Shown one piece after another: positions 1 to 52,937 of a DNA stretch of 52,937 bases (positions within the stretch are counted from its first letter, which is position 1; each line of letters starts with the position of its first letter). The DNA is from Prosthecobacter sp. (GTDB taxonomy: Bacteria; Verrucomicrobiota; Verrucomicrobiia; Verrucomicrobiales; Verrucomicrobiaceae): positions 1-52,937 of the forward strand of contig JAIPJY010000049.1 in assembly GCA_021733925.1 (NCBI GenBank), read 5' to 3'. The position numbers were made by a program, and so were the translations under genes. The notes below the pieces were generated by a model, which made no database searches, was not told the DNA's origin, and saw only the letters and a program-made list of their open reading frames with translations.

Positions 1-138
1 AGATATGGGTTGATCACGCCAGCAGATCTGGCCTCGCGGGATAAACCCCGCGTCGTCTCCAACCGCCGGATGCGGAAAACCGCACGTCCGGTGGTGTGGG
101 AGCCCTGACGGGCGCAAATCCCGTCAGGGCGACCCGAT
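1..138 (+). mobile_element. Group II intron, 3' end (domains V and VI)
   Basis: Bases 62-95 fold into a textbook 34-nt domain V: a 9-bp lower helix (62-70 with 87-95), a two-base bulge (C85 G86), a 5-bp upper helix (71-75 with 80-84) and an AAAA loop. The catalytic triad is C64-G65-C66, with G65 in the usual G-U wobble. Bases 98-135 form domain VI: an 11-bp stem (102-112 with 120-130), an outer GGG/CCC helix and an unpaired A132 as candidate branch point. The intron would end at the AT of 137-138, about 14 bases beyond the end of the helicase gene on the opposite strand. Bases 1-61 should be the end of domain IV or of the intron reverse transcriptase, and include a small hairpin (CGCGGG/CCCGCG). 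The rest of the intron lies outside the window. Confidence 0.85.
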
Positions 139-151
139 CTCTAAATCCGGC

Positions 152-1279
152 CTATCTCCGAAACTCACTGAATCGCACCTTCAGCTTGTCCTCCAGCTGG
201 GTGATCTGCCATTTTTCCTTGGCGTTGATCAGCGCGAGTGACATGCCTTTTTTCCCGGCGCGGGCGGTTCTGCCGCTGCGGTGGGTGTAGTATTCGAGCT
301 GGTCGGGAAGCTGGTGGTGGATGACGAAGGACAGGTCTGCCACGTCGATGCCGCGTGCGGCCACGTCCGTGGCGACGACGAACTGGACGCGCTGCTTTTT
401 GAAGGCGCGCATGACTTTGTCGCGCTCCTTTTGCATGAGATCGCCCTGGAGCACATCCACGGGCAGACCGAGGTCGGCGAGTTCCTGATAGAGCTCCATG
501 GCACCGGCCTTGGTGCGGCAGAAGATGATGCCACGGCGGTCCTTCTGGCGCTGAAGGAAGTCGAAGATGTAGGCGGTTTTTCCGTCACCTTTGCAGATGG
601 CAAAGCGGTGGTCGATGTCGCGGTTGACCACGTTGGCCTGATCAATCTGGATCGAGTGTGGGTTGGCGGACATGCTGCCCTTGATGAGGTCCTGGATGCC
701 CGCCGGGAAGGTCGCGGAAAAGAGCCAGGTGCTGCGGCGCATGGCCGCGAGCTTGAGGATTTCTGTGAGCTGCTTCTTGAAGCCCATGCTCAGCATCTCA
801 TCCGCCTCGTCCAGCACGACATAGCGGACGAATTCGAGCGTCAGCGCGTCGCGTTCGATCAAATCGAGCAGGCGGCCTGGCGTGGCGACGACGATGTGCG
901 TGGGGCGTTTCAGCGCGTCCGTCTGGCGGTCGATGTTGTCGCCGCCGCTGACGACTTCGATGAAGATTTTTTCGGTGTACTTGGTGAAGCGGAAAAGCTG
1001 CTTGCCGATCTGCTTGGCCAGCTCACGTGTGGGTGCGAGGACGAGTCCCTGGATGTCCCGGTGCTTGGGGTTCATCTTGGTCAGCAGCGGCAGGCCAAAG
1101 GCGGCGGTCTTGCCGGTGCCGGTCTGGGCCTGGGCGATGAGATCGCTGCCGTCTTTGAGCAGAAACGGGATGACTGTGGACTGCACCGCCGTCGGGGTGA
1201 CGATGCCCAGCTCCTCCAGGCCACGGATCATCTCCGGTGGGATGCCAAGGGCTGCGAAAGGATGGGGGGAGTCAGACAT
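152..1279 (-). CDS. DEAD-box ATP-dependent RNA helicase
   Basis: This 375-residue cytoplasmic helicase unwinds RNA duplexes using ATP. The Q-motif region (TPTAVQ, residues 28-33), Walker A (AQTGTGKT, 51-58), PTREL, TPGR, DEAD (157-160), SAT (188-190), the VATDVAARGID segment and HRSGRTARAG are all present in order, so both RecA-like lobes are complete. It ends right after the second lobe and lacks the long basic tail of RhlE- or DeaD-type proteins. I chose the ATG at 1279, whose product begins MSDSPHPF; an in-frame upstream start at 1351 would add 24 residues without helicase character. The gene is divergent from the secreted oxidoreductase gene at 1375 and is the only housekeeping-type gene at this end. 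The exact paralogue (RhlE, DbpA or other) cannot be told. Confidence 0.95.
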   Translation of the reverse strand: MSDSPHPFAALGIPPEMIRGLEELGIVTPTAVQSTVIPFLLKDGSDLIAQAQTGTGKTAAFGLPLLTKMNPKHRDIQGLVLAPTRELAKQIGKQLFRFTKYTEKIFIEVVSGGDNIDRQTDALKRPTHIVVATPGRLLDLIERDALTLEFVRYVVLDEADEMLSMGFKKQLTEILKLAAMRRSTWLFSATFPAGIQDLIKGSMSANPHSIQIDQANVVNRDIDHRFAICKGDGKTAYIFDFLQRQKDRRGIIFCRTKAGAMELYQELADLGLPVDVLQGDLMQKERDKVMRAFKKQRVQFVVATDVAARGIDVADLSFVIHHQLPDQLEYYTHRSGRTARAGKKGMSLALINAKEKWQITQLEDKLKVRFSEFRR

Positions 1280-1374
1280 GGCGCTGCTGTCCGTCACAAT
1301 GGCGGGAATTGCCAGCGGAAAGCGGTGCGGCACTGAAACACGCGAGATCATCCCTGGATCGTCGTTCTCATGGA

Positions 1375-3504
1375 GTGAAATCCCTCTTCCTCGTATTCCT
1401 GCTTGCCGGCCTCGCTGCGGCCGAGCACATCCAGACCGATCTGCTCATCGTCGGCGGCACCGAAGCGGGCTGGGCGGCGGCGGTTCAAGCAGCGCGGATG
1501 GGAGTGAAGTCGATCACGGTGGTGCATGATGGCGAATGGCTCGGCGGGCAGTACACGGAGCAGGGGCTCGTGTGCGTGGATGAGAACAAGGGGGTGGGCA
1601 AGGTGGGCTGGGGAGCGGACTGGAACCCGATGAAACGATCGTTTCATCGTTTCGGCCTGTTCAAGGAACTGATGGACCGCATCGAGGCCTTCAACACCGC
1701 CAAGTATGGCGACCCGATGCCTGGCAGGCCCATGCACGGGCCGAGCACCTTCCGACCGGCAGAAGCGGAGACGATTTTCCGCGAGATGCTGCAGCCATAC
1801 ATCACCAGCGGACAGGTGACACTGAGGCTGAACTGCGTGCCGGTGGCCGCCTTGAAGGCGGATGATGGCCGGCGCGTGACAGGCATGACCTTTCGTCCTG
1901 CCCAAGGCGAGGCATTCAGCGTGAACGCAGCGCTCACGATCGACGCGTCCGACTGGGGCGACGTGGTGCAGCTTTCCGGAGCCGCCTTCGAAGTGGGGCC
2001 TGATCCGCGCTCGCGGTACGGGGAGCCGAGCGCGCAGGAGGATGTGTCCGCGAATCCGCCGAACGAGATGAACCCGATCACCTGGACACTCATCGTGGAG
2101 CAAAGCCAGGGCGAGACGCCGATTCCGGAGCCACCGCATTACGATGTGCGTCGCTACCTGCGCACCACGCCGTTTGGCAGGAAGGATGCCGCAGCCTTGA
2201 AGTGGGACCACGCCGTCAAAGGCAATGGCATCCCGCCCTGGCCGGCGAATCGCCGGCACGCGGCACGCCAGTCGTCCATCCTGACCATGCGCCGGATCGT
2301 GGAAGGCGCTGCGAGCAAGGACGGCCTCACCTCCGCGCTGATCTGCTACTCGCACGGGCAGGATTATCCGCTGGAGCGGCTGCCACGTCATGTGGCGGAA
2401 GCCCTGGAGGCCACCGAGCCCGGTGCGGCGATGAAGAACCTCGTGCTGATGACGCGGGAGCAGCGGCAGATCGTGTTTGAGGACGTGAAGGCGCAATCGC
2501 TCGGGCTGCTTTACCATTTGCAAACCTATGTGCATGAGCGTGCGCCTGAGAAGGCGAACAGCCTGCGGGGCTACCATCTGAGCACCGAGTTCGGCACGCC
2601 GGACCATCTGCCGATGAAGCCCTACATACGGGAAGGCCTGCGACTAAAGGCGCTCTACATGATGCGGGAGCAGGACAGCCTGAACACGGACCCAGGCGGC
2701 AAGGAAAAGGCGACGGAAGCCTTTGCCAGGGGCATTTATCCGGACGGCCTGTTCAGCTGGCAGTTCCACTATGACTTTCATGACACCGGCCGTGCTTATT
2801 TGCAGAGCGAAGGCGATGCCGGCCCGTGGACGCATTACGAAAAGCCCGGTCGCGGCGTGCACAATCTCAGCGACCGCAGTGTCTTCCCGCTGCGCAGCCT
2901 CATTCCCGAGACCATGGACGGTCTGATCGGCGCGCAGGGCAACGTCGGTTTCAGCAGCATTGTGAGTTCCGCCATTCGCCTGCACGATCAGCGCGTTCAT
3001 CTGGGGCAGGCAGCGGCGGCGCTTGCGGCACTGTGTTTGCAGCAGCAGAAGCAGCCACGCGAATTCGCCTGGGATCGCACGCGGGTTGAGGAAGTGCAGG
3101 GCGCGCTCTGCGGTGACACGCCAGGAGTGCCGATGCTGCTGTGGCCGTATCGTGATCTTCCTGCCGATCATGCTGCGTTTGTGGCGATCAACCGCCTCGC
3201 CGCACGCGGAGTGCTGCCACAATCCCGACGTGAAGTCGATTTCCTGCCGGATGCGCCTGCGACCCAGGAATGGCGTGATGCGGTGCTCAGGCTGTGCACA
3301 GGGTACGATTTCAATCTCATCAGCCGGGACGGCCTGACGCGCGGCGAATTTGCCCAAGCGCTCTGGAAAGCAACCCGAGCCCAGCCGCCGCCCGCATGGC
3401 CGCGAGTGAAGCCCGACGATGCGGATGGAGACGGCATTCCCGATCTCAACGACCCGCTGCCATTCACGCCGGGCACAGAAAGGCGGCCGGCCACGAATCC
3501 ATAG
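1375..3504 (+). CDS. Secreted FAD-dependent oxidoreductase (FAD_oxidored family)
   Basis: The product is about 709 residues. A signal peptide (KSLFLVFLLAGLAAA) is followed by a Rossmann FAD-binding motif, LLIVGGTEAGWAAA, the GGTxxG variant seen in PVC and Bacteroidetes members of this family. Later segments such as RRIVEG and the FAD-contact-like IGAQGNVGFSS fit the family. The last 35 residues contain DDADGDGIPDLNDPLPF, a calcium-binding repeat of thrombospondin type 3 or dockerin style, common on exported PVC proteins. The substrate is unknown. The start is a GTG, since no in-frame ATG lies close to the signal peptide; a CGTTC sits 12 nt before it but without a convincing -35 partner. It opens the sulfatase array, 75 bp ahead of the first sulfatase, so a role in glycan or sugar oxidation is an inference from context. 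Confidence 0.85.
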   Translation: MKSLFLVFLLAGLAAAEHIQTDLLIVGGTEAGWAAAVQAARMGVKSITVVHDGEWLGGQYTEQGLVCVDENKGVGKVGWGADWNPMKRSFHRFGLFKELMDRIEAFNTAKYGDPMPGRPMHGPSTFRPAEAETIFREMLQPYITSGQVTLRLNCVPVAALKADDGRRVTGMTFRPAQGEAFSVNAALTIDASDWGDVVQLSGAAFEVGPDPRSRYGEPSAQEDVSANPPNEMNPITWTLIVEQSQGETPIPEPPHYDVRRYLRTTPFGRKDAAALKWDHAVKGNGIPPWPANRRHAARQSSILTMRRIVEGAASKDGLTSALICYSHGQDYPLERLPRHVAEALEATEPGAAMKNLVLMTREQRQIVFEDVKAQSLGLLYHLQTYVHERAPEKANSLRGYHLSTEFGTPDHLPMKPYIREGLRLKALYMMREQDSLNTDPGGKEKATEAFARGIYPDGLFSWQFHYDFHDTGRAYLQSEGDAGPWTHYEKPGRGVHNLSDRSVFPLRSLIPETMDGLIGAQGNVGFSSIVSSAIRLHDQRVHLGQAAAALAALCLQQQKQPREFAWDRTRVEEVQGALCGDTPGVPMLLWPYRDLPADHAAFVAINRLAARGVLPQSRREVDFLPDAPATQEWRDAVLRLCTGYDFNLISRDGLTRGEFAQALWKATRAQPPPAWPRVKPDDADGDGIPDLNDPLPFTPGTERRPATNP

Positions 3505-3579
3505 CTTCTGAAACCGACCCTGTTCCGCACCACGTGCGAAGAGAACGGCCATCCCTTCCACCTCCCGTCCCGCTTGATC

Positions 3580-5169
3580 ATGAAAATCTGTCTCATCCTT
3601 GTTGCGGCATTCGCCATGCTGAATGCGTCATTCGCGGCGGAACCACGCCCGAACATCCTCTTCATTTACGCCGACGACTGGGGCTGGGGCGATCTTGCCT
3701 GCCATGGGCACCCGCATTTGAAGACTCCGAATCTGGACCGGCTCGCGAAAGAGGGCACCGACTTCCAGCAGTTCGTCGTGTGCAATCCGGTGTGTTCGCC
3801 CAGCCGCACGGCCATCGTCACGGGGCAGTATCCGGCGCGGCATCTGGTGCATCAGCATTTCGCCGGGCATGCGGAAAATGTGGCGCGCGGCATGCCGGAC
3901 TGGCTGGACCCGAAGGCCACGCTGCTGCCGCGCCTCATGAAGGAAGCGGGCTACGCCACGGCGCATTACGGCAAGTGGCATCTCTCCGGCGGCGGCAGGG
4001 ACATTGATGCCCCGCTGCCTGCTGAGTATGGCTATGATGATGCCGCTGTATGGACCGGACCTGGACGCAGCGTGTTTGAAGGCACAAGCGTCGAGCGGCA
4101 GGCCGGGGACGCGCATGACAAGTCGGGCGCGTCGTTTCAAACCATTGCCGCAGCGGAGCATGTGCTGCGTTTTGTCAGGCAGGCGGACGTGGAGAAGAAA
4201 CCGTTCTACATCAACTTTTGGCTGCATGAGACGCACCATCTCGTGGCCGCCACGGAGGAGCAGAAAGCGCCGTATCCCGACACGGCCGAGCCGCAGCGCA
4301 CCTACTATTCCGCCGTCACCCGTGCCGATGCGCAGGTGGGCCGGGTGCTGGCGCTGCTGGATGAGCTGAAGCTCGCCGAGAACACGATCGTCATCTTTTC
4401 CAGTGACAACGGCCCGGAGAATTCGCAGCCGCGCCCGACCGACAAACTCTATCACAGCGTGGGAACCACGGGTGGACTGCGCGGTCGCAAACGCAGCCTG
4501 TACATGGGCGGCGTGAACGTGCCTTTCATCGTGCGCTGGCCCGGCCATGTGCCGAAGGGGCGGGTGGACAAGACCAGCGTCATCGCCGGTGTGGACATGC
4601 TGCCCACGCTGCTCGCCGCCACGGGCGTTGCCACTCCGGCTGGTTATCAAAGCGACGGGCTGAATGTGCTGGCCGCATTTCAAGGCGAGCCCTTCACGCG
4701 CTCGCAGCCGCTGTTCTGGGAATGGCGCGGCCCGAACGCGCAGGCGGCCGACTGGCCGCAGCTGGCGATGCGCCAGGGATTCCACTCGCTGGTCATGAAC
4801 TATGAGGGCAGCCGCACGGAACTTTATGACCTGAGCAAGGACTGTGCGCAGGAGAATGATCTGGTGACCGCCGATCCGGAGCGCGTCGCGACGATGACAG
4901 CCGCCATTCGCGACTGGCAGAAAACGCTGCCGGTGCCCACCCCGCCTGTGCCGGTCGCACCGCGCAAAAAGCCGCCCACGGCTCCCGCCAAACCCGCACC
5001 CGACCGCGCCGCCGCCTTCAAGAAGTGGGACAAGAATGCCGACAGCATCCTCACGCTCGAAGAATACACGGAAGGCCTCTCTAAAAAGGAAAACGCCGAG
5101 CAGCGCTTCAAGAATTTCGACAAGAATCAAGACGGCCGGTTGTCGCGCGAGGAGTTTGTGAATCCATGA
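3580..5169 (+). CDS. Secreted sulfatase with C-terminal EF-hands (sulfatase 1)
   Basis: This 529-residue type I sulfatase hydrolyses sulfate esters using a calcium ion and a formylglycine made from Cys72 in VCSPSR. The metal-binding DD (32-33), NLDRLAKEG, YGKWHL and SSDNGPE motifs are intact, and the signal peptide is MKICLILVAAFAMLNASFA. It is unusual in carrying two EF-hand-like loops in the last 53 residues (DKNADSILTLEE and DKNQDGRLSREE), joined through a Pro/Ala/Lys linker. I use the ATG at 3580; a TTG two codons earlier is less likely. Its stop overlaps a possible ATG for the next gene, but the next signal peptide begins at 5223. Family detail: arylsulfatase A-like. The substrate is unknown. 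Confidence 0.93.
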   Translation: MKICLILVAAFAMLNASFAAEPRPNILFIYADDWGWGDLACHGHPHLKTPNLDRLAKEGTDFQQFVVCNPVCSPSRTAIVTGQYPARHLVHQHFAGHAENVARGMPDWLDPKATLLPRLMKEAGYATAHYGKWHLSGGGRDIDAPLPAEYGYDDAAVWTGPGRSVFEGTSVERQAGDAHDKSGASFQTIAAAEHVLRFVRQADVEKKPFYINFWLHETHHLVAATEEQKAPYPDTAEPQRTYYSAVTRADAQVGRVLALLDELKLAENTIVIFSSDNGPENSQPRPTDKLYHSVGTTGGLRGRKRSLYMGGVNVPFIVRWPGHVPKGRVDKTSVIAGVDMLPTLLAATGVATPAGYQSDGLNVLAAFQGEPFTRSQPLFWEWRGPNAQAADWPQLAMRQGFHSLVMNYEGSRTELYDLSKDCAQENDLVTADPERVATMTAAIRDWQKTLPVPTPPVPVAPRKKPPTAPAKPAPDRAAAFKKWDKNADSILTLEEYTEGLSKKENAEQRFKNFDKNQDGRLSREEFVNP

Positions 5170-5188
5170 TCGCTGCGGTGCGTTTGTT

Positions 5189-5214
5189 GGAACAACAGGA
5201 CGAATTCATCGTTT
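5189..5214 (+). promoter_or_regulatory. ECF-like promoter motif for sulfatase 2
   Basis: GGAAC (5189-5193), then 16 nt, then CGTTT (5210-5214). The ATG at 5223 is 13 nt after the C of CGTT. This is the member closest to the classical GGAAC-N16-CGTT form of extracytoplasmic-function promoters. It lies within the 53-bp gap between sulfatases 1 and 2 and shares AATTCATCGTT with the motif at 28930-28956. Confidence 0.5.
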
Positions 5215-5222
5215 TCAAAACC

Positions 5223-6662
5223 ATGCATCGCATCCTCATCGTCCTGCTCGTTTTTGCTTCCTCCGCACTCGCGGCAAAGCCCAACATCATCTTTGTCATG
5301 GCCGATGACATGGGCTGGGGACAGACTGGCTACCGCGGGCATCCGGTCTTGAAGACACCGAACATCGACGCGATGGCGGCGAACGGGCTGCGATTTGACC
5401 GCTTCTATGCGGGCTGTCCGGTGTGCTCGCCGACGCGGGCGAGTGTGCTGACCGGGCGTTCCCCTGATCGCGCAGGCGTGCTGAGCCACGGCTATGCGCT
5501 GCGCTTTCAGGAGAAGACCATCGCGCAGGCGCTGAAAGCTGCGGGCTATGTGACGGGACACTTCGGCAAGTGGCACCTCGACGGTTTCAAGGGTCCCGGC
5601 GCACCGATTCTGAAATCGGATAAACACAGCCCCGGTGCCTTCGGCTTTGATGAATGGGTGTCCGTGACGAATTTTTATGATCAGAATCCGCTGATGTCGC
5701 ATCAGGGAGAGATCATCGACTTCAAGGGCGATTCCTCCGACATCGTGGTCGATGAGGCGCTGAAGTTCATCGAAAAGCATAACGCTGCCGACAAACCGCT
5801 TTTCACCGTGATCTGGTATGGCACACCGCACGCCCCCTTCAAGGCGCTGGAGGCTGACAAGGCGGAGTTTGGAGCACTCGACAAGGCATCGCAGGATCAT
5901 TATGGCGAACTCGTCGCGCTGGACCGCAGCCTGGGAAAATTGCGTCAGAAGCTGCGCGACTTCGGCATCGCCGACAACACGCTGCTGGTCTTCAACAGCG
6001 ACAACGGCGGCCTGCCGGGCATCAAACCGGAAACCGTGGGCGGCCTGCGGGGCTTCAAGGGCAGCGTGTTCGAAGGCGGTCTGCGCGTGCCGGGGATCAT
6101 CGAATGGCCTGGAGTGATCAAGCCACGCATCACGAACCACGCAGCCTGCACGATGGATTTGTTTCCGACCGTGGCCGATGTGGTGGGCCTGCCCGAAGAG
6201 GTCATGCTCAAACCGGTGGATGGCACCAGCCTGAAGCCGTTGTTTGCCGGTGAGACCGGAGAACGAAAGAAGTCGATCCCGTTCCGTTTCGGCACCAAGG
6301 CCGCACTGACCGGCCAGCGCTATAAACTGCTGACCGAGAACATCGGGAAAGGCGATTTCCAGCTTTACGATCTCGAGGTGGATACGAATGAGACGAAGGA
6401 CCTCAGCAAGGAACAGCCGGAGCTGTTTGAGAAGATGAAGCAGGAGCTGCTCGCCTGGAATGCCACGGTCGATGCCAGCTTCGCGGGCAAGGATTATCCC
6501 GAAGGCAGGGTGACGCCGGCTGATCCGAGGCCGATGTCCTGGACCGAGCACCCCGATTACCAGCCCTACCTGGCCGAATGGGCGAAGCGCTGGGAATATA
6601 AGAGCACTATCGAAGGCGGGGGCAAAGGCGGCAGGAAGCAGAAAAAGAAGGCGGTGGAATGA
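5223..6662 (+). CDS. Secreted sulfatase (sulfatase 2)
   Basis: The product is 479 residues with a signal peptide MHRILIVLLVFASSALA. The formylglycine motif is CSPTR at Cys68; the metal site MADDMGWG (DD at 28-29), FGKWHL and NSDNGGLPG are all intact. It belongs to the arylsulfatase A-like group. The C-terminus is a strongly basic Gly/Lys tail (GGGKGGRKQKKKAVE), a trait shared with several other sulfatases here. An in-frame ATG at 5166 overlaps the preceding stop and would add 19 residues before the signal peptide; I reject it because the promoter-like motif and the signal peptide both point to 5223. The downstream alpha/beta hydrolase follows after 41 bp and may be co-transcribed. Confidence 0.93.
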   Translation: MHRILIVLLVFASSALAAKPNIIFVMADDMGWGQTGYRGHPVLKTPNIDAMAANGLRFDRFYAGCPVCSPTRASVLTGRSPDRAGVLSHGYALRFQEKTIAQALKAAGYVTGHFGKWHLDGFKGPGAPILKSDKHSPGAFGFDEWVSVTNFYDQNPLMSHQGEIIDFKGDSSDIVVDEALKFIEKHNAADKPLFTVIWYGTPHAPFKALEADKAEFGALDKASQDHYGELVALDRSLGKLRQKLRDFGIADNTLLVFNSDNGGLPGIKPETVGGLRGFKGSVFEGGLRVPGIIEWPGVIKPRITNHAACTMDLFPTVADVVGLPEEVMLKPVDGTSLKPLFAGETGERKKSIPFRFGTKAALTGQRYKLLTENIGKGDFQLYDLEVDTNETKDLSKEQPELFEKMKQELLAWNATVDASFAGKDYPEGRVTPADPRPMSWTEHPDYQPYLAEWAKRWEYKSTIEGGGKGGRKQKKKAVE

Positions 6663-6703
6663 CTTGCATGAATTGCCTCCTCCCTCGTTTCATTCCCTCT
6701 GCC

Positions 6704-7561
6704 ATGAAGTATTTCACTCTGATTTTCCCGTTCCTGCTGCTCGCCAGCCATTCATCGCTGTCAGCGGCTGAGAAGCCCCTCGTGCTATGGCCGGGAGGAG
6801 CTCCAGGGGCTCTGGGCACGGCGGCGAAGGACATCCCGACGCTCACTCCTTACGTGCCCGAGAAAGCAAGTGGCGCGGCGATGCTGCTCATTCCGGGCGG
6901 CAGCTACTCGGGCATCTATGAGGGGCAGGCGGAGCCGTTTGCGCGCTGGCTTAATGAGCAGGGCCTCACGGTTTTTGTGCTGCGTTACCGGCTCGGCAGT
7001 GCGGGCTATCGCTATCCGGCGCAACTTCAGGATGCGGTGGAGGCCATGCGGCAGATCCGTGGGAATGCTGACAAGTGGAAGATCGATGCCAAGCGTATCG
7101 GCGTGATGGGTTTCTCCGCCGGGGGGCATCTCACTTCCACGCTGATCAACCGCCCTGAGGATGGCGAGATCCTTGGACGTGAACCCACCGTGAGTGCGCG
7201 GCCTGATCTTGCCATTCTTTGTTACCCCGTCATCAGCATGATCACCAAGCCGCATGGGACTTCGCGCAAGATGCTTATCGGCGAGAAGCCGAGCGACGAA
7301 CTCGTCCGCAGGACTTCCAGTGAATTCCAGGTGCACGCTGGTCTGCCGCCCTGCTTCCTCTGGCACACCTCAGAGGACAAACTGGTGCCCGTGGAGCATG
7401 CGCAGCTCTATGCCGCTGCGTTGCATCAAAACGGCATCCCTCATGAGCTCCATCTCTATCAGCACGGCGACCATGGCACCGGCCTCATCGGCACGCAGCA
7501 CCCGTGGTTTGCTGATCTGGTGTTCTGGCTGAAGGCGCAAAAATGGATCTCTGAACCTTGA
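6704..7561 (+). CDS. Secreted alpha/beta hydrolase (carbohydrate esterase-like)
   Basis: The product is 285 residues, a BD-FAE/acetyl-xylan-esterase-like lipase of the alpha/beta hydrolase fold. After the signal peptide (MKYFTLIFPFLLLASHSSLS) come the oxyanion-hole strand MLLIPGGSYSG, the nucleophile elbow GFSAGG (Ser138), the acid in TSEDKLVP and the catalytic His in GDHGTG. An exported esterase of this type most often removes acetyl groups from polysaccharides. It sits between sulfatases 2 and 3, which suggests it removes another decoration from the same glycan; that is inference. I choose the ATG at 6704; earlier in-frame codons from 6659 would precede the signal peptide with 15 extra residues. 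Confidence 0.88.
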   Translation: MKYFTLIFPFLLLASHSSLSAAEKPLVLWPGGAPGALGTAAKDIPTLTPYVPEKASGAAMLLIPGGSYSGIYEGQAEPFARWLNEQGLTVFVLRYRLGSAGYRYPAQLQDAVEAMRQIRGNADKWKIDAKRIGVMGFSAGGHLTSTLINRPEDGEILGREPTVSARPDLAILCYPVISMITKPHGTSRKMLIGEKPSDELVRRTSSEFQVHAGLPPCFLWHTSEDKLVPVEHAQLYAAALHQNGIPHELHLYQHGDHGTGLIGTQHPWFADLVFWLKAQKWISEP

Positions 7562-7572
7562 GTTCAACTGGC

Positions 7573-7599
7573 TGACAACAATCCTTCTGCTTCACGTTC
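7573..7599 (+). promoter_or_regulatory. ECF-like promoter motif for sulfatase 3
   Basis: TGACA (7573-7577), 17 nt, CGTTC (7595-7599). It shares CTGACAA-N16-CGTTCAC exactly with the motifs at 20031 and 21700. ATG codons lie 9 and 15 nt after the C of CGTT. Confidence 0.55.
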
Positions 7600-7603
7600 A
7601 CTT

Positions 7604-9088
7604 ATGAGCATGAAGTTTTTTCTCACCAGCCTTGTCCTTCTGATTTTCCACACCGCAGCGATGGCAGCGGGGCCGAATTTCGTGTGGATCATCGCGGATG
7701 ACATGTCGCCGGACACTGGAGCCTATGGCTTGACGGAGGTGAGCACGCCCAATCTCGATCGGCTGGCCGCTGAGGGCCGGCGCTACACGCGGGCCTACGC
7801 CACGGCCCCGGTGTGCAGTGCGTCGCGTTCGGCCTTCATCCTCGGCTGCTATCAAACGACGACCGGGCTGCATCCGCATGATGTGGAAAATCCGCAGCCG
7901 CTTCCTCCGCGCTACAAGCCCCTGCCGGACCTGCTGCGCGCGGCGGGCTGGTTTGTGACGAACGCACCCGCACCGGACACGGTTCGCAACGGGCGTGTCG
8001 TCACCAAAGGCAAGACGCACTACAACTTCGCCCACGACCCGGCGAAAATGTACGACGGCAAGGACTGGAGGAAGCGCACCCCCGGGCAGCCGTTTTTCGC
8101 GCAGTTTCAGATCACCGAGCCGCACCGGCCGTTTCCCATTCCAGAGCAGTATGACGAAGCGAAGCTGAAGGCGATCCAGATCCCGCCGAACTATCCCGAT
8201 CATCCGCTGGTGCGCCGTGACTGGTATGCCTATGAGCGCAGCGTGGAAATGGTGGACCATCGCGTCGGAATCATCCTCGATCAGCTCAAGGAGGAAGGCG
8301 TGCTGGACAACACCATCGTCATGTTTTTTGCCGATCACGGCCGGCCGATGCCCTGGGGCAAGCAATGGCTGAGTGTGGAAGGGCTGCAGGTTCCGCTGAT
8401 CATGCGTGGCCCCGGAGTGGCCGCTGGCAGTGTCGAAGAGCGGCTGGTCAGCCTCATCGACCTCGCCCCGTCCATGCTCGATCTCGCGGGTCTGCCTGCC
8501 GCACCGTGGATGGAAGGGAAAGCAATCTTAGGGCGTGAATTTCCCGAGCGCAGCATGCTGTTTGCCGCACGTGACCGCTGTGGCGATGCGATGGACCGCA
8601 TCCGAGCGGTGATCGAGCCGGACGCGCTCTTTGTGCGCAATTTCCAGCCCTCCCGCTCACGCCTGAACTGGTCCGGCTACAAGGAGGCGAGCTACCCCGG
8701 CATGCCGCTGATGCGCGTGCTAAATAAGGACGGCAAGCTCAATGAATTTCAAGCCCAGTGGCTGACACCGCGACGCGAGGAGCTGGAGTACTACGATCTC
8801 AAAGCCGATCCGCAGGGGCTGCACAACATCGCCAAGGATCCCAAGGTGGCAGACCCGATGGCAGCCATGCGCAGTGCCATGGACACCTGGATCTACACCA
8901 GCCCGGACCGTGGTGCGCATGGCGATCCAGCCACCGAGCCACCGCTCAGTGCCATCCAGCGGTCCAAGCGCCTCGATTACGAGCGCATCTGGAAAGGCCG
9001 CCTGAATAAATCCCAGCCGAGCGATGCTGAACGTGTGGCCTGGTGGGAGAAAAGTTACGGTCTGCCTGCGCAGAATCCCATTCCCTGA
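7604..9088 (+). CDS. Secreted sulfatase (sulfatase 3), heparan N-sulfatase-like
   Basis: The product is 494 residues with a signal peptide ending near AMAAG. The formylglycine motif is CSASR (Cys71), with the allowed Ala in place of Pro. The metal site is IIADDMSP (DD at 32-33). In place of GKWH it has the KGKTHYNF segment, as in sulfamidase and iduronate-type sulfatases. FFADHGRPMPWGKQW supplies the second metal-binding Asp/His. The start at 7604 gives MSMKFF; the ATG at 7610 is equally possible and would lie 15 nt after the promoter-like CGTTC. It stands alone between the hydrolase (42 bp upstream of its ATG) and sulfatase 4. The substrate is unknown; the sulfamidase-like features are only a resemblance. 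Confidence 0.92.
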   Translation: MSMKFFLTSLVLLIFHTAAMAAGPNFVWIIADDMSPDTGAYGLTEVSTPNLDRLAAEGRRYTRAYATAPVCSASRSAFILGCYQTTTGLHPHDVENPQPLPPRYKPLPDLLRAAGWFVTNAPAPDTVRNGRVVTKGKTHYNFAHDPAKMYDGKDWRKRTPGQPFFAQFQITEPHRPFPIPEQYDEAKLKAIQIPPNYPDHPLVRRDWYAYERSVEMVDHRVGIILDQLKEEGVLDNTIVMFFADHGRPMPWGKQWLSVEGLQVPLIMRGPGVAAGSVEERLVSLIDLAPSMLDLAGLPAAPWMEGKAILGREFPERSMLFAARDRCGDAMDRIRAVIEPDALFVRNFQPSRSRLNWSGYKEASYPGMPLMRVLNKDGKLNEFQAQWLTPRREELEYYDLKADPQGLHNIAKDPKVADPMAAMRSAMDTWIYTSPDRGAHGDPATEPPLSAIQRSKRLDYERIWKGRLNKSQPSDAERVAWWEKSYGLPAQNPIP

Positions 9089-9096
9089 TCTCAGGC

Positions 9097-9123
9097 GGAA
9101 GATTGGCGGCCTTGGCTTCGTTC
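9097..9123 (+). promoter_or_regulatory. ECF-like promoter motif for the sulfatase 4-8 unit
   Basis: GGAAG (9097-9101), 17 nt, CGTTC (9119-9123), with the ATG at +15 (9134). It is nearly superimposable on 18026-18052: both read CGGAAGAT followed by GGCTTCGTTC at the same spacing. Confidence 0.55.
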
Positions 9124-9133
9124 GCAGAGGTCC

Positions 9134-10591
9134 ATGAAATGTGTTTTTGCTTTGTTGTCCCTGGGTCTTGTGGCGGTGTCTTCGGCTGCTGAACCGTCAC
9201 GCCCGAACATCCTCTTTCTCTTTGCCGACGATCAGCGTTTTGACACGCAGAGCTGCGCCGGGCATCCCATCGTGCAGACACCCACCGTGGATCATCTTGC
9301 CGCAGAGGGGGTTCGTTTCAGCAATGCGCACGTCACCACGCCTGTGTGCTGGGTCAGTCGCGCGGTGGTGTTGACGGGCCAGTGGGCGCGGTCTCACTCG
9401 CAGTCCACGGCCATTCCCACCGTGAAGCCGGAGGCGCTGGCCACCATGTTTCCGGTGCTGCTGCGCTCGGCAGGCTACCGCACCGGCCACTTTGGCAAGT
9501 GGCACATGATTGCGCCCCAAGGTTTCAAACCGCAGGACCAGTATGACGAGTACGAGGCCATTGGTCGCAATCCGTATTTCAAAACGATGCCGGACGGCAG
9601 CAAGCGCCATGAGACGGACCTCGTGTGCGACAAGGGCATCGAGTTCATCAAATCTCAGCCCAAAGACAAACCCTTCGCGCTGAACCTGTGGTTCAATGCG
9701 GCGCATGCCGAGGACAATGACCACCGCCCCGGCATCGGGCTTTATCCGTGGCCGCAGTCGGTCGATGGCATGTATGAGGATCGCTCCATCCCACCGCCGC
9801 GTCTGGGAGATCCCGCCATCTACGAGGCGCAGCCACAGTTTCTCAAAGACTCGATCAACCGCGAGCGCTGGTACTGGGGCTACGACACGCCGGAGAAGTT
9901 CGAGACCAACCTGCGCGCGTATTACCGCATGATCAGCGGCATCGATAAGGGCATCGCGCGGGTGCTTGCCGCGCTGAAGGAGGCCGGGCTGGCGGACAAC
10001 ACCATCATCGTCTATTCCGGCGACAACGGCTACTACCTCGGTGACCGTGGCTTTCAGGGCAAGTGGTCGCACTATGAGGAATCGCTGCGCGTGCCGATGA
10101 TCGTCTATGATCCGCGTCTGCCGAAGGAACAACGCGGACGAGTGGTGGATGATCTCGTGCTCAACGTCGATCTGCCCGCCACCTTCATTGGCTGGGCCGG
10201 AGTGAAGCGCCCGGACGCTTACGAAGGCCGCAGCCTTTCAACGCTCATCGAAGGGAAGGGCAGTGATAAACCCTGGCGCGAGCATTTCTTCTGCGAGCAC
10301 CTCGACCTCGCGCCCACGCTCACGTGGGAAGGCGTGCGGGGCCAGCGCTACGTGTATGCGCGCTACTTTGACCAGAAGCCCGCGTATGAGTTTCTGCATG
10401 ATTTGGAGACCGACCGGGATGAACTCAAAAACATCGCCGCTGATCCCGCGCATGCCGTGGTCTTGAAGGAGATGCGCGCGCTGTGCGATGCCGAGATGAA
10501 CGCACGTGGCGGAGCGCTGCTGCCGATGGACCAGCGCGGCTCGCGCAAAGCGGTCAAAAAGAAAGCCCAGAAAGCCAAAGCGGCCCAATAA
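9134..10591 (+). CDS. Secreted sulfatase with atypical CWVSR motif (sulfatase 4)
   Basis: The product is 485 residues with a signal peptide MKCVFALLSLGLVAVSSA. The active-site Cys72 lies in VCWVSRAVVLTGQW: the usual Pro/Ala two residues after Cys is Val, so it departs from the C-x-[PA]-x-R consensus while keeping Cys and Arg. The metal site FADDQRFD, FGKWHM and YSGDNGYYLGDRGFQGKW are intact, and the latter together with YDPRLPKEQRG resembles N-acetylglucosamine-6-sulfatase-type enzymes. The C-terminus is Lys-rich (SRKAVKKKAQKAKAAQ). It starts a run of five same-strand sulfatases whose gaps are -4 to 11 bp, almost certainly one operon. Confidence 0.92.
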   Translation: MKCVFALLSLGLVAVSSAAEPSRPNILFLFADDQRFDTQSCAGHPIVQTPTVDHLAAEGVRFSNAHVTTPVCWVSRAVVLTGQWARSHSQSTAIPTVKPEALATMFPVLLRSAGYRTGHFGKWHMIAPQGFKPQDQYDEYEAIGRNPYFKTMPDGSKRHETDLVCDKGIEFIKSQPKDKPFALNLWFNAAHAEDNDHRPGIGLYPWPQSVDGMYEDRSIPPPRLGDPAIYEAQPQFLKDSINRERWYWGYDTPEKFETNLRAYYRMISGIDKGIARVLAALKEAGLADNTIIVYSGDNGYYLGDRGFQGKWSHYEESLRVPMIVYDPRLPKEQRGRVVDDLVLNVDLPATFIGWAGVKRPDAYEGRSLSTLIEGKGSDKPWREHFFCEHLDLAPTLTWEGVRGQRYVYARYFDQKPAYEFLHDLETDRDELKNIAADPAHAVVLKEMRALCDAEMNARGGALLPMDQRGSRKAVKKKAQKAKAAQ

Positions 10592-10597
10592 CCTGTC

Positions 10598-11932
10598 ATG
10601 CGACGTTCCCTAGTTCTCCTTGCCTCATTTGTCTTTTCGCAGGCGTCGTTTTCGGCGCAGGCTCCGGCGGACAAGCCGAATGTAATCGTCATCATGGCCG
10701 ATGATCTGGGCAGCGTGGATCTCGGCTGCTATGGCGCCAAAGACCTGCACACGCCGCATGCGGATGCGCTGGCGAAGCAGAGCGTGCGCTTCACGCAGTT
10801 TTATGCGGGTGCGCCGGTGTGCTCTGCATCGCGGGCCTGCCTGCTGACGGGCCGCTACCCTGTGCGTGCGGGCGTGCCGGGAAATGTGGGCTCGCAGCAC
10901 GGGCAGAAGGCGGGACTGCCGCCCTCGGAAGTGACGCAGGCGGAGATGTTCAAGAGCGCTGGCTACACCACGGCGCACATCGGCAAGTGGCACCTCGGCT
11001 ACAATGAGGAGATGACGCCGAATGCGCAGGGCTTTGACCACAGCTTCGGGCACATGGGCGGCTGCATCGACAACTACTCGCACTTCTTCTACTGGAGCGG
11101 TCCCAACATCCACGATCTCCACCGCAATGGCGTGGAAGTCTTCGAGGACGGTCATTATTTCCCGGATCTCATGCTGGCTGAAGCAAGCACCTTCATGGAG
11201 AAACACCGCAGCAAACCTTTCTTCATGTACTACGCCATGAACATGCCGCACTACCCCTACCAGGGGGAGGCGAAATGGCTGGAGCACTTCAAGGACATGC
11301 CGATGCCGCGCCGGCTGTACGCCGCCTTTGTGGCGAGCCTGGACGAGCGTCTTGGCAAGCTCGTCGCCAAAGTCGATGAGCTCGGAATGCGCGAGCGCAC
11401 GATCATCGTCTTTCAGAGTGACAACGGCCACTCCACCGAAGAGCGCGCGTTTTTCGGCGGTGGCAGCGCGGGGCCGTACCGGGGAGCAAAGTTCAGCCTG
11501 TTTGAGGGCGGCATCCGCCTGCCTGCGATGATTTCCTGGCCGGGCCAACTGCCGCAGAATGAAGTGCGCGGCCAGATGGCCCACGCCGCCGATTGGATGC
11601 CGACACTGGCTGAATTGTGCGGGGTGAAAACGCCGGAGGTGAAGCTCGACGGCCACAGCCTCGTGCCGGTGCTGAAAGCCGCCGCCGCCCCCAGCCCGCA
11701 CGATGCGCTGCACTGGCAGATGGGCGACTCCTGGGCCGTGCGCGAGGGCGACTGGAAGCTCATCATCAACGCCCGCGACACCACGAAGGGAGATGGTGGC
11801 AAGGTGCGCATTCCCGTCTTCCTCAGCAATCCGACCTCCGACCCGGGCGAGACAACCAATTTTGCCGATCAGCAGCCTGACCTCATCAAGCACCTGACAC
11901 AACTCCACGAAACCATCTACACCCAGCCATGA
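10598..11932 (+). CDS. Secreted sulfatase (sulfatase 5)
   Basis: The product is 444 residues with a signal peptide MRRSLVLLASFVFSQASFSA. The formylglycine motif is CSASR at Cys75; MADDLGSVDLGCYG, IGKWHL and QSDNGHSTEERAFFGGG complete the active site. It resembles arylsulfatase/N-acetylgalactosamine-6-sulfatase-type enzymes. It begins 6 bp after sulfatase 4 and its stop overlaps the next start by 4 bp (ATGA at 11929), so translation of 5 and 6 is probably coupled. No Shine-Dalgarno sequence precedes the ATG. Confidence 0.93.
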   Translation: MRRSLVLLASFVFSQASFSAQAPADKPNVIVIMADDLGSVDLGCYGAKDLHTPHADALAKQSVRFTQFYAGAPVCSASRACLLTGRYPVRAGVPGNVGSQHGQKAGLPPSEVTQAEMFKSAGYTTAHIGKWHLGYNEEMTPNAQGFDHSFGHMGGCIDNYSHFFYWSGPNIHDLHRNGVEVFEDGHYFPDLMLAEASTFMEKHRSKPFFMYYAMNMPHYPYQGEAKWLEHFKDMPMPRRLYAAFVASLDERLGKLVAKVDELGMRERTIIVFQSDNGHSTEERAFFGGGSAGPYRGAKFSLFEGGIRLPAMISWPGQLPQNEVRGQMAHAADWMPTLAELCGVKTPEVKLDGHSLVPVLKAAAAPSPHDALHWQMGDSWAVREGDWKLIINARDTTKGDGGKVRIPVFLSNPTSDPGETTNFADQQPDLIKHLTQLHETIYTQP

Positions 11933-13293
11933 AATCCGCCTGCCTCGGCCTTGCCCTAGGTCTCTTGTCCTTCAGTTCGGCGCTCTGCGCCGCACCGCCG
12001 ACCAACGTGGTCATCATCTTCGCCGACGATCTCGGCTACGGTGACCTGAGCTGCTACGGCTCGCCGACGATCCACACGCCCAACCTGGACCGCATGGCGT
12101 CGGAGGGGCTGCGCTTCACGGATTTCTATGTGGCGGCGGAAGTCTGCACGCCGAGCCGTGCGGCGCTGCTCACGGGGCGTTATCCAATCCGCAGCGGCAT
12201 GTGCGGGACCAGGCGTGTGCTGTTTCCGAATTCGGAAGGCGGGCTGCCCAGCGAGGAGGTGACCATTGCCGATGCGCTCAAGGACAAGGGCTATGCCACC
12301 GCGCAGATCGGCAAATGGCATCTCGGCATTCATGAGGGGTCGCGTCCGCTGGATCAGGGCTTTGAGCATCAGTTTGGGCTGCCGTATTCAAATGACATGG
12401 ATGGACGGCCCGGTCTGCCCAAGGGGTCCTCGGGCTCGCCCACGCCGCCGGAGGATGGCTGGAACGTGGCCCTGAGCCGCGATGGGAAGATCATCGAGCA
12501 GCCGGCGGTGCAGACCACGCTGACGAAACGCTACACCGAGGAGGCGGTGAAGTTCATCACGGAGAAGAAGGACAAGCCGTTCTTCCTCTACTTTGCGCAC
12601 ACCTTCCCGCATGTGCCGCTGTTTGCCTCCCCGGACTTCAAAGGCAAAAGCCGTGGTGGTATTTTTGGTGATGCGGTGGAGGAGCTGGACTGGAGCGTGG
12701 GGCAGATCATGGCCACGCTGCGCGCAACGGGTCTGGCGGAAAACACGCTGGTGTTCTTCACCAGCGACAACGGCCCCTGGCTCATCATGGGCAATCAGGG
12801 CGGCAGCGCCGGACTGCTGAAGGATGGCAAAGGCAGCACCTGGGAGGGCGGCATGCGGGTGCCGGGCATCGCGTGGCAGCCGGGCCGCATCAAGCCGGGC
12901 GTCACCCATGAGCTGGCAAATTCGATGGATCTTTTCACCACGGCGCTCACGCTCGCCGGAGCGAAAAAACCTGACGTGCCCGTGGATGGCGTGGATCTCT
13001 CGCCGCTGCTGTATGAAGCCAAAGCGCTGCCGCAGCGCCCGTTCTTCTACTATCGCGGCGACAAGCTCTTCGCCTGCCGCATCGGTGAATGGAAGGCGCA
13101 CTTCAGCACCCAGATCGGTTACGGCCAGCCCAAGGCGGATGCGCATGTGCCGCCGCTGCTGTTCAATCTGGGGCTCGATCCCTCCGAAAAACGCAATGTC
13201 GCCAAAGATCATCCCGAGGTGATCGCGCAGATCGAAGAGGCCGTGAAAGCACATCAGGCCAATCTCGTTCCCGGCAAACCCCAGCTTCAGTAA
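11929..13293 (+). CDS. Secreted arylsulfatase A-like sulfatase (sulfatase 6)
   Basis: The product is 454 residues with a signal peptide MKSACLGLALGLLSFSSALC. The motif is [18 protein letters not shown] (Cys73), the most canonical arylsulfatase signature in the window. FADDLGYGDLSCYGSP, IGKWHLG and TSDNGPW are intact. The C-terminal YYRGDKLFACRIGEWKAHF segment matches the arylsulfatase A layout, in which the carboxylate-rich end packs against the sulfate site. It overlaps sulfatase 5 by 4 bp and precedes sulfatase 7 by 7 bp, inside the operon. Confidence 0.94.
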   Translation: MKSACLGLALGLLSFSSALCAAPPTNVVIIFADDLGYGDLSCYGSPTIHTPNLDRMASEGLRFTDFYVAAEVCTPSRAALLTGRYPIRSGMCGTRRVLFPNSEGGLPSEEVTIADALKDKGYATAQIGKWHLGIHEGSRPLDQGFEHQFGLPYSNDMDGRPGLPKGSSGSPTPPEDGWNVALSRDGKIIEQPAVQTTLTKRYTEEAVKFITEKKDKPFFLYFAHTFPHVPLFASPDFKGKSRGGIFGDAVEELDWSVGQIMATLRATGLAENTLVFFTSDNGPWLIMGNQGGSAGLLKDGKGSTWEGGMRVPGIAWQPGRIKPGVTHELANSMDLFTTALTLAGAKKPDVPVDGVDLSPLLYEAKALPQRPFFYYRGDKLFACRIGEWKAHFSTQIGYGQPKADAHVPPLLFNLGLDPSEKRNVAKDHPEVIAQIEEAVKAHQANLVPGKPQLQ

Positions 13294-13300
13294 TACCACC

Positions 13301-14806
13301 ATGAAACCTCTCGCCCTCATCCTTTCGTCCTTGTTGATTGTCGTTTCGTCATTCGCAGCTCCTGCGAAGCGGCCCAACATCTTGTTCATCCTCGTCGATG
13401 ACCAGTCGCCATTTGACTTCAAGTGCTACAACCCGAAGTCGCCGCTGCAGTCGCCGAACATCGACAAGCTCGCGGCGGAGGGCATGGTCTTTGATTCCGC
13501 GCGGCACATGGGTTCCTTCAGCGGCGCGGTATGCACGCCTTCACGGCACATGATCATGAGCGGACGCACCGTGTGGCATCTGCCCATCGGCCCTTTGGCG
13601 AAGGATCACTGCCCGCCGAATCTGGAGCAGAACACGCTGGCCGCCGTGTTCAACCGCGCCGGTTACGACACCATGCGAACCTGCAAGCAGGGCAACTCCT
13701 ACGAAGGGGCGAACAAGCAGTTCACCGTGCGCCATGATGCCGAAAAACGCGGCGGCACGGATGACACCGGCAGCACCTGGCATGGCGACCAGGTCATGAA
13801 TTACCTCGCCGAACGCGAGGCGACCAAGGATGCTGATCCCTTCCTCATCTACTTCGGTTTTTCGCATCCGCATGACACCCGCGACGGCCGCCCCGAGCTG
13901 CTGGAGCATTACGGCGCCACCAATCACGATGATCCCAACACGCTGCCTGCCTTGAACCTCAAGCAGCCCGCGCTGCCTGCGAACTACCTGCCCGCGCATC
14001 CCTTCAACAACGGCGATGCCGGCGTGCGTGATGAAGTGGCCGTCAGCGGCGTGTGGAAGAACCGCGATGAGGCCACCATCCGCAACGAGATCGGTCGTGA
14101 TCTCGCGTGCAGCGAGAACATCGACATCCAGATCGGCCGCGTGCTCGCCAAGCTTGAGGCCATGGGCGAGCTCGATAACACCTACATCTTCTACACCGCC
14201 GATCACGGCATCGCGATTGGCCGCCATGGCCTGCAGGGCAAACAAAACCTCTATGAGCACACCTGGCGCGTGCCTTTCATCGTCAAAGGCCCTGGCATCA
14301 AGCCCGGCACCCGCGTGCCAGGAAACATCTACCTGCTCGACACGGTGGCCACGCTCTGCGACGTCGCCGGCATCCCTGCGCCGGAGAGCAATGAAGGCCT
14401 CAGCTTCAAGCCCGTGCTCGAAGGCAAAAAAGACACCCTGCGCGATGTGATGTATGGCGTGTACTGCGGCGGCACCAAGCCCGGCATGCGCTGCGTGAAG
14501 CAGGGCGACTGGAAGCTGATCAAGTATGACGGCATGAACGGCACCGTGCATGAGACGCAGCTCTTCAATCTCGCCGCCAATCCCGACGAGTTCCTGAAGG
14601 AGCACGGCAAAACCGACCCGATGCAGACGAACCTCGCCGGAGATCCGAAACATGCAGACAAGCTGAAGGAAATGGAGGGGCTGCTGCTCGCCGAAATGCG
14701 CCGCCTCAATGACCCCTACCGCCTCTGGGACCAGCCCGACGACGGCCTGCCCCCTGTGCCCGAACCCGCGCCTAGAAAAGCCAAGAACAAGAAGGCCAAT
14801 AAATAA
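13301..14806 (+). CDS. Secreted sulfatase lacking GKWH His (sulfatase 7)
   Basis: The product is 501 residues with a signal peptide MKPLALILSSLLIVVSSFAA. The active-site motif is GSFSGAVCTPSR (Cys78), and a C-terminal-half segment DHGIAIGRHGLQGKQNLYEH matches the corresponding part of sulfatase 12, so the two belong to the same subgroup. The usual GKWH is replaced by TCKQGN (residues 127-132): the lysine is kept but the histidine that normally contacts the sulfate is missing there. A His in FTVRHD shortly after might compensate. The C-terminus is basic (APRKAKNKKANK). It is the fourth gene of the 9134-16161 unit. Confidence 0.92.
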   Translation: MKPLALILSSLLIVVSSFAAPAKRPNILFILVDDQSPFDFKCYNPKSPLQSPNIDKLAAEGMVFDSARHMGSFSGAVCTPSRHMIMSGRTVWHLPIGPLAKDHCPPNLEQNTLAAVFNRAGYDTMRTCKQGNSYEGANKQFTVRHDAEKRGGTDDTGSTWHGDQVMNYLAEREATKDADPFLIYFGFSHPHDTRDGRPELLEHYGATNHDDPNTLPALNLKQPALPANYLPAHPFNNGDAGVRDEVAVSGVWKNRDEATIRNEIGRDLACSENIDIQIGRVLAKLEAMGELDNTYIFYTADHGIAIGRHGLQGKQNLYEHTWRVPFIVKGPGIKPGTRVPGNIYLLDTVATLCDVAGIPAPESNEGLSFKPVLEGKKDTLRDVMYGVYCGGTKPGMRCVKQGDWKLIKYDGMNGTVHETQLFNLAANPDEFLKEHGKTDPMQTNLAGDPKHADKLKEMEGLLLAEMRRLNDPYRLWDQPDDGLPPVPEPAPRKAKNKKANK

Positions 14807-14817
14807 CCTCGCAAGCC

Positions 14818-16161
14818 ATGAAGCCCCTCTCACTCATCCTTTCGTCATTCCTCGTGCTGGGTTCGTCATTCGCCGCCGATGCGAAACCCAACTTCCTCAT
14901 CATTTACGCCGACGATCTCGGCTATGGCGATGTTTCCACCTACCATGCCTCCGACTGCCATACGCCGAACATCGACAAGCTCGCCGCAGACGGCATGCTG
15001 TTTTCAAACATGCGGGCGAACTGCACGGTGTGCTCGCCTTCGCGAGCGGCGTTGCTCACGGGGCGGTTTCCAGATCGTGCGGGTGTTCCCGGTGTCATTC
15101 GCACGAAACCGGAGGACTCGTGGGGCTATCTCGCCCCCGGCGTGCCGACGATTGGCAATGAGCTGAAGAAGGTCGGCTATCACACGGCGGTGATTGGGAA
15201 ATGGCATCTCGGTCTCGAATCTCCCAACACACCGAATGAGCGCGGCTTTGACCTCTTCCACGGCTTTCTCGGCGACATGATGGACAGCTACACCACGCAC
15301 CTGCGCCAGGGGCACAACTACATGCGCCGCAATGCAGAGGTCATCGACCCGCAGGGCCATGCGACGGACATCTTCGCGGGCTGGGCGAAGGATTACTTCC
15401 GTGAGCGTGCCAAGGAGAAGCAGCCCTTCTTCCTCTACCTCGCCTTCAATGCGCCGCATTTCCCCATCGAACCCCCGGCTGACTGGCTGGCCAAGGTGAA
15501 AGCGCGTGCACCGGAGCTTTCTGAAAAGCGCGCGCTGGATGTCGCTCTCGTGGAGCATCTGGATGATCGAGTCGGGCAACTGCTCGCAGTGCTGAAGGAA
15601 CTGGGGCTGGAGCAAAACACCGTCGTGGCTTTCGGCTCTGACAACGGCGGCTCGCTGCCGCATTCCCAGAACAACGACCCCTGGCGCGACGGCAAGACCA
15701 GCCACTACGACGGCGGCCTGCGCGTGCCGTTCATGGTGCGCTGGCCCGGGCACATCAAGGCAGGCTCACGCAGCGACTACTCCGGCCTGAACTTCGACCT
15801 CTTCCCCACCTTCCTGGAACTCGCGAGTGCCAAGCCTTCGCCGAAACTCGATGCGATCAGCCTCGTGCCCATTCTCAACGGAGGAACCATCGACACCCCG
15901 CGCGATCTCTACTTCGTGCGCCGCGAAGGCGGTCCGGCCTACGGCGGCAAAAGCTACGAGGCGCTCATCCGTGGCGACTGGAAGCTCATGCAAAACACGC
16001 CCTACACGCCGCTGGAGCTGTACAATCTCAAAGACGATCCGCAGGAAAAGACGAACCTCATGGGCAAGGCGCCGAAGGTTTTCAGGGAACTGTCCACCGC
16101 GCTGCGCATGCATGTGCAAGTCGGCGGCGCGACGCCGTGGCAGAAACCGGAGGAGCCATAG
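14818..16161 (+). CDS. Secreted sulfatase (sulfatase 8)
   Basis: The product is 447 residues with a signal peptide MKPLSLILSSFLVLGSSFAA, almost the same as that of sulfatase 7 at the DNA level although the mature proteins are distant. The motif is [18 protein letters not shown] (Cys72); YADDLGYGDVSTYH, IGKWHLG and GSDNGGSLPH are intact. It resembles N-acetylgalactosamine-6-sulfatase/arylsulfatase A enzymes. It is the last gene of the five-sulfatase unit and is followed by a 261-bp non-coding gap and a convergent sulfatase. Confidence 0.93.
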   Translation: MKPLSLILSSFLVLGSSFAADAKPNFLIIYADDLGYGDVSTYHASDCHTPNIDKLAADGMLFSNMRANCTVCSPSRAALLTGRFPDRAGVPGVIRTKPEDSWGYLAPGVPTIGNELKKVGYHTAVIGKWHLGLESPNTPNERGFDLFHGFLGDMMDSYTTHLRQGHNYMRRNAEVIDPQGHATDIFAGWAKDYFRERAKEKQPFFLYLAFNAPHFPIEPPADWLAKVKARAPELSEKRALDVALVEHLDDRVGQLLAVLKELGLEQNTVVAFGSDNGGSLPHSQNNDPWRDGKTSHYDGGLRVPFMVRWPGHIKAGSRSDYSGLNFDLFPTFLELASAKPSPKLDAISLVPILNGGTIDTPRDLYFVRREGGPAYGGKSYEALIRGDWKLMQNTPYTPLELYNLKDDPQEKTNLMGKAPKVFRELSTALRMHVQVGGATPWQKPEEP

Positions 16162-16310
16162 AAGATTGCAAATGATTTAGTGTCCGATAAGTCCAGGACA
16201 GCCCAAGCGGCTCTCCCTCTCCCTGCCCCTGAAACACGACGGCAATGGTATGTTCCGGGCACTTAGGTGACGCTCACGCCTCGCCAGCATGGAGTGACCC
16301 CTCACCCTTA

Positions 16311-16361
16311 CCTCTCCCCCAAGGACGTCTTGGACATTGCCATATCATCGGCGGGGAGAGG
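16311..16361. repeat. Palindromic element between convergent sulfatases
   Basis: The 261-bp gap 16162-16422 holds no gene. Within it, CCTCTCCCC (16311-16319) pairs with GGGGAGAGG (16353-16361), enclosing a smaller hairpin around CCAAGGACGTCTTGG. Both neighbouring genes run into it, so it could act as a two-way terminator, but there is no T-run. It could equally be a remnant of a dispersed palindromic repeat. Confidence 0.4.
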
Positions 16362-16422
16362 GGATTCGCTTTGTGTCCGCACGAGGTATGATGCAGGAAG
16401 GCGATACATTAATTAAAATGTT

Positions 16423-17946
16423 CTACCGGCTGCCATCTGCCGCGATGAGTGCATCAAGTTTGGCGATGAGTTCCTGGGTCTTCTCCGGGTTCTTGGCGCT
16501 GAGATCGTTTTCCTCCCCCGGATCGTCCGGCAGGAAGTAGAGTGCGTGCAGACCGGCGGGGTACTGATGGGGTTTGACGGAGACGATGGCTTGTGATTTG
16601 CCCTTGGCTTTGCTGCGCACGAGTTTCCAGTCGCCCATGCGGAGGCCGAAGCTGGCGCCGTTGTTGTCCTGCTGCAGCAGATGATCACGGCCCTTGGCAC
16701 CGGATTCACCCAGCAGGGCGGGCAGGACATTGAAACTGTCACGGCAGGCGGTTTCAGGCAAAGCGACGCCGGTCAGGGCGGCGAGGCTGGAAGCGAGGTC
16801 AATGGTGCAGACCACCTCCTCGGAGACACCCGGCTGCACGCGGCCTTTCCAGCGGGTGATGAAGGGCGTACGCGTGCCGCCTTCGAGCACGCTGTACTTG
16901 CCGCCGCTGTACGGGCCGGCGGGCTGGTGGCTGCCGAGCTTTTCCACCGCACCGTCCTTGTAGCCGTCGTCGAGCACGGGTCCGTTGTCAGAACACAGCA
17001 CGATGAGCGTGTTTTCGGCCAGCTTCAGCCTGTCGAGTGTCTTCATGAGCTCGCCCACGCACCAGTCGAACTCTACAATGGCATCGCCGCGAAAGCCGAG
17101 CGTTGTTTTGCCCTGAAAGCGTTCGTGCGGCATGCGCGGCACATGGATGTCATGACCGGCGAAGAAGAGGAAGAAGGGGCCGTCCTTGTGCGCCTCGATC
17201 CAGGTGTTGCTGCGTTTCACCCATTCGTCGGCGAGGTCTTCGTCGCGGAAGCGTGCGGCCATGCCGCCGGTGTAGAAGCCAATGCGACCGATGCCATTGT
17301 GGATCGTGCCATTGTGCCCGTGGGTCCAGTCCATGCGCAGGGTGCTGCGCTGCGTGATCCCGGTGGGGTAATCTTTGTACGGCGGCTTGTCGCCCACCCA
17401 GAGCGGGTCTTTGGGGTCGAGGTTCAGCACCCGATGGTCACTGACATAAACCTGCGGCACACGGTCGTTCGTGGTGGGCAGGAGATGGCAGTGATCAAAG
17501 CCGATTTCGAGCGGGCCGGGCTTCAGCTCGCCATTCCAGTCCGGCTTTGGATTGCCAAGACCGAGATGCCACTTGCCGACCACCGCCGTGGCATAGCCGG
17601 CCTGTTTCATGAGGGAGGCGATGGTGGTCGTGCCCGGCTGGATCAAGGCGGGGCCGTTGGGCGGAGCCACACCGGTGCCCTTCTGCCGAAACGCATAGGT
17701 GCCCGTCAGAAATGAAAAGCGCGTGGGCGTGCAGGTGGAGGCGGAGCAGTAGCCGCTGGTGAAACGCAGCCCTTCGGCGGCGAGCTGGTCGATGTTCGGC
17801 GTCTGCAAGGCCTTCGCCCCATAGCAGCTCACATCCCCGTAGCCGAGGTCGTCCGCCATGATGACGATGACGTTTGGCGGTGTGGCCGCGAAAGCAGCCG
17901 GAAGACAGAACGACGACAGCAGGAGTGCGAGGATGGGAAGGCGCAT
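16423..17946 (-). CDS. Secreted arylsulfatase A-like sulfatase (sulfatase 9)
   Basis: This is the only minus-strand sulfatase, 507 residues, with a signal peptide MRLPILALLLSSFCLPAAFA. The motif is CTPTRFSFLTG (Cys72); MADDLGYGDVSCYGAK, VGKWHLG and CSDNGPVLDDGYKDG are intact, all typical of arylsulfatase A-like enzymes. I choose the ATG at 17946, directly before the signal peptide; an ATG at 17955 (MPLMRLP) is possible, and longer in-frame extensions to 18063 would cross the divergent promoter region. It is divergent from sulfatase 10, with 115 bp between start codons. Confidence 0.93.
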   Translation of the reverse strand: MRLPILALLLSSFCLPAAFAATPPNVIVIMADDLGYGDVSCYGAKALQTPNIDQLAAEGLRFTSGYCSASTCTPTRFSFLTGTYAFRQKGTGVAPPNGPALIQPGTTTIASLMKQAGYATAVVGKWHLGLGNPKPDWNGELKPGPLEIGFDHCHLLPTTNDRVPQVYVSDHRVLNLDPKDPLWVGDKPPYKDYPTGITQRSTLRMDWTHGHNGTIHNGIGRIGFYTGGMAARFRDEDLADEWVKRSNTWIEAHKDGPFFLFFAGHDIHVPRMPHERFQGKTTLGFRGDAIVEFDWCVGELMKTLDRLKLAENTLIVLCSDNGPVLDDGYKDGAVEKLGSHQPAGPYSGGKYSVLEGGTRTPFITRWKGRVQPGVSEEVVCTIDLASSLAALTGVALPETACRDSFNVLPALLGESGAKGRDHLLQQDNNGASFGLRMGDWKLVRSKAKGKSQAIVSVKPHQYPAGLHALYFLPDDPGEENDLSAKNPEKTQELIAKLDALIAADGSR

Positions 17947-18025
17947 GAGGGGCATCAAACATGAAGCACTGCCGGATGGCAACCCTGGAGGCACGAACTG
18001 AAATGTGACCCGTGACGATCCCGCC

Positions 18026-18052
18026 GGAAGATCCGCGCCCCAGGCTTCGTTC
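18026..18052 (+). promoter_or_regulatory. ECF-like promoter motif for sulfatase 10
   Basis: GGAAG (18026-18030), 17 nt, CGTTC (18048-18052), with the ATG at +14 (18062). It matches 9097-9123 over most of its length. No equivalent was found reading toward sulfatase 9 in the same divergent gap. Confidence 0.55.
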
Positions 18053-18061
18053 CGAGCGGAC

Positions 18062-19456
18062 ATGAAGCATCTCCTGCTGATCCTTTCGTCATTCGTCTTT
18101 TTTCATTCGTCATTTGCGGCGCAGCCGAATGTCATCCTCATCATGGTCGATGACTTCGGCTATGAGTGCATCACGGCTAACGGCGGGGAATCGTATCAGA
18201 CACCGAACATCGACAAACTCGCCGCCACGGGTGTGCGCTTTGAAAACTGCCATGTTCAGCCGCTGTGCACTCCCACGCGCGTGCAGCTCATGACGGGGCG
18301 CTACAACGTGCGCAACTACATCAACTTCGGCACGCTGCTGCGCTCGGAGACGACCTTTGGCCACCTCATGAAAAACGCGGGCTATGCCACCGGTATCTGC
18401 GGCAAGTGGCAGCTCGGGCATGAGGAGGATTCGCCGCAGCACTTCGGCTTTGAGGAGTCCTGCCTCTGGCAGCAGACGCGTCGTCCGCCGCGCTACACGA
18501 ATCCGGGTTTGGAGTACAACGGCGTGCCGAAGGACTTCACCAAGGGCGAGTACGGCCCCACGCTGGTGAATGATTTCGCGCTGAGCTTCATCACGAAGAA
18601 CAGCCGAGCGGAGCGAGACAGCCTGCCGGAGGCAGCCCGAAGGGCAGGCGCGGGGGCGCCTGGCAACGTGAAGCCCTTCTTTCTCTACTACCCGATGATC
18701 CTCACGCACGATCCCTTCCAGCCGACGCCGGACAGCCCGGACTTCGACCCGACGATCAGCAGTGAGGCCAAACAGAAGAGCGTGAAGCACTTCGCTGACA
18801 TGACGGCCTACATGGACAAGATGGTCGGCCGCGTCGTCGCGAAGCTGGATGAACTCGGCATTCGCGACAACACACTGCTGCTCTTCCTCGGCGACAACGG
18901 TACGCACCCGACGGTGACCAGCCGATTCAAGGGGGCGGACTACCAAGGCGGCAAAGGCACCACCACGTCTCACGGCACGCATGTGCCGTTGGTCGCGAGC
19001 TGGCCGGCGGTGATTAAAAAAGGTCGCGTCAGTGCGGATCTCGTCAGCAGCACCGACTTCCTGCCCACGATCTGCGCTGCCGCAGGTGTCGCCGTGCCCG
19101 AGACCGTGGATGGCGTGAGCTTTCTGCCCCAGCTCAAAGGAGACGCCGGCACTCCCCGCGACTGGCTCTACACCTGGTACTCACCGCGTCAGCGCCAGGA
19201 CATGACCGTGAAGGAGTACGCCTTTGACCAGCGCTTCAAACTCTACCGCACCGGCCAGTTCTACGACTTGTTTACTGACGAGTCCGAGACGCGAGATCTC
19301 GCATCCGTTGCTCTTGCCACCGATGCCGCCGCCGCCAAAGTTAAGCTGCAGGGTGCGCTCGACCAGTTCAAAGACGCCCGCCCTGCCGAACTCGACCGCG
19401 AGTTCCAAGCCTCAGGCAAAGGCAAGGCTAAAAAGAAACAGAAGAAGCAACTTTGA
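18062..19456 (+). CDS. Secreted sulfatase with GKWQ variant and internal insert (sulfatase 10)
   Basis: The product is 464 residues with a signal peptide MKHLLLILSSFVFFHSSFAA. The motif is CTPTRVQLMTG (Cys69), with the metal site MVDDFGYE. The usual GKWH is GKWQ (residues 114-117). Between FITKN and KPFFLYY, where the other sulfatases have only a few residues, lies an extra Arg/Ala/Gly/Glu-rich stretch of about 20 residues encoded by palindromic GC-rich DNA (18601-18661). The protein ends in a basic tail (GKGKAKKKQKKQL). I take the ATG at 18062 because it follows the promoter-like motif by 14 nt and begins the signal peptide. Confidence 0.92.
   Translation: MKHLLLILSSFVFFHSSFAAQPNVILIMVDDFGYECITANGGESYQTPNIDKLAATGVRFENCHVQPLCTPTRVQLMTGRYNVRNYINFGTLLRSETTFGHLMKNAGYATGICGKWQLGHEEDSPQHFGFEESCLWQQTRRPPRYTNPGLEYNGVPKDFTKGEYGPTLVNDFALSFITKNSRAERDSLPEAARRAGAGAPGNVKPFFLYYPMILTHDPFQPTPDSPDFDPTISSEAKQKSVKHFADMTAYMDKMVGRVVAKLDELGIRDNTLLLFLGDNGTHPTVTSRFKGADYQGGKGTTTSHGTHVPLVASWPAVIKKGRVSADLVSSTDFLPTICAAAGVAVPETVDGVSFLPQLKGDAGTPRDWLYTWYSPRQRQDMTVKEYAFDQRFKLYRTGQFYDLFTDESETRDLASVALATDAAAAKVKLQGALDQFKDARPAELDREFQASGKGKAKKKQKKQL
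18601..18661. repeat. In-frame palindromic insert inside sulfatase 10
   Basis: About 60 bp containing nested hairpins: GCCTGCC (18621-18627) with GGCAGGC (18643-18649), CTGCC-GGA-GGCAG (18623-18635), and AGGCGC (18646-18651) with GCGCCT (18656-18661). It is a multiple of three, or nearly so, and keeps the sulfatase frame open. This is the behaviour expected of a small dispersed palindromic repeat that landed in a surface loop. Confidence 0.5.
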
Positions 19457-19498
19457 GTTTAATCTATCTAGTGTTCTTCAACGAAGCTCGCTTGGAAT

Positions 19499-19996
19499 AT
19501 GAGAACTCTAAATCAATTGCTAGGAACTCCAGATTCTTCGAAAATGGATGGCGGTGGCACGACCATTTCGCAACTGTCGGAAGTCGTGTTCGAATCAGCT
19601 ACTTCGATTGATTCTGCCGAATGGGTACAATATTCGACATGCAGAGGGAACTTGCCCGAGGAATCATATGCTCGGCTTATTGATATAGTCAGTGACGTTT
19701 CGGGAAAATGGTCGGAGGATGAGCGTGGAGATGTCGTTAACGATGGCCTATGGGACTGGCTTTGCCACCAATACACTTTCTATTCTGTGACACCGTTGTT
19801 CCTCGACCTTCTACTTCGACGCTTTGCAATGTCTGATATTACGAACCCTGACCTTCGGAGGTTCGTGGAGCTTTGCCAAAAGTTAGGAACGAGAGCGATT
19901 TATCTTTCCGCTCATGAGATCGACGAGAACCAGAAGGGTCTATTACCCATCTACCGTATCGAAGATGTTCTTTCGCGGCATCATGTGATTGAATAA
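19499..19996 (+). CDS. Hypothetical protein, AT-richer than its neighbours
   Basis: The product is 165 residues with no signal peptide or membrane segment, so it is probably cytoplasmic. I do not recognise the family. It is rich in Asp, Glu and Leu and has a conserved-looking core (DGLWDWLCHQYTFYSVTPLFLDLLLRR split around Pro). Codon use is clearly more AT-rich than that of the surrounding sulfatases. Small acidic orphans of this kind are often immunity proteins of polymorphic toxins, but no toxin is next to it, so this is only a possibility. It starts 43 bp after sulfatase 10 and ends 69 bp before sulfatase 11. Confidence 0.65.
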   Translation: MRTLNQLLGTPDSSKMDGGGTTISQLSEVVFESATSIDSAEWVQYSTCRGNLPEESYARLIDIVSDVSGKWSEDERGDVVNDGLWDWLCHQYTFYSVTPLFLDLLLRRFAMSDITNPDLRRFVELCQKLGTRAIYLSAHEIDENQKGLLPIYRIEDVLSRHHVIE

Positions 19997-20030
19997 CGGA
20001 AGCAGCCCACCATACGTCGCCTGCGTTTCC

Positions 20031-20057
20031 TGACAAATCGCCCACTCCTATGCGTTC
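20031..20057 (+). promoter_or_regulatory. ECF-like promoter motif for sulfatase 11
   Basis: TGACA (20031-20035), 17 nt, CGTTC (20053-20057). The ATG at 20065 lies 12 nt after the C of CGTT, which would give an almost leaderless mRNA. The leader is homologous to that of sulfatase 12. Confidence 0.6.
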
Positions 20058-20064
20058 ACACGCA

Positions 20065-21525
20065 ATGCTCCGCCTTATCGCTTTGCTCTGTATTCTGAGC
20101 GTTTCACTAGAAGCAGCACGCCCCAACATCATCTTCCTGATGTGCGATGACCTGGGCTATGGCGATGTGCATTGCCTCAATCCTGCGCATGGGAAGATCG
20201 CCACGCCGGGAGTGGACCGGCTGGCGGCGCAGGGAATGACCTTCACGGATGCGCATTCGGGATCATCGGTCTGCACGCCCACGCGTTACGGTGTCATGAC
20301 GGGGCGCTACAGTTGGCGGACGAAGTTGCAGTCAGGTGTCGTCACGGGTTTCGCGCCGAGTTTGATCGCGAAGGATCGTCCGACGGTGGCGAGTTTCTTG
20401 AAGAGCGCGGGATACCACACAGCCATCATCGGCAAATGGCACCTCAATTTCGAGTATCTCGATCCGCAGAGCGGCAAGGCCTACAAAGCCAAGGACTTCG
20501 ATACGCCACCGGTCGGGGCCAAGATCCCCGACGGGCCGATCACGCGCGGTTTTGATTTTTACCATGGCTTCCACCACGCGCGCGACATGGAGGCGGTCAT
20601 CGAGAACGACACCGTCATCGAGCACGACGAGGTGGTGCACATGCTGCCACGCCTGCGACGCAAGGCGGTGGAGTTCATCGACTCACGCAAAGGCAAAAAG
20701 GAGCCGTTCTTTCTCTACCTGCCGCTCGGATCGCCGCATACGCCCATCGTCCCTGCGCCCGAATGGAAGGGCAAAAGCGGTCTGGGGGACTATGGTGACT
20801 TTGTCATGCAGACCGACGATGTCGCCGTTGCAGTAGCGGAGGCGCTGGAGCGCAACGGCATGGCGGCCAACACGCTCGTCATTGTCACCAGCGACAACGG
20901 CTGCTCCAAAGCTGCGGGCATTGACAAACTCGCCAAGCAAGGCCATCAGGTCAGCGCGAACCTGCGAGGGTCAAAGGCGGACATCTGGGACGGCGGACAT
21001 CGAATCCCCTTCATCGTGCGCTGGCCGGAGCAGATCGCGGCGGGGTCTAAATCCGACCAGCTCATCTGTCTCGTCGATTTCTTCGCCACCGCCGCCGAGA
21101 TCATTGGGCAGTCGGTGCCAGCGGGCAGTTGTGAAGACAGTGTCAGCTTCCTGCCCGCGATGAAAGGCTTGCCCATTGTCTCCACTCGCCACGGCGTCAT
21201 TCATCATTCGATCAGCGGTCACTTCGCATATAGTCAGGGACCGTGGAAACTCGCGCTGGCCAAGGGCTCCGGCGGCTGGTCCTCGCCCAATGAAAGGCAA
21301 ATGCCCGCCGCTTCGCCCAAAGGGCAGCTCTACGACATGCAGAACGACATCGGCGAAACGACGAATCTCTTCGAAACGAAACCCGAAATCGTGAGCCAGC
21401 TCCTCGACCTCCTCAAGGCCGACATCGAACGCGGCCGTTGCACGGCAGGGCCGGACTCCACCAATGATTTCGCCGACATTGTGCTGTGGAAGAGTGAGAA
21501 CGGGAAGAAGAAGCGGCAGAAGTAG
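20065..21525 (+). CDS. Secreted arylsulfatase A-like sulfatase (sulfatase 11)
   Basis: The product is 486 residues with a signal peptide MLRLIALLCILSVSLEA. The motif is CTPTRYGVMTGRYSWR (Cys70), as in arylsulfatase A-type enzymes; MCDDLGYGDVHCLNP, IGKWHL and TSDNGCS are intact. The C-terminus is basic (ENGKKKRQK). An in-frame ATG at 20050 would add MRSHA. I prefer 20065 because the leader of sulfatase 12 is homologous (CTGACAA, then CGTTCACAC, then ATGCTCCG) and there only the downstream ATG exists; 20050 would also fall inside the promoter-like motif. Confidence 0.92.
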   Translation: MLRLIALLCILSVSLEAARPNIIFLMCDDLGYGDVHCLNPAHGKIATPGVDRLAAQGMTFTDAHSGSSVCTPTRYGVMTGRYSWRTKLQSGVVTGFAPSLIAKDRPTVASFLKSAGYHTAIIGKWHLNFEYLDPQSGKAYKAKDFDTPPVGAKIPDGPITRGFDFYHGFHHARDMEAVIENDTVIEHDEVVHMLPRLRRKAVEFIDSRKGKKEPFFLYLPLGSPHTPIVPAPEWKGKSGLGDYGDFVMQTDDVAVAVAEALERNGMAANTLVIVTSDNGCSKAAGIDKLAKQGHQVSANLRGSKADIWDGGHRIPFIVRWPEQIAAGSKSDQLICLVDFFATAAEIIGQSVPAGSCEDSVSFLPAMKGLPIVSTRHGVIHHSISGHFAYSQGPWKLALAKGSGGWSSPNERQMPAASPKGQLYDMQNDIGETTNLFETKPEIVSQLLDLLKADIERGRCTAGPDSTNDFADIVLWKSENGKKKRQK

Positions 21526-21576
21526 GTTCGACTGGACATCGAAGCAGGGAGCAGTGGAACGCTGGGTGATTCAATT

Positions 21577-21667
21577 TTTGCCGCAGAGTGGCAAAGAGGC
21601 AGAGGTAGCAGAGTTTTTTTTTGTTTCAATCTCTGCCACCTCTGCTCCTCCGCCTCTCTGCGGCAAA
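21577..21667. repeat. Long inverted repeat (2 x 37 bp) in the intergenic gap
   Basis: The left arm 21577-21613 and right arm 21631-21667 are reverse complements at 31 of 37 positions, separated by 17 bases of mostly T. The ends read TTTGCCGCAGAG. The element fills most of the 208-bp gap between sulfatases 11 and 12. It could act as a terminator for sulfatase 11 (hairpin plus T-run in the loop is unusual), or be a non-autonomous palindromic mobile repeat; the latter seems more likely to me. Confidence 0.75.
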
Positions 21668-21699
21668 TCCGAGTGTCCTTCAATCACGCCCAACTTCCC

Positions 21700-21726
21700 T
21701 GACAAAAGGCACCCTCCGGCACGTTC
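21700..21726 (+). promoter_or_regulatory. ECF-like promoter motif for sulfatase 12
   Basis: TGACA (21700-21704), 17 nt, CGTTC (21722-21726), with the ATG at +12 (21734). It is the best-matching partner of the motif at 20031. Confidence 0.6.
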
Positions 21727-21733
21727 ACACTTG

Positions 21734-23140
21734 ATGCTCCGTTGCATCACCACACTCCTCCTGCTCAGCGTCACGCTTCACGCGGCGAAGCCGAACGTCC
21801 TCTTCCTGTTTGCTGACGACTTCACGTATGAGGCCGTGCGCGCCTTCGGCCACACGGAAATCGACACGCCGAACATCGACCGTCTGGCCGCACGCGGCAC
21901 CACCTTCACCCGCGCCTACAACATGGGCTCATGGAGCGGCGCGGTGTGCGTGGCCAGCCGCATGATGCTGAACACCGGTCGCAGTGTGTGGGATGCCGGC
22001 GCGGTTTACAAAACCACCGACAAGGAACGCCAGTCCGGCGTGCTCTGGTCGCAGTTGATGAGCAAGGCGGGCTACAAGACCTACATGACCGGCAAGTGGC
22101 ACGTGCAGACCGACGCGACGAAGGTCTTCGACATGGCCATGGACGTGCGCCCCGGGATGCCGAAGACGGTGCCCACTTCCTACAACCGTCCCATCGCCGG
22201 TCAGACCGACGCGTGGAGCCCGTATGACAAATCGCTCGGCGGGTTTTGGGAAGGTGGCAAGCATTGGAGCGAAGTCGTGAATGATCACACGATCACGTTT
22301 CTCAATGACGCGAAGCAGCAGGAGAAACCTTTCTTCATCTACTCCGCTTTCAATGCGCCGCATGATCCACGTCAGGCTCCCAAAGAGTTTCAGGACATGT
22401 ATCCGCTCAGCCGCATCAAGGTGCCGGAGAACTTCATCCCCGAGTATCCCTACAAGGACGACATCGGCTGCTCTGAGAAGCTGCGCGACGAACATCTCGC
22501 GCCCATGCCGCGCACTGAGTTCGCCGTGAAGACGCATCGCAGCGAGTACTATGCGCTCATCACGCACCTCGACGTGCAGATCGGCAAGATCCTCGATGCG
22601 CTTGATGCGAACGGCCAGGCCGACAACACCTGGATCTTCTTCACCGCCGACCACGGCCTCGCCGTGGGCCATCACGGTCTCATCGGCAAACAGAACATGT
22701 ATGATCACAGTGTGCGCGTGCCCTTCATCGTCGCCGGACCCGGCGTGGCCAAGGGCGCAAAGAATGACAACGCGATCTATCTGCAGGACGTCATGGCCAC
22801 TGCGCTCGATCTCGCCGAAGCCGAAAAGCCGCAGCACGTCTTCTTCCACAGCCTGCGCCCGCTGCTCAACGGCACGCAGAAGCATTCCAGCTATGACTCC
22901 GTCTATGGTGCCTACCTGGAACTCCAGCGTGCCATCACCCACGACGGCTGGAAGCTCATCGCGTATCCGAAGGCCAAAGTGCTGCGTCTTTACCACCTCG
23001 CCGAAGATTCGCAGGAGATGACCGACCTCGCGGCAAAGCCTGAACATGCCGCGCTGAAGAAGGAGATGTATGCGCGCCTCGTGAAGCTTTCCGCCGACCT
23101 CGGCGACCAGGTAGATTTGCAAAAGGTGTTTGGCGAGTAG
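21734..23140 (+). CDS. Secreted sulfatase (sulfatase 12), choline-sulfatase/iduronate-type
   Basis: The product is 468 residues with a signal peptide MLRCITTLLLLSVTLHA. The motif is GSWSGAVCVASR (Cys72), with Ala in the Pro position. FADDFTYEA, TGKWHV and TADHGLAVGHHGLIGKQNMY complete the site, and the last segment is shared with sulfatase 7. I place the start at 21734: the frame stays open back to 21464, but that extension overlaps sulfatase 11 and runs through the inverted repeat. It is the last sulfatase of the first array. Confidence 0.93.
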   Translation: MLRCITTLLLLSVTLHAAKPNVLFLFADDFTYEAVRAFGHTEIDTPNIDRLAARGTTFTRAYNMGSWSGAVCVASRMMLNTGRSVWDAGAVYKTTDKERQSGVLWSQLMSKAGYKTYMTGKWHVQTDATKVFDMAMDVRPGMPKTVPTSYNRPIAGQTDAWSPYDKSLGGFWEGGKHWSEVVNDHTITFLNDAKQQEKPFFIYSAFNAPHDPRQAPKEFQDMYPLSRIKVPENFIPEYPYKDDIGCSEKLRDEHLAPMPRTEFAVKTHRSEYYALITHLDVQIGKILDALDANGQADNTWIFFTADHGLAVGHHGLIGKQNMYDHSVRVPFIVAGPGVAKGAKNDNAIYLQDVMATALDLAEAEKPQHVFFHSLRPLLNGTQKHSSYDSVYGAYLELQRAITHDGWKLIAYPKAKVLRLYHLAEDSQEMTDLAAKPEHAALKKEMYARLVKLSADLGDQVDLQKVFGE

Positions 23141-23183
23141 CGCTGGGTGGCACCGGGGTTTCGCATTTATTTTAGTGATCGGT

Positions 23184-23213
23184 GCAGAGTTGGCCCATGG
23201 TTCGGTAATCCAT
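23184..23213 (+). promoter_or_regulatory. Shared 30-nt element, copy 1
   Basis: GCAGAGTTGGC, then a variable stretch, then CGGTAATCCAT: 26 of 30 positions match 25377-25406. It ends 21 nt before the ATG of the small secreted protein. It may be a promoter or operator of a second regulon; the GTTGGC and TAATCC blocks are too close together for a standard sigma-70 promoter. Confidence 0.45.
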
Positions 23214-23234
23214 TCACAACGATCCACCACTCCT

Positions 23235-23576
23235 ATGAAACACTCCATCCTTGCCACCCTCCTCCTTGCCTGCCTGCTCTGCTCCGTGACTCAGGGCCAG
23301 ACGGCCACACCTGACACCAGCACCAAAGCAGCTGCTGAAGTCCAGCTCATGGGCACACTCGAACAACGGATGGCCATCGGTGGCGAAACCACCGGCTGGG
23401 TGCTGCGCTACGGAGAAAAGCAGCGCGTGCAGGTGCTTCTGCCACCGGAGGCTTTCGCGTGGATCAAAGATGGCATGGTCGTGTCCGTCAGCGGCGTCCA
23501 TGGCACAAAGCACTATCCGGAGCGCGGCGATGTGGCGGTCTTCATCGTGAAGAAAATCAGCCAGGTGGTGCAATGA
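23235..23576 (+). CDS. Small secreted protein of unknown function
   Basis: The product is 113 residues. A signal peptide (MKHSILATLLLACLLCSVTQGQ) precedes an 80-residue domain that looks like a small beta-barrel: alternating hydrophobic strands with Gly turns (GETTGWVLRYGEK, VQVLLP, GMVVSVSGVHG, VAVFIVKKI). This pattern resembles OB-fold-like periplasmic proteins, but I do not assign a family. I choose the ATG at 23235 because it begins the signal peptide; upstream in-frame codons have no such character. It lies 95 bp after sulfatase 12 and 75 bp before the WD40 gene. Confidence 0.75.
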   Translation: MKHSILATLLLACLLCSVTQGQTATPDTSTKAAAEVQLMGTLEQRMAIGGETTGWVLRYGEKQRVQVLLPPEAFAWIKDGMVVSVSGVHGTKHYPERGDVAVFIVKKISQVVQ

Positions 23577-23650
23577 GCCATCCGTGGTATGTTTGAACCT
23601 GCTGCTGCGAGTGCTGCGGCTCTGTTCTGAACCTCATCCCGCCGCACCCG

Positions 23651-25210
23651 ATGTCCGACAAACAATGGCAGATCAAGTGCCCGCACTGTCAGAGCAGCAC
23701 GCAGCTCAATGCGGACCAACTCAGTGCGCGGCACATGATCGGTGCCATGTCGGCCATGAAGGATCCGGCGAATGCGCGGCGCTTGCTGGAAGATTACACC
23801 ATCGCCTGCCCGCGATGCGATGCGCTGATGTCCTTTGAGCCGCGCAGCGAATACCGCCGGCGCAAGGCGATCGCAGTTAGCCGGCGCATCGAACGTCTGG
23901 TGTCGGAGCTGGAAAGCACCGCAGATGGCGAGCGTGGTTTTTTAGCGATGGCCGGTCAATTGGGCGGCATTGCACTGCAGATGCTGGAGACGGACATGCC
24001 GCTCGAAACGCTCTACGACAGCGAGGACAAGCTGCTGTCCGTGTTTGCCGAGGAAATTTGCAAAACGAATGCTGAGCCGAAGCGGCACCGCGCATGGCGC
24101 TGGTTGCAGGAGACCTTTGCCATCGCCTGCTCAGGCATCGGCGAGCGTGATGATCTGCCAGCCGCGCCAGTCGAAGACGTGGAGGAAAAACGGGAGGCCT
24201 TTCTGCGCTCGCTGGAGGATCTCCACCAGGAGCAGCGTCCGCAGGCAACTGCGGTTCAGCCGGTTCCCGCAGCTGATGCAAAGTCACAGGGCAGCCTGCG
24301 GTTTCATTTCAAAAAGGCGCATGACAACGATGTGGAAGCCTTGGCGATCTCGCGTGATGGCCGTATCGGGCTCTCCGTTGGCTGGAACTCTTTTGTGCGT
24401 GTCTGGAATCTGGAGACCGGCCAGGAACTGCCGCGCTTGGAAGCCGATGGCAGCTTTCTCACTTCCGTGATTTTCTTGGGCGATGAAAAGCGCGTCGCCG
24501 CTGCGGGTCAGAGCGGTGCGTTGTGGATTTGGGACCTGGCGAGCGGCCGGGTGGTGCATTGCCTGCGCAAGCATTCCTTCACCATCTTCAGCCTCGCGGC
24601 ATCGGCGGACGGACGACTGTTGATCACCGGCAGTGGCGACGGCACCGCGCGGCTGTGGGACACGGACAAGGGAGTGCATGTGCGGAAGTTTGGCGGCCTC
24701 TTTAGCAACACACTCAATGGCGGTGTGGCGGCGGTGGCTCTCTCACCGGATGGTACGTGGGCGCTCACGGGTGGCGGAGATTGTGCAGACACGGTCAAAA
24801 TCTGGGATGCCAGCAACGGGCAACTGGCCAAGACAGCCCACTTTCCCGCGCGCGCGATCAGTGCGGTCGCCTTTATGTCCGTGCGCTGGAAAGCCCTCGT
24901 GCATTCGGGTTCCAAGCTCTGCGTGATGGATGTCACGGAAGGCAAGATCATCGACCGCCTGGCCGATTCCAAGGAGGATTATTTCATGGGGTTTCAGCTC
25001 GCTTCCGGCGGCCACTGGGCGGCAGCCGGATCTGGCGAGGAAGTTTGTGTCATCGAAGTCGGTGCCGATCCAAAAAACTGCATCCGGCAACGCCTGCGCG
25101 GCCATGAACTGGGCAAGTCGATCAATGCCTGCGCCATCACACCTTGCGGGAAACGTGTTCTGAGTGGAGGGCATGACCTCTCCGTGATGGTCTGGGACAC
25201 CGGTCTCTGA
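23651..25210 (+). CDS. Zinc-ribbon plus WD40 repeat protein
   Basis: The product is 519 residues and appears cytoplasmic. Two CxxC knuckles (CPHC at 10-13, CPRC at 53-56) form a likely zinc ribbon. A helical middle region (about 75-205) is followed by a C-terminal WD40 propeller from about residue 210 with repeats ending in VRVWNLETG, LWIWDLASG, ARLWDTDKG, VKIWDASNG and VMVWDTGL. WD40 domains of this kind in PVC bacteria are scaffolds, often linked to Ser/Thr kinases. A sigma factor and a kinase are encoded about 1.1 kb and 1.9 kb downstream, so a role in the same signalling module is plausible but unproven. Confidence 0.88.
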   Translation: MSDKQWQIKCPHCQSSTQLNADQLSARHMIGAMSAMKDPANARRLLEDYTIACPRCDALMSFEPRSEYRRRKAIAVSRRIERLVSELESTADGERGFLAMAGQLGGIALQMLETDMPLETLYDSEDKLLSVFAEEICKTNAEPKRHRAWRWLQETFAIACSGIGERDDLPAAPVEDVEEKREAFLRSLEDLHQEQRPQATAVQPVPAADAKSQGSLRFHFKKAHDNDVEALAISRDGRIGLSVGWNSFVRVWNLETGQELPRLEADGSFLTSVIFLGDEKRVAAAGQSGALWIWDLASGRVVHCLRKHSFTIFSLAASADGRLLITGSGDGTARLWDTDKGVHVRKFGGLFSNTLNGGVAAVALSPDGTWALTGGGDCADTVKIWDASNGQLAKTAHFPARAISAVAFMSVRWKALVHSGSKLCVMDVTEGKIIDRLADSKEDYFMGFQLASGGHWAAAGSGEEVCVIEVGADPKNCIRQRLRGHELGKSINACAITPCGKRVLSGGHDLSVMVWDTGL

Positions 25211-25469
25211 CGGGTTCAGCGGCACAGTACGCAGCCAGAATAAGGCTGCGAGTCTACATGCCAGGAGCGATCACCAGCAGGAACTGGATAGCTGGCGGCA
25301 CAGTCGTCAATCCGCTGCTGCGGGGTGCATTGCCGTACGGTCTGCGACACGAAGTGAAATTATTTACAAGCCTCACGCAGAGTTGGCGCACGGACCGGTA
25401 ATCCATCTGCAGAGAGGCAAATCTGCCGATCAAAATTAACCAACAAAAGACAAACAACATCCGCATCCC
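25211..25469. other. Non-coding gap with a weak hairpin
   Basis: I see no gene in this 259-bp stretch. It holds a short hairpin just after the WD40 gene (CGCAGCC 25230-25236 with GGCTGCG 25244-25250, no T-run) and the second copy of the shared 30-nt element (25377-25406). The 60 bases before the next ATG are A-rich and lack a Shine-Dalgarno sequence. Confidence 0.5.
25377..25406 (+). promoter_or_regulatory. Shared 30-nt element, copy 2
   Basis: Matches 23184-23213 at 26 of 30 positions, with identical outer blocks GCAGAGTTGGC and CGGTAATCCAT. It lies 64 nt upstream of the first of three tiny secreted-protein genes. Confidence 0.45.
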
Positions 25470-25628
25470 ATGAAAACGAAACTCATCAAATCCATCCTGT
25501 TCCTGATCGCCGTCACTTCCATCACCGGAGCACGCGCTGATCAATCGCTCGCCGACCGCATCAAGGAAGCCTGCAAAGAACCGCCTCGTCCTCGGGGAGC
25601 CACGGCCGTCGCCGCTGTCCGTGGATAG
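25470..25628 (+). CDS. Tiny secreted protein (52 residues)
   Basis: The ATG at 25470 opens a 52-residue frame: signal peptide MKTKLIKSILFLIAVTSITG, a cleavage-like ARADQS, then a short mature part with a single Cys (EACKEPP) and a Pro/Arg/Ala-rich end. I do not recognise it. Support comes from the signal peptide, the position downstream of the shared 30-nt element, and the two following genes, which have the same plan and leader style. It could also be a decaying gene. Confidence 0.5.
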   Translation: MKTKLIKSILFLIAVTSITGARADQSLADRIKEACKEPPRPRGATAVAAVRG

Positions 25629-25667
25629 CACCCATCACATCCATCCACCCTTCACCATCTCCACCCC

Positions 25668-25970
25668 ATGAAAACATCACTGCTTCATCTCTGCCTCCTC
25701 ACCGCGGCCACACTCGCCTTTCAGCCGAGTGCTCAGGCTGACATTTGGTTCCAGCCAGTGCCCGTCTGCCCTCTGCCCCTATGTCCGTTGCCCATCTGTC
25801 CGGCACCCGTCCCCGAACTGCCCAAGCCCTGCCGCCCCTGCTTGCCTCTGCCTCCCACCGCTGATCCTTGGGATCAGCTGGCAGTGACCGGGACGGACGA
25901 AGGGTGTGTCAGGCTGCCGGGGAAACCCACCCGCCCGACTCCCACCAGCGCATTCATGCTTCCTGCCTGA
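25668..25970 (+). CDS. Small secreted Pro/Cys-rich protein
   Basis: The product is 100 residues. The signal peptide MKTSLLHLCLLTAATLAF is followed by a mature region with a striking Cys-Pro repeat (VCPLPLCPLPICPAP, then KPCRPCLPLPP). Six or seven Cys at regular short spacing suggest disulfide- or metal-linked structure outside the cytoplasm. I do not recognise a family. Its leader (CATCCATCCACCC ... ATGAAAAC) resembles that of the next gene, suggesting local duplication of the 5' end. Confidence 0.6.
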   Translation: MKTSLLHLCLLTAATLAFQPSAQADIWFQPVPVCPLPLCPLPICPAPVPELPKPCRPCLPLPPTADPWDQLAVTGTDEGCVRLPGKPTRPTPTSAFMLPA

Positions 25971-26008
25971 ACCGCCTCATCATCCATCCACACTCATCTC
26001 TTCCCCTC

Positions 26009-26254
26009 ATGAAAACATCATTCCATCTCGCCCTTCTCCTGCTCGTCACCCTGAATGCTCCGCTCTCAGCAGCGGATGCCGATGACAAGCTCGACGCCGC
26101 CAAAAAACTGGTGGAGCGCATCATCGAGGCGCAGCCTCCACGTGAAACTGGCAGCGGGCGCACGCCGGAACAGGCCATCAAGGAATACAAGGAGTCCGGC
26201 AGAGCGCCCGGCATCCGCCTGGAGGTCCACCCGGTGCCGCCGCCTGCTCTCTGA
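26009..26254 (+). CDS. Small secreted protein (81 residues)
   Basis: A signal peptide (MKTSFHLALLLLVTLNAPLSAA) precedes a charged, probably helical mature part (DDKLDAAKKLVERIIEAQ) and a Pro-rich end. I recognise no family. I choose the ATG at 26009; the open frame upstream overlaps the previous gene. It is followed 17 bp later by a strong terminator, so it closes the small-gene unit. Confidence 0.6.
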   Translation: MKTSFHLALLLLVTLNAPLSAADADDKLDAAKKLVERIIEAQPPRETGSGRTPEQAIKEYKESGRAPGIRLEVHPVPPPAL

Positions 26255-26271
26255 GTGGTCGCGTCAAACAC

Positions 26272-26311
26272 AACGGCAAGCCCGGTTCCATGCGGGCTTG
26301 CCGTTTTCGTT
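26272..26311 (+). terminator. Rho-independent terminator
   Basis: A perfect 13-bp stem, AACGGCAAGCCCG (26272-26284) with CGGGCTTGCCGTT (26293-26305), has an 8-base loop and is followed by TTTCGTTTTG. It separates the small secreted genes from the sigma factor gene, whose ATG follows 22 bp later, so the sigma factor must have its own promoter in or after this element or depend on readthrough. Confidence 0.85.
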
Positions 26312-26332
26312 TTGCCTCGTAGCCTGCCAGGC

Positions 26333-27076
26333 ATGAGCAACGAGGGCGAGATGTTTCCGCAAACGCGGTGGTCACAGCTGGCACGGCTGAAGGACGGTGA
26401 TGAGTCCACCAAGAGCGAAGTGCTTGGCACGCTCTACCAGCTTTATCGAAAGCCGGTGCTGGCCTATCTCGCACGGCGTGGCTTTGGCCATGAAAAGGCC
26501 GAGGATCTGGTGCAGGACTTCTTTCTGCACTCCATGCAGCATCAGTTGTTTGAGAAGGCTGAAACCGCGCGCGGACGTTTTCGCGGCCTGATGCTTTCCG
26601 CCCTTCAGCATTATGCCGCCAATGCGCACCGGCATGATCAGGCGCAGCAGCGGCGGCCTGCCGGAGGCTTCGTCGCCGCAGACGAGGTGCTGGCGGAGGG
26701 TGGCAGCTCCGCCATCCTCGGCGTGGACCACCACACACCGGAGGATGCCTTCACCCAGACATGGGCCCGCATGCTGCTGGCGCGTGTGGTGGACGCCCTG
26801 GACGGCGAGTGCCAGGCCACCGGCAAGCAGACGCATTTCAGCATTTTCAAACGCTTCATGCTCCTGCCCATTCTCGATGGCGTCGCCGCACCCTCGCAGC
26901 GCGACATGGCGGTCGAGTTTGGACTCACTGAAAAAGAAGTCGCCAACCGCCTCGTCACCGCACGGCGTGCCTACCAGCGACTGCTGCGTGAGGAGATCGC
27001 CCAGTATGCGACGGACAGCGACGAAGTGGACGCGGAGATCCGCGATCTCTTTGCCACGCTCAGCCGGCCCGCTTGA
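26333..27076 (+). CDS. RNA polymerase sigma factor, ECF-like (PVC type)
   Basis: The product is 247 residues, longer than ordinary ECF factors (about 190). Region 2 is clear: LYRKPVLAYLARRGF, then EDLVQDFF (residues 57-64). Region 4 is a C-terminal helix-turn-helix (SQRDMAVEFGLTEKEV). A long Gln/Arg/Gly-rich linker separates them. This matches the atypical sigma-70 factors of Planctomycetes and Verrucomicrobia that are encoded beside Ser/Thr kinases and lack a classical anti-sigma factor. The kinase gene starts 6 bp downstream, so the two are co-transcribed. It is a candidate reader of the recurrent GGAA/TGACA-CGTTC motif; that is a hypothesis. Confidence 0.9.
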   Translation: MSNEGEMFPQTRWSQLARLKDGDESTKSEVLGTLYQLYRKPVLAYLARRGFGHEKAEDLVQDFFLHSMQHQLFEKAETARGRFRGLMLSALQHYAANAHRHDQAQQRRPAGGFVAADEVLAEGGSSAILGVDHHTPEDAFTQTWARMLLARVVDALDGECQATGKQTHFSIFKRFMLLPILDGVAAPSQRDMAVEFGLTEKEVANRLVTARRAYQRLLREEIAQYATDSDEVDAEIRDLFATLSRPA

Positions 27077-27082
27077 TTTACC

Positions 27083-28936
27083 ATGTCATCCGATGCCCAT
27101 TTGAGCAGTTTGCGTGATCTGCTTTCCGCTCTGAAACGCGGATTGATCGATAAAGGTGAAGCGGGTTCTGCCGTGACACCGGGCGACTCGATGCTCGAGC
27201 GCCTGGAACGCGGCGATCCGCTGGCGGCAGGCGGACTGGCGGACCTGCTTGGTCTTAACAGCGGTTCACCTGAGGAGGAGGAAGTTCTGCAGGAGCTTCA
27301 GCGTGAGTGCCAGTTTTTGAAGGGGGTGCCCTTTCAGCCCGGCACCTGCATCGGCGGGAAATACAAGGTGCTCCAAATCCTGCGCGGGGGCTTCGGGTTG
27401 GTGTATCTCTGCCGCAGCCTCGGACCGGACATTTATGAACGAGGCGATTCACTCGCTGCGCTGAAGTGCCCGCTGCCGCAGCATTTGACCGAACCAGAGC
27501 TGTGTGAGCTGTTTGTGGCGGAGGCGGTGAACTCCGTGGCGCTCACGCCGCATCCCAACCTCGTGCTCGCTTACGGCGTGGAAATGCACAACCGCATTCC
27601 CTTCCTTGTGATGGAGCACATCACCGGTGGGCGGACTCTTGCGGAGGAGATTGACAAGGGCCGCACGGATTGGCGCACCACCCTGCATCATGGCCTCGGC
27701 ATGGCGCGCGGACTGGCGCACGCCGCGTTGGAGGCGCAACTGATCCATGGCGACTTGAAACCCTCCAATGTTTTGATCACCGGCGATGGCGTGGCGAAGG
27801 TCAGTGACTTTGGGCTCTCACTCTCCGGCGGCGATGCCGGTCCTGCTGGACTCACCCCCGGCACCGATGGCTTCAAGGCTCCTGAGATGGTCGCACGCCG
27901 CTCGGGCCGCAGCACCGCGGCAGACGTGTATGCCTATGGCGTCACGCTGCTGTGTGAAGTGCTCGGTCATTTTCCACAGGCAGCACGTCCTGCGGAGCTC
28001 TGCACCGCTGACCGTATGCCGGAGCCTCTGGCCGCGCTGCTGCGGGAGTGCCTCGCCATTGATCCTGCTGCACGGCCTGCGAGCTTCCAAGTCATTGCTT
28101 CACGTCTGGAGGCCATGTTTGTCTCCCTGCTCGGAACGCCGCCTCCGCGCACGACGGAGCCCGACTCACCGCTGCAGGCGGATGCTCTAGTCAATGCCGC
28201 ACAGACCTGGCTCAATCTCGGCCAGCCGCGCAAAGCCCAGGCCGAGATTGAACGCGCGCTGCACGTGAATCCCGCCAACTGGAAGGCGCACCAGATTCAA
28301 AGCTGCATCCACATGGAACGGCGTGAGTTCGAAGCCGCCTTCCGCTGCGCCACTAAAGCCCGTCAACTCGCCGCAGATGAACCCGGCCCGCCAGCCAATC
28401 TCGCGCAGGCCGCCATGGGTCTCGGCCTTCGTGATGAGGCTTTGACCTGGGTCAGTGAGGCCTTCGATCTCGCTCATCAATCCAATCGTATGGGAGAGCT
28501 GGATGGCACGTCGCATCTCTTCATCGAGCTCCTGCCCGCAGCTCAGGCTCGTCGCGTGCTGGATGCCATTGTGGCCGCTCAGCCCGGCGCAGCCATCACC
28601 TGGAACAATCGTGCGATCCTTATGCGACGCATGAAGCAGCCCGAGGAGGCGCTGGCCAGCGCGGACCGTGCCATCGCCCTCAATGCCGCCTATGCCAAGG
28701 CCTGGGTGAACCGCGCGAATGCCCTCATCGAACTGCACCGGTTCGCGGAAGCACAGACCTCGGCGTCCAACGCGCTCGATCTCGATCCCTGCCTGCCGGG
28801 TGCCTACTGCGCCAAAGCCACCGCACTGGCCCAGCTCAGCCGACTTGCCGAAGCACGCGCCGTGATCCGCAGCGGGCGGTCCATCCTCCCGGCCGATCCA
28901 CTGCTCATGCGTGCAGCGCAGGTGTTCGCGGAATGA
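27083..28936 (+). CDS. Ser/Thr protein kinase with TPR repeats
   Basis: The product is 617 residues. An 85-residue N-terminal region (with an acidic EEEE patch) precedes a Hanks-type kinase domain: Gly loop LRGGFGLVYL (100-109), Lys128 in LAALKCP, HGDLKPSN catalytic loop (222-229), DFG (242-244) and APE (266-268). The catalytic Asp and Asn are intact; the loop reads HGD in place of HRD. From about residue 365 to the end run TPR-like repeats (QTWLNLGQPRKAQAEIERAL, TWNNRAILMRRMKQPEEALA). No membrane segment is seen, so it is cytoplasmic. Tight linkage to the sigma factor suggests control of it by phosphorylation. The stop overlaps the promoter-like motif of sulfatase 13. Confidence 0.92.
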   Translation: MSSDAHLSSLRDLLSALKRGLIDKGEAGSAVTPGDSMLERLERGDPLAAGGLADLLGLNSGSPEEEEVLQELQRECQFLKGVPFQPGTCIGGKYKVLQILRGGFGLVYLCRSLGPDIYERGDSLAALKCPLPQHLTEPELCELFVAEAVNSVALTPHPNLVLAYGVEMHNRIPFLVMEHITGGRTLAEEIDKGRTDWRTTLHHGLGMARGLAHAALEAQLIHGDLKPSNVLITGDGVAKVSDFGLSLSGGDAGPAGLTPGTDGFKAPEMVARRSGRSTAADVYAYGVTLLCEVLGHFPQAARPAELCTADRMPEPLAALLRECLAIDPAARPASFQVIASRLEAMFVSLLGTPPPRTTEPDSPLQADALVNAAQTWLNLGQPRKAQAEIERALHVNPANWKAHQIQSCIHMERREFEAAFRCATKARQLAADEPGPPANLAQAAMGLGLRDEALTWVSEAFDLAHQSNRMGELDGTSHLFIELLPAAQARRVLDAIVAAQPGAAITWNNRAILMRRMKQPEEALASADRAIALNAAYAKAWVNRANALIELHRFAEAQTSASNALDLDPCLPGAYCAKATALAQLSRLAEARAVIRSGRSILPADPLLMRAAQVFAE

Positions 28937-28956
28937 AATGTCCAAATTCATCGTTC
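28930..28956 (+). promoter_or_regulatory. ECF-like promoter motif for sulfatase 13
   Basis: GGAAT (28930-28934), 17 nt, CGTTC (28952-28956), with the ATG at +12 (28964). The -35-like block overlaps the kinase stop codon, so the motif is partly coding. Confidence 0.5.
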
Positions 28957-28963
28957 CCATGCG

Positions 28964-30775
28964 ATGCCACGCTTTCTTGTCATTGCCCTCTGTCTCGTTT
29001 CATCCTTTTCAGCACAGCTCTCCTTTGCCCAAGCCCCTGCGGGGAAGCCGAACATCCTGCTCATCATCACCGACGATCAGGGGTACGGTGATTTCTCGAT
29101 TCATGGCAACACGCATCTGCAGACGCCGAACATCGACAAGCTGGGCGGTGATGGCGTGCAGTTTGAGCGCTACTATGTGAACTCCTTCTGTGCGCCAACG
29201 CGGGCCGCGCTGCTCACGGGACGCTGGCCCCTGCGCACCGGTTGTCATGGCGTCACGCACAACCGCGAGGCGATTCGCCCTTCCGAAGTCACGATGGCGG
29301 AGGCTTTGAAAGGCGCGGGGTATCGCAGTGCCTGCATAGGCAAGTGGCACAACGGCGAGCAGTTTCCCTTCACTCCGCAGGGGCAGGGTTTTGACGACGT
29401 GTTCGGCTTCAACAACGGCCACTGGAACAACTACTTTGATGCCACGCTGCTGCGCGGCTCGAAGAAGGAGGCGACAAAGGGCTACATCAGTGACGTGCTG
29501 ACCGACGAGGCGATGAAGTTCATCCGCACAAACCAGCAGGGGCCGTTCTTCTGCTACCTGGCCTACAACGCGCCGCACTCGCCCTACCAGGTGCCGGACA
29601 AGTACTTCGACAAGTTCAAGGCGAAGGGTTTTGAAGACAATGTGGCCGCTTTTTACGGCATGTGCGAAAACCTGGATGACAACGTGGGCCGCCTGCTGGG
29701 GCAACTCGATGAGTTGAAGCTCGCCGAAAACACGATCGTGCTGTTCATGACGGACAACGGTGGCACGGCGGGCGTGAAGATCTACAACGCCGGCATGCGT
29801 GGCGGCAAAGTCAGCGTGCATGAGGGCGGCAGCCGCGTGCCTCTCTTCATGCGCTGGCCAGCAGCCAAATGGCAGCCGCATGTGGCGAAGCCCATCGTCT
29901 CGCACATTGATGTGCTGCCCACGCTGCTCGACCTCTGCGGCGTGCAGGCCCCCGCAGGGCCGAAGCTCGACGGCATCAGTCTGCGGCCCCTGCTGGAAGG
30001 TAAAGTGTCTGCGTGGCCGGAGCGCACGCTCTTCACCCACAATCCCATCGACGAAACGAACAAGTTCCCCGGTGCCGTGCGCACGCAGCGTCACCGCCTC
30101 GTGCGCGAAATCAAAGGCCCGGCTGGCGGCTCCAAGGCCAAGGCGAACGATGACAGCGCCACGCCGTGGCAGCTCTATGACATGGAGACTGATCCCGGCG
30201 AGGACAAAGACATCGCCAAGGAGAATCCCGAGATCGTGAAGGAGCTGAGCGCGAAATATGACGCCTGGTTTGCCGACATCTCCAGTGAAGGCCTGCAGCG
30301 TTTCCCGCTGCCCATCGGCCACACCGAGCAGAACCCCGTGGAGCTGCACGCGCCGCAGGCCTACTACGACAAGCCCGTGCATTTCGCGAGCGGCCCGGGA
30401 TTCGCCAACGACTGGCTCACGAACTGGACGGACGCGAAGGCGAAAGTGTGGTTTGAGATCGATGTCACCCAAGCCGGCGAATATGATGTCGAACTCGCCT
30501 ACGACTGCCCTGCGGCGGACGCGGGCTCCAAGATTCGGCTCGGCGTGGGTGCCGCCTCACAGGAAGTGACCGTGGCAGCCGCACCGATCCAGGACATTCC
30601 CCTTCCTCATCGGGATGAAATCGGCAAGGAACGCTATTGCAATCGCCAATGGTCCACACTGAAGCTCGGCACGGTCAGGCTGCCGCAAGGTCCGGCAAGA
30701 CTCACGCTCGAAGCCCTGTCCATGCCTGGCACTCAGGTGATGGACTTGAAGCATGTGCAACTGACGCTGCGTTGA
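28964..30775 (+). CDS. Secreted sulfatase with C-terminal beta domain (sulfatase 13)
   Basis: The product is 603 residues with a signal peptide ending near FAQAPAG. The motif is [18 protein letters not shown] (Cys76); [19 protein letters not shown] and MTDNGGT are intact. After the sulfatase fold (to about residue 455) comes an extra domain of about 145 residues with beta-strand pattern ([33 protein letters not shown]-like strands), as in carbohydrate-binding or arylsulfatase-associated modules. That layout is common among arylsulfatases of marine and freshwater Bacteroidetes and PVC bacteria. The start is 27 bp after the kinase stop. Confidence 0.93.
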
Positions 30776-30778
30776 GTC

Positions 30779-30805
30779 TGACACAGTTGATGCCCTCCGC
30801 CTTTC
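30779..30805 (+). promoter_or_regulatory. ECF-like promoter motif for sulfatase 14 (variant)
   Basis: TGACA (30779-30783), 17 nt, CTTTC (30801-30805). The second block differs by one base from CGTTC but keeps the following AC; the ATG is at +19. It is a weaker match. Confidence 0.35.
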
Positions 30806-30819
30806 ACCCAACCTTTCGC

Positions 30820-32361
30820 ATGAAACTCACCACCCTCCTCCTTTCGTCATTCGCTCTCGTTGCTTCGTCATTTGCCGCCGAGTCGCCGCCAAACATTCTC
30901 TTCGCCATCGCCGATGACTGGGGGGCACATGCAGGCGCGTATGGCACGCCGTGGGTGAAGACGCCGAATTTCGATCGCGTAGCCAAGGATGGCCTGCTTT
31001 TCACCCAGGCTTACACACCGAATGCGAAATGCGCGCCTTCACGTGCGTGCATCCTCACGGGGCGCAATTCATGGCAGCTCAAGGAGGCGGCGAATCATAT
31101 CTGCTATTTCCCGCCGGAGTTCAAAGGCTGGGGCGAAGCCCTTGCGGAGCATGGCTGGAACGTGGGCTACACCACCAAAGGCTGGGGCCCCGGTGTGGCG
31201 AACGATGTGAATGGCAAGCCACGCCAGATGACAGGGACGCCCTACAACAAACGCCGGGCCGAGGCACCGACGCCTGACATCCTGAACTGTGACTACGCGG
31301 CGAATTTCAGCGACTTCCTCAATGCCGCGCCTGCCGACAAGCCCTGGTGCTTCTGGTATGGCAGCGTGGAGCCGCATCGTGGGTATGAATTCGGCAGCGG
31401 TGTCGCCAAAGGCGGCAAGAAGCTCACGGACATCGACCACGTGCCCGCCTACTGGCCGGACAATGACGTGATCCGCAATGACATGCTCGACTACGCCTTT
31501 GAGGTCGAGCATTTCGACATGCATCTCGGACGCATGATCGCCGATCTCGAAAAACGCGGTATGCTGGAAAACACGCTCGTCATCGTCACCGCCGACCACG
31601 GCATGCCCTTCCCGCGCAGCAAGGGGAATGCCAACGTGCAGGCCAACCATGTGCCGCTGGCGATGATGTGGAAGAAGGGGATACTGCAGCCGGGCCGCAA
31701 GCTTAGCGATTTCGTGAGCTTCGTGGATCTCGCGCCGACCTTTGTCGATCTCGCCGGTTTGAAATGGGCAGACACCGGCATGGCGGAGTCACCGGGCCAC
31801 AGCCTGACCGATCTCTTTGCCAACAAGCCCGCGCATTTGCGCGATCACGTGCTCATCGGCAAAGAGCGTACCGACATTGGCCGTCCGCATGACTGGGGCT
31901 ACCCCATCCGAGGCATCGTGACGAAGGACAGCGTCTTCATCGAAAACCTCGAGCCCACGCGCTGGCCTGCGGGCAATCCCGAGACCGGCTATCTGGACTG
32001 CGACGGCGGTGCCACCAAGACCTTCATCCTCGACGCGCACCGCAAAAACCCCGCCGATCCCTTCTGGCAGCTCTGCTTCGGCCTGCGCCCCGGAACCGAA
32101 TTCTATGATCTCAAGTCCGACCCCGATTTCGTGAAGAGCGCCCCCGCCGATCCCCGCGCCACCGCCATGCGTGAGCAACTCCACACCGAACTCAAGCAGC
32201 AGGGCGATCCGCGCATGTTCGGCCAGGGCACCATCTTTGATGGATACAAACACGCCAGCCCAGTCAACGCCGGATTCTATGAGAAGTTCATGAGCGGCAA
32301 GCCCATGAAAACCGGCTGGATCAACCCGAGCGACATCGAGCCCCGGCCTGTTCTACCCTGA
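30820..32361 (+). CDS. Secreted sulfatase, sulfamidase-like (sulfatase 14)
   Basis: The product is 513 residues with a signal peptide [20 protein letters not shown]. The motif is [15 protein letters not shown] (Cys71), with the metal site [13 protein letters not shown]. Instead of GKWH it has TTKGWGPG (residues 118-125), which fits the heparan N-sulfatase (sulfamidase) style of active site. [14 protein letters not shown] supplies the second metal ligands. I choose the ATG at 30820, at the signal peptide, though the frame is open upstream into the previous gene. It converges on the sulfate transporter with a 15-bp gap. Confidence 0.92.
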
Positions 32362-32376
32362 AACCTTGCTCATTAC

Positions 32377-33912
32377 TCAGTGCGTCAGGATGTCATCCAT
32401 GGCGCCCGGCTTGTCATGCGTGCCAAGCCGGTCAACGATCGTGGCGCTGGCTTCATTAAGGCCGAGCACTTCGACCTCCTTGCCCTCGCGGCGAAACTTC
32501 AGCACGACCTTGTCGAGCGAGGCCACGGCGGTGAGATCCCAAAGGTGGGCATGCGTCACATCCAGGCGCACTTTGGCCACGGTCTCTTTGAAGTCGAACT
32601 CGCGCACGAAACCCGCCGCCGAGGCAAAAAAGAGCTGGCCGACGATGGTGTAGGTGCGGCAGCCCCCTGCCTCATCCAAGGCGCTGCTGACCCGCAGGAA
32701 ATGCGCGACCTTCCGCGCAAAGGACAAGGCACTGAGCAGCACGCCGACGCCCACGCCCAGCGCCAGATTGTGCGTGAGCACGACGACCAGCACGGTGGAG
32801 ATCATGACCAGGCTGGATGACTTGGGATGCAGGCTCATGTTGCTGAAGGACACCCACGAGAAGGTGCCGATGGACACCATGATCATCACCGCGACAAGCG
32901 CCGGCATGGGGATCTGCTTCACCCATGGGCCGAGCACGACGAGCAGAATGAGAAGAAACAGCCCCGCGACGAAGGTGGACAACCGTCCGCGACCACCCGA
33001 CCGCACATTGATGACGGACTGGCCGATCATCGCACAACCGGCCATGCCGCCGAAGAGTCCGGCCACGATGTTGGCGATGCCCTGGCCGCTGCATTCGCGG
33101 TTTTTGTCGCTGGGCGTGTCCGTCATCTCATCGACGATCTGCGCGGTGAGCAGCGACTCCAGAAGCCCCACGCACGCGAGACCGGCGGAGTAGGGCAGCA
33201 CGATCCACAGCGTCTCCAGCGACCAGGACACCTGAGGCCAGAGGAAGATGGGGAGCGCATCCGGCAGATCGCCGAGGTCGCCCACACGCCGCACATCCAG
33301 CTTGAAGACGATGGCGATGATGGTCATCACGATGATTGCCACCAGCGGTGACGGCACCGCTTTCGTCACACGGGGCAGGAGATAGATGATGGCCAGCGCT
33401 CCGGCGACCATGGCGTACATGGCGATGCCCGCGCCTTTGAACTCGGGGAGCTGGGCCATGAAGATGAGAATGGCCAGCGCATTGACAAAGCCCGTCATCA
33501 CCGACTTCGAGACAAAGCGCATCACATCACCGATGCGTGCGATCCCTGCGATGATTTGAAACACCCCCGTCAGCAGCGTGGCGGCCAGCAGGTATTGCAG
33601 GCCGTGCTCCTTCACCAGGGTGACCATCAGCAGCGCCATGGCGCCCGTGGCGGCGGAAATCATGGCTGGGCGGCCGCCAAAGAACGCCGTCACCACCGCA
33701 ATGCAGAACGAGGCATACAGCCCGACTTTGGGGTCCACTCCGGCGATGATGGAGAACGCAATCGCCTCCGGGATGAGCGCCAGTGCCACGACGAGACCGG
33801 CCAGCAGATCAGCACGGATGTTGGAGAACCATTCCTGAGAGTAATTTTTGGAGAACACGAAAACGATGGGGGATGAGAGATGAAGCGACGAAACTCCCGC
33901 AACGGTCGGCAC
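32377..33912 (-). CDS. SulP family sulfate/anion transporter
   Basis: This 511-residue inner-membrane protein has 10-12 hydrophobic segments, including [20 protein letters not shown] and the [17 protein letters not shown] segment typical of SulP/SLC26 carriers, followed by a C-terminal STAS domain (about 400-500; [23 protein letters not shown]). SulP proteins carry sulfate or bicarbonate, often with Na+ or H+. In this context it could take up sulfate released by the sulfatases, although sulfate or bicarbonate specificity cannot be read from the sequence. The only plausible early start is the GTG at 33912, since no ATG lies before the first membrane segment. It is divergent from sulfatase 15. 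Confidence 0.92.
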
Positions 33913-34054
33913 ACAGCCGCTTAACCAAGCCCACGTGCCGGTCCGTCAGGACCGCACCAACCTCGGAAGATGTCAGGAAACAGAGCATTCTTCGTGCCGC
34001 CTGATGAGGTGGCAATCAACCACTTTCCGCTCTCTGCCTGTCACAGTTTTGAGT

Positions 34055-34081
34055 GGCAAGACCCTTGCGCATCACGCGTTT
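34055..34081 (+). promoter_or_regulatory. ECF-like promoter motif for sulfatase 15 (variant)
   Basis: GGCAA (34055-34059), 17 nt, CGTTT (34077-34081). An ATG at 34090 lies 13 nt on, in frame with sulfatase 15. The first block is a poor match. Confidence 0.3.
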
Positions 34082-34155
34082 CCAGCACCATGCGTCTCGC
34101 TCTGCCCTTCCTCGTTTCTGTGTTTTCTTCTCATCGCCTGCTTTTCCAGAGCAGC

Positions 34156-35796
34156 ATGCGCTACGCGGTGCTGGCTCTCGCACTTGGCCTATCGGGCATT
34201 CCGCAAGTGTCATTTTCAGCGCCACCCAACATCCTTTTCGTACTCTCCGACGACCACAGCTACCCCTTCCTAGGCTGCTACGGGCGTCCAGAGATGAAAA
34301 CGCCGAACCTCGACCGCTTGGCCGCCGAAGGGATCATGTGCCGCCGCATGTTCACAGGTGCGCCGCAGTGTGTGCCCTCACGCGCCACCATCATGACCGG
34401 ACGCTCGCCGGTGGCTTGCCGTATCACGCGGTTTTCGTCGCCGCTGCCGAGGGATGAAATCACCTTCCCGGAAATCTTGAAAAAGGACGCAGGCTACTTC
34501 GTCGGCTGCTGCGGCCGCTCCTACCATCTCGATGGTTCGGGGCGTGGCCCTGAGGCATCCGCGCAGGTTTTTGATGAACATCACATGGCCACCTTCAAGG
34601 ATCGCTTTGATTACGTCGATGCAAGCGGGCAGGACAATGTGCCGGCGAAGATGAACGAGTTCTTTGACCAGCGTCCGAAGGACAAGCCTTACTTCCTTTG
34701 GGTGGGTTTCAGCGATCCGCACCATCCCTGGAACACCGGTAAAAATCCGCCCGACCCCGCGAAGCTCAAGGTGCCCGGCTACCTGCCCGACCTGCCCGGC
34801 GTGCGCAGCGATCTCGCAGCCTACGAAGGCGAGATCGAGCACTGCGACGGCGACTTCCAGCGCGTGCTCGACATCGTCAAAGAACGCGCCGGACTGGAGA
34901 ACACGCTCGTCATCTTCATGGGCGACAACGGCATGGCCTTTCCCAGCGGCAAAGGCTCGCTGCATGATCCCGGACTCAACGTGCCCCTGCTCGCATGGTG
35001 GCCCGGCGTGATCAAACCCGGCGGCGACTCCAGCGCGCTGATCTCCGGTGAAGACATCGCGCCCACCTGCCTCGAAGCCGCCGGACTTCCGGTACCCGAG
35101 CGCATCAGCGGCGTCAGCTTCCTGCCGCTGCTCAAAGGCGCGAAGTTTGACAAGGAGCGCAAGCACATCTTTGCCGAACGCGGCCCGCACGGCAGCGCCA
35201 CCTTTAATGAAAGCACCACCGCCAGCGGCATGGACTACAGCCGCTGCGTGCGCAGCGCGCACTACAAGCTGATCTACAACGTCACCCCAAACATGCGCTA
35301 CACGCCCGTGGACAGCGGGAGAGATCCGAGCTGGCAGGACATCGTCAAAGCACACGAAGACAAGGCACTCGCCACCGAGTTTGAGGATCTCTGGTTCACC
35401 AGTCCGCGTCCTGTCTATGAACTTTACGACCTCAAGGAAGACCCCAATGAACTGCACAATCTTTACGGCCAGAAAGGTCTGGAAGCAGCCACGCTGGAGC
35501 TGAAGACCGCGCTGCAAAAGAAGATGATCCTCGACTTCGACTACCTGCCGCTGCCGATCGGGGGAGATGCCAAACCCAAGGGCAAGGCCGCAGGCAAGAA
35601 CGATCCCAAACGCGCCGACATGTTCAAGAAGCTCGACACTGATCACGATGGCAAGCTCAGCGCGGCGGAGTTTAGCGCCAAGCGCGACCCCACAGATGCC
35701 GCCGCATGGTTCAAAGCTCGCGACGTGGATGGCAATGGCTCCCTCGATGCAGCCGAATACACCGCAAGCACGGTGCCTAATCCACCCAAACGCTAA
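34156..35796 (+). CDS. Secreted sulfatase with EF-hands (sulfatase 15)
   Basis: The product is 546 residues from the ATG at 34156, which gives a clean signal peptide (MRYAVLALALGLSGIPQVSFS). The ATG at 34090 would add 22 residues and lies at the expected distance from a promoter-like motif, so the true start is uncertain. The motif is CVPSRATIMTGRSP (Cys72), with the metal site LSDDHSYPFLGCYG. The GKWH position reads GRSYHL (120-125), with Arg in place of Lys. MGDNGMAFPSGKGS provides the second metal site. The C-terminus has two EF-hand loops (DTDHDGKLSAAE, DVDGNGSLDAAE) after a Lys-rich linker, as in sulfatase 1. Confidence 0.91.
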   Translation: MRYAVLALALGLSGIPQVSFSAPPNILFVLSDDHSYPFLGCYGRPEMKTPNLDRLAAEGIMCRRMFTGAPQCVPSRATIMTGRSPVACRITRFSSPLPRDEITFPEILKKDAGYFVGCCGRSYHLDGSGRGPEASAQVFDEHHMATFKDRFDYVDASGQDNVPAKMNEFFDQRPKDKPYFLWVGFSDPHHPWNTGKNPPDPAKLKVPGYLPDLPGVRSDLAAYEGEIEHCDGDFQRVLDIVKERAGLENTLVIFMGDNGMAFPSGKGSLHDPGLNVPLLAWWPGVIKPGGDSSALISGEDIAPTCLEAAGLPVPERISGVSFLPLLKGAKFDKERKHIFAERGPHGSATFNESTTASGMDYSRCVRSAHYKLIYNVTPNMRYTPVDSGRDPSWQDIVKAHEDKALATEFEDLWFTSPRPVYELYDLKEDPNELHNLYGQKGLEAATLELKTALQKKMILDFDYLPLPIGGDAKPKGKAAGKNDPKRADMFKKLDTDHDGKLSAAEFSAKRDPTDAAAWFKARDVDGNGSLDAAEYTASTVPNPPKR

Positions 35797-35802
35797 CAAC
35801 TC

Positions 35803-37794
35803 ATGAAAAGGCTCCTTCTTTTTCTTGTTTCGGCATTCGGCATTCCGCATTCGTCATTTTCGGCGCAGCCGAACATCCTCCTCGTCCTGGTCGATGACAT
35901 GGGCTTCTCCGACCTCGGCTGCTACGGCAGTGAGATCGACACGCCCACCATGGACAAGCTCGCGGCGGGTGGCGTGCGCTTCACGCAGTTTTACAACACG
36001 GCCAAGTGCCATTCCTCACGCGTCAGCCTCCTCAGCGGGCGCTGGTGCCGGCAGGCGGGAGATGAAAGCCTGCAGCGTGCGGTGATCCTTCCCGAAGTGC
36101 TCGCCCCCGCCGGTTACTTCACCGCCATGACTGGCAAATGGCATCTGAGCAAAGAACCCACGGACTTCGGCTTTCAGCGCTATTTTGGCCATCTCTCTGG
36201 CTCGACGAATTATTATCTCGGTGACAACTCCTTTCGGCTGAATGGCGAGAAGTGGCAGGTGCCAGAGCAGGGCTTTTACACCACCATTGCCAATGTGGAC
36301 CGCGCCATTGAGTTCATCAGCGAGGCGCGTGCGGCGAAGCAGCCTTGGTTTCAGTATGTCGCCTTCAATGCACCACACGCGCCGCTGCAGCCGCTGGAGC
36401 AGGACTACAAAAAGTATCTCGGCCGCTATGATGCCGGCTGGGACACGATTCGCGCTGCGCGAATCGCCAAGCAGAAACAGATCGGCCTGCTGCCCACCAG
36501 TCTCGAAGAGTCGCCGCGCCTCGAGCATGTCCGCGCCTGGGACCAGCTCGACGACACGCACCGTTCCTGGGAGGCGAAGCGCATGGCGGCCTACGCGGGC
36601 ATGATCGACCGCGTTGATCAGGAAATGGGCCGCCTCATCGCAAACATCGAGAAGGCTGGAGAACTCGACAACACGCTCATCCTCTTCGTCTCTGACAACG
36701 GCGCCTGCCCCTACGATCGTGGCCAGCCCACGCCCGACGCGCAGCCGTTTGATCCGCACTCACACTGGAGCGACAGCACCGGCTGGGCCTGGGCGCGCAA
36801 CTCACCCTTCCGCTACTACAAGCAGAACCAGTTTGAAGGCGGCATCTCCTCGCCCGCCATTCTGCACTGGCCTGCCGGTCTGAAACAGAAAGCCGGCAGT
36901 GTCATCGACACGCCCGCGCATCTTGTCGATGTGCTGCCCACCTTTGCCGAGATCGCCGGTGCCAAAGTGCCCGAAACTTTTCCGGGTCGCGAGCCCACCC
37001 CGCTCGCGGGCATCTCGCTCGCTCCGCTCATTGCCGGGAAAGACATCGCTGCACGTCCGCCGATTCATCTGCTCTTCTCCAGCGACCGCGGTCTGCGCGA
37101 TGTCGAATGGAAGCTCGTCAGCTTTCAAAGCCATCCCTGGGAGCTGTACCACATCCCCACCGACCGCACCGAACTCCACGACGTTGCAGCGCAGCATCCC
37201 GACATCGTTCAGCGAATGGTGCAGCAGTGGCACGACATGGCCGCCAACGTCCTGCATGTTCCGGCCAAGGAAAACAAGCCTGTCGACACCGAGGCCACCC
37301 CGCAGCTGAATCGTGAATGGACGAACTACGACGCACCACTCACTGGAGGCGAAACCAAACGCAAGAAGGGCAAAGGCAAGGGAAAGTCCGCCTCTGCCAC
37401 TCGCCTTCCCCGTGCCCGCAAAGGCACAAAGCTCACCGTCGAAGAAGGACAGCTCATCCTGCAATGCACTGGCAACGACCCCGGCCTCGCCTTTGACAAT
37501 CTTCATCTCGCATCTCCAGGCCCCTACACGCTCGAATTCCGCCTGCAAAGCCACGCCTCCGGCTCCGGCGAACTCTACTGGACGACCGACGCCGAAACCA
37601 TTCTCCCCAAAGGCAAACACCTCGACTTTGAGGTGAAGCATGATGGCGAATGGCACGCGCAAACACTGCGCATCGACGAAGCCAAAACGCTGCACGGCCT
37701 GCGACTCGATCCCTGCGGCGGCGAAGGTGAAGTCAATATCGAAGGCCTCGTGCTCAAAGGTGCGGATGGGAAGGTGTTGGCGCAGTGGCCTTGA
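35803..37794 (+). CDS. Secreted arylsulfatase with CHSSR motif and C-terminal domain (sulfatase 16)
   Basis: This is the longest sulfatase here, 663 residues, starting 6 bp after sulfatase 15 and thus co-transcribed. The signal peptide is MKRLLLFLVSAFGIPHSSFS. The motif is CHSSRVSLLSGRW (Cys69): Ser replaces Pro/Ala in the third position. VDDMGFSDLGCYGSE, TGKWHLS and VSDNGACPYD are intact. After about residue 520 a Lys-rich linker (KRKKGKGKGK) leads to a beta-rich domain of about 125 residues (TLEFRLQSHASGSGELYWTT split over strands) that may bind carbohydrate. Confidence 0.92.
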   Translation: MKRLLLFLVSAFGIPHSSFSAQPNILLVLVDDMGFSDLGCYGSEIDTPTMDKLAAGGVRFTQFYNTAKCHSSRVSLLSGRWCRQAGDESLQRAVILPEVLAPAGYFTAMTGKWHLSKEPTDFGFQRYFGHLSGSTNYYLGDNSFRLNGEKWQVPEQGFYTTIANVDRAIEFISEARAAKQPWFQYVAFNAPHAPLQPLEQDYKKYLGRYDAGWDTIRAARIAKQKQIGLLPTSLEESPRLEHVRAWDQLDDTHRSWEAKRMAAYAGMIDRVDQEMGRLIANIEKAGELDNTLILFVSDNGACPYDRGQPTPDAQPFDPHSHWSDSTGWAWARNSPFRYYKQNQFEGGISSPAILHWPAGLKQKAGSVIDTPAHLVDVLPTFAEIAGAKVPETFPGREPTPLAGISLAPLIAGKDIAARPPIHLLFSSDRGLRDVEWKLVSFQSHPWELYHIPTDRTELHDVAAQHPDIVQRMVQQWHDMAANVLHVPAKENKPVDTEATPQLNREWTNYDAPLTGGETKRKKGKGKGKSASATRLPRARKGTKLTVEEGQLILQCTGNDPGLAFDNLHLASPGPYTLEFRLQSHASGSGELYWTTDAETILPKGKHLDFEVKHDGEWHAQTLRIDEAKTLHGLRLDPCGGEGEVNIEGLVLKGADGKVLAQWP

Positions 37795-37829
37795 TTCGTG
37801 TCGTTGCCCTGCAAACATGGAGTTTGATT

Positions 37830-37856
37830 TGAGAGAGCCGCCTCTCATGCGCGTTT
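37830..37856 (+). promoter_or_regulatory. ECF-like promoter motif for the esterase unit
   Basis: TGAGA (37830-37834), 17 nt, CGTTT (37852-37856), with the ATG at +15 (37867). It heads the secreted-enzyme run. Confidence 0.4.
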
Positions 37857-37866
37857 TCATCGCCTC

Positions 37867-38805
37867 ATGTCCCGCTTTCTCATCGCCTTTCTTCTCCTCA
37901 TTCTCTGCCCTGCGCTTTCCGCCCAGCAGGCCAAACGCAAAGGGAAGGCTAACCAGACGAACACCGACGACATGTGGGTGACTTCGCCTGTGCCGGTGCT
38001 GCCGACGAACGTCATGCATCGCACCTTCCGCAGTGCGTCGATGCAGCGCGAGGTAGGTTACTGCATTTACCTGCCGCCGGGATACGAAAAGGACACGGAG
38101 CGGCGCTATCCGGTGATTTATCATCTGCATGGCGCGGGTGGGAATGAGACGCGCAGCGTGTACTCGGCCAGTGTGCTGCATGAGGGAATCGTGGCGGGAA
38201 AGCTGCCTGAACTCATCATGGTGTTCCCGAATGGCGGACGCTCCACGATGTATCAGGACAGCGGCGATGGGCGCTTCATGGCGGAGACGATGATGATCAA
38301 GGAACTCATTCCGCACATTGATGCGACGTATCGCACGGTGGCCGACCGCAAGGCGCGCTGCATTGAGGGCTTCAGCATGGGCGGGCGTGGCTCGACGAAT
38401 CTCGCCATGAAGCATCCGCAGATGTTTGGCTCCCTCTTCAATCAAAGCGGCAATGTCTATCACGTCTCCGAGGCCTCGAAGCTGCCCAACCCCTACCTCG
38501 GCGACGATCCTGAACGCTTGAAGGCCAACGACGCCTTCCTGAACCTCACGAAGAACCTCGACTACATCAAAACCAACCTGCGCATCCAAGTTGCCTGCGG
38601 TACGGCGGATCCCGACCACCTTGTCTCGGTGCGCGAATACCATGAGGCGCTGACGCAGGCGGGCGTAAATCACAGCTACTTCGAAGTCGAAGGCCTGGAC
38701 CACAACCAGAAGAAAATGATCGATGGTCGCAAAGCAACATGGTTCGACTTCCAAGTCGAATCCCTCAAGCTCAACCAAGTCCCGCTCCACTACCTCCAAC
38801 CATGA
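37867..38805 (+). CDS. Secreted esterase, CE1/esterase D-like
   Basis: The product is 312 residues with a signal peptide [20 protein letters not shown] and a short basic stretch (KRKGKANQ). The alpha/beta hydrolase motifs are IYHLHGAGG (oxyanion region), GFSMGG with Ser170, and a C-terminal EVEGLDHNQ with the likely catalytic His. This is the putative-esterase family that includes feruloyl and acetyl-xylan esterases and enterochelin esterases. Its stop overlaps the next start by 4 bp (ATGA at 38802), so it is translationally coupled to the jelly-roll gene. The substrate is unknown. Confidence 0.88.
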
Positions 38806-39497
38806 AACACCTCCTCATCTTCCTTTCTCTTGGCCTGTCACTTCGCGCAGACACGCCCACCCTGCTCTTCTCCGACGACTTCTCCCGTGACGAAGCCACA
38901 CCGGGCAAAGAAGACATCGGCAACGGCTGGACCAGCAACAGCGCGTGGCGCGCCAAAGGGCACCAGCAGGTGGATCACATCGATGGCGTCATGCACGTCA
39001 CCAAGCATGCGGAGGCCGATCACGGCGTCGCCATCTTCCACAACGTCGAGTTTCAAGACGGCATCGTGGAGCTGAAATTCAAACTCGGCGAAGGCGATGA
39101 CCTCGGCGTCGATTTCGTCGATCGTGAACTCAAGACCGTGCACGCCGGCCATCTCTGCATGGCACGCGTCACCAACAAGGCCGTCACGCTCACTGATTCC
39201 AAGACCGGCGGCATGAACAATGAAATCCGTGAACGCCGTGAGAAAGGCGACAAGTCCCCAGAACTCGCCGCGCTGCTCAAAACAAAGACCAAGACCTTCA
39301 AGCTCGACCTCAAACCGAACGAGTGGCACACGATGCACATCACCGTCGAAGGCGACAAGATGAGTGTGAAGATCGACGGCCAGGACACCGGCTCCTTCTC
39401 CAGCGAAGGCATCGCTCATCCGACGAAACGCATGATCACCCTCGCCGTGAACAAGTCGGCGGATGTGGATGACGTGAAGGTTTCCAAGCTGAAGTGA
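38802..39497 (+). CDS. Secreted jelly-roll protein (DUF1080-like)
   Basis: The product is 231 residues with a signal peptide [16 protein letters not shown]. The rest is a single beta-sandwich: [11 protein letters not shown] at the start, [10 protein letters not shown], a central [19 protein letters not shown], and a C-terminal [18 protein letters not shown], typical of concanavalin-like folds of the DUF1080/3-keto-glycoside hydrolase group found in large numbers in PVC genomes. Catalysis is not evident; it may bind or cleave sugar. It is the second gene of the unit beginning at 37867. Confidence 0.8.
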
Positions 39498-39513
39498 GTA
39501 TTTTACTCCCTCC

Positions 39514-40479
39514 ATGCGCTTCGTCCTCTTTTTCGGTCTCCTCGTCACGGCGTCTTTGGCGCAGTCTCAGCATGAGGTCGTCCCCGGCTGGCCGCAGTTG
39601 CCGGAGGGGCATGTGCTCGGCCTTTGCGCCGGGGTCGGTGTCGATGCGCAGAACCGAGTGTTTGTCTTTCATCGCAGCGGCCGGGTGTGGTCAAAGCCCT
39701 TTCCCAAAGCGGCCATCGCGGCGCCAACCGTGAGCGTGTTCGATGGCGCGACGGGCCGGCTCCTCAGCACTTGGGGCGCGAACCGCTTCATCATGCCGCA
39801 TGGGCTGACGGTGGATCATGCGGGCAATCTCTGGCTCACCGATGTGGGTCTGCATCAGGTCTTCAAGTGTTCGCCGGCAGGTGAGGTGCTGCTCACTTTG
39901 GGCGAGGCGGGTGTGCCCGGCAGCGATGACAAGCATTTCAATCTGCCCACGGATGTGGCGGTGCTGACAGACGGCTCCTTTTACGTGAGCGACGGCTACC
40001 AAAACACGCGCGTGATGAAGTTCACCGCCGCCGGTCGCTTTGAGTTCCAATGGGGCACGAAAGGCCATGGGCCGGGAGAATTCCATCTGCCGCACGGCCT
40101 CACCGTGGATGCGCAGGGACGCATCATTGTCTGTGATCGTGAGAATGAGCGGCTGCAGGTCTTTGATGCGAAGGGCGTCTTCCAGCATGAATGGAAAGGC
40201 CCGCAGCTCGGCAAACCGTATGGCATCGCTACCGGTCTCGACGGCCATCTCTTTGTCATTGATGGCGGTTCTCCCTCCTTGCAGCCGCAGCTGCGGGGCA
40301 AGGCGGTGGAGTTGGACCCCTCCGGGCAGGTGCTCGACACCTTTGGCAGCCACGGCAAAGCCGCCGGTCAGTTCCAGCTCGGGCATGACATTGCTGTTGG
40401 TCCGGACGGTGCAGTTTATGTCGCGGAAGGAACAGGAGCGCGGGTGCAGAAGTTTGTGCGTAGGAAAGCAGCGGAATGA
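39514..40479 (+). CDS. Secreted NHL-repeat propeller protein
   Basis: The product is 321 residues with a signal peptide MRFVLFFGLLVTASLAQS. It carries six or so NHL-type blades: MPHGLTVDHAGNLWLTD, LPTDVAVLTDGSFYVSD, LPHGLTVDAQGRIIVCDREN and LGHDIAVGPDGAVYVAE. The layout matches peptidyl-amidoglycolate lyase-like/NHL propellers, which in bacteria have mostly unknown roles. It lies 16 bp after the jelly-roll gene, in the same unit. Confidence 0.87.
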   Translation: MRFVLFFGLLVTASLAQSQHEVVPGWPQLPEGHVLGLCAGVGVDAQNRVFVFHRSGRVWSKPFPKAAIAAPTVSVFDGATGRLLSTWGANRFIMPHGLTVDHAGNLWLTDVGLHQVFKCSPAGEVLLTLGEAGVPGSDDKHFNLPTDVAVLTDGSFYVSDGYQNTRVMKFTAAGRFEFQWGTKGHGPGEFHLPHGLTVDAQGRIIVCDRENERLQVFDAKGVFQHEWKGPQLGKPYGIATGLDGHLFVIDGGSPSLQPQLRGKAVELDPSGQVLDTFGSHGKAAGQFQLGHDIAVGPDGAVYVAEGTGARVQKFVRRKAAE

Positions 40480-40567
40480 TGGTTGCCTCACCTCTCTCAC
40501 TGGTTCGGTGTTCGGACCAAGGGTTTGCTGTGAAAGCAAACAGGGCGGTCGCGTAATCTATGGCACC

Positions 40568-41740
40568 ATGACCAATCGCCGCCGCTTTCTTGCCACCACT
40601 ACCTCCGCTCTCGCCTTTCCGTTCATCGCACGTGGAGCCGCACCTGCGGCGAAGATCATCGAAACCAAGGTGATCTCCCAGCAGCCGGAGTTTTATCATG
40701 GCTGGCCTACTGTGGCACGCAGGCAGAACGGCGAGCTCTGGGTCTCGTGGTCCGGTGGCCGTGAATCGCATGTGTGCCCCTTTGGGCAGGTGCACGCCAT
40801 GACCTCGCGTGACAACGGCGCCACCTGGACTTGGCCGCGCGTGCTGCTGGACACCGCCACGGATGATCGCGACTCCGGTGTGATGGAAACTGCGAAGGGC
40901 TCTCTCATCGTCAGCACCTTCACCTCGCTGGCCTATGAGGATCATTTCAAGAAAGCCAGCACCTTTGCCGAGCACACGGACAAAGGCTGGACCTCGAAAA
41001 CCATGCCGCAGGGGCAGTTTACAAAATGGAAGGCTGCACACGAGCGCTTGAGCGATGAAGAGCGCCAAGCGGAACTCGGCGAATGGGTGATCCGTTCCAC
41101 CGATGGCGGCAAGTCCTGGTCTACCCGCATTCCCACCATCGTGAACAGCCCGCATGGGCCCATCCAGCTCAAAGACGGACGCCTGCTCTATGCGGGCAAG
41201 CAGCTCTGGACTGCCGACAAAAAAGTCGGTGTCGCTGAGTCGAAGGACGACGGCCAAACCTGGCAATGGCTCGCGGAAATTCCTACGCGTAAAGGCGACA
41301 ACGCCGTCAGGTCCTATCACGAACTCCATGCGGTCGAGGCCGCAGACGGCACGCTCATCGCGCAGATCCGGAATCACAACGAAGCCAACAAAGGAGAAAC
41401 TTTGCAGACCGAATCCAAGGACGGCGGCAAGACCTGGAGCGAGCCGCACAGCATCGGCGTGTGGGGCCTGCCTTCCCACCTGCTGCGTCTGCGTGACGGC
41501 CGCCTCGTCATGACCTACGGCCACCGGCGCAAGCCCTACGGCAATCAGGCCCGCATTAGCAGTGACAACGGCCAGACCTGGAGCGAGGCCATGATCCTCT
41601 CCGGCGATGGCATCGGTGGTGATCTCGGCTACCCCAGCACCGTCGAGCTGGCCGATGGCACGCTACTGAGCGTGTGGTATGAGACGATGAAGGAACCGAA
41701 GCTGGCGGTGCTGAGGCAGGCGACTTGGCGGATTGAGTGA
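40568..41740 (+). CDS. Tat-exported sialidase-like BNR propeller
   Basis: The product is 390 residues. It begins MTNRRRFLATTTSALAF, a twin-arginine signal, unlike the Sec signals of its neighbours. Asp-box (BNR) repeats follow: SRDNGATWTW, STDGGKSWST, SKDDGQTWQW, SKDGGKTWSE and SSDNGQTWSE, giving a six-bladed sialidase fold. Whether it truly cleaves sialic acid cannot be decided: I did not verify the arginine triad and catalytic Tyr/Glu pair. The next gene is a sialate O-acetylesterase-like protein, which supports a sialic-acid or related nonulosonate substrate. Confidence 0.87.
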   Translation: MTNRRRFLATTTSALAFPFIARGAAPAAKIIETKVISQQPEFYHGWPTVARRQNGELWVSWSGGRESHVCPFGQVHAMTSRDNGATWTWPRVLLDTATDDRDSGVMETAKGSLIVSTFTSLAYEDHFKKASTFAEHTDKGWTSKTMPQGQFTKWKAAHERLSDEERQAELGEWVIRSTDGGKSWSTRIPTIVNSPHGPIQLKDGRLLYAGKQLWTADKKVGVAESKDDGQTWQWLAEIPTRKGDNAVRSYHELHAVEAADGTLIAQIRNHNEANKGETLQTESKDGGKTWSEPHSIGVWGLPSHLLRLRDGRLVMTYGHRRKPYGNQARISSDNGQTWSEAMILSGDGIGGDLGYPSTVELADGTLLSVWYETMKEPKLAVLRQATWRIE

Positions 41741-41749
41741 GGGTGGCTC

Positions 41750-41784
41750 AAGGAGGAACGCGCGGAATGAATTCCGTACTCCTT
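41750..41784. repeat. Palindromic repeat ahead of the acetylesterase gene
   Basis: AAGGAG (41750-41755) pairs with CTCCTT (41779-41784), and CGGAAT (41763-41768) with ATTCCG (41771-41776). The AGGAGG looks like a Shine-Dalgarno sequence before an ATG at 41767 in frame with the next gene, but the symmetry suggests that both are parts of a repeat. Confidence 0.45.
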
Positions 41785-41823
41785 GTGCAGCATCACCGCC
41801 TTGCACTACATTGCGATCCTGCC

Positions 41824-42969
41824 ATGAAATGTTTTCTGCTCCTGTCTGCCTTCCTCGTCGCGCTGTGCAAGCTGCATGCGCAGACCACACCACCCGAAGC
41901 CGCGCCTGCCCAGCTCAAACTCAACGCACCGCTCGATTACCAGGTCTTTCAGCGCAGAGATGCCCATAAAGGGAACATCGCGATCTCCGGCGTGTTCGCA
42001 CAGATGCCCAACGAGGTCTTGGTACGATCTGTGGTGAATGGACAATCCAGTGACTGGAAACCACTCACGGTAGCGATCAATGACTTGTCATTCAGCGCAG
42101 GATTTGAACTGCCCGCAGGTGGCTGGCATCGACTGGAACTTCGCACCAAATTGAATGGCAAGGTGATCGAAGAAGCGACGGTCGAACATGTCGGCATCGG
42201 CGAAATTTTCATTGTCGCCGGTCAGTCAAACTCGGCGAACCACGGCGAGGAAAAGCAATCCACCCAAACAGGTCGTGTCGCCGCTTTTGATGGCCGGCGG
42301 TGGCAGCTTGCAAATGATCCGCAACCTGGAGCCAGTGGCAAAGGAGGCAGTTTCATGCCACCGCTTGGCGATGCGCTGGTGAAGAAGTTCAATGTGCCCA
42401 TTGCATTCATCCCCTGCGGCATTGGTGCGACGAGCGTGCGCGAATGGTTGCCGAAAGGGGTGACTTTTCCTCATCCTCCCACCATTGAATCCCGTGTGCA
42501 CAAGCTCCCCGGTGGCGAGTGGGAGAGCCGAGGAGATGCGTATGCCGGATTGCTTGAGCACATGCAAGACGCCGGCCCGCATGGCTTTCGCGCCGTGCTC
42601 TGGCATCAGGGTGAAAGTGATGCGAACCAGAAAGACACGACTCGCACTCTGCCCGGAAAGCTGTATCGCGAGCATCTGGAGTACATCATTCGAACCTCAC
42701 GCCGCGAGATCGGCTGGGAGGCGCCATGGTTTGTCGCGCAGGTCAGTTATCATGTGCCGGGAGATGAAGCGTCTGCCGACATTCGTGCAGCACAAGCAGC
42801 GCTGTGGCAGAATGGCGTCGCGCTGGCAGGGCCGGACAGCGATGCGCTCAAAGGCGAGCTGCGCGAGCGCCATGGCCAGGGTGTCCACTTCAGCGGCCAG
42901 GGATTGCGTGAGCATGGCTCCCGCTGGGCCAGTCAGATCACGCCATGGCTGCAGCAGCAGTTGAAATGA
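41824..42969 (+). CDS. Secreted sialate O-acetylesterase-like SGNH hydrolase
   Basis: The product is 381 residues with a signal peptide MKCFLLLSAFLVALCKLHAQ. A beta domain (about 30-125) precedes the SGNH hydrolase: block I GQSNSAN with nucleophile Ser135, block III-like CGIGATSVREW, and WHQGESDA. This is the sialic-acid-specific acetylesterase (SASA/DUF303) family, which removes O-acetyl groups from sialic acids or xylan. I use the ATG at 41824 because it begins the signal peptide; the frame is open further upstream through a palindromic repeat (ATG at 41767). It ends one base before the convergent M14-like gene. Confidence 0.88.
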   Translation: MKCFLLLSAFLVALCKLHAQTTPPEAAPAQLKLNAPLDYQVFQRRDAHKGNIAISGVFAQMPNEVLVRSVVNGQSSDWKPLTVAINDLSFSAGFELPAGGWHRLELRTKLNGKVIEEATVEHVGIGEIFIVAGQSNSANHGEEKQSTQTGRVAAFDGRRWQLANDPQPGASGKGGSFMPPLGDALVKKFNVPIAFIPCGIGATSVREWLPKGVTFPHPPTIESRVHKLPGGEWESRGDAYAGLLEHMQDAGPHGFRAVLWHQGESDANQKDTTRTLPGKLYREHLEYIIRTSRREIGWEAPWFVAQVSYHVPGDEASADIRAAQAALWQNGVALAGPDSDALKGELRERHGQGVHFSGQGLREHGSRWASQITPWLQQQLK

Positions 42970-42970
42970 T

Positions 42971-44182
42971 TCACTCCCGGCGGGGATTCTCCTGGAGATA
43001 GGTCATCAGCGCCCGGCCAAGACCCGCGCCGATTTTACCGTAGCCTTCCACGGACATCAGCGGGCTGTTCCAGCACGTTTCGAGCGTCACGGAGATCGTG
43101 GCAGCGCCCGTATTGGCGCGCACCCAGCCGCTGCTCATGCGCCCGCGTTCTTCTTCTGTCTTCACATAGTTCGCGAAGTGATACTTCGGATCTACTTTGA
43201 GCGGTTCGACGATGCTGGCGGCAGCGATGTCGATCCAGCGCTGATAGTTGCGCTGCTGGACGCCCGTCATGCGCTCGAAGGCGAAAGGACCGAAAAAAAA
43301 GACGGGGTCTTTGGGGGCGGGGTTGTGCAGATCAATGAAGACATCGAGCCCGTGCTTCGTGTGAATGTCGCGAATCATGCGCTGTGCCGCAGCCACTTCA
43401 GGATAGATCGGTTCGGCCGCCCAGTCGCGATTGTGATCACGCGGCACCGCATCCTTGCCGCCTGCGCCGATGGCGGCGTTGTCCACGTCCATGATGGGGA
43501 TGAAGTGGAGGCAGGTGTTTGCGCGCAAAGCTCTGGCTGCATCACTCGCATACCATTGGATGAAGCCGCGCCCCACCTGGCTGCCGCCTGCCTCCCACGC
43601 ATGCTGCCGTGAGCCGACCCACACCTGATGCGCTGCGTTTTCATTGCCAATGCGAATGCCCTGCACCGGGCGGCCACCGCGTGTTTTCGCCAGTTCAAAA
43701 CGTTTGGCCTCCGGCAGCTTCGCGGCGATGTCGGTGAGCAGCTTGTCCGCATCTGCCGGCACAAACGGTGGCCCCCAGGCCAGCGATATCTGCGCGGCTC
43801 CTGCTGGGATTGTGTAGCTCATCACCTTGTCCGCGCTCAGCGTGCCTGGGGCCGAAGGCTGCCATGTTTCACCATCCACGCTGATCCACGCACACTTGGG
43901 CTGGCACCACGACGCAGCAAGCACGGTCTTGTCGCGATAGGGTTTGTTCTGCGCCTGCACTTCGAGGGTGAATGCCTCGCCCACGGTGAGCCCCTCCAGC
44001 TTGAGCGACCACCAGCAGGGCCAGCCGCGCCCTTCATGGAGCGCAGGCATGATGCGCAGTGTCTTGGTGGCTTGATCGATCTTCACCACTTCGGCATTGC
44101 CTCCTTCGAAATCGGTCCGCACACGCAGCTCAGCCTGGGCAGTGATGACAAAGAGAGAAAGAAGGAACAAGCGTTGAATCAT
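42971..44182 (-). CDS. Secreted M14 family zinc carboxypeptidase-like protein
   Basis: The product is 403 residues with a signal peptide MIQRLFLLSLFVITAQA. An N-terminal beta domain (to about 150) precedes a carboxypeptidase-like domain with RQHAWEAGGS (zinc HxxE), DHNRDW (substrate Asn-Arg), DLHNPAPK (third zinc His) and VTLETCWN (catalytic Glu). All M14 landmarks are present, so it should be an active metallopeptidase or amidase. The ATG at 44182 begins the signal peptide; a GTG at 44188 adds two residues. Only 27 bp separate it from the divergent PQQ-like gene, so its promoter must overlap that gene's start. Confidence 0.88.
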   Translation of the reverse strand: MIQRLFLLSLFVITAQAELRVRTDFEGGNAEVVKIDQATKTLRIMPALHEGRGWPCWWSLKLEGLTVGEAFTLEVQAQNKPYRDKTVLAASWCQPKCAWISVDGETWQPSAPGTLSADKVMSYTIPAGAAQISLAWGPPFVPADADKLLTDIAAKLPEAKRFELAKTRGGRPVQGIRIGNENAAHQVWVGSRQHAWEAGGSQVGRGFIQWYASDAARALRANTCLHFIPIMDVDNAAIGAGGKDAVPRDHNRDWAAEPIYPEVAAAQRMIRDIHTKHGLDVFIDLHNPAPKDPVFFFGPFAFERMTGVQQRNYQRWIDIAAASIVEPLKVDPKYHFANYVKTEEERGRMSSGWVRANTGAATISVTLETCWNSPLMSVEGYGKIGAGLGRALMTYLQENPRRE

Positions 44183-44202
44183 CTCCACTCAACGTCACGT
44201 TC
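44175..44202 (+). promoter_or_regulatory. ECF-like promoter motif for the PQQ-like gene (variant)
   Basis: TGAAT (44175-44179), 18 nt, CGTTC (44198-44202), with the ATG at +12 (44210). The -35-like block lies inside the first codons of the divergent M14-like gene. Confidence 0.35.
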
Positions 44203-44209
44203 TGGCTTC

Positions 44210-45616
44210 ATGAAGCATCTTCGCCTCGTTTTTTGCCTTCTCACCTCCAGCTGTCTCGCTGAATCCAACTGGCCGCAGTTTCGTGGCGAGGGAGGACTGG
44301 GCATCGGCACGGGCAGGCCACCGTTGGAGTTCTCGAGTGAGAAAAATCTGAAGTGGCAGGTGGAGGTGCCGTTTGGGCATTCGTCCCCGTGCCTCTGGCA
44401 GGACAAGATCGCGCTCACAGGACTCGATGGCGGCAAGCTGGTCACGTTTTGCCTGAGCCGGAAGGATGGGCATGAGCTGTGGCGTGCGGCGGCTCCCACC
44501 GAGAAGGTCGAAGGCGCGCACCGCATCGGCAGCCCTGCCACACCGACCTGCTGCACGGATGGCACGCATTTGATCGCCTACTTTGGTTCCTACGGTGTGC
44601 TGGCGTATGACTGGAACGGCAAGGTGCTGTGGCAGAAGCCGCTGCCTGCACCGGTCGTGGAGTTTGGCACCAGTGCCTCGCCCATCATCGCGGATGGCAA
44701 GGTGATCATCGTCGCGGATCAGGACGTCGGCAGCTACATGATCGCGCTCGATATAAAGACCGGCGCGCAAGTGTGGCGCGTGGACCGCAGCGAATTCCGC
44801 CGTGGCTTTTCCACTCCGTTTGTGTGGCGGCATGACGGCATCGAGGAGCTCATCGTGAGCGGCTCGCTGTGGACGCGCAGCTACGATCTCAAGGATGGCA
44901 GGCAGCGCTGGTCCGTTGGCGGCATGTCGCGTGTGTCCAACACGAGCCCCGTGGCGGTGGGGGATGTGCTGCTGCTCTGCAGTTGGAACGTGGGAGGGGA
45001 TCCGGACGACCGCGTGGAGATGGAAGCCTTTGACACCTTCATTGCCACCCATGACGCCGATAAAAACGGTACGCTTAGCGAGACGGAGTTTCCCGATGGT
45101 CCACTGCGCGCCCGCTTCACGATCATCGACGCCGACAAGGACGGAAAAGTCACCCAGGCGGAGTATGACGCCATGCGCGCGATGTTTGCGCAGGCGGCCA
45201 ACCAACTCTTCGCCATCAAGGCCGGCGGCAGCGGCGACATCACGGACACTCACGTTCTCTGGCGGCAGTCGAAGCACCTGCCCTATGTGTTCTCCCCCGT
45301 CATCGCCAATGGACGCGTCTTCACCGTGAAAGGCGGAGGCCTCGCCTCCGCCTACAACGCCAAAAGCGGTAGCCCCATTTTTCAAGCCGAGCGCCTCGAT
45401 GCCTCCGGCGAGTACTACGCCTCTGCGGTGACCGCTGATGGCCGCGTGTACGTCACGTCGCAGCGCGGTGTCGTCTCCGTGCTCGATGCGACCAGCGACA
45501 CGCTGAAAGTGCTGGCCAGGAACGACCTCAAAGCGCCGGTCTTCGCTTCGCCTGCGATTGTGGATGGCGTGATCTACATCCGCACGAACAAGCACCTGTG
45601 CGCCTTCGCTCAGTGA
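44210..45616 (+). CDS. Secreted PQQ-like propeller with EF-hands
   Basis: The product is 468 residues with a signal peptide MKHLRLVFCLLTSSCLA. It begins NWPQFRGEGGLG, the standard entry of outer-membrane or periplasmic PQQ-like beta-propellers, followed by repeats such as LIAYFGSYGVLAYDWNGKVLW and ALDIKTGAQVWRVD. Two EF-hand loops (DADKNGTLSETE, DADKDGKVTQAE) are inserted in the middle (about residues 282-325), between propeller blades. No PQQ-enzyme catalytic signature was seen, so a scaffold or binding role is likely. It ends in a 7-bp convergent overlap with the MFS gene. An upstream in-frame extension to 43628 lies antisense to the M14 gene and is rejected. Confidence 0.88.
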   Translation: MKHLRLVFCLLTSSCLAESNWPQFRGEGGLGIGTGRPPLEFSSEKNLKWQVEVPFGHSSPCLWQDKIALTGLDGGKLVTFCLSRKDGHELWRAAAPTEKVEGAHRIGSPATPTCCTDGTHLIAYFGSYGVLAYDWNGKVLWQKPLPAPVVEFGTSASPIIADGKVIIVADQDVGSYMIALDIKTGAQVWRVDRSEFRRGFSTPFVWRHDGIEELIVSGSLWTRSYDLKDGRQRWSVGGMSRVSNTSPVAVGDVLLLCSWNVGGDPDDRVEMEAFDTFIATHDADKNGTLSETEFPDGPLRARFTIIDADKDGKVTQAEYDAMRAMFAQAANQLFAIKAGGSGDITDTHVLWRQSKHLPYVFSPVIANGRVFTVKGGGLASAYNAKSGSPIFQAERLDASGEYYASAVTADGRVYVTSQRGVVSVLDATSDTLKVLARNDLKAPVFASPAIVDGVIYIRTNKHLCAFAQ

Positions 45617-46893
45617 GGAGCCTCAGCAGGTGAGCCGTCGAACATGTTGGGCTTCGTTTTCATCAGCAGCCAGAACAGCGACGCGCCGGCATACAAGGCC
45701 GTGAAGCAGATCAGCACCGCATCCCAGCCTCCAGCGTTGGCGAGAAGCCAGGGCACCACGACCGGAAATGCCGCCGCACCGAGATTGCCGCACATGTTCA
45801 TCACGCCGCTGATCGTCGCCACGTGCGAGCCGCCGACATGCATCATCACCGTGCTCACGCAGGGATTTCCCACAGCCGCGCAGAACATGCCGAGACTGAT
45901 GATCAGCACGGCCGTGAGTGCATGGCTGACAAACCACGCCGAGAACACCAGGCAGGCGCACACGAACAACGCGATCGCCGGAATGCCCTGCCTTGCGAGA
46001 CGCTGATTGCCCGTCCTGCGCAGCACCGCATCTGAAACCGCACCGCCGAGCAGTGAACCGGTCAAATCGCCGATGAGTGGCAGCGCGGTGAGCCAGCCGG
46101 AGGTGATCAGTTCCACGCCACGCGCCTCCTGCAGATACGTCGTGAACCAGCTGCCGAAGAAAATGTAGCCTGCGGATCGAAACGCCTGCTGCACGCAGAT
46201 GCACCACATCGCCGGGCTCGTGATGAGCAGCCGCCACGGCACCGCAGGTGGTTTGGCATTCACCTTGGCGATGCTCTTCGAATCCGCCTTGATCAACTGC
46301 CTCTCCGCTTCGTTCACCGCCACATGCTCCGCCGGATCATTGCGATACCATCGCGTAAACCACACCGCCCACACGATGCCCGGTAGCGCATACCACAGAA
46401 ACATCGGCCGCCAGCCGCAGACGATGATCAGCCAGGCCGTCAACGGCGCGCCCACAATGCTGCCCGCCGACATGAAGCCACCAAACGCACCCGACGCCAG
46501 CCCCTGCTCCGTGCGCGGAAACCAGCGCGCCATCACCGCAATCGCCACCGGCACCAGTCCCGCCTGCGCCACGCCCATCAGCGCACGCGACACCACCATG
46601 GATATAAACCCGCCCATGCCAAACAACGCCGTCGCCACCGACCATAGCACCGCAAACAACGGCAGCGCCCGTCGCGCACCCAGACGCAGCGAAAGCGCCG
46701 CCGCAGGGATCTGACACAGCGCATACGACCAGAAAAAAGCACTGTTCAACCAGCCGGACTGCTGCTTCGTCAGCCCCAGGTCCGCACGGATCGTGCTCTC
46801 CGCCGTCCCCACCGCATTCCGCGTCAGATAGGCCAGCGCCGCGGCCATGCAGAGGCCGACGAGGACGATGAAGCGGGTGCGGGTGGGTTTCAT
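45610..46893 (-). CDS. MFS transporter, anion:cation symporter type
   Basis: This 427-residue inner-membrane carrier has about 12 hydrophobic segments. The loop LGLTKQQSGWLNSAFFWSYAL and RWFPRTEQGLASGAFGG between helices match the anion:cation symporter group (hexuronate, glucarate, galactonate and phthalate carriers). It follows the dehydratase gene by 10 bp on the same strand, so it most likely imports the sugar acid that the dehydratase uses. It is the last gene of a three-gene operon. Confidence 0.9.
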   Translation of the reverse strand: MKPTRTRFIVLVGLCMAAALAYLTRNAVGTAESTIRADLGLTKQQSGWLNSAFFWSYALCQIPAAALSLRLGARRALPLFAVLWSVATALFGMGGFISMVVSRALMGVAQAGLVPVAIAVMARWFPRTEQGLASGAFGGFMSAGSIVGAPLTAWLIIVCGWRPMFLWYALPGIVWAVWFTRWYRNDPAEHVAVNEAERQLIKADSKSIAKVNAKPPAVPWRLLITSPAMWCICVQQAFRSAGYIFFGSWFTTYLQEARGVELITSGWLTALPLIGDLTGSLLGGAVSDAVLRRTGNQRLARQGIPAIALFVCACLVFSAWFVSHALTAVLIISLGMFCAAVGNPCVSTVMMHVGGSHVATISGVMNMCGNLGAAAFPVVVPWLLANAGGWDAVLICFTALYAGASLFWLLMKTKPNMFDGSPAEAPH

Positions 46894-46903
46894 GGCAGGA
46901 AGA

Positions 46904-48082
46904 TCACCAGTCCGTCACGCCCCCATCGGGGCCGAACTCACGCAGCACGATCTCCTGCTGGAATGGATGCTTCTTCACCTCCGCCTCGTTGATCGTGATG
47001 CCGAGTCCGGGCTTGGTGTTCGGGCGGACGATGCGGCCTTGTTTTTCGATGATGAACCCTTCCTCCACCACGTCCTGCCGCCACGGCACATCGTTGTGGA
47101 CGGTTTCGCAGATGATGTAGCTCGGCTGTGAAAAGCCAAACTCCAGCGATGCGGCGGTGCTGACAGGTCCCTGGGGATTGTGTGGTGCCAGGGAGATGCG
47201 ATGCGCCTCGGCCAGCGCCGCGATACGTTTGGCGGCGCTCAGTCCGCCGCAGTGGGTGATGTCGAGCTGGCAGATCTCGACCGCGCGCTTCTCAAACATG
47301 TCCTTGAAAGCCTCCAGGTTCGTCACACGCTCGCCGCTGGCCACGGGTGTGGTGAGTGCGGCATTGATGCGGGCGAGTCCGTCCACGCATTCGGGCCAGC
47401 AGGGCTCTTCGAAAAAGTAGAGGCCGAAATCATCCAGGGCTTTGCCAAACTTGAGCCCCATCGCGGGTGAGGGCCGCGCATGGCAGTCCACCATGATGTC
47501 GATGTCCGGCCCCACGGCCTCACGCATGGCGGCCACGGCGGCTGCGGCGGCGCGCACGGGCTTCTGGCCCTCGATGGGCATCGTGCTGGGCACCGCCATG
47601 CTCTTAAAAGCGGTGTAGCCATCTGCCACGGCAGCCTGCGCCAGCTCGGCGAAGCGTTTGGCATTGTCGGCGGGCGTTTGATAAAAGTCCTCCATCTTGC
47701 CGCCACCGAGGTGGCAGTAGGTGCGCACAAAATCGCGCACCGGACCACCGAAGACCTTGGAGAGCGGCATGTTCGCCACCTTGCCGACGATGTCCCACAG
47801 CGCGAGATCGATGCCTGCGATGGCCGTGGCCCGCACGATGCCATGCCCATGCCAGAAGTGCTGCCGGTACATCACCTGCCACAGATACTCCACCCGCGTG
47901 GGGTCTTCGCCGATGAGGAGATGCGACATGTCTTCGATCGCGCCGACAATGCTGCGCGTGTGCCACTCCAGCGTGGCCTCGCCCCAGCCGATGAGACCGG
48001 GCTGGTCCGTGACGACTTTGACGAAGATCCAGTTTCGCATCCGGGCGTGGCAGACGAGTGTTTCGATGGCGGTGATTTTCAT
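46904..48082 (-). CDS. Enolase-superfamily sugar-acid dehydratase (mandelate racemase family)
   Basis: The product is 392 residues and cytoplasmic. Metal ligands and catalytic residues of the superfamily are visible: VDCHAR (metal Asp and His-Arg dyad as in galactonate and mannonate dehydratases), YFFEEP, SGER, and the barrel-end APHNPQGP His. The N-terminal capping domain contains HFWHGHG. It is likely to dehydrate an aldonic or uronic acid to a 2-keto-3-deoxy acid; galactonate or mannonate type cannot be decided. It overlaps the ceramidase-like gene by 4 bp (ATGA) and precedes the MFS importer by 10 bp. Confidence 0.9.
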
Positions 48083-49506
48083 GGTTCAATGTGTTTGGAA
48101 ATGGATTCGATCAACTGCTCCAAACTGCCCGCCGCGACAACAGCAATGCTTTCCTGATAGATGCCGGTGTCGTAAAGCTCACGCGGTGGCAGGTAGGAGG
48201 CGCCCCAGTCGGCGGCGATGGTGGCCACGAGGATGACTTTCTCCGGGAAGCGGCGGCGCAGTTCGGTTTGCAGGAGGCTGTAGCTCTCTCCCTGCACACC
48301 CACCCACACCGCATCGCCCATGTGCCAGACGACGACTTGCAGCGGATAGCGGTCTCCCGGCGGAAGCTGGTGGAGACGATGCAGCAGGCGGGTTTTGCGC
48401 TCGCCCAGCGCACGGCATTCGGCAGCGCGGGCATCATCGCCAGCGGCGCGCGCGGCGGCCTCGGCGGCTTGGAAGTGATCGAGTTCGGCCTGCACTTGTG
48501 CCACGGTGGGCTGGCCAGGGCGGTAGTGCAGCGGTTCGTGCCAGCGTTGCAGCTTCCACCCGGCTTTGGTGTCCAGATCGATCTTCTCGTGCTTCCACGC
48601 GCCGAGTGTCGCGCCGGAGACGACGGGCCCCTGATAAACGAAGGTCGTGCCTGCGGCTGGCAGCGCGGTAAGGGCCGAGAGCGCGGCGTAACCCAGCTCG
48701 CGACCATTGCGATCCGCCACGGCGGTGTCGCCGACGAAACCCTCGCGCGGGCCGAGTTCGCCGCTGGCACCTTGCAGAAAGAGGCAGGGCGCTGCGGTTT
48801 CGCGCTCCACGAGCTCGCGCATCGCGCCGATGTAGTCGGGGCTGATGAGTGTGTTCTCCCATGCGAGCGTGGTGGGATGGCAGGCGTAGTTCACGATGCT
48901 GGCGAGCATCCGTCCATCATCCGCTGTCACGCGCGCCACGATCACGCTGTCATCTGCTGGCACGCCGGGATTGTGACCGCAGATGAACTGGCTGCCATCC
49001 CAGAAATCGCGCTGCGTGGCCAGGCTGCAGCGGCCACGGCCATAAACGATGCCGGCTGGCTGCAATGACGCTAAGCATTGCTGTACCAGCTGGCCTGCCT
49101 TCTCGCCCAGCGCATGCAGATACGGCTGAATCAAATCGCCCCCTGGCAGCGCGGCGCGGTCCAGTCCCATGAGGCCCGCACCGTGAGTGTGGGAAAAAAC
49201 CACCAGCACCTCCTCCTGTGCCACGCCGCCGATCTCGGCGGCCTGTGCCACGAGCTGCGCATGCTCGGTGGCGCCCATCACGCAATGATCCAGCGCGAGA
49301 AGGATCTGCCGCCCCTTTCCCTCCATGGCCGCAAACACCGCCACCGTGGCCCGCAGCGGCCGGTGCACCCCGGTGGCGCGCTCATGCTTCGCCGCGCCCC
49401 ACATGCGGTGGTAGATGTCCGCCGGAGGCGTGATGTCACACCACGCGAGCGCAAAACGGCATCGGCTTTGCGGTGTGGGGTCTTCGGTGCGGGAGGGCTG
49501 GCGCAT
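48079..49506 (-). CDS. Neutral/alkaline ceramidase-like hydrolase
   Basis: The product is 475 residues. It has the neutral ceramidase N-terminal layout: [17 protein letters not shown] at the start, SHTHGAG (zinc His pair) and NYACHPTT (zinc His) with [10 protein letters not shown]. Many environmental bacteria carry such proteins without a lipid role. No signal peptide is evident from the ATG at 49506, so it may be cytoplasmic; the frame is open to 49560, but the added residues would cross a repeat region. It is the first gene of the operon with the dehydratase and MFS genes, which suggests hydrolysis of an amide or lactone precursor of a sugar acid. That is inference. Confidence 0.85.
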
Positions 49507-49527
49507 GAGACTTGGTAGAATGATGAA

Positions 49528-49575
49528 GGGTAAAATGATGGAAAGGCCCGAATCCTTCAAAACATCATTTTACCC
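49528..49575. repeat. Perfect 13-bp inverted repeat with a partial third copy
   Basis: GGGTAAAATGATG (49528-49540) and CATCATTTTACCC (49563-49575) are perfect complements around a 22-base centre. A third, diverged copy of the arm (CATTATTTTACC, 49578-49589) follows directly. It sits between divergent genes and may be a dispersed palindromic repeat or an operator. Confidence 0.6.
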
Positions 49576-49609
49576 GCCATTATTTTACCGTCGGCCGCTT
49601 CGTTCTGCC

Positions 49610-49678
49610 ATGAAGCTGTCTGCTGTCCTTTTGGTCTGTTTGTCATACCAGAAATTATTTTGCTATCTGACTACGTAG
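49610..49678 (+). pseudogene. Signal-peptide-like 22-codon stub
   Basis: ATGAAGCTG at 49610 opens MKLSAVLLVCLSYQKLF and stops at 49676-49678, eight bases before the next gene. TCTGCCATGAAGCT at its start (49604-49617) is repeated exactly at the start of the downstream gene (49680-49693). It may be the remnant of a duplicated or interrupted gene start, or a leader peptide. Confidence 0.35.
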
Positions 49679-49685
49679 GTCTGCC

Positions 49686-51218
49686 ATGAAGCTTATTTTC
49701 TTATCCTGTCTGGTTCTTGGTTCCTTCTCTGCATTTGCTGCCGACGCCATCGACATCGGCTCCCGTCGTGAGCTGTTCGTGGATGATCTCCTCATCGGCC
49801 AGCTCAGCGGCAAGGCGGAGCAGCGGCTGCACCAGCCGCAGATTCAGGAGATCGCGATGGTGCATGACATGCCGTGGGAGGGCAGCGGCAGCGGCTATCA
49901 CAGCGTCTTCAAAGACGGCGACAAGTACCGCATGTACTACAAGAGCTGGCAGCTCACCGTGACGCCGGGCAAGGTGAACACCGGCGAGCATCCGCTCTTC
50001 ACCTGCTACGCGGAGAGCGACGACGGCATCCACTGGCGCAAGCCGGAGCTGGGACTGCATGACTTCAAAGGCTCAAAGGCCAACAACATCGTCATTCCCC
50101 ATGGCAAGATGGGCAAGGTGGACCCCGATGGCGGTCATCCCGCCGTCTTCAATGACGACAATCCTGCTGCGCCTGCGGATGCGAAGTACAAGGCCATCGT
50201 GCGCTCCAATTCGCCGAAGGGACTGCTCGCTTTGAAATCACCCGACGGTCTGCACTGGTCACCGATGGCGGATGAGCCCGTCATCGCCGATGGCGCATTT
50301 GATTCGCAGAACCTCGCATTTTGGGATGCGCACAGCGGCCAGTACCGCGCCTACTGGCGCTACTTCACCAGCGGCACCACGGATGAAAAGAACTGGAAGC
50401 CTTCCGGTGATCGCGCCATCCGCACCGCGACCTCGAAGGATTTTATTCACTGGGAAAACCAGCACGATCTGAGCTACGTCGATTCACCCAGCGAGCAGCT
50501 CTACACCAATCAGGTGAAGCCCTACCACCGCGCGCCGCACCTGCTCCTCGGCTTTCCCACACGCTACACCGAGCGCGGCTGGTCGGACAGCATGCGTGCG
50601 CTGCCCGAGCACGAGAACCGCGAATGGCGGTCCAAGGCCAGCGACCGCTACGGCATGGCCATCACCGAAGGGCTGTTCATGAGCAGCCGTGACGGCGTGA
50701 AGTTCAAGCGCTGGAACGACGCCTTCCTGCCGCCCGGCATCGAACGCCCCGGCACCTGGAACTACGGGCATCAGTACATCGCGTGGCATCCTGTGGAAAC
50801 GAAGTCGGCACTCGAAGGCGCACCCAATGAGCTCAGCTTCTACGCCACCGAAAGCTACTGGACCGGCAAGAGCAGCGAACTCCGCCGCTACACCCTGCGC
50901 ATGGACGGCTTCGTCTCCATCCGCGCCCCCATGAGCGGTGGCGAACTCACCACCAAGCCCCTCACCTTCACCGGCAAGGCGCTCACGATGAACTTCGCCA
51001 CCTCCGCCGTCGGCGGCATTCAGGTGGAGATTCAGGATGCCACTGGCAAACCGATCCCCGGATTCTCCCTCGCCGACACCACCCCCACCTTCGGCGATTC
51101 CCTCAACCGCACCGTGACCTGGAAAAACGGCAGCGATGTGAGCTCACTCGCGGGGAAAGTCGTGAAGCTGCGCTTTGTGCTGAATGATGCGGATTTGTAT
51201 TCGATTAAGTTTGAGTGA
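49686..51218 (+). CDS. Secreted five-bladed propeller protein (glycosidase-like)
   Basis: The product is 510 residues with a signal peptide MKLIFLSCLVLGSFSAFA. The core resembles GH32/GH43-type propeller proteins found widely in Planctomycetes and Verrucomicrobia: IDIGSRRELFVDDLLI at the entrance, KDGDKYRMYYKSW, YAESDDGIHWRKPELGL, SPDGLHWS and SRDGVKFKRW. A C-terminal beta domain (about 410-510; GGIQVEIQDATGKPIPGFS) follows. Substrate and catalytic residues are not certain. It is divergent from the ceramidase operon and convergent with the Fic gene. Confidence 0.82.
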   Translation: MKLIFLSCLVLGSFSAFAADAIDIGSRRELFVDDLLIGQLSGKAEQRLHQPQIQEIAMVHDMPWEGSGSGYHSVFKDGDKYRMYYKSWQLTVTPGKVNTGEHPLFTCYAESDDGIHWRKPELGLHDFKGSKANNIVIPHGKMGKVDPDGGHPAVFNDDNPAAPADAKYKAIVRSNSPKGLLALKSPDGLHWSPMADEPVIADGAFDSQNLAFWDAHSGQYRAYWRYFTSGTTDEKNWKPSGDRAIRTATSKDFIHWENQHDLSYVDSPSEQLYTNQVKPYHRAPHLLLGFPTRYTERGWSDSMRALPEHENREWRSKASDRYGMAITEGLFMSSRDGVKFKRWNDAFLPPGIERPGTWNYGHQYIAWHPVETKSALEGAPNELSFYATESYWTGKSSELRRYTLRMDGFVSIRAPMSGGELTTKPLTFTGKALTMNFATSAVGGIQVEIQDATGKPIPGFSLADTTPTFGDSLNRTVTWKNGSDVSSLAGKVVKLRFVLNDADLYSIKFE

Positions 51219-51225
51219 GGCGGGA

Positions 51226-51248
51226 AGTTGCCCCGTTGCGGCGCAACT
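51226..51248. terminator. Possible two-way terminator hairpin
   Basis: AGTTGC (51226-51231) pairs with GCAACT (51243-51248), enclosing a CCG/CGG helix. It lies between the convergent propeller and Fic genes. There is no clear T-run on either side, so the role is tentative. Confidence 0.3.
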
Positions 51249-51253
51249 GGTCA

Positions 51254-52258
51254 TCATTTCTTGAGAGAATAGCGCCCCGTTTTCTTGCCGCCGTTCTTCT
51301 CGATCATGCCAGCCCTCAGCAAGGGGCGCAGCAGATCCATGGCTCCCTGTCTTGAAACGCCGAGTGCCTCCCACAGCTCCGCTGGGGCCATGCTGCCGTG
51401 GTCGGACAGCAGCTTCAACAATTGCTCCTGGCGAGGACGCAGCACTATCTTTTCAGGTGTTTGGCGGCTGAAGGTTTGCACACGCAGCCACGTGCGCTCC
51501 AGCGTCTGGTGCAGACCTGCAGCGCAGTACTCCAACCAGCCGGACACGTCTTCTCCAGCCAGCCTCACCGCATCCAGGGCGCGGTAGTAGCCCGGACGGT
51601 CTTCCCAGTAGTATTCGTCCACGCTGAAAATGTGGTGGCTGTCGAAGCCGCGCCGGTACAGCTCCCACAGACCCAACGCACGGCCCGTTCGTCCGTTGCC
51701 ATCGGCAAAGGGATGGATGTGCTCAAACTGATAATGCAGGATGGCGGAGCTGAGCACCGGAGACAGCTCAGTGGACTTGGTGTTCCACCATTCGAACAGT
51801 TCAAACATCAGTGCGGATACATCCGCCGCCGGAGGAGGAACATGACGGCCCACACGCACAGCGATGGTGCGGTAGCGGCCCGCCTCGCCCTGATCCATGA
51901 CGGTGTCGGCGAGCAGCCGATGCAGCTCAAAGATGTCCTCATGCCGGATTTTCTTCTTCAGGGCATTTTTTTCCACGTAGCGCAGCCCCGCGAAGTAATT
52001 CAGCACCTCGCGACTGGAACGCTGATCCGCCGCTGCCAGTTCCCGCCCTTCCTCCAGCGCTCGCACCTGCTCCAAGGTCAGCGGATTGCCTTCGATGGCC
52101 GTGGAAGCATGGCCATTGCGCGTGCGCGTGTCTTTCTGCAACGCGGGAATCCAAGACAAAGCCACCGCCGCCCCTTGGATGCGCTCCCGCAGCATGGCGA
52201 TCCCCTCAACCAAGGAAAGCAGGCGGGTGCTGATGGTGAACTGCGGTTCGTAGGCCAT
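51254..52258 (-). CDS. Fic family protein with C-terminal winged helix
   Basis: This 334-residue cytoplasmic protein has the Fic core HPFADGNGRTGR (182-193), with every conserved catalytic residue present, so it should transfer AMP (or a related group) to a target protein. An N-terminal inhibitory motif STAIEGN (52-58) matches the class II autoinhibition signature. The C-terminal 60 residues form a winged helix (LLKLLSDHGSMAPAELWEALGVS), suggesting DNA binding and autoregulation; three direct AGTCAAG repeats upstream fit that. Its partner, if any, is not evident. It is divergent from a DUF2971-like pseudogene. Confidence 0.93.
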   Translation of the reverse strand: MAYEPQFTISTRLLSLVEGIAMLRERIQGAAVALSWIPALQKDTRTRNGHASTAIEGNPLTLEQVRALEEGRELAAADQRSSREVLNYFAGLRYVEKNALKKKIRHEDIFELHRLLADTVMDQGEAGRYRTIAVRVGRHVPPPAADVSALMFELFEWWNTKSTELSPVLSSAILHYQFEHIHPFADGNGRTGRALGLWELYRRGFDSHHIFSVDEYYWEDRPGYYRALDAVRLAGEDVSGWLEYCAAGLHQTLERTWLRVQTFSRQTPEKIVLRPRQEQLLKLLSDHGSMAPAELWEALGVSRQGAMDLLRPLLRAGMIEKNGGKKTGRYSLKK

Positions 52259-52265
52259 GCAGATA

Positions 52266-52295
52266 AGTCAAGCATGAGTCAAGTTGTGAGTCAAG
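52266..52295 (+). promoter_or_regulatory. Triple direct repeat upstream of fic
   Basis: AGTCAAG occurs at 52266-52272, 52277-52283 and 52289-52295, with 11- and 12-bp periods, so the sites lie on one face of the helix. On the fic strand each reads CTTGACT. They start 8 bp from the fic start codon. This is a candidate operator for the Fic winged helix or another regulator. Confidence 0.45.
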
Positions 52296-52426
52296 CGGAC
52301 CGTCGTGAGCAGATTCGAGGGTACTGGCAACGGACAGAATCAAATTCGGTTTGCTACAACCACCTGAAATTCCAAAGCCAAATCAGTATTTGGAGAAAAG
52401 CCCATGCCACTGCTATGTTGCCCGGC

Positions 52427-52802
52427 ATGAAGAACAATCATGTAGAGCTGTTGGTTGAACCAACTGATTTGACCAGCAACATCTCCCTGTTCCGATACAT
52501 GCAACTGAGCACGCTGTTGCTCCTTCTTGAGGGCAGAGCGTTTTTCCCATCGGTAGCTAATCTGAACAAGGGCGATCCTTTCGAAGGAAATTTGTTTTGT
52601 GAACCAGCGCGGTTAATTCGACAATTTGATACAGCCAAAAGAGACCATAAGCTCCAAAAATGGCTACTTAAGCGTGCCAAGGATTGGGAACGTAAACAAC
52701 TCCAATCGCTAAATGGTGACGCTCGTCTAAATTCTAAAATCAGGGCGGACATTTATACCCGCGAGCTCAAACAACGCCGAGCAGCATGGTGTTGGTTTAA
52801 TT
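52427..52802 (+). pseudogene. DUF2971-like gene truncated by insertion
   Basis: From the ATG at 52427 the frame reads like the start of a DUF2971 protein: LFRYMQLSTLLLLLEGRAFF, then NKGDPFEG. It proceeds normally to AAWCWFN at about 52802 and there meets the left end of an ISL3-family element; the remaining codons to a stop at 52843 are element sequence. DUF2971 proteins normally continue for over 100 residues beyond this Cys-Trp motif, so the gene is broken. Codon use is more AT-rich than in the sulfatase region. The function of the family is unknown; members often occur in defence or mobile contexts. Confidence 0.7.
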
Positions 52803-52937
52803 GGTTCTTCGGGGATTGTCGTGTGATTAGAGGACGGGTTTGAGGTCAAGTTTGCCGCAGAAGAACAGGATGCGACGGCGGTAGCTCGCGAAGCTGCGAA
52901 AGCCTCGTGCGGCCGCCTTGATCTGCTGGATCACGCT
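52803..52937 (-). mobile_element. ISL3-family insertion sequence, one end
   Basis: The element seems to begin at GGTTCTTCGGGGATT (52803 onward), which has the GG-TCTTCGG style of ISL3-family terminal repeats and cuts the DUF2971-like frame exactly. ISL3 elements usually duplicate 8 bp; GTTTAATT (52795-52802) would be the copy on this side. The rest lies beyond the window. Confidence 0.65.
52827..52937 (-). CDS. Transposase, ISL3 family (C-terminal part)
   Basis: The 36 visible C-terminal residues include SVIQQIKAAARGFRSFASY and RRILFFCGKLDLKP, which match the end of DDE transposases of the ISL3/IS204/IS1001 type (IKxxARGFR, then FxxCGxLDLxP). The stop TAA is at 52827-52829. The catalytic DDE residues lie outside the window, so activity cannot be judged. 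Family assignment is by motif memory. Confidence 0.7.
   Translation of the reverse strand, partial: SVIQQIKAAARGFRSFASYRRRILFFCGKLDLKPVL

Follow-up and report, generated by a model that had tools for sequence, protein, structure and literature searches.

A directional two-block motif stands at the head of many sulfatase units in a Prosthecobacter sp., and we consider it very probable that an ECF-type (group IV) sigma factor uses it as its promoter. The putative promoter combines a -35 box, TG[A/C]AAGA with a central A-tract, and a -10 box, CGTT, with 21–22 nt from the G of the former to the C of the latter, and it lies in one orientation. The initial annotation of the DNA had proposed an ECF-like promoter heading most sulfatase units, and such a motif is indeed present beyond chance, as judged by shuffled controls, both in the organism's own genome and across its family. 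The DNA in question, referred to here as the window, is a stretch of 52,937 nucleotides that makes up contig C90. The draft genome to which it belongs measures 7.3 Mb and has 82 PF00884 sulfatase matches.

We examined 1.56 Mb of this genome, consisting of the window and further stretches, which together cover nearly all sulfatase neighbourhoods along with comparison stretches. In this DNA 1138 genes were called by codon usage and their start codons adjusted by a signal-peptide rule, both steps being blind to the motif. The sulfatase set (n = 76) comprises the 82 matches minus five without a called gene and one near the end of a stretch. One of those five is the window sulfatase at 34090, which the gene caller overlooked and which is outside the 15 window sulfatases that were scored. 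Two motif models were used: a first one, trained only on sequences outside the window for a held-out test, and a final one trained on 105 upstream regions (76 from the own genome and 29 from the congeneric genome G008), window sequences included.

A two-block de novo search with random starts, run on the 61 sulfatase upstream regions from outside the window, yielded G[A/C]AAG followed by CGTT. In the final model the motif reads TG[A/C]AAGA, with CGTT starting 21–22 nt past the G, and this replaces the -35 consensus (G/T)GA(A/C)N that had been suggested originally. Among 122 sulfatases of G000, G008, G007 and named relatives, 62 sites passed the model; the block spacer is 11 or 12 in every one of them, and CGTT is nearly invariant, in a set that the model itself has chosen. 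The base composition between the boxes is close to background. When the original pattern was applied strictly, with CGTT 11–20 nt upstream of the called start, it was found at 10 of the 76 sulfatases (five in the window and five elsewhere) versus 3 of 1015 non-sulfatase genes (Fisher p = 3.6e-10). In the held-out test, the outside-trained model gave at least 9 bits for 9 of the 15 window sulfatases, compared with 8.0% of dinucleotide-shuffled upstream regions and 5.2% of coding stretches. The nine include two off-position matches, at 13301 (C at -35) and at the start at 30790 (C at -20). Away from promoter positions, the density of matches of at least 12 bits (873 in 3.12 Mb, both strands) did not exceed that of a Markov control (256 in 0.59 Mb on a single strand), and isolated matches elsewhere are thus not to be trusted.

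The window sites given here are all on the forward (+) strand. The seven that the initial annotation ranked best were found where it had placed them and score 12.1–19.6 bits with the final model, which was trained partly on the window. They are predicted promoters of sulfatases at 5188..5214 (18.3 bits; C of CGTT 13 nt before ATG 5223), 7573..7599 (12.1 bits; 9 nt before ATG 7604), 18025..18052 (19.6 bits; 14 nt before ATG 18062), 20031..20057 (17.1 bits; 12 nt before ATG 20065), 21700..21726 (15.0 bits; 12 nt before ATG 21734) and 28930..28956 (15.4 bits; 12 nt before ATG 28964), and, at 9096..9123 (19.6 bits; 15 nt before ATG 9134), of the sulfatase run 9134-16161. Its four weaker sites fared unevenly. 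The one at 44175..44202 (12.0 bits; 12 nt before ATG 44210), a weaker candidate promoter of a gene for a PQQ-repeat protein (Pfam), matches literally, which brings the genes with the literal pattern to eight of the eleven claimed. Two others depart from the literal pattern and fit the refined two-block model: 34055..34081 (14.5 bits, GGCAAGA form), 13 nt before the sulfatase ATG 34090, and 37830..37856 (14.3 bits, TGAGAGA form), 15 nt before ATG 37867 of a secreted esterase (Pfam) that is no sulfatase. The fourth, at 30779, is without CGTT and is no case. An additional putative promoter, absent from the original list, is located at 1341..1367 (16.9 bits), with the C of CGTT 12 nt before GTG 1375, the start of a gene for an FAD-dependent oxidoreductase (Pfam). 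Regarding the five internal genes said to be without the motif, the final model gives no match for 10598, 11929, 14818 and 35803; gene 13301 has an off-position match only, at 13244..13270 (17.6 bits; 35 nt before ATG 13301), which would be either a chance match or a promoter inside the unit whose transcript has a leader.

To compare unit heads with internal genes, we defined clear heads by a divergent neighbour or a gap of more than 120 nt (n = 36), and tightly internal genes by a gap of at most 12 nt (n = 8). At a 10-bit cut the motif is present at 25 of the 36 head sulfatases and at none of the 8 internal ones (Fisher p = 0.0004), a comparison that leaves aside the 32 of the 76 sulfatases belonging to neither class. 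The dinucleotide-shuffled head upstream regions passed this cut in a mean of 0.9 cases out of 36 (SD 1.0), and 11 of the 36 heads are without the motif. All gap classes were tallied at an 8-bit cut, with the intermediate 32 included: 20 of 26 sulfatases match at divergent heads, 10/18 behind same-strand gaps of more than 60 nt, 9/16 at 26–60 nt and 6/15 at 25 nt or less, the last including 1/8 with gaps of at most 11 nt. These rates indicate that genes lying 13–60 nt behind another gene often own a copy, as in the window. The initial claim that the motif sits at heads and is missing from internal genes is clear for tightly packed genes only; at the looser cut the contrast is blurred for gaps of 13–25 nt.

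The motif could in principle be a remnant of recent sulfatase duplications that carried their upstream DNA along, or simply chance, and we regard this as extremely improbable. It is true that the sites at 9097 and 18026 resemble each other along their full length and that the sulfatases form a large paralogous family; however, the boxes are fixed while the spacer is close to background composition, unrelated secreted genes bear the motif as well, and the far lower shuffled controls refute chance. Conservation of the boxes was also seen in a footprint of 15 protein-matched pairs (of 74; G000 member at least 12 bits, one pair per G000 gene, poorly aligned pairs included), where 46/60 bases were kept in CGTT (p = 0.002) and 84/120 in the -35 box (p = 0.005) versus 92/172 in the spacer; in the flanks, 282/475 bases were kept upstream and 101/178 downstream.

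A conserved two-block site in front of a functionally coherent set of genes might also be expected of a transcription-factor operator whose true promoter is elsewhere. This is unlikely, given that the motif is non-palindromic and directional (44 of 76 sulfatase upstream regions reach 10 bits in the sense orientation versus 6 of 76 as reverse complement), that its blocks are separated by a fixed, promoter-like distance, and that it lies so near the start codon that no promoter would fit downstream.

The genes that carry the motif were mostly sulfatases and other secreted proteins. Strong matches (at least 14 bits, 8–45 nt before the start) were found at 35/76 sulfatases, 20/310 other signal-peptide genes and 9/705 remaining genes. 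With the first model, 37 non-sulfatase genes have at least 11 bits at the right distance, and 32 of these encode a signal-peptide or Tat-like N-terminus as judged by eye; the five that are not secreted include the gene of a TRW-type sigma factor. Among the first 25 of 50 Pfam families for the 37, Gfo/Idh/MocA occurs five times and BNR repeats three times, followed by two each of FAD oxidoreductase, PSCyt2, PSD1, PSCyt1 and 3-keto-disaccharide hydrolase. The control consisted of motif-less signal-peptide heads (38 of 40 proteins sampled); among the first 25 of its 43 families, those just named occur once at most (PSCyt2 and PSD1 once each), and since the two sets are unmatched for head position, the comparison is a rough one. 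In freshwater Verrucomicrobia, sulfatase genes often adjoin PSCyt genes according to PMC5615132, which fits common control. The predicted regulon extends past the sulfatases to other secreted catabolic enzymes, and the initial view of a sulfatase regulon was in this respect too narrow. We envisage that a single ECF sigma, or a few of near-identical specificity, directs the holoenzyme to the motif and would jointly switch on many scattered sulfatases and secreted catabolic proteins, among the latter Gfo/Idh oxidoreductases, PSCyt/PSD proteins, 3-keto-disaccharide hydrolases, FAD oxidoreductases and esterases.

The same distribution bears on whether the motif acts in the mRNA, as a translation-initiation signal in place of a Shine-Dalgarno sequence. 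The small variation in its distance to the start codon and the lack of Shine-Dalgarno signals in the genes examined would be in keeping with such a role, which nevertheless has very little probability: the tightly packed internal genes need translation too and have the motif in 0 of 8 cases at 10 bits, and the motif is concentrated on sulfatases and secreted enzymes.

The motif was recovered independently de novo from 29 upstream regions of the congeneric G008, where 18 of 29 sulfatases reach at least 12 bits with a model that includes G008 in its training set. In other genera of the family, on which the model was untrained, 14 of 33 sulfatases do so versus 0.7 in shuffled sequences, in line with the enrichment expected from the initial annotation for relatives as well as for the own sulfatases. 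Matches of 9 bits were found in seven of the eight family genera sampled, unevenly (3/3 in g24, 1/7 in g31, 0/1 in g26); the stretches from G018+31 and G032 have no usable sulfatase calls and contribute none. In six genomes outside the family, 2 of 76 sulfatases reach at least 12 bits versus 0.8 when shuffled, which is not above the shuffled level. For one of the outside genomes, G023, the de novo search yields a Shine-Dalgarno-like block instead, present in 17 of its 30 sulfatases. Judged from these sequence comparisons, much of the host's family has kept the promoter arrangement.

With regard to the distance to the start codon, the C of CGTT lies 12–16 nt upstream in 52 of the 62 sites, most commonly at 15 (21 sites) and 12 (12 sites); nine of the remaining sites are farther from the start and one is nearer. 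In the ECF promoter described in PMC3397946, CGTC spans -13 to -10 and is reported to serve as the -10 element and to occur with several other ECF sigmas. Taken together, these distances predict leaders of about 0–3 nt: counted from the C of CGTT, transcription would start about 12–13 nt further on, which in most cases is the start codon itself or a few nt from it. From the promoter position, near-leaderless sulfatase mRNAs are a sound prediction. Two matches in genus g22 have the motif at -25 and -30, and a small leader is likely in those two. The missing Shine-Dalgarno sequences had been offered as support for leaderless mRNAs and lend none in particular, since the lack is general to the genes examined: non-sulfatases are also at chance level (72/1015 versus 6.5% expected). 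Akkermansia is counted among the bacteria in which Shine-Dalgarno sequences are scarce (PMC10783764).

Other gene heads show signals at similar places. TTGAC peaks 31–40 nt upstream of start codons (two 5-nt bins with 25 in total, compared with 1–3 per other occupied bin) and TANNNT at 11–15 nt (40 versus 8–21 in other bins), although the latter peak may partly consist of stop codons, since internal genes have such a peak too. The two peaks suggest that short leaders are general in this genome. Joint TTGA[CT]-TANNNT pairs near starts are few, 4 among 530 non-sulfatase heads, yet more than the shuffled mean. The motif might also be read as a degenerate promoter by the housekeeping or another non-ECF sigma, in that some sites have a TGACA form of the -35 box and the TTGAC boxes of other genes are about as far from their start codons. 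We find this reading quite improbable: CGTT, nearly invariant in the 62 model-chosen sites, is unlike TANNNT, and the TTGA[CT]-TANNNT pair was found in 0 of 36 sulfatase heads.

The motif resembles ECF (group IV) promoters such as those of Tt-RpoE1 (-10 CGTC) and B. subtilis SigW (-35 ATTGAAACCTTT) in its A-tract -35 box, CGTN -10 box and spacing (PMC3397946, PMC8103513), and a central A-tract is described as widely conserved in ECF -35 boxes (PMC8103513). It differs from them in its -10 CGTT, in its -35 core TG[A/C]AAGA, in abutting start codons and in a predicted regulon that joins sulfatases with further secreted enzymes of catabolism. Like the leaderless genes surveyed in PMC3160421, the sulfatases have a putative -10 signal some 12 bp upstream of the start codon; that survey by its own statement recognises TANNNT (sigma70-like) signals only, whereas the signal here is CGTT, and 'Verrucomicrob' is absent from its text as available. 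In Rhodopirellula baltica, the ECF sigma RB10049 has been proposed to regulate RB10051 (as cited in PMC2754498), and it would thus control a protein of the PSCyt/PSD class, which bears the motif here. That case concerns one gene pair in another phylum, given in the cited text with no promoter motif, in contrast to the dispersed, sulfatase-led set predicted here. The open-licence papers searched on promoters and ECF regulons of Verrucomicrobia, Planctomycetes and PVC bacteria show, in titles and opening lines of abstracts, no description of the motif, and searches for Verrucomicrobium spinosum promoters and for a Prosthecobacter sigma factor found no open-licence papers; that the regulon is undescribed, as the initial annotation put it, fits this literature.

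The genome has 34 PF04542 sigma matches. The window contains a divergent sigma factor (TRW type; 26333..27076, +), paired with a Ser/Thr protein kinase with TPR repeats (27083..28936, +). The nearest named relatives of this sigma gene are from Verrucomicrobia/Prosthecobacter assemblies, one of six records being labelled Akkermansia, and from named relatives the host is judged Prosthecobacter-like. The pair 26333-28936 is arranged like the STPK-regulated ECFs of PMC8103513, with no sign that it controls sulfatases. It is disfavoured as the regulator because the pair also occurs without a recognised sulfatase nearby and because DXXR, which in region 2.4 is reported to read the G of CGTC (PMC3397946), is absent from residues 60–170 of the sigma factor. 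For the pairs in L044 and L045, no sulfatase was recognised within the stretches examined; L046 has none upstream, its stretch ending inside the kinase, and L041-L043 have one sulfatase downstream.

ECF sigma factors usually regulate their own genes. Among the canonical ECF genes examined, none has a convincing motif copy at promoter distance; a moderate one (12.2 bits at -16) precedes a TRW-type sigma gene at another locus (C8, L235). The best match near an ECF gene, 13.4 bits at -41, belongs to L221, which we rejected as an autoregulated sigma as it is not conserved: of 12 genomes, a single close relative has it, together with one outside genome in which the match is weak. Distribution was compared for L221 and three further ECFs only. 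L209 was discarded as the cognate sigma owing to a spread well beyond the family (12/12 genomes inside and 4/6 outside). L205 gives the best fit of the four to the family-wide spread (12/12 family genomes and 1/6 outside at E <= 1e-35); its DXXR position carries N instead of D, and it has a 13.0-bit match of odd spacing at -91. L211 has DXXR and no motif nearby; of 15 other family genomes, 14 have a relative at 58–98% identity, while the identity is 44% in two outside genomes and only 45% in G043, a genome with 9-bit matches at 3 of 4 sulfatases. Adjacency of sulfatase and ECF genes (C8 locus, L211) was dropped as a sign of control because it recurs in only 3 of 8 loci (G000, G004, G008), as read from cut-off neighbours.

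Sulfatase genes number in the scores per genome in this family, and the motif offers a testable promoter for them, their switching having no description that we found in the open-licence literature. The predicted regulon would unite sulfatases, PSCyt-type proteins and other secreted enzymes, with two candidate sigma factors, L205 and L211. As a more tentative proposal, which we hold possible though on balance doubtful, a single family-wide ECF sigma may command this dispersed regulon through leaderless mRNAs, in a lineage that does without Shine-Dalgarno initiation and whose housekeeping promoters also lie against start codons, an arrangement that would couple the choice of promoter to the initiation of translation genome-wide. 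For a lineage poor in Shine-Dalgarno sequences, the finding raises the question of whether much of the transcriptome may be leaderless.

Further weak matches to the ECF-like two-block promoter motif (TG(A/C)AAGA, with CGTT 21-22 nt after the G) were found upstream of genes for secreted enzymes, namely at 6665-6690 (10.6 bits), 18 nt upstream of the esterase gene 6704, and at 41786-41813 (11.2 bits), 15 nt upstream of the SASA-family esterase gene 41824. Weak matches also occur at 44175-44210, where they score 12.0 bits for a PQQ-repeat gene (+) and 9.1 bits for an M14-peptidase-like gene (-); these two genes are divergent and their start regions overlap.

With regard to start-codon context, 1.56 Mb of the genome containing the window was examined. 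Among 1015 non-sulfatase genes, 61% carry a C at position -1 of the start codon, and no Shine-Dalgarno signal was seen at the starts of these same genes.

Upstream of the pair encoding the divergent TRW-type sigma factor and the Ser/Thr protein kinase, several tiny genes for exported proteins lie in a row (25470-26254). This run is kept ahead of the pair in relatives (L042, L044, L045 and L046), in some of which the exported proteins have AVAAVRG as their last residues. The very start of the window (61-138) matches a group II catalytic intron (Rfam, 44.1 bits).

In G023, a genome of the same phylum outside the family, a TTTCCAAGGCTTGGAAA-like palindrome is recurrent (stretches L189-L194; 43 tight matches in 120 kb) and at times lies directly upstream of sulfatase genes; a looser pattern was found in 6 of 30 sulfatase upstream regions versus 3 of 43 others. 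Finally, inspection by eye revealed GACAAA / TTTGTC repeats ahead of the L211-type ECF sigma gene in eight genomes (L280-L287), and these repeats look like a multi-site operator.
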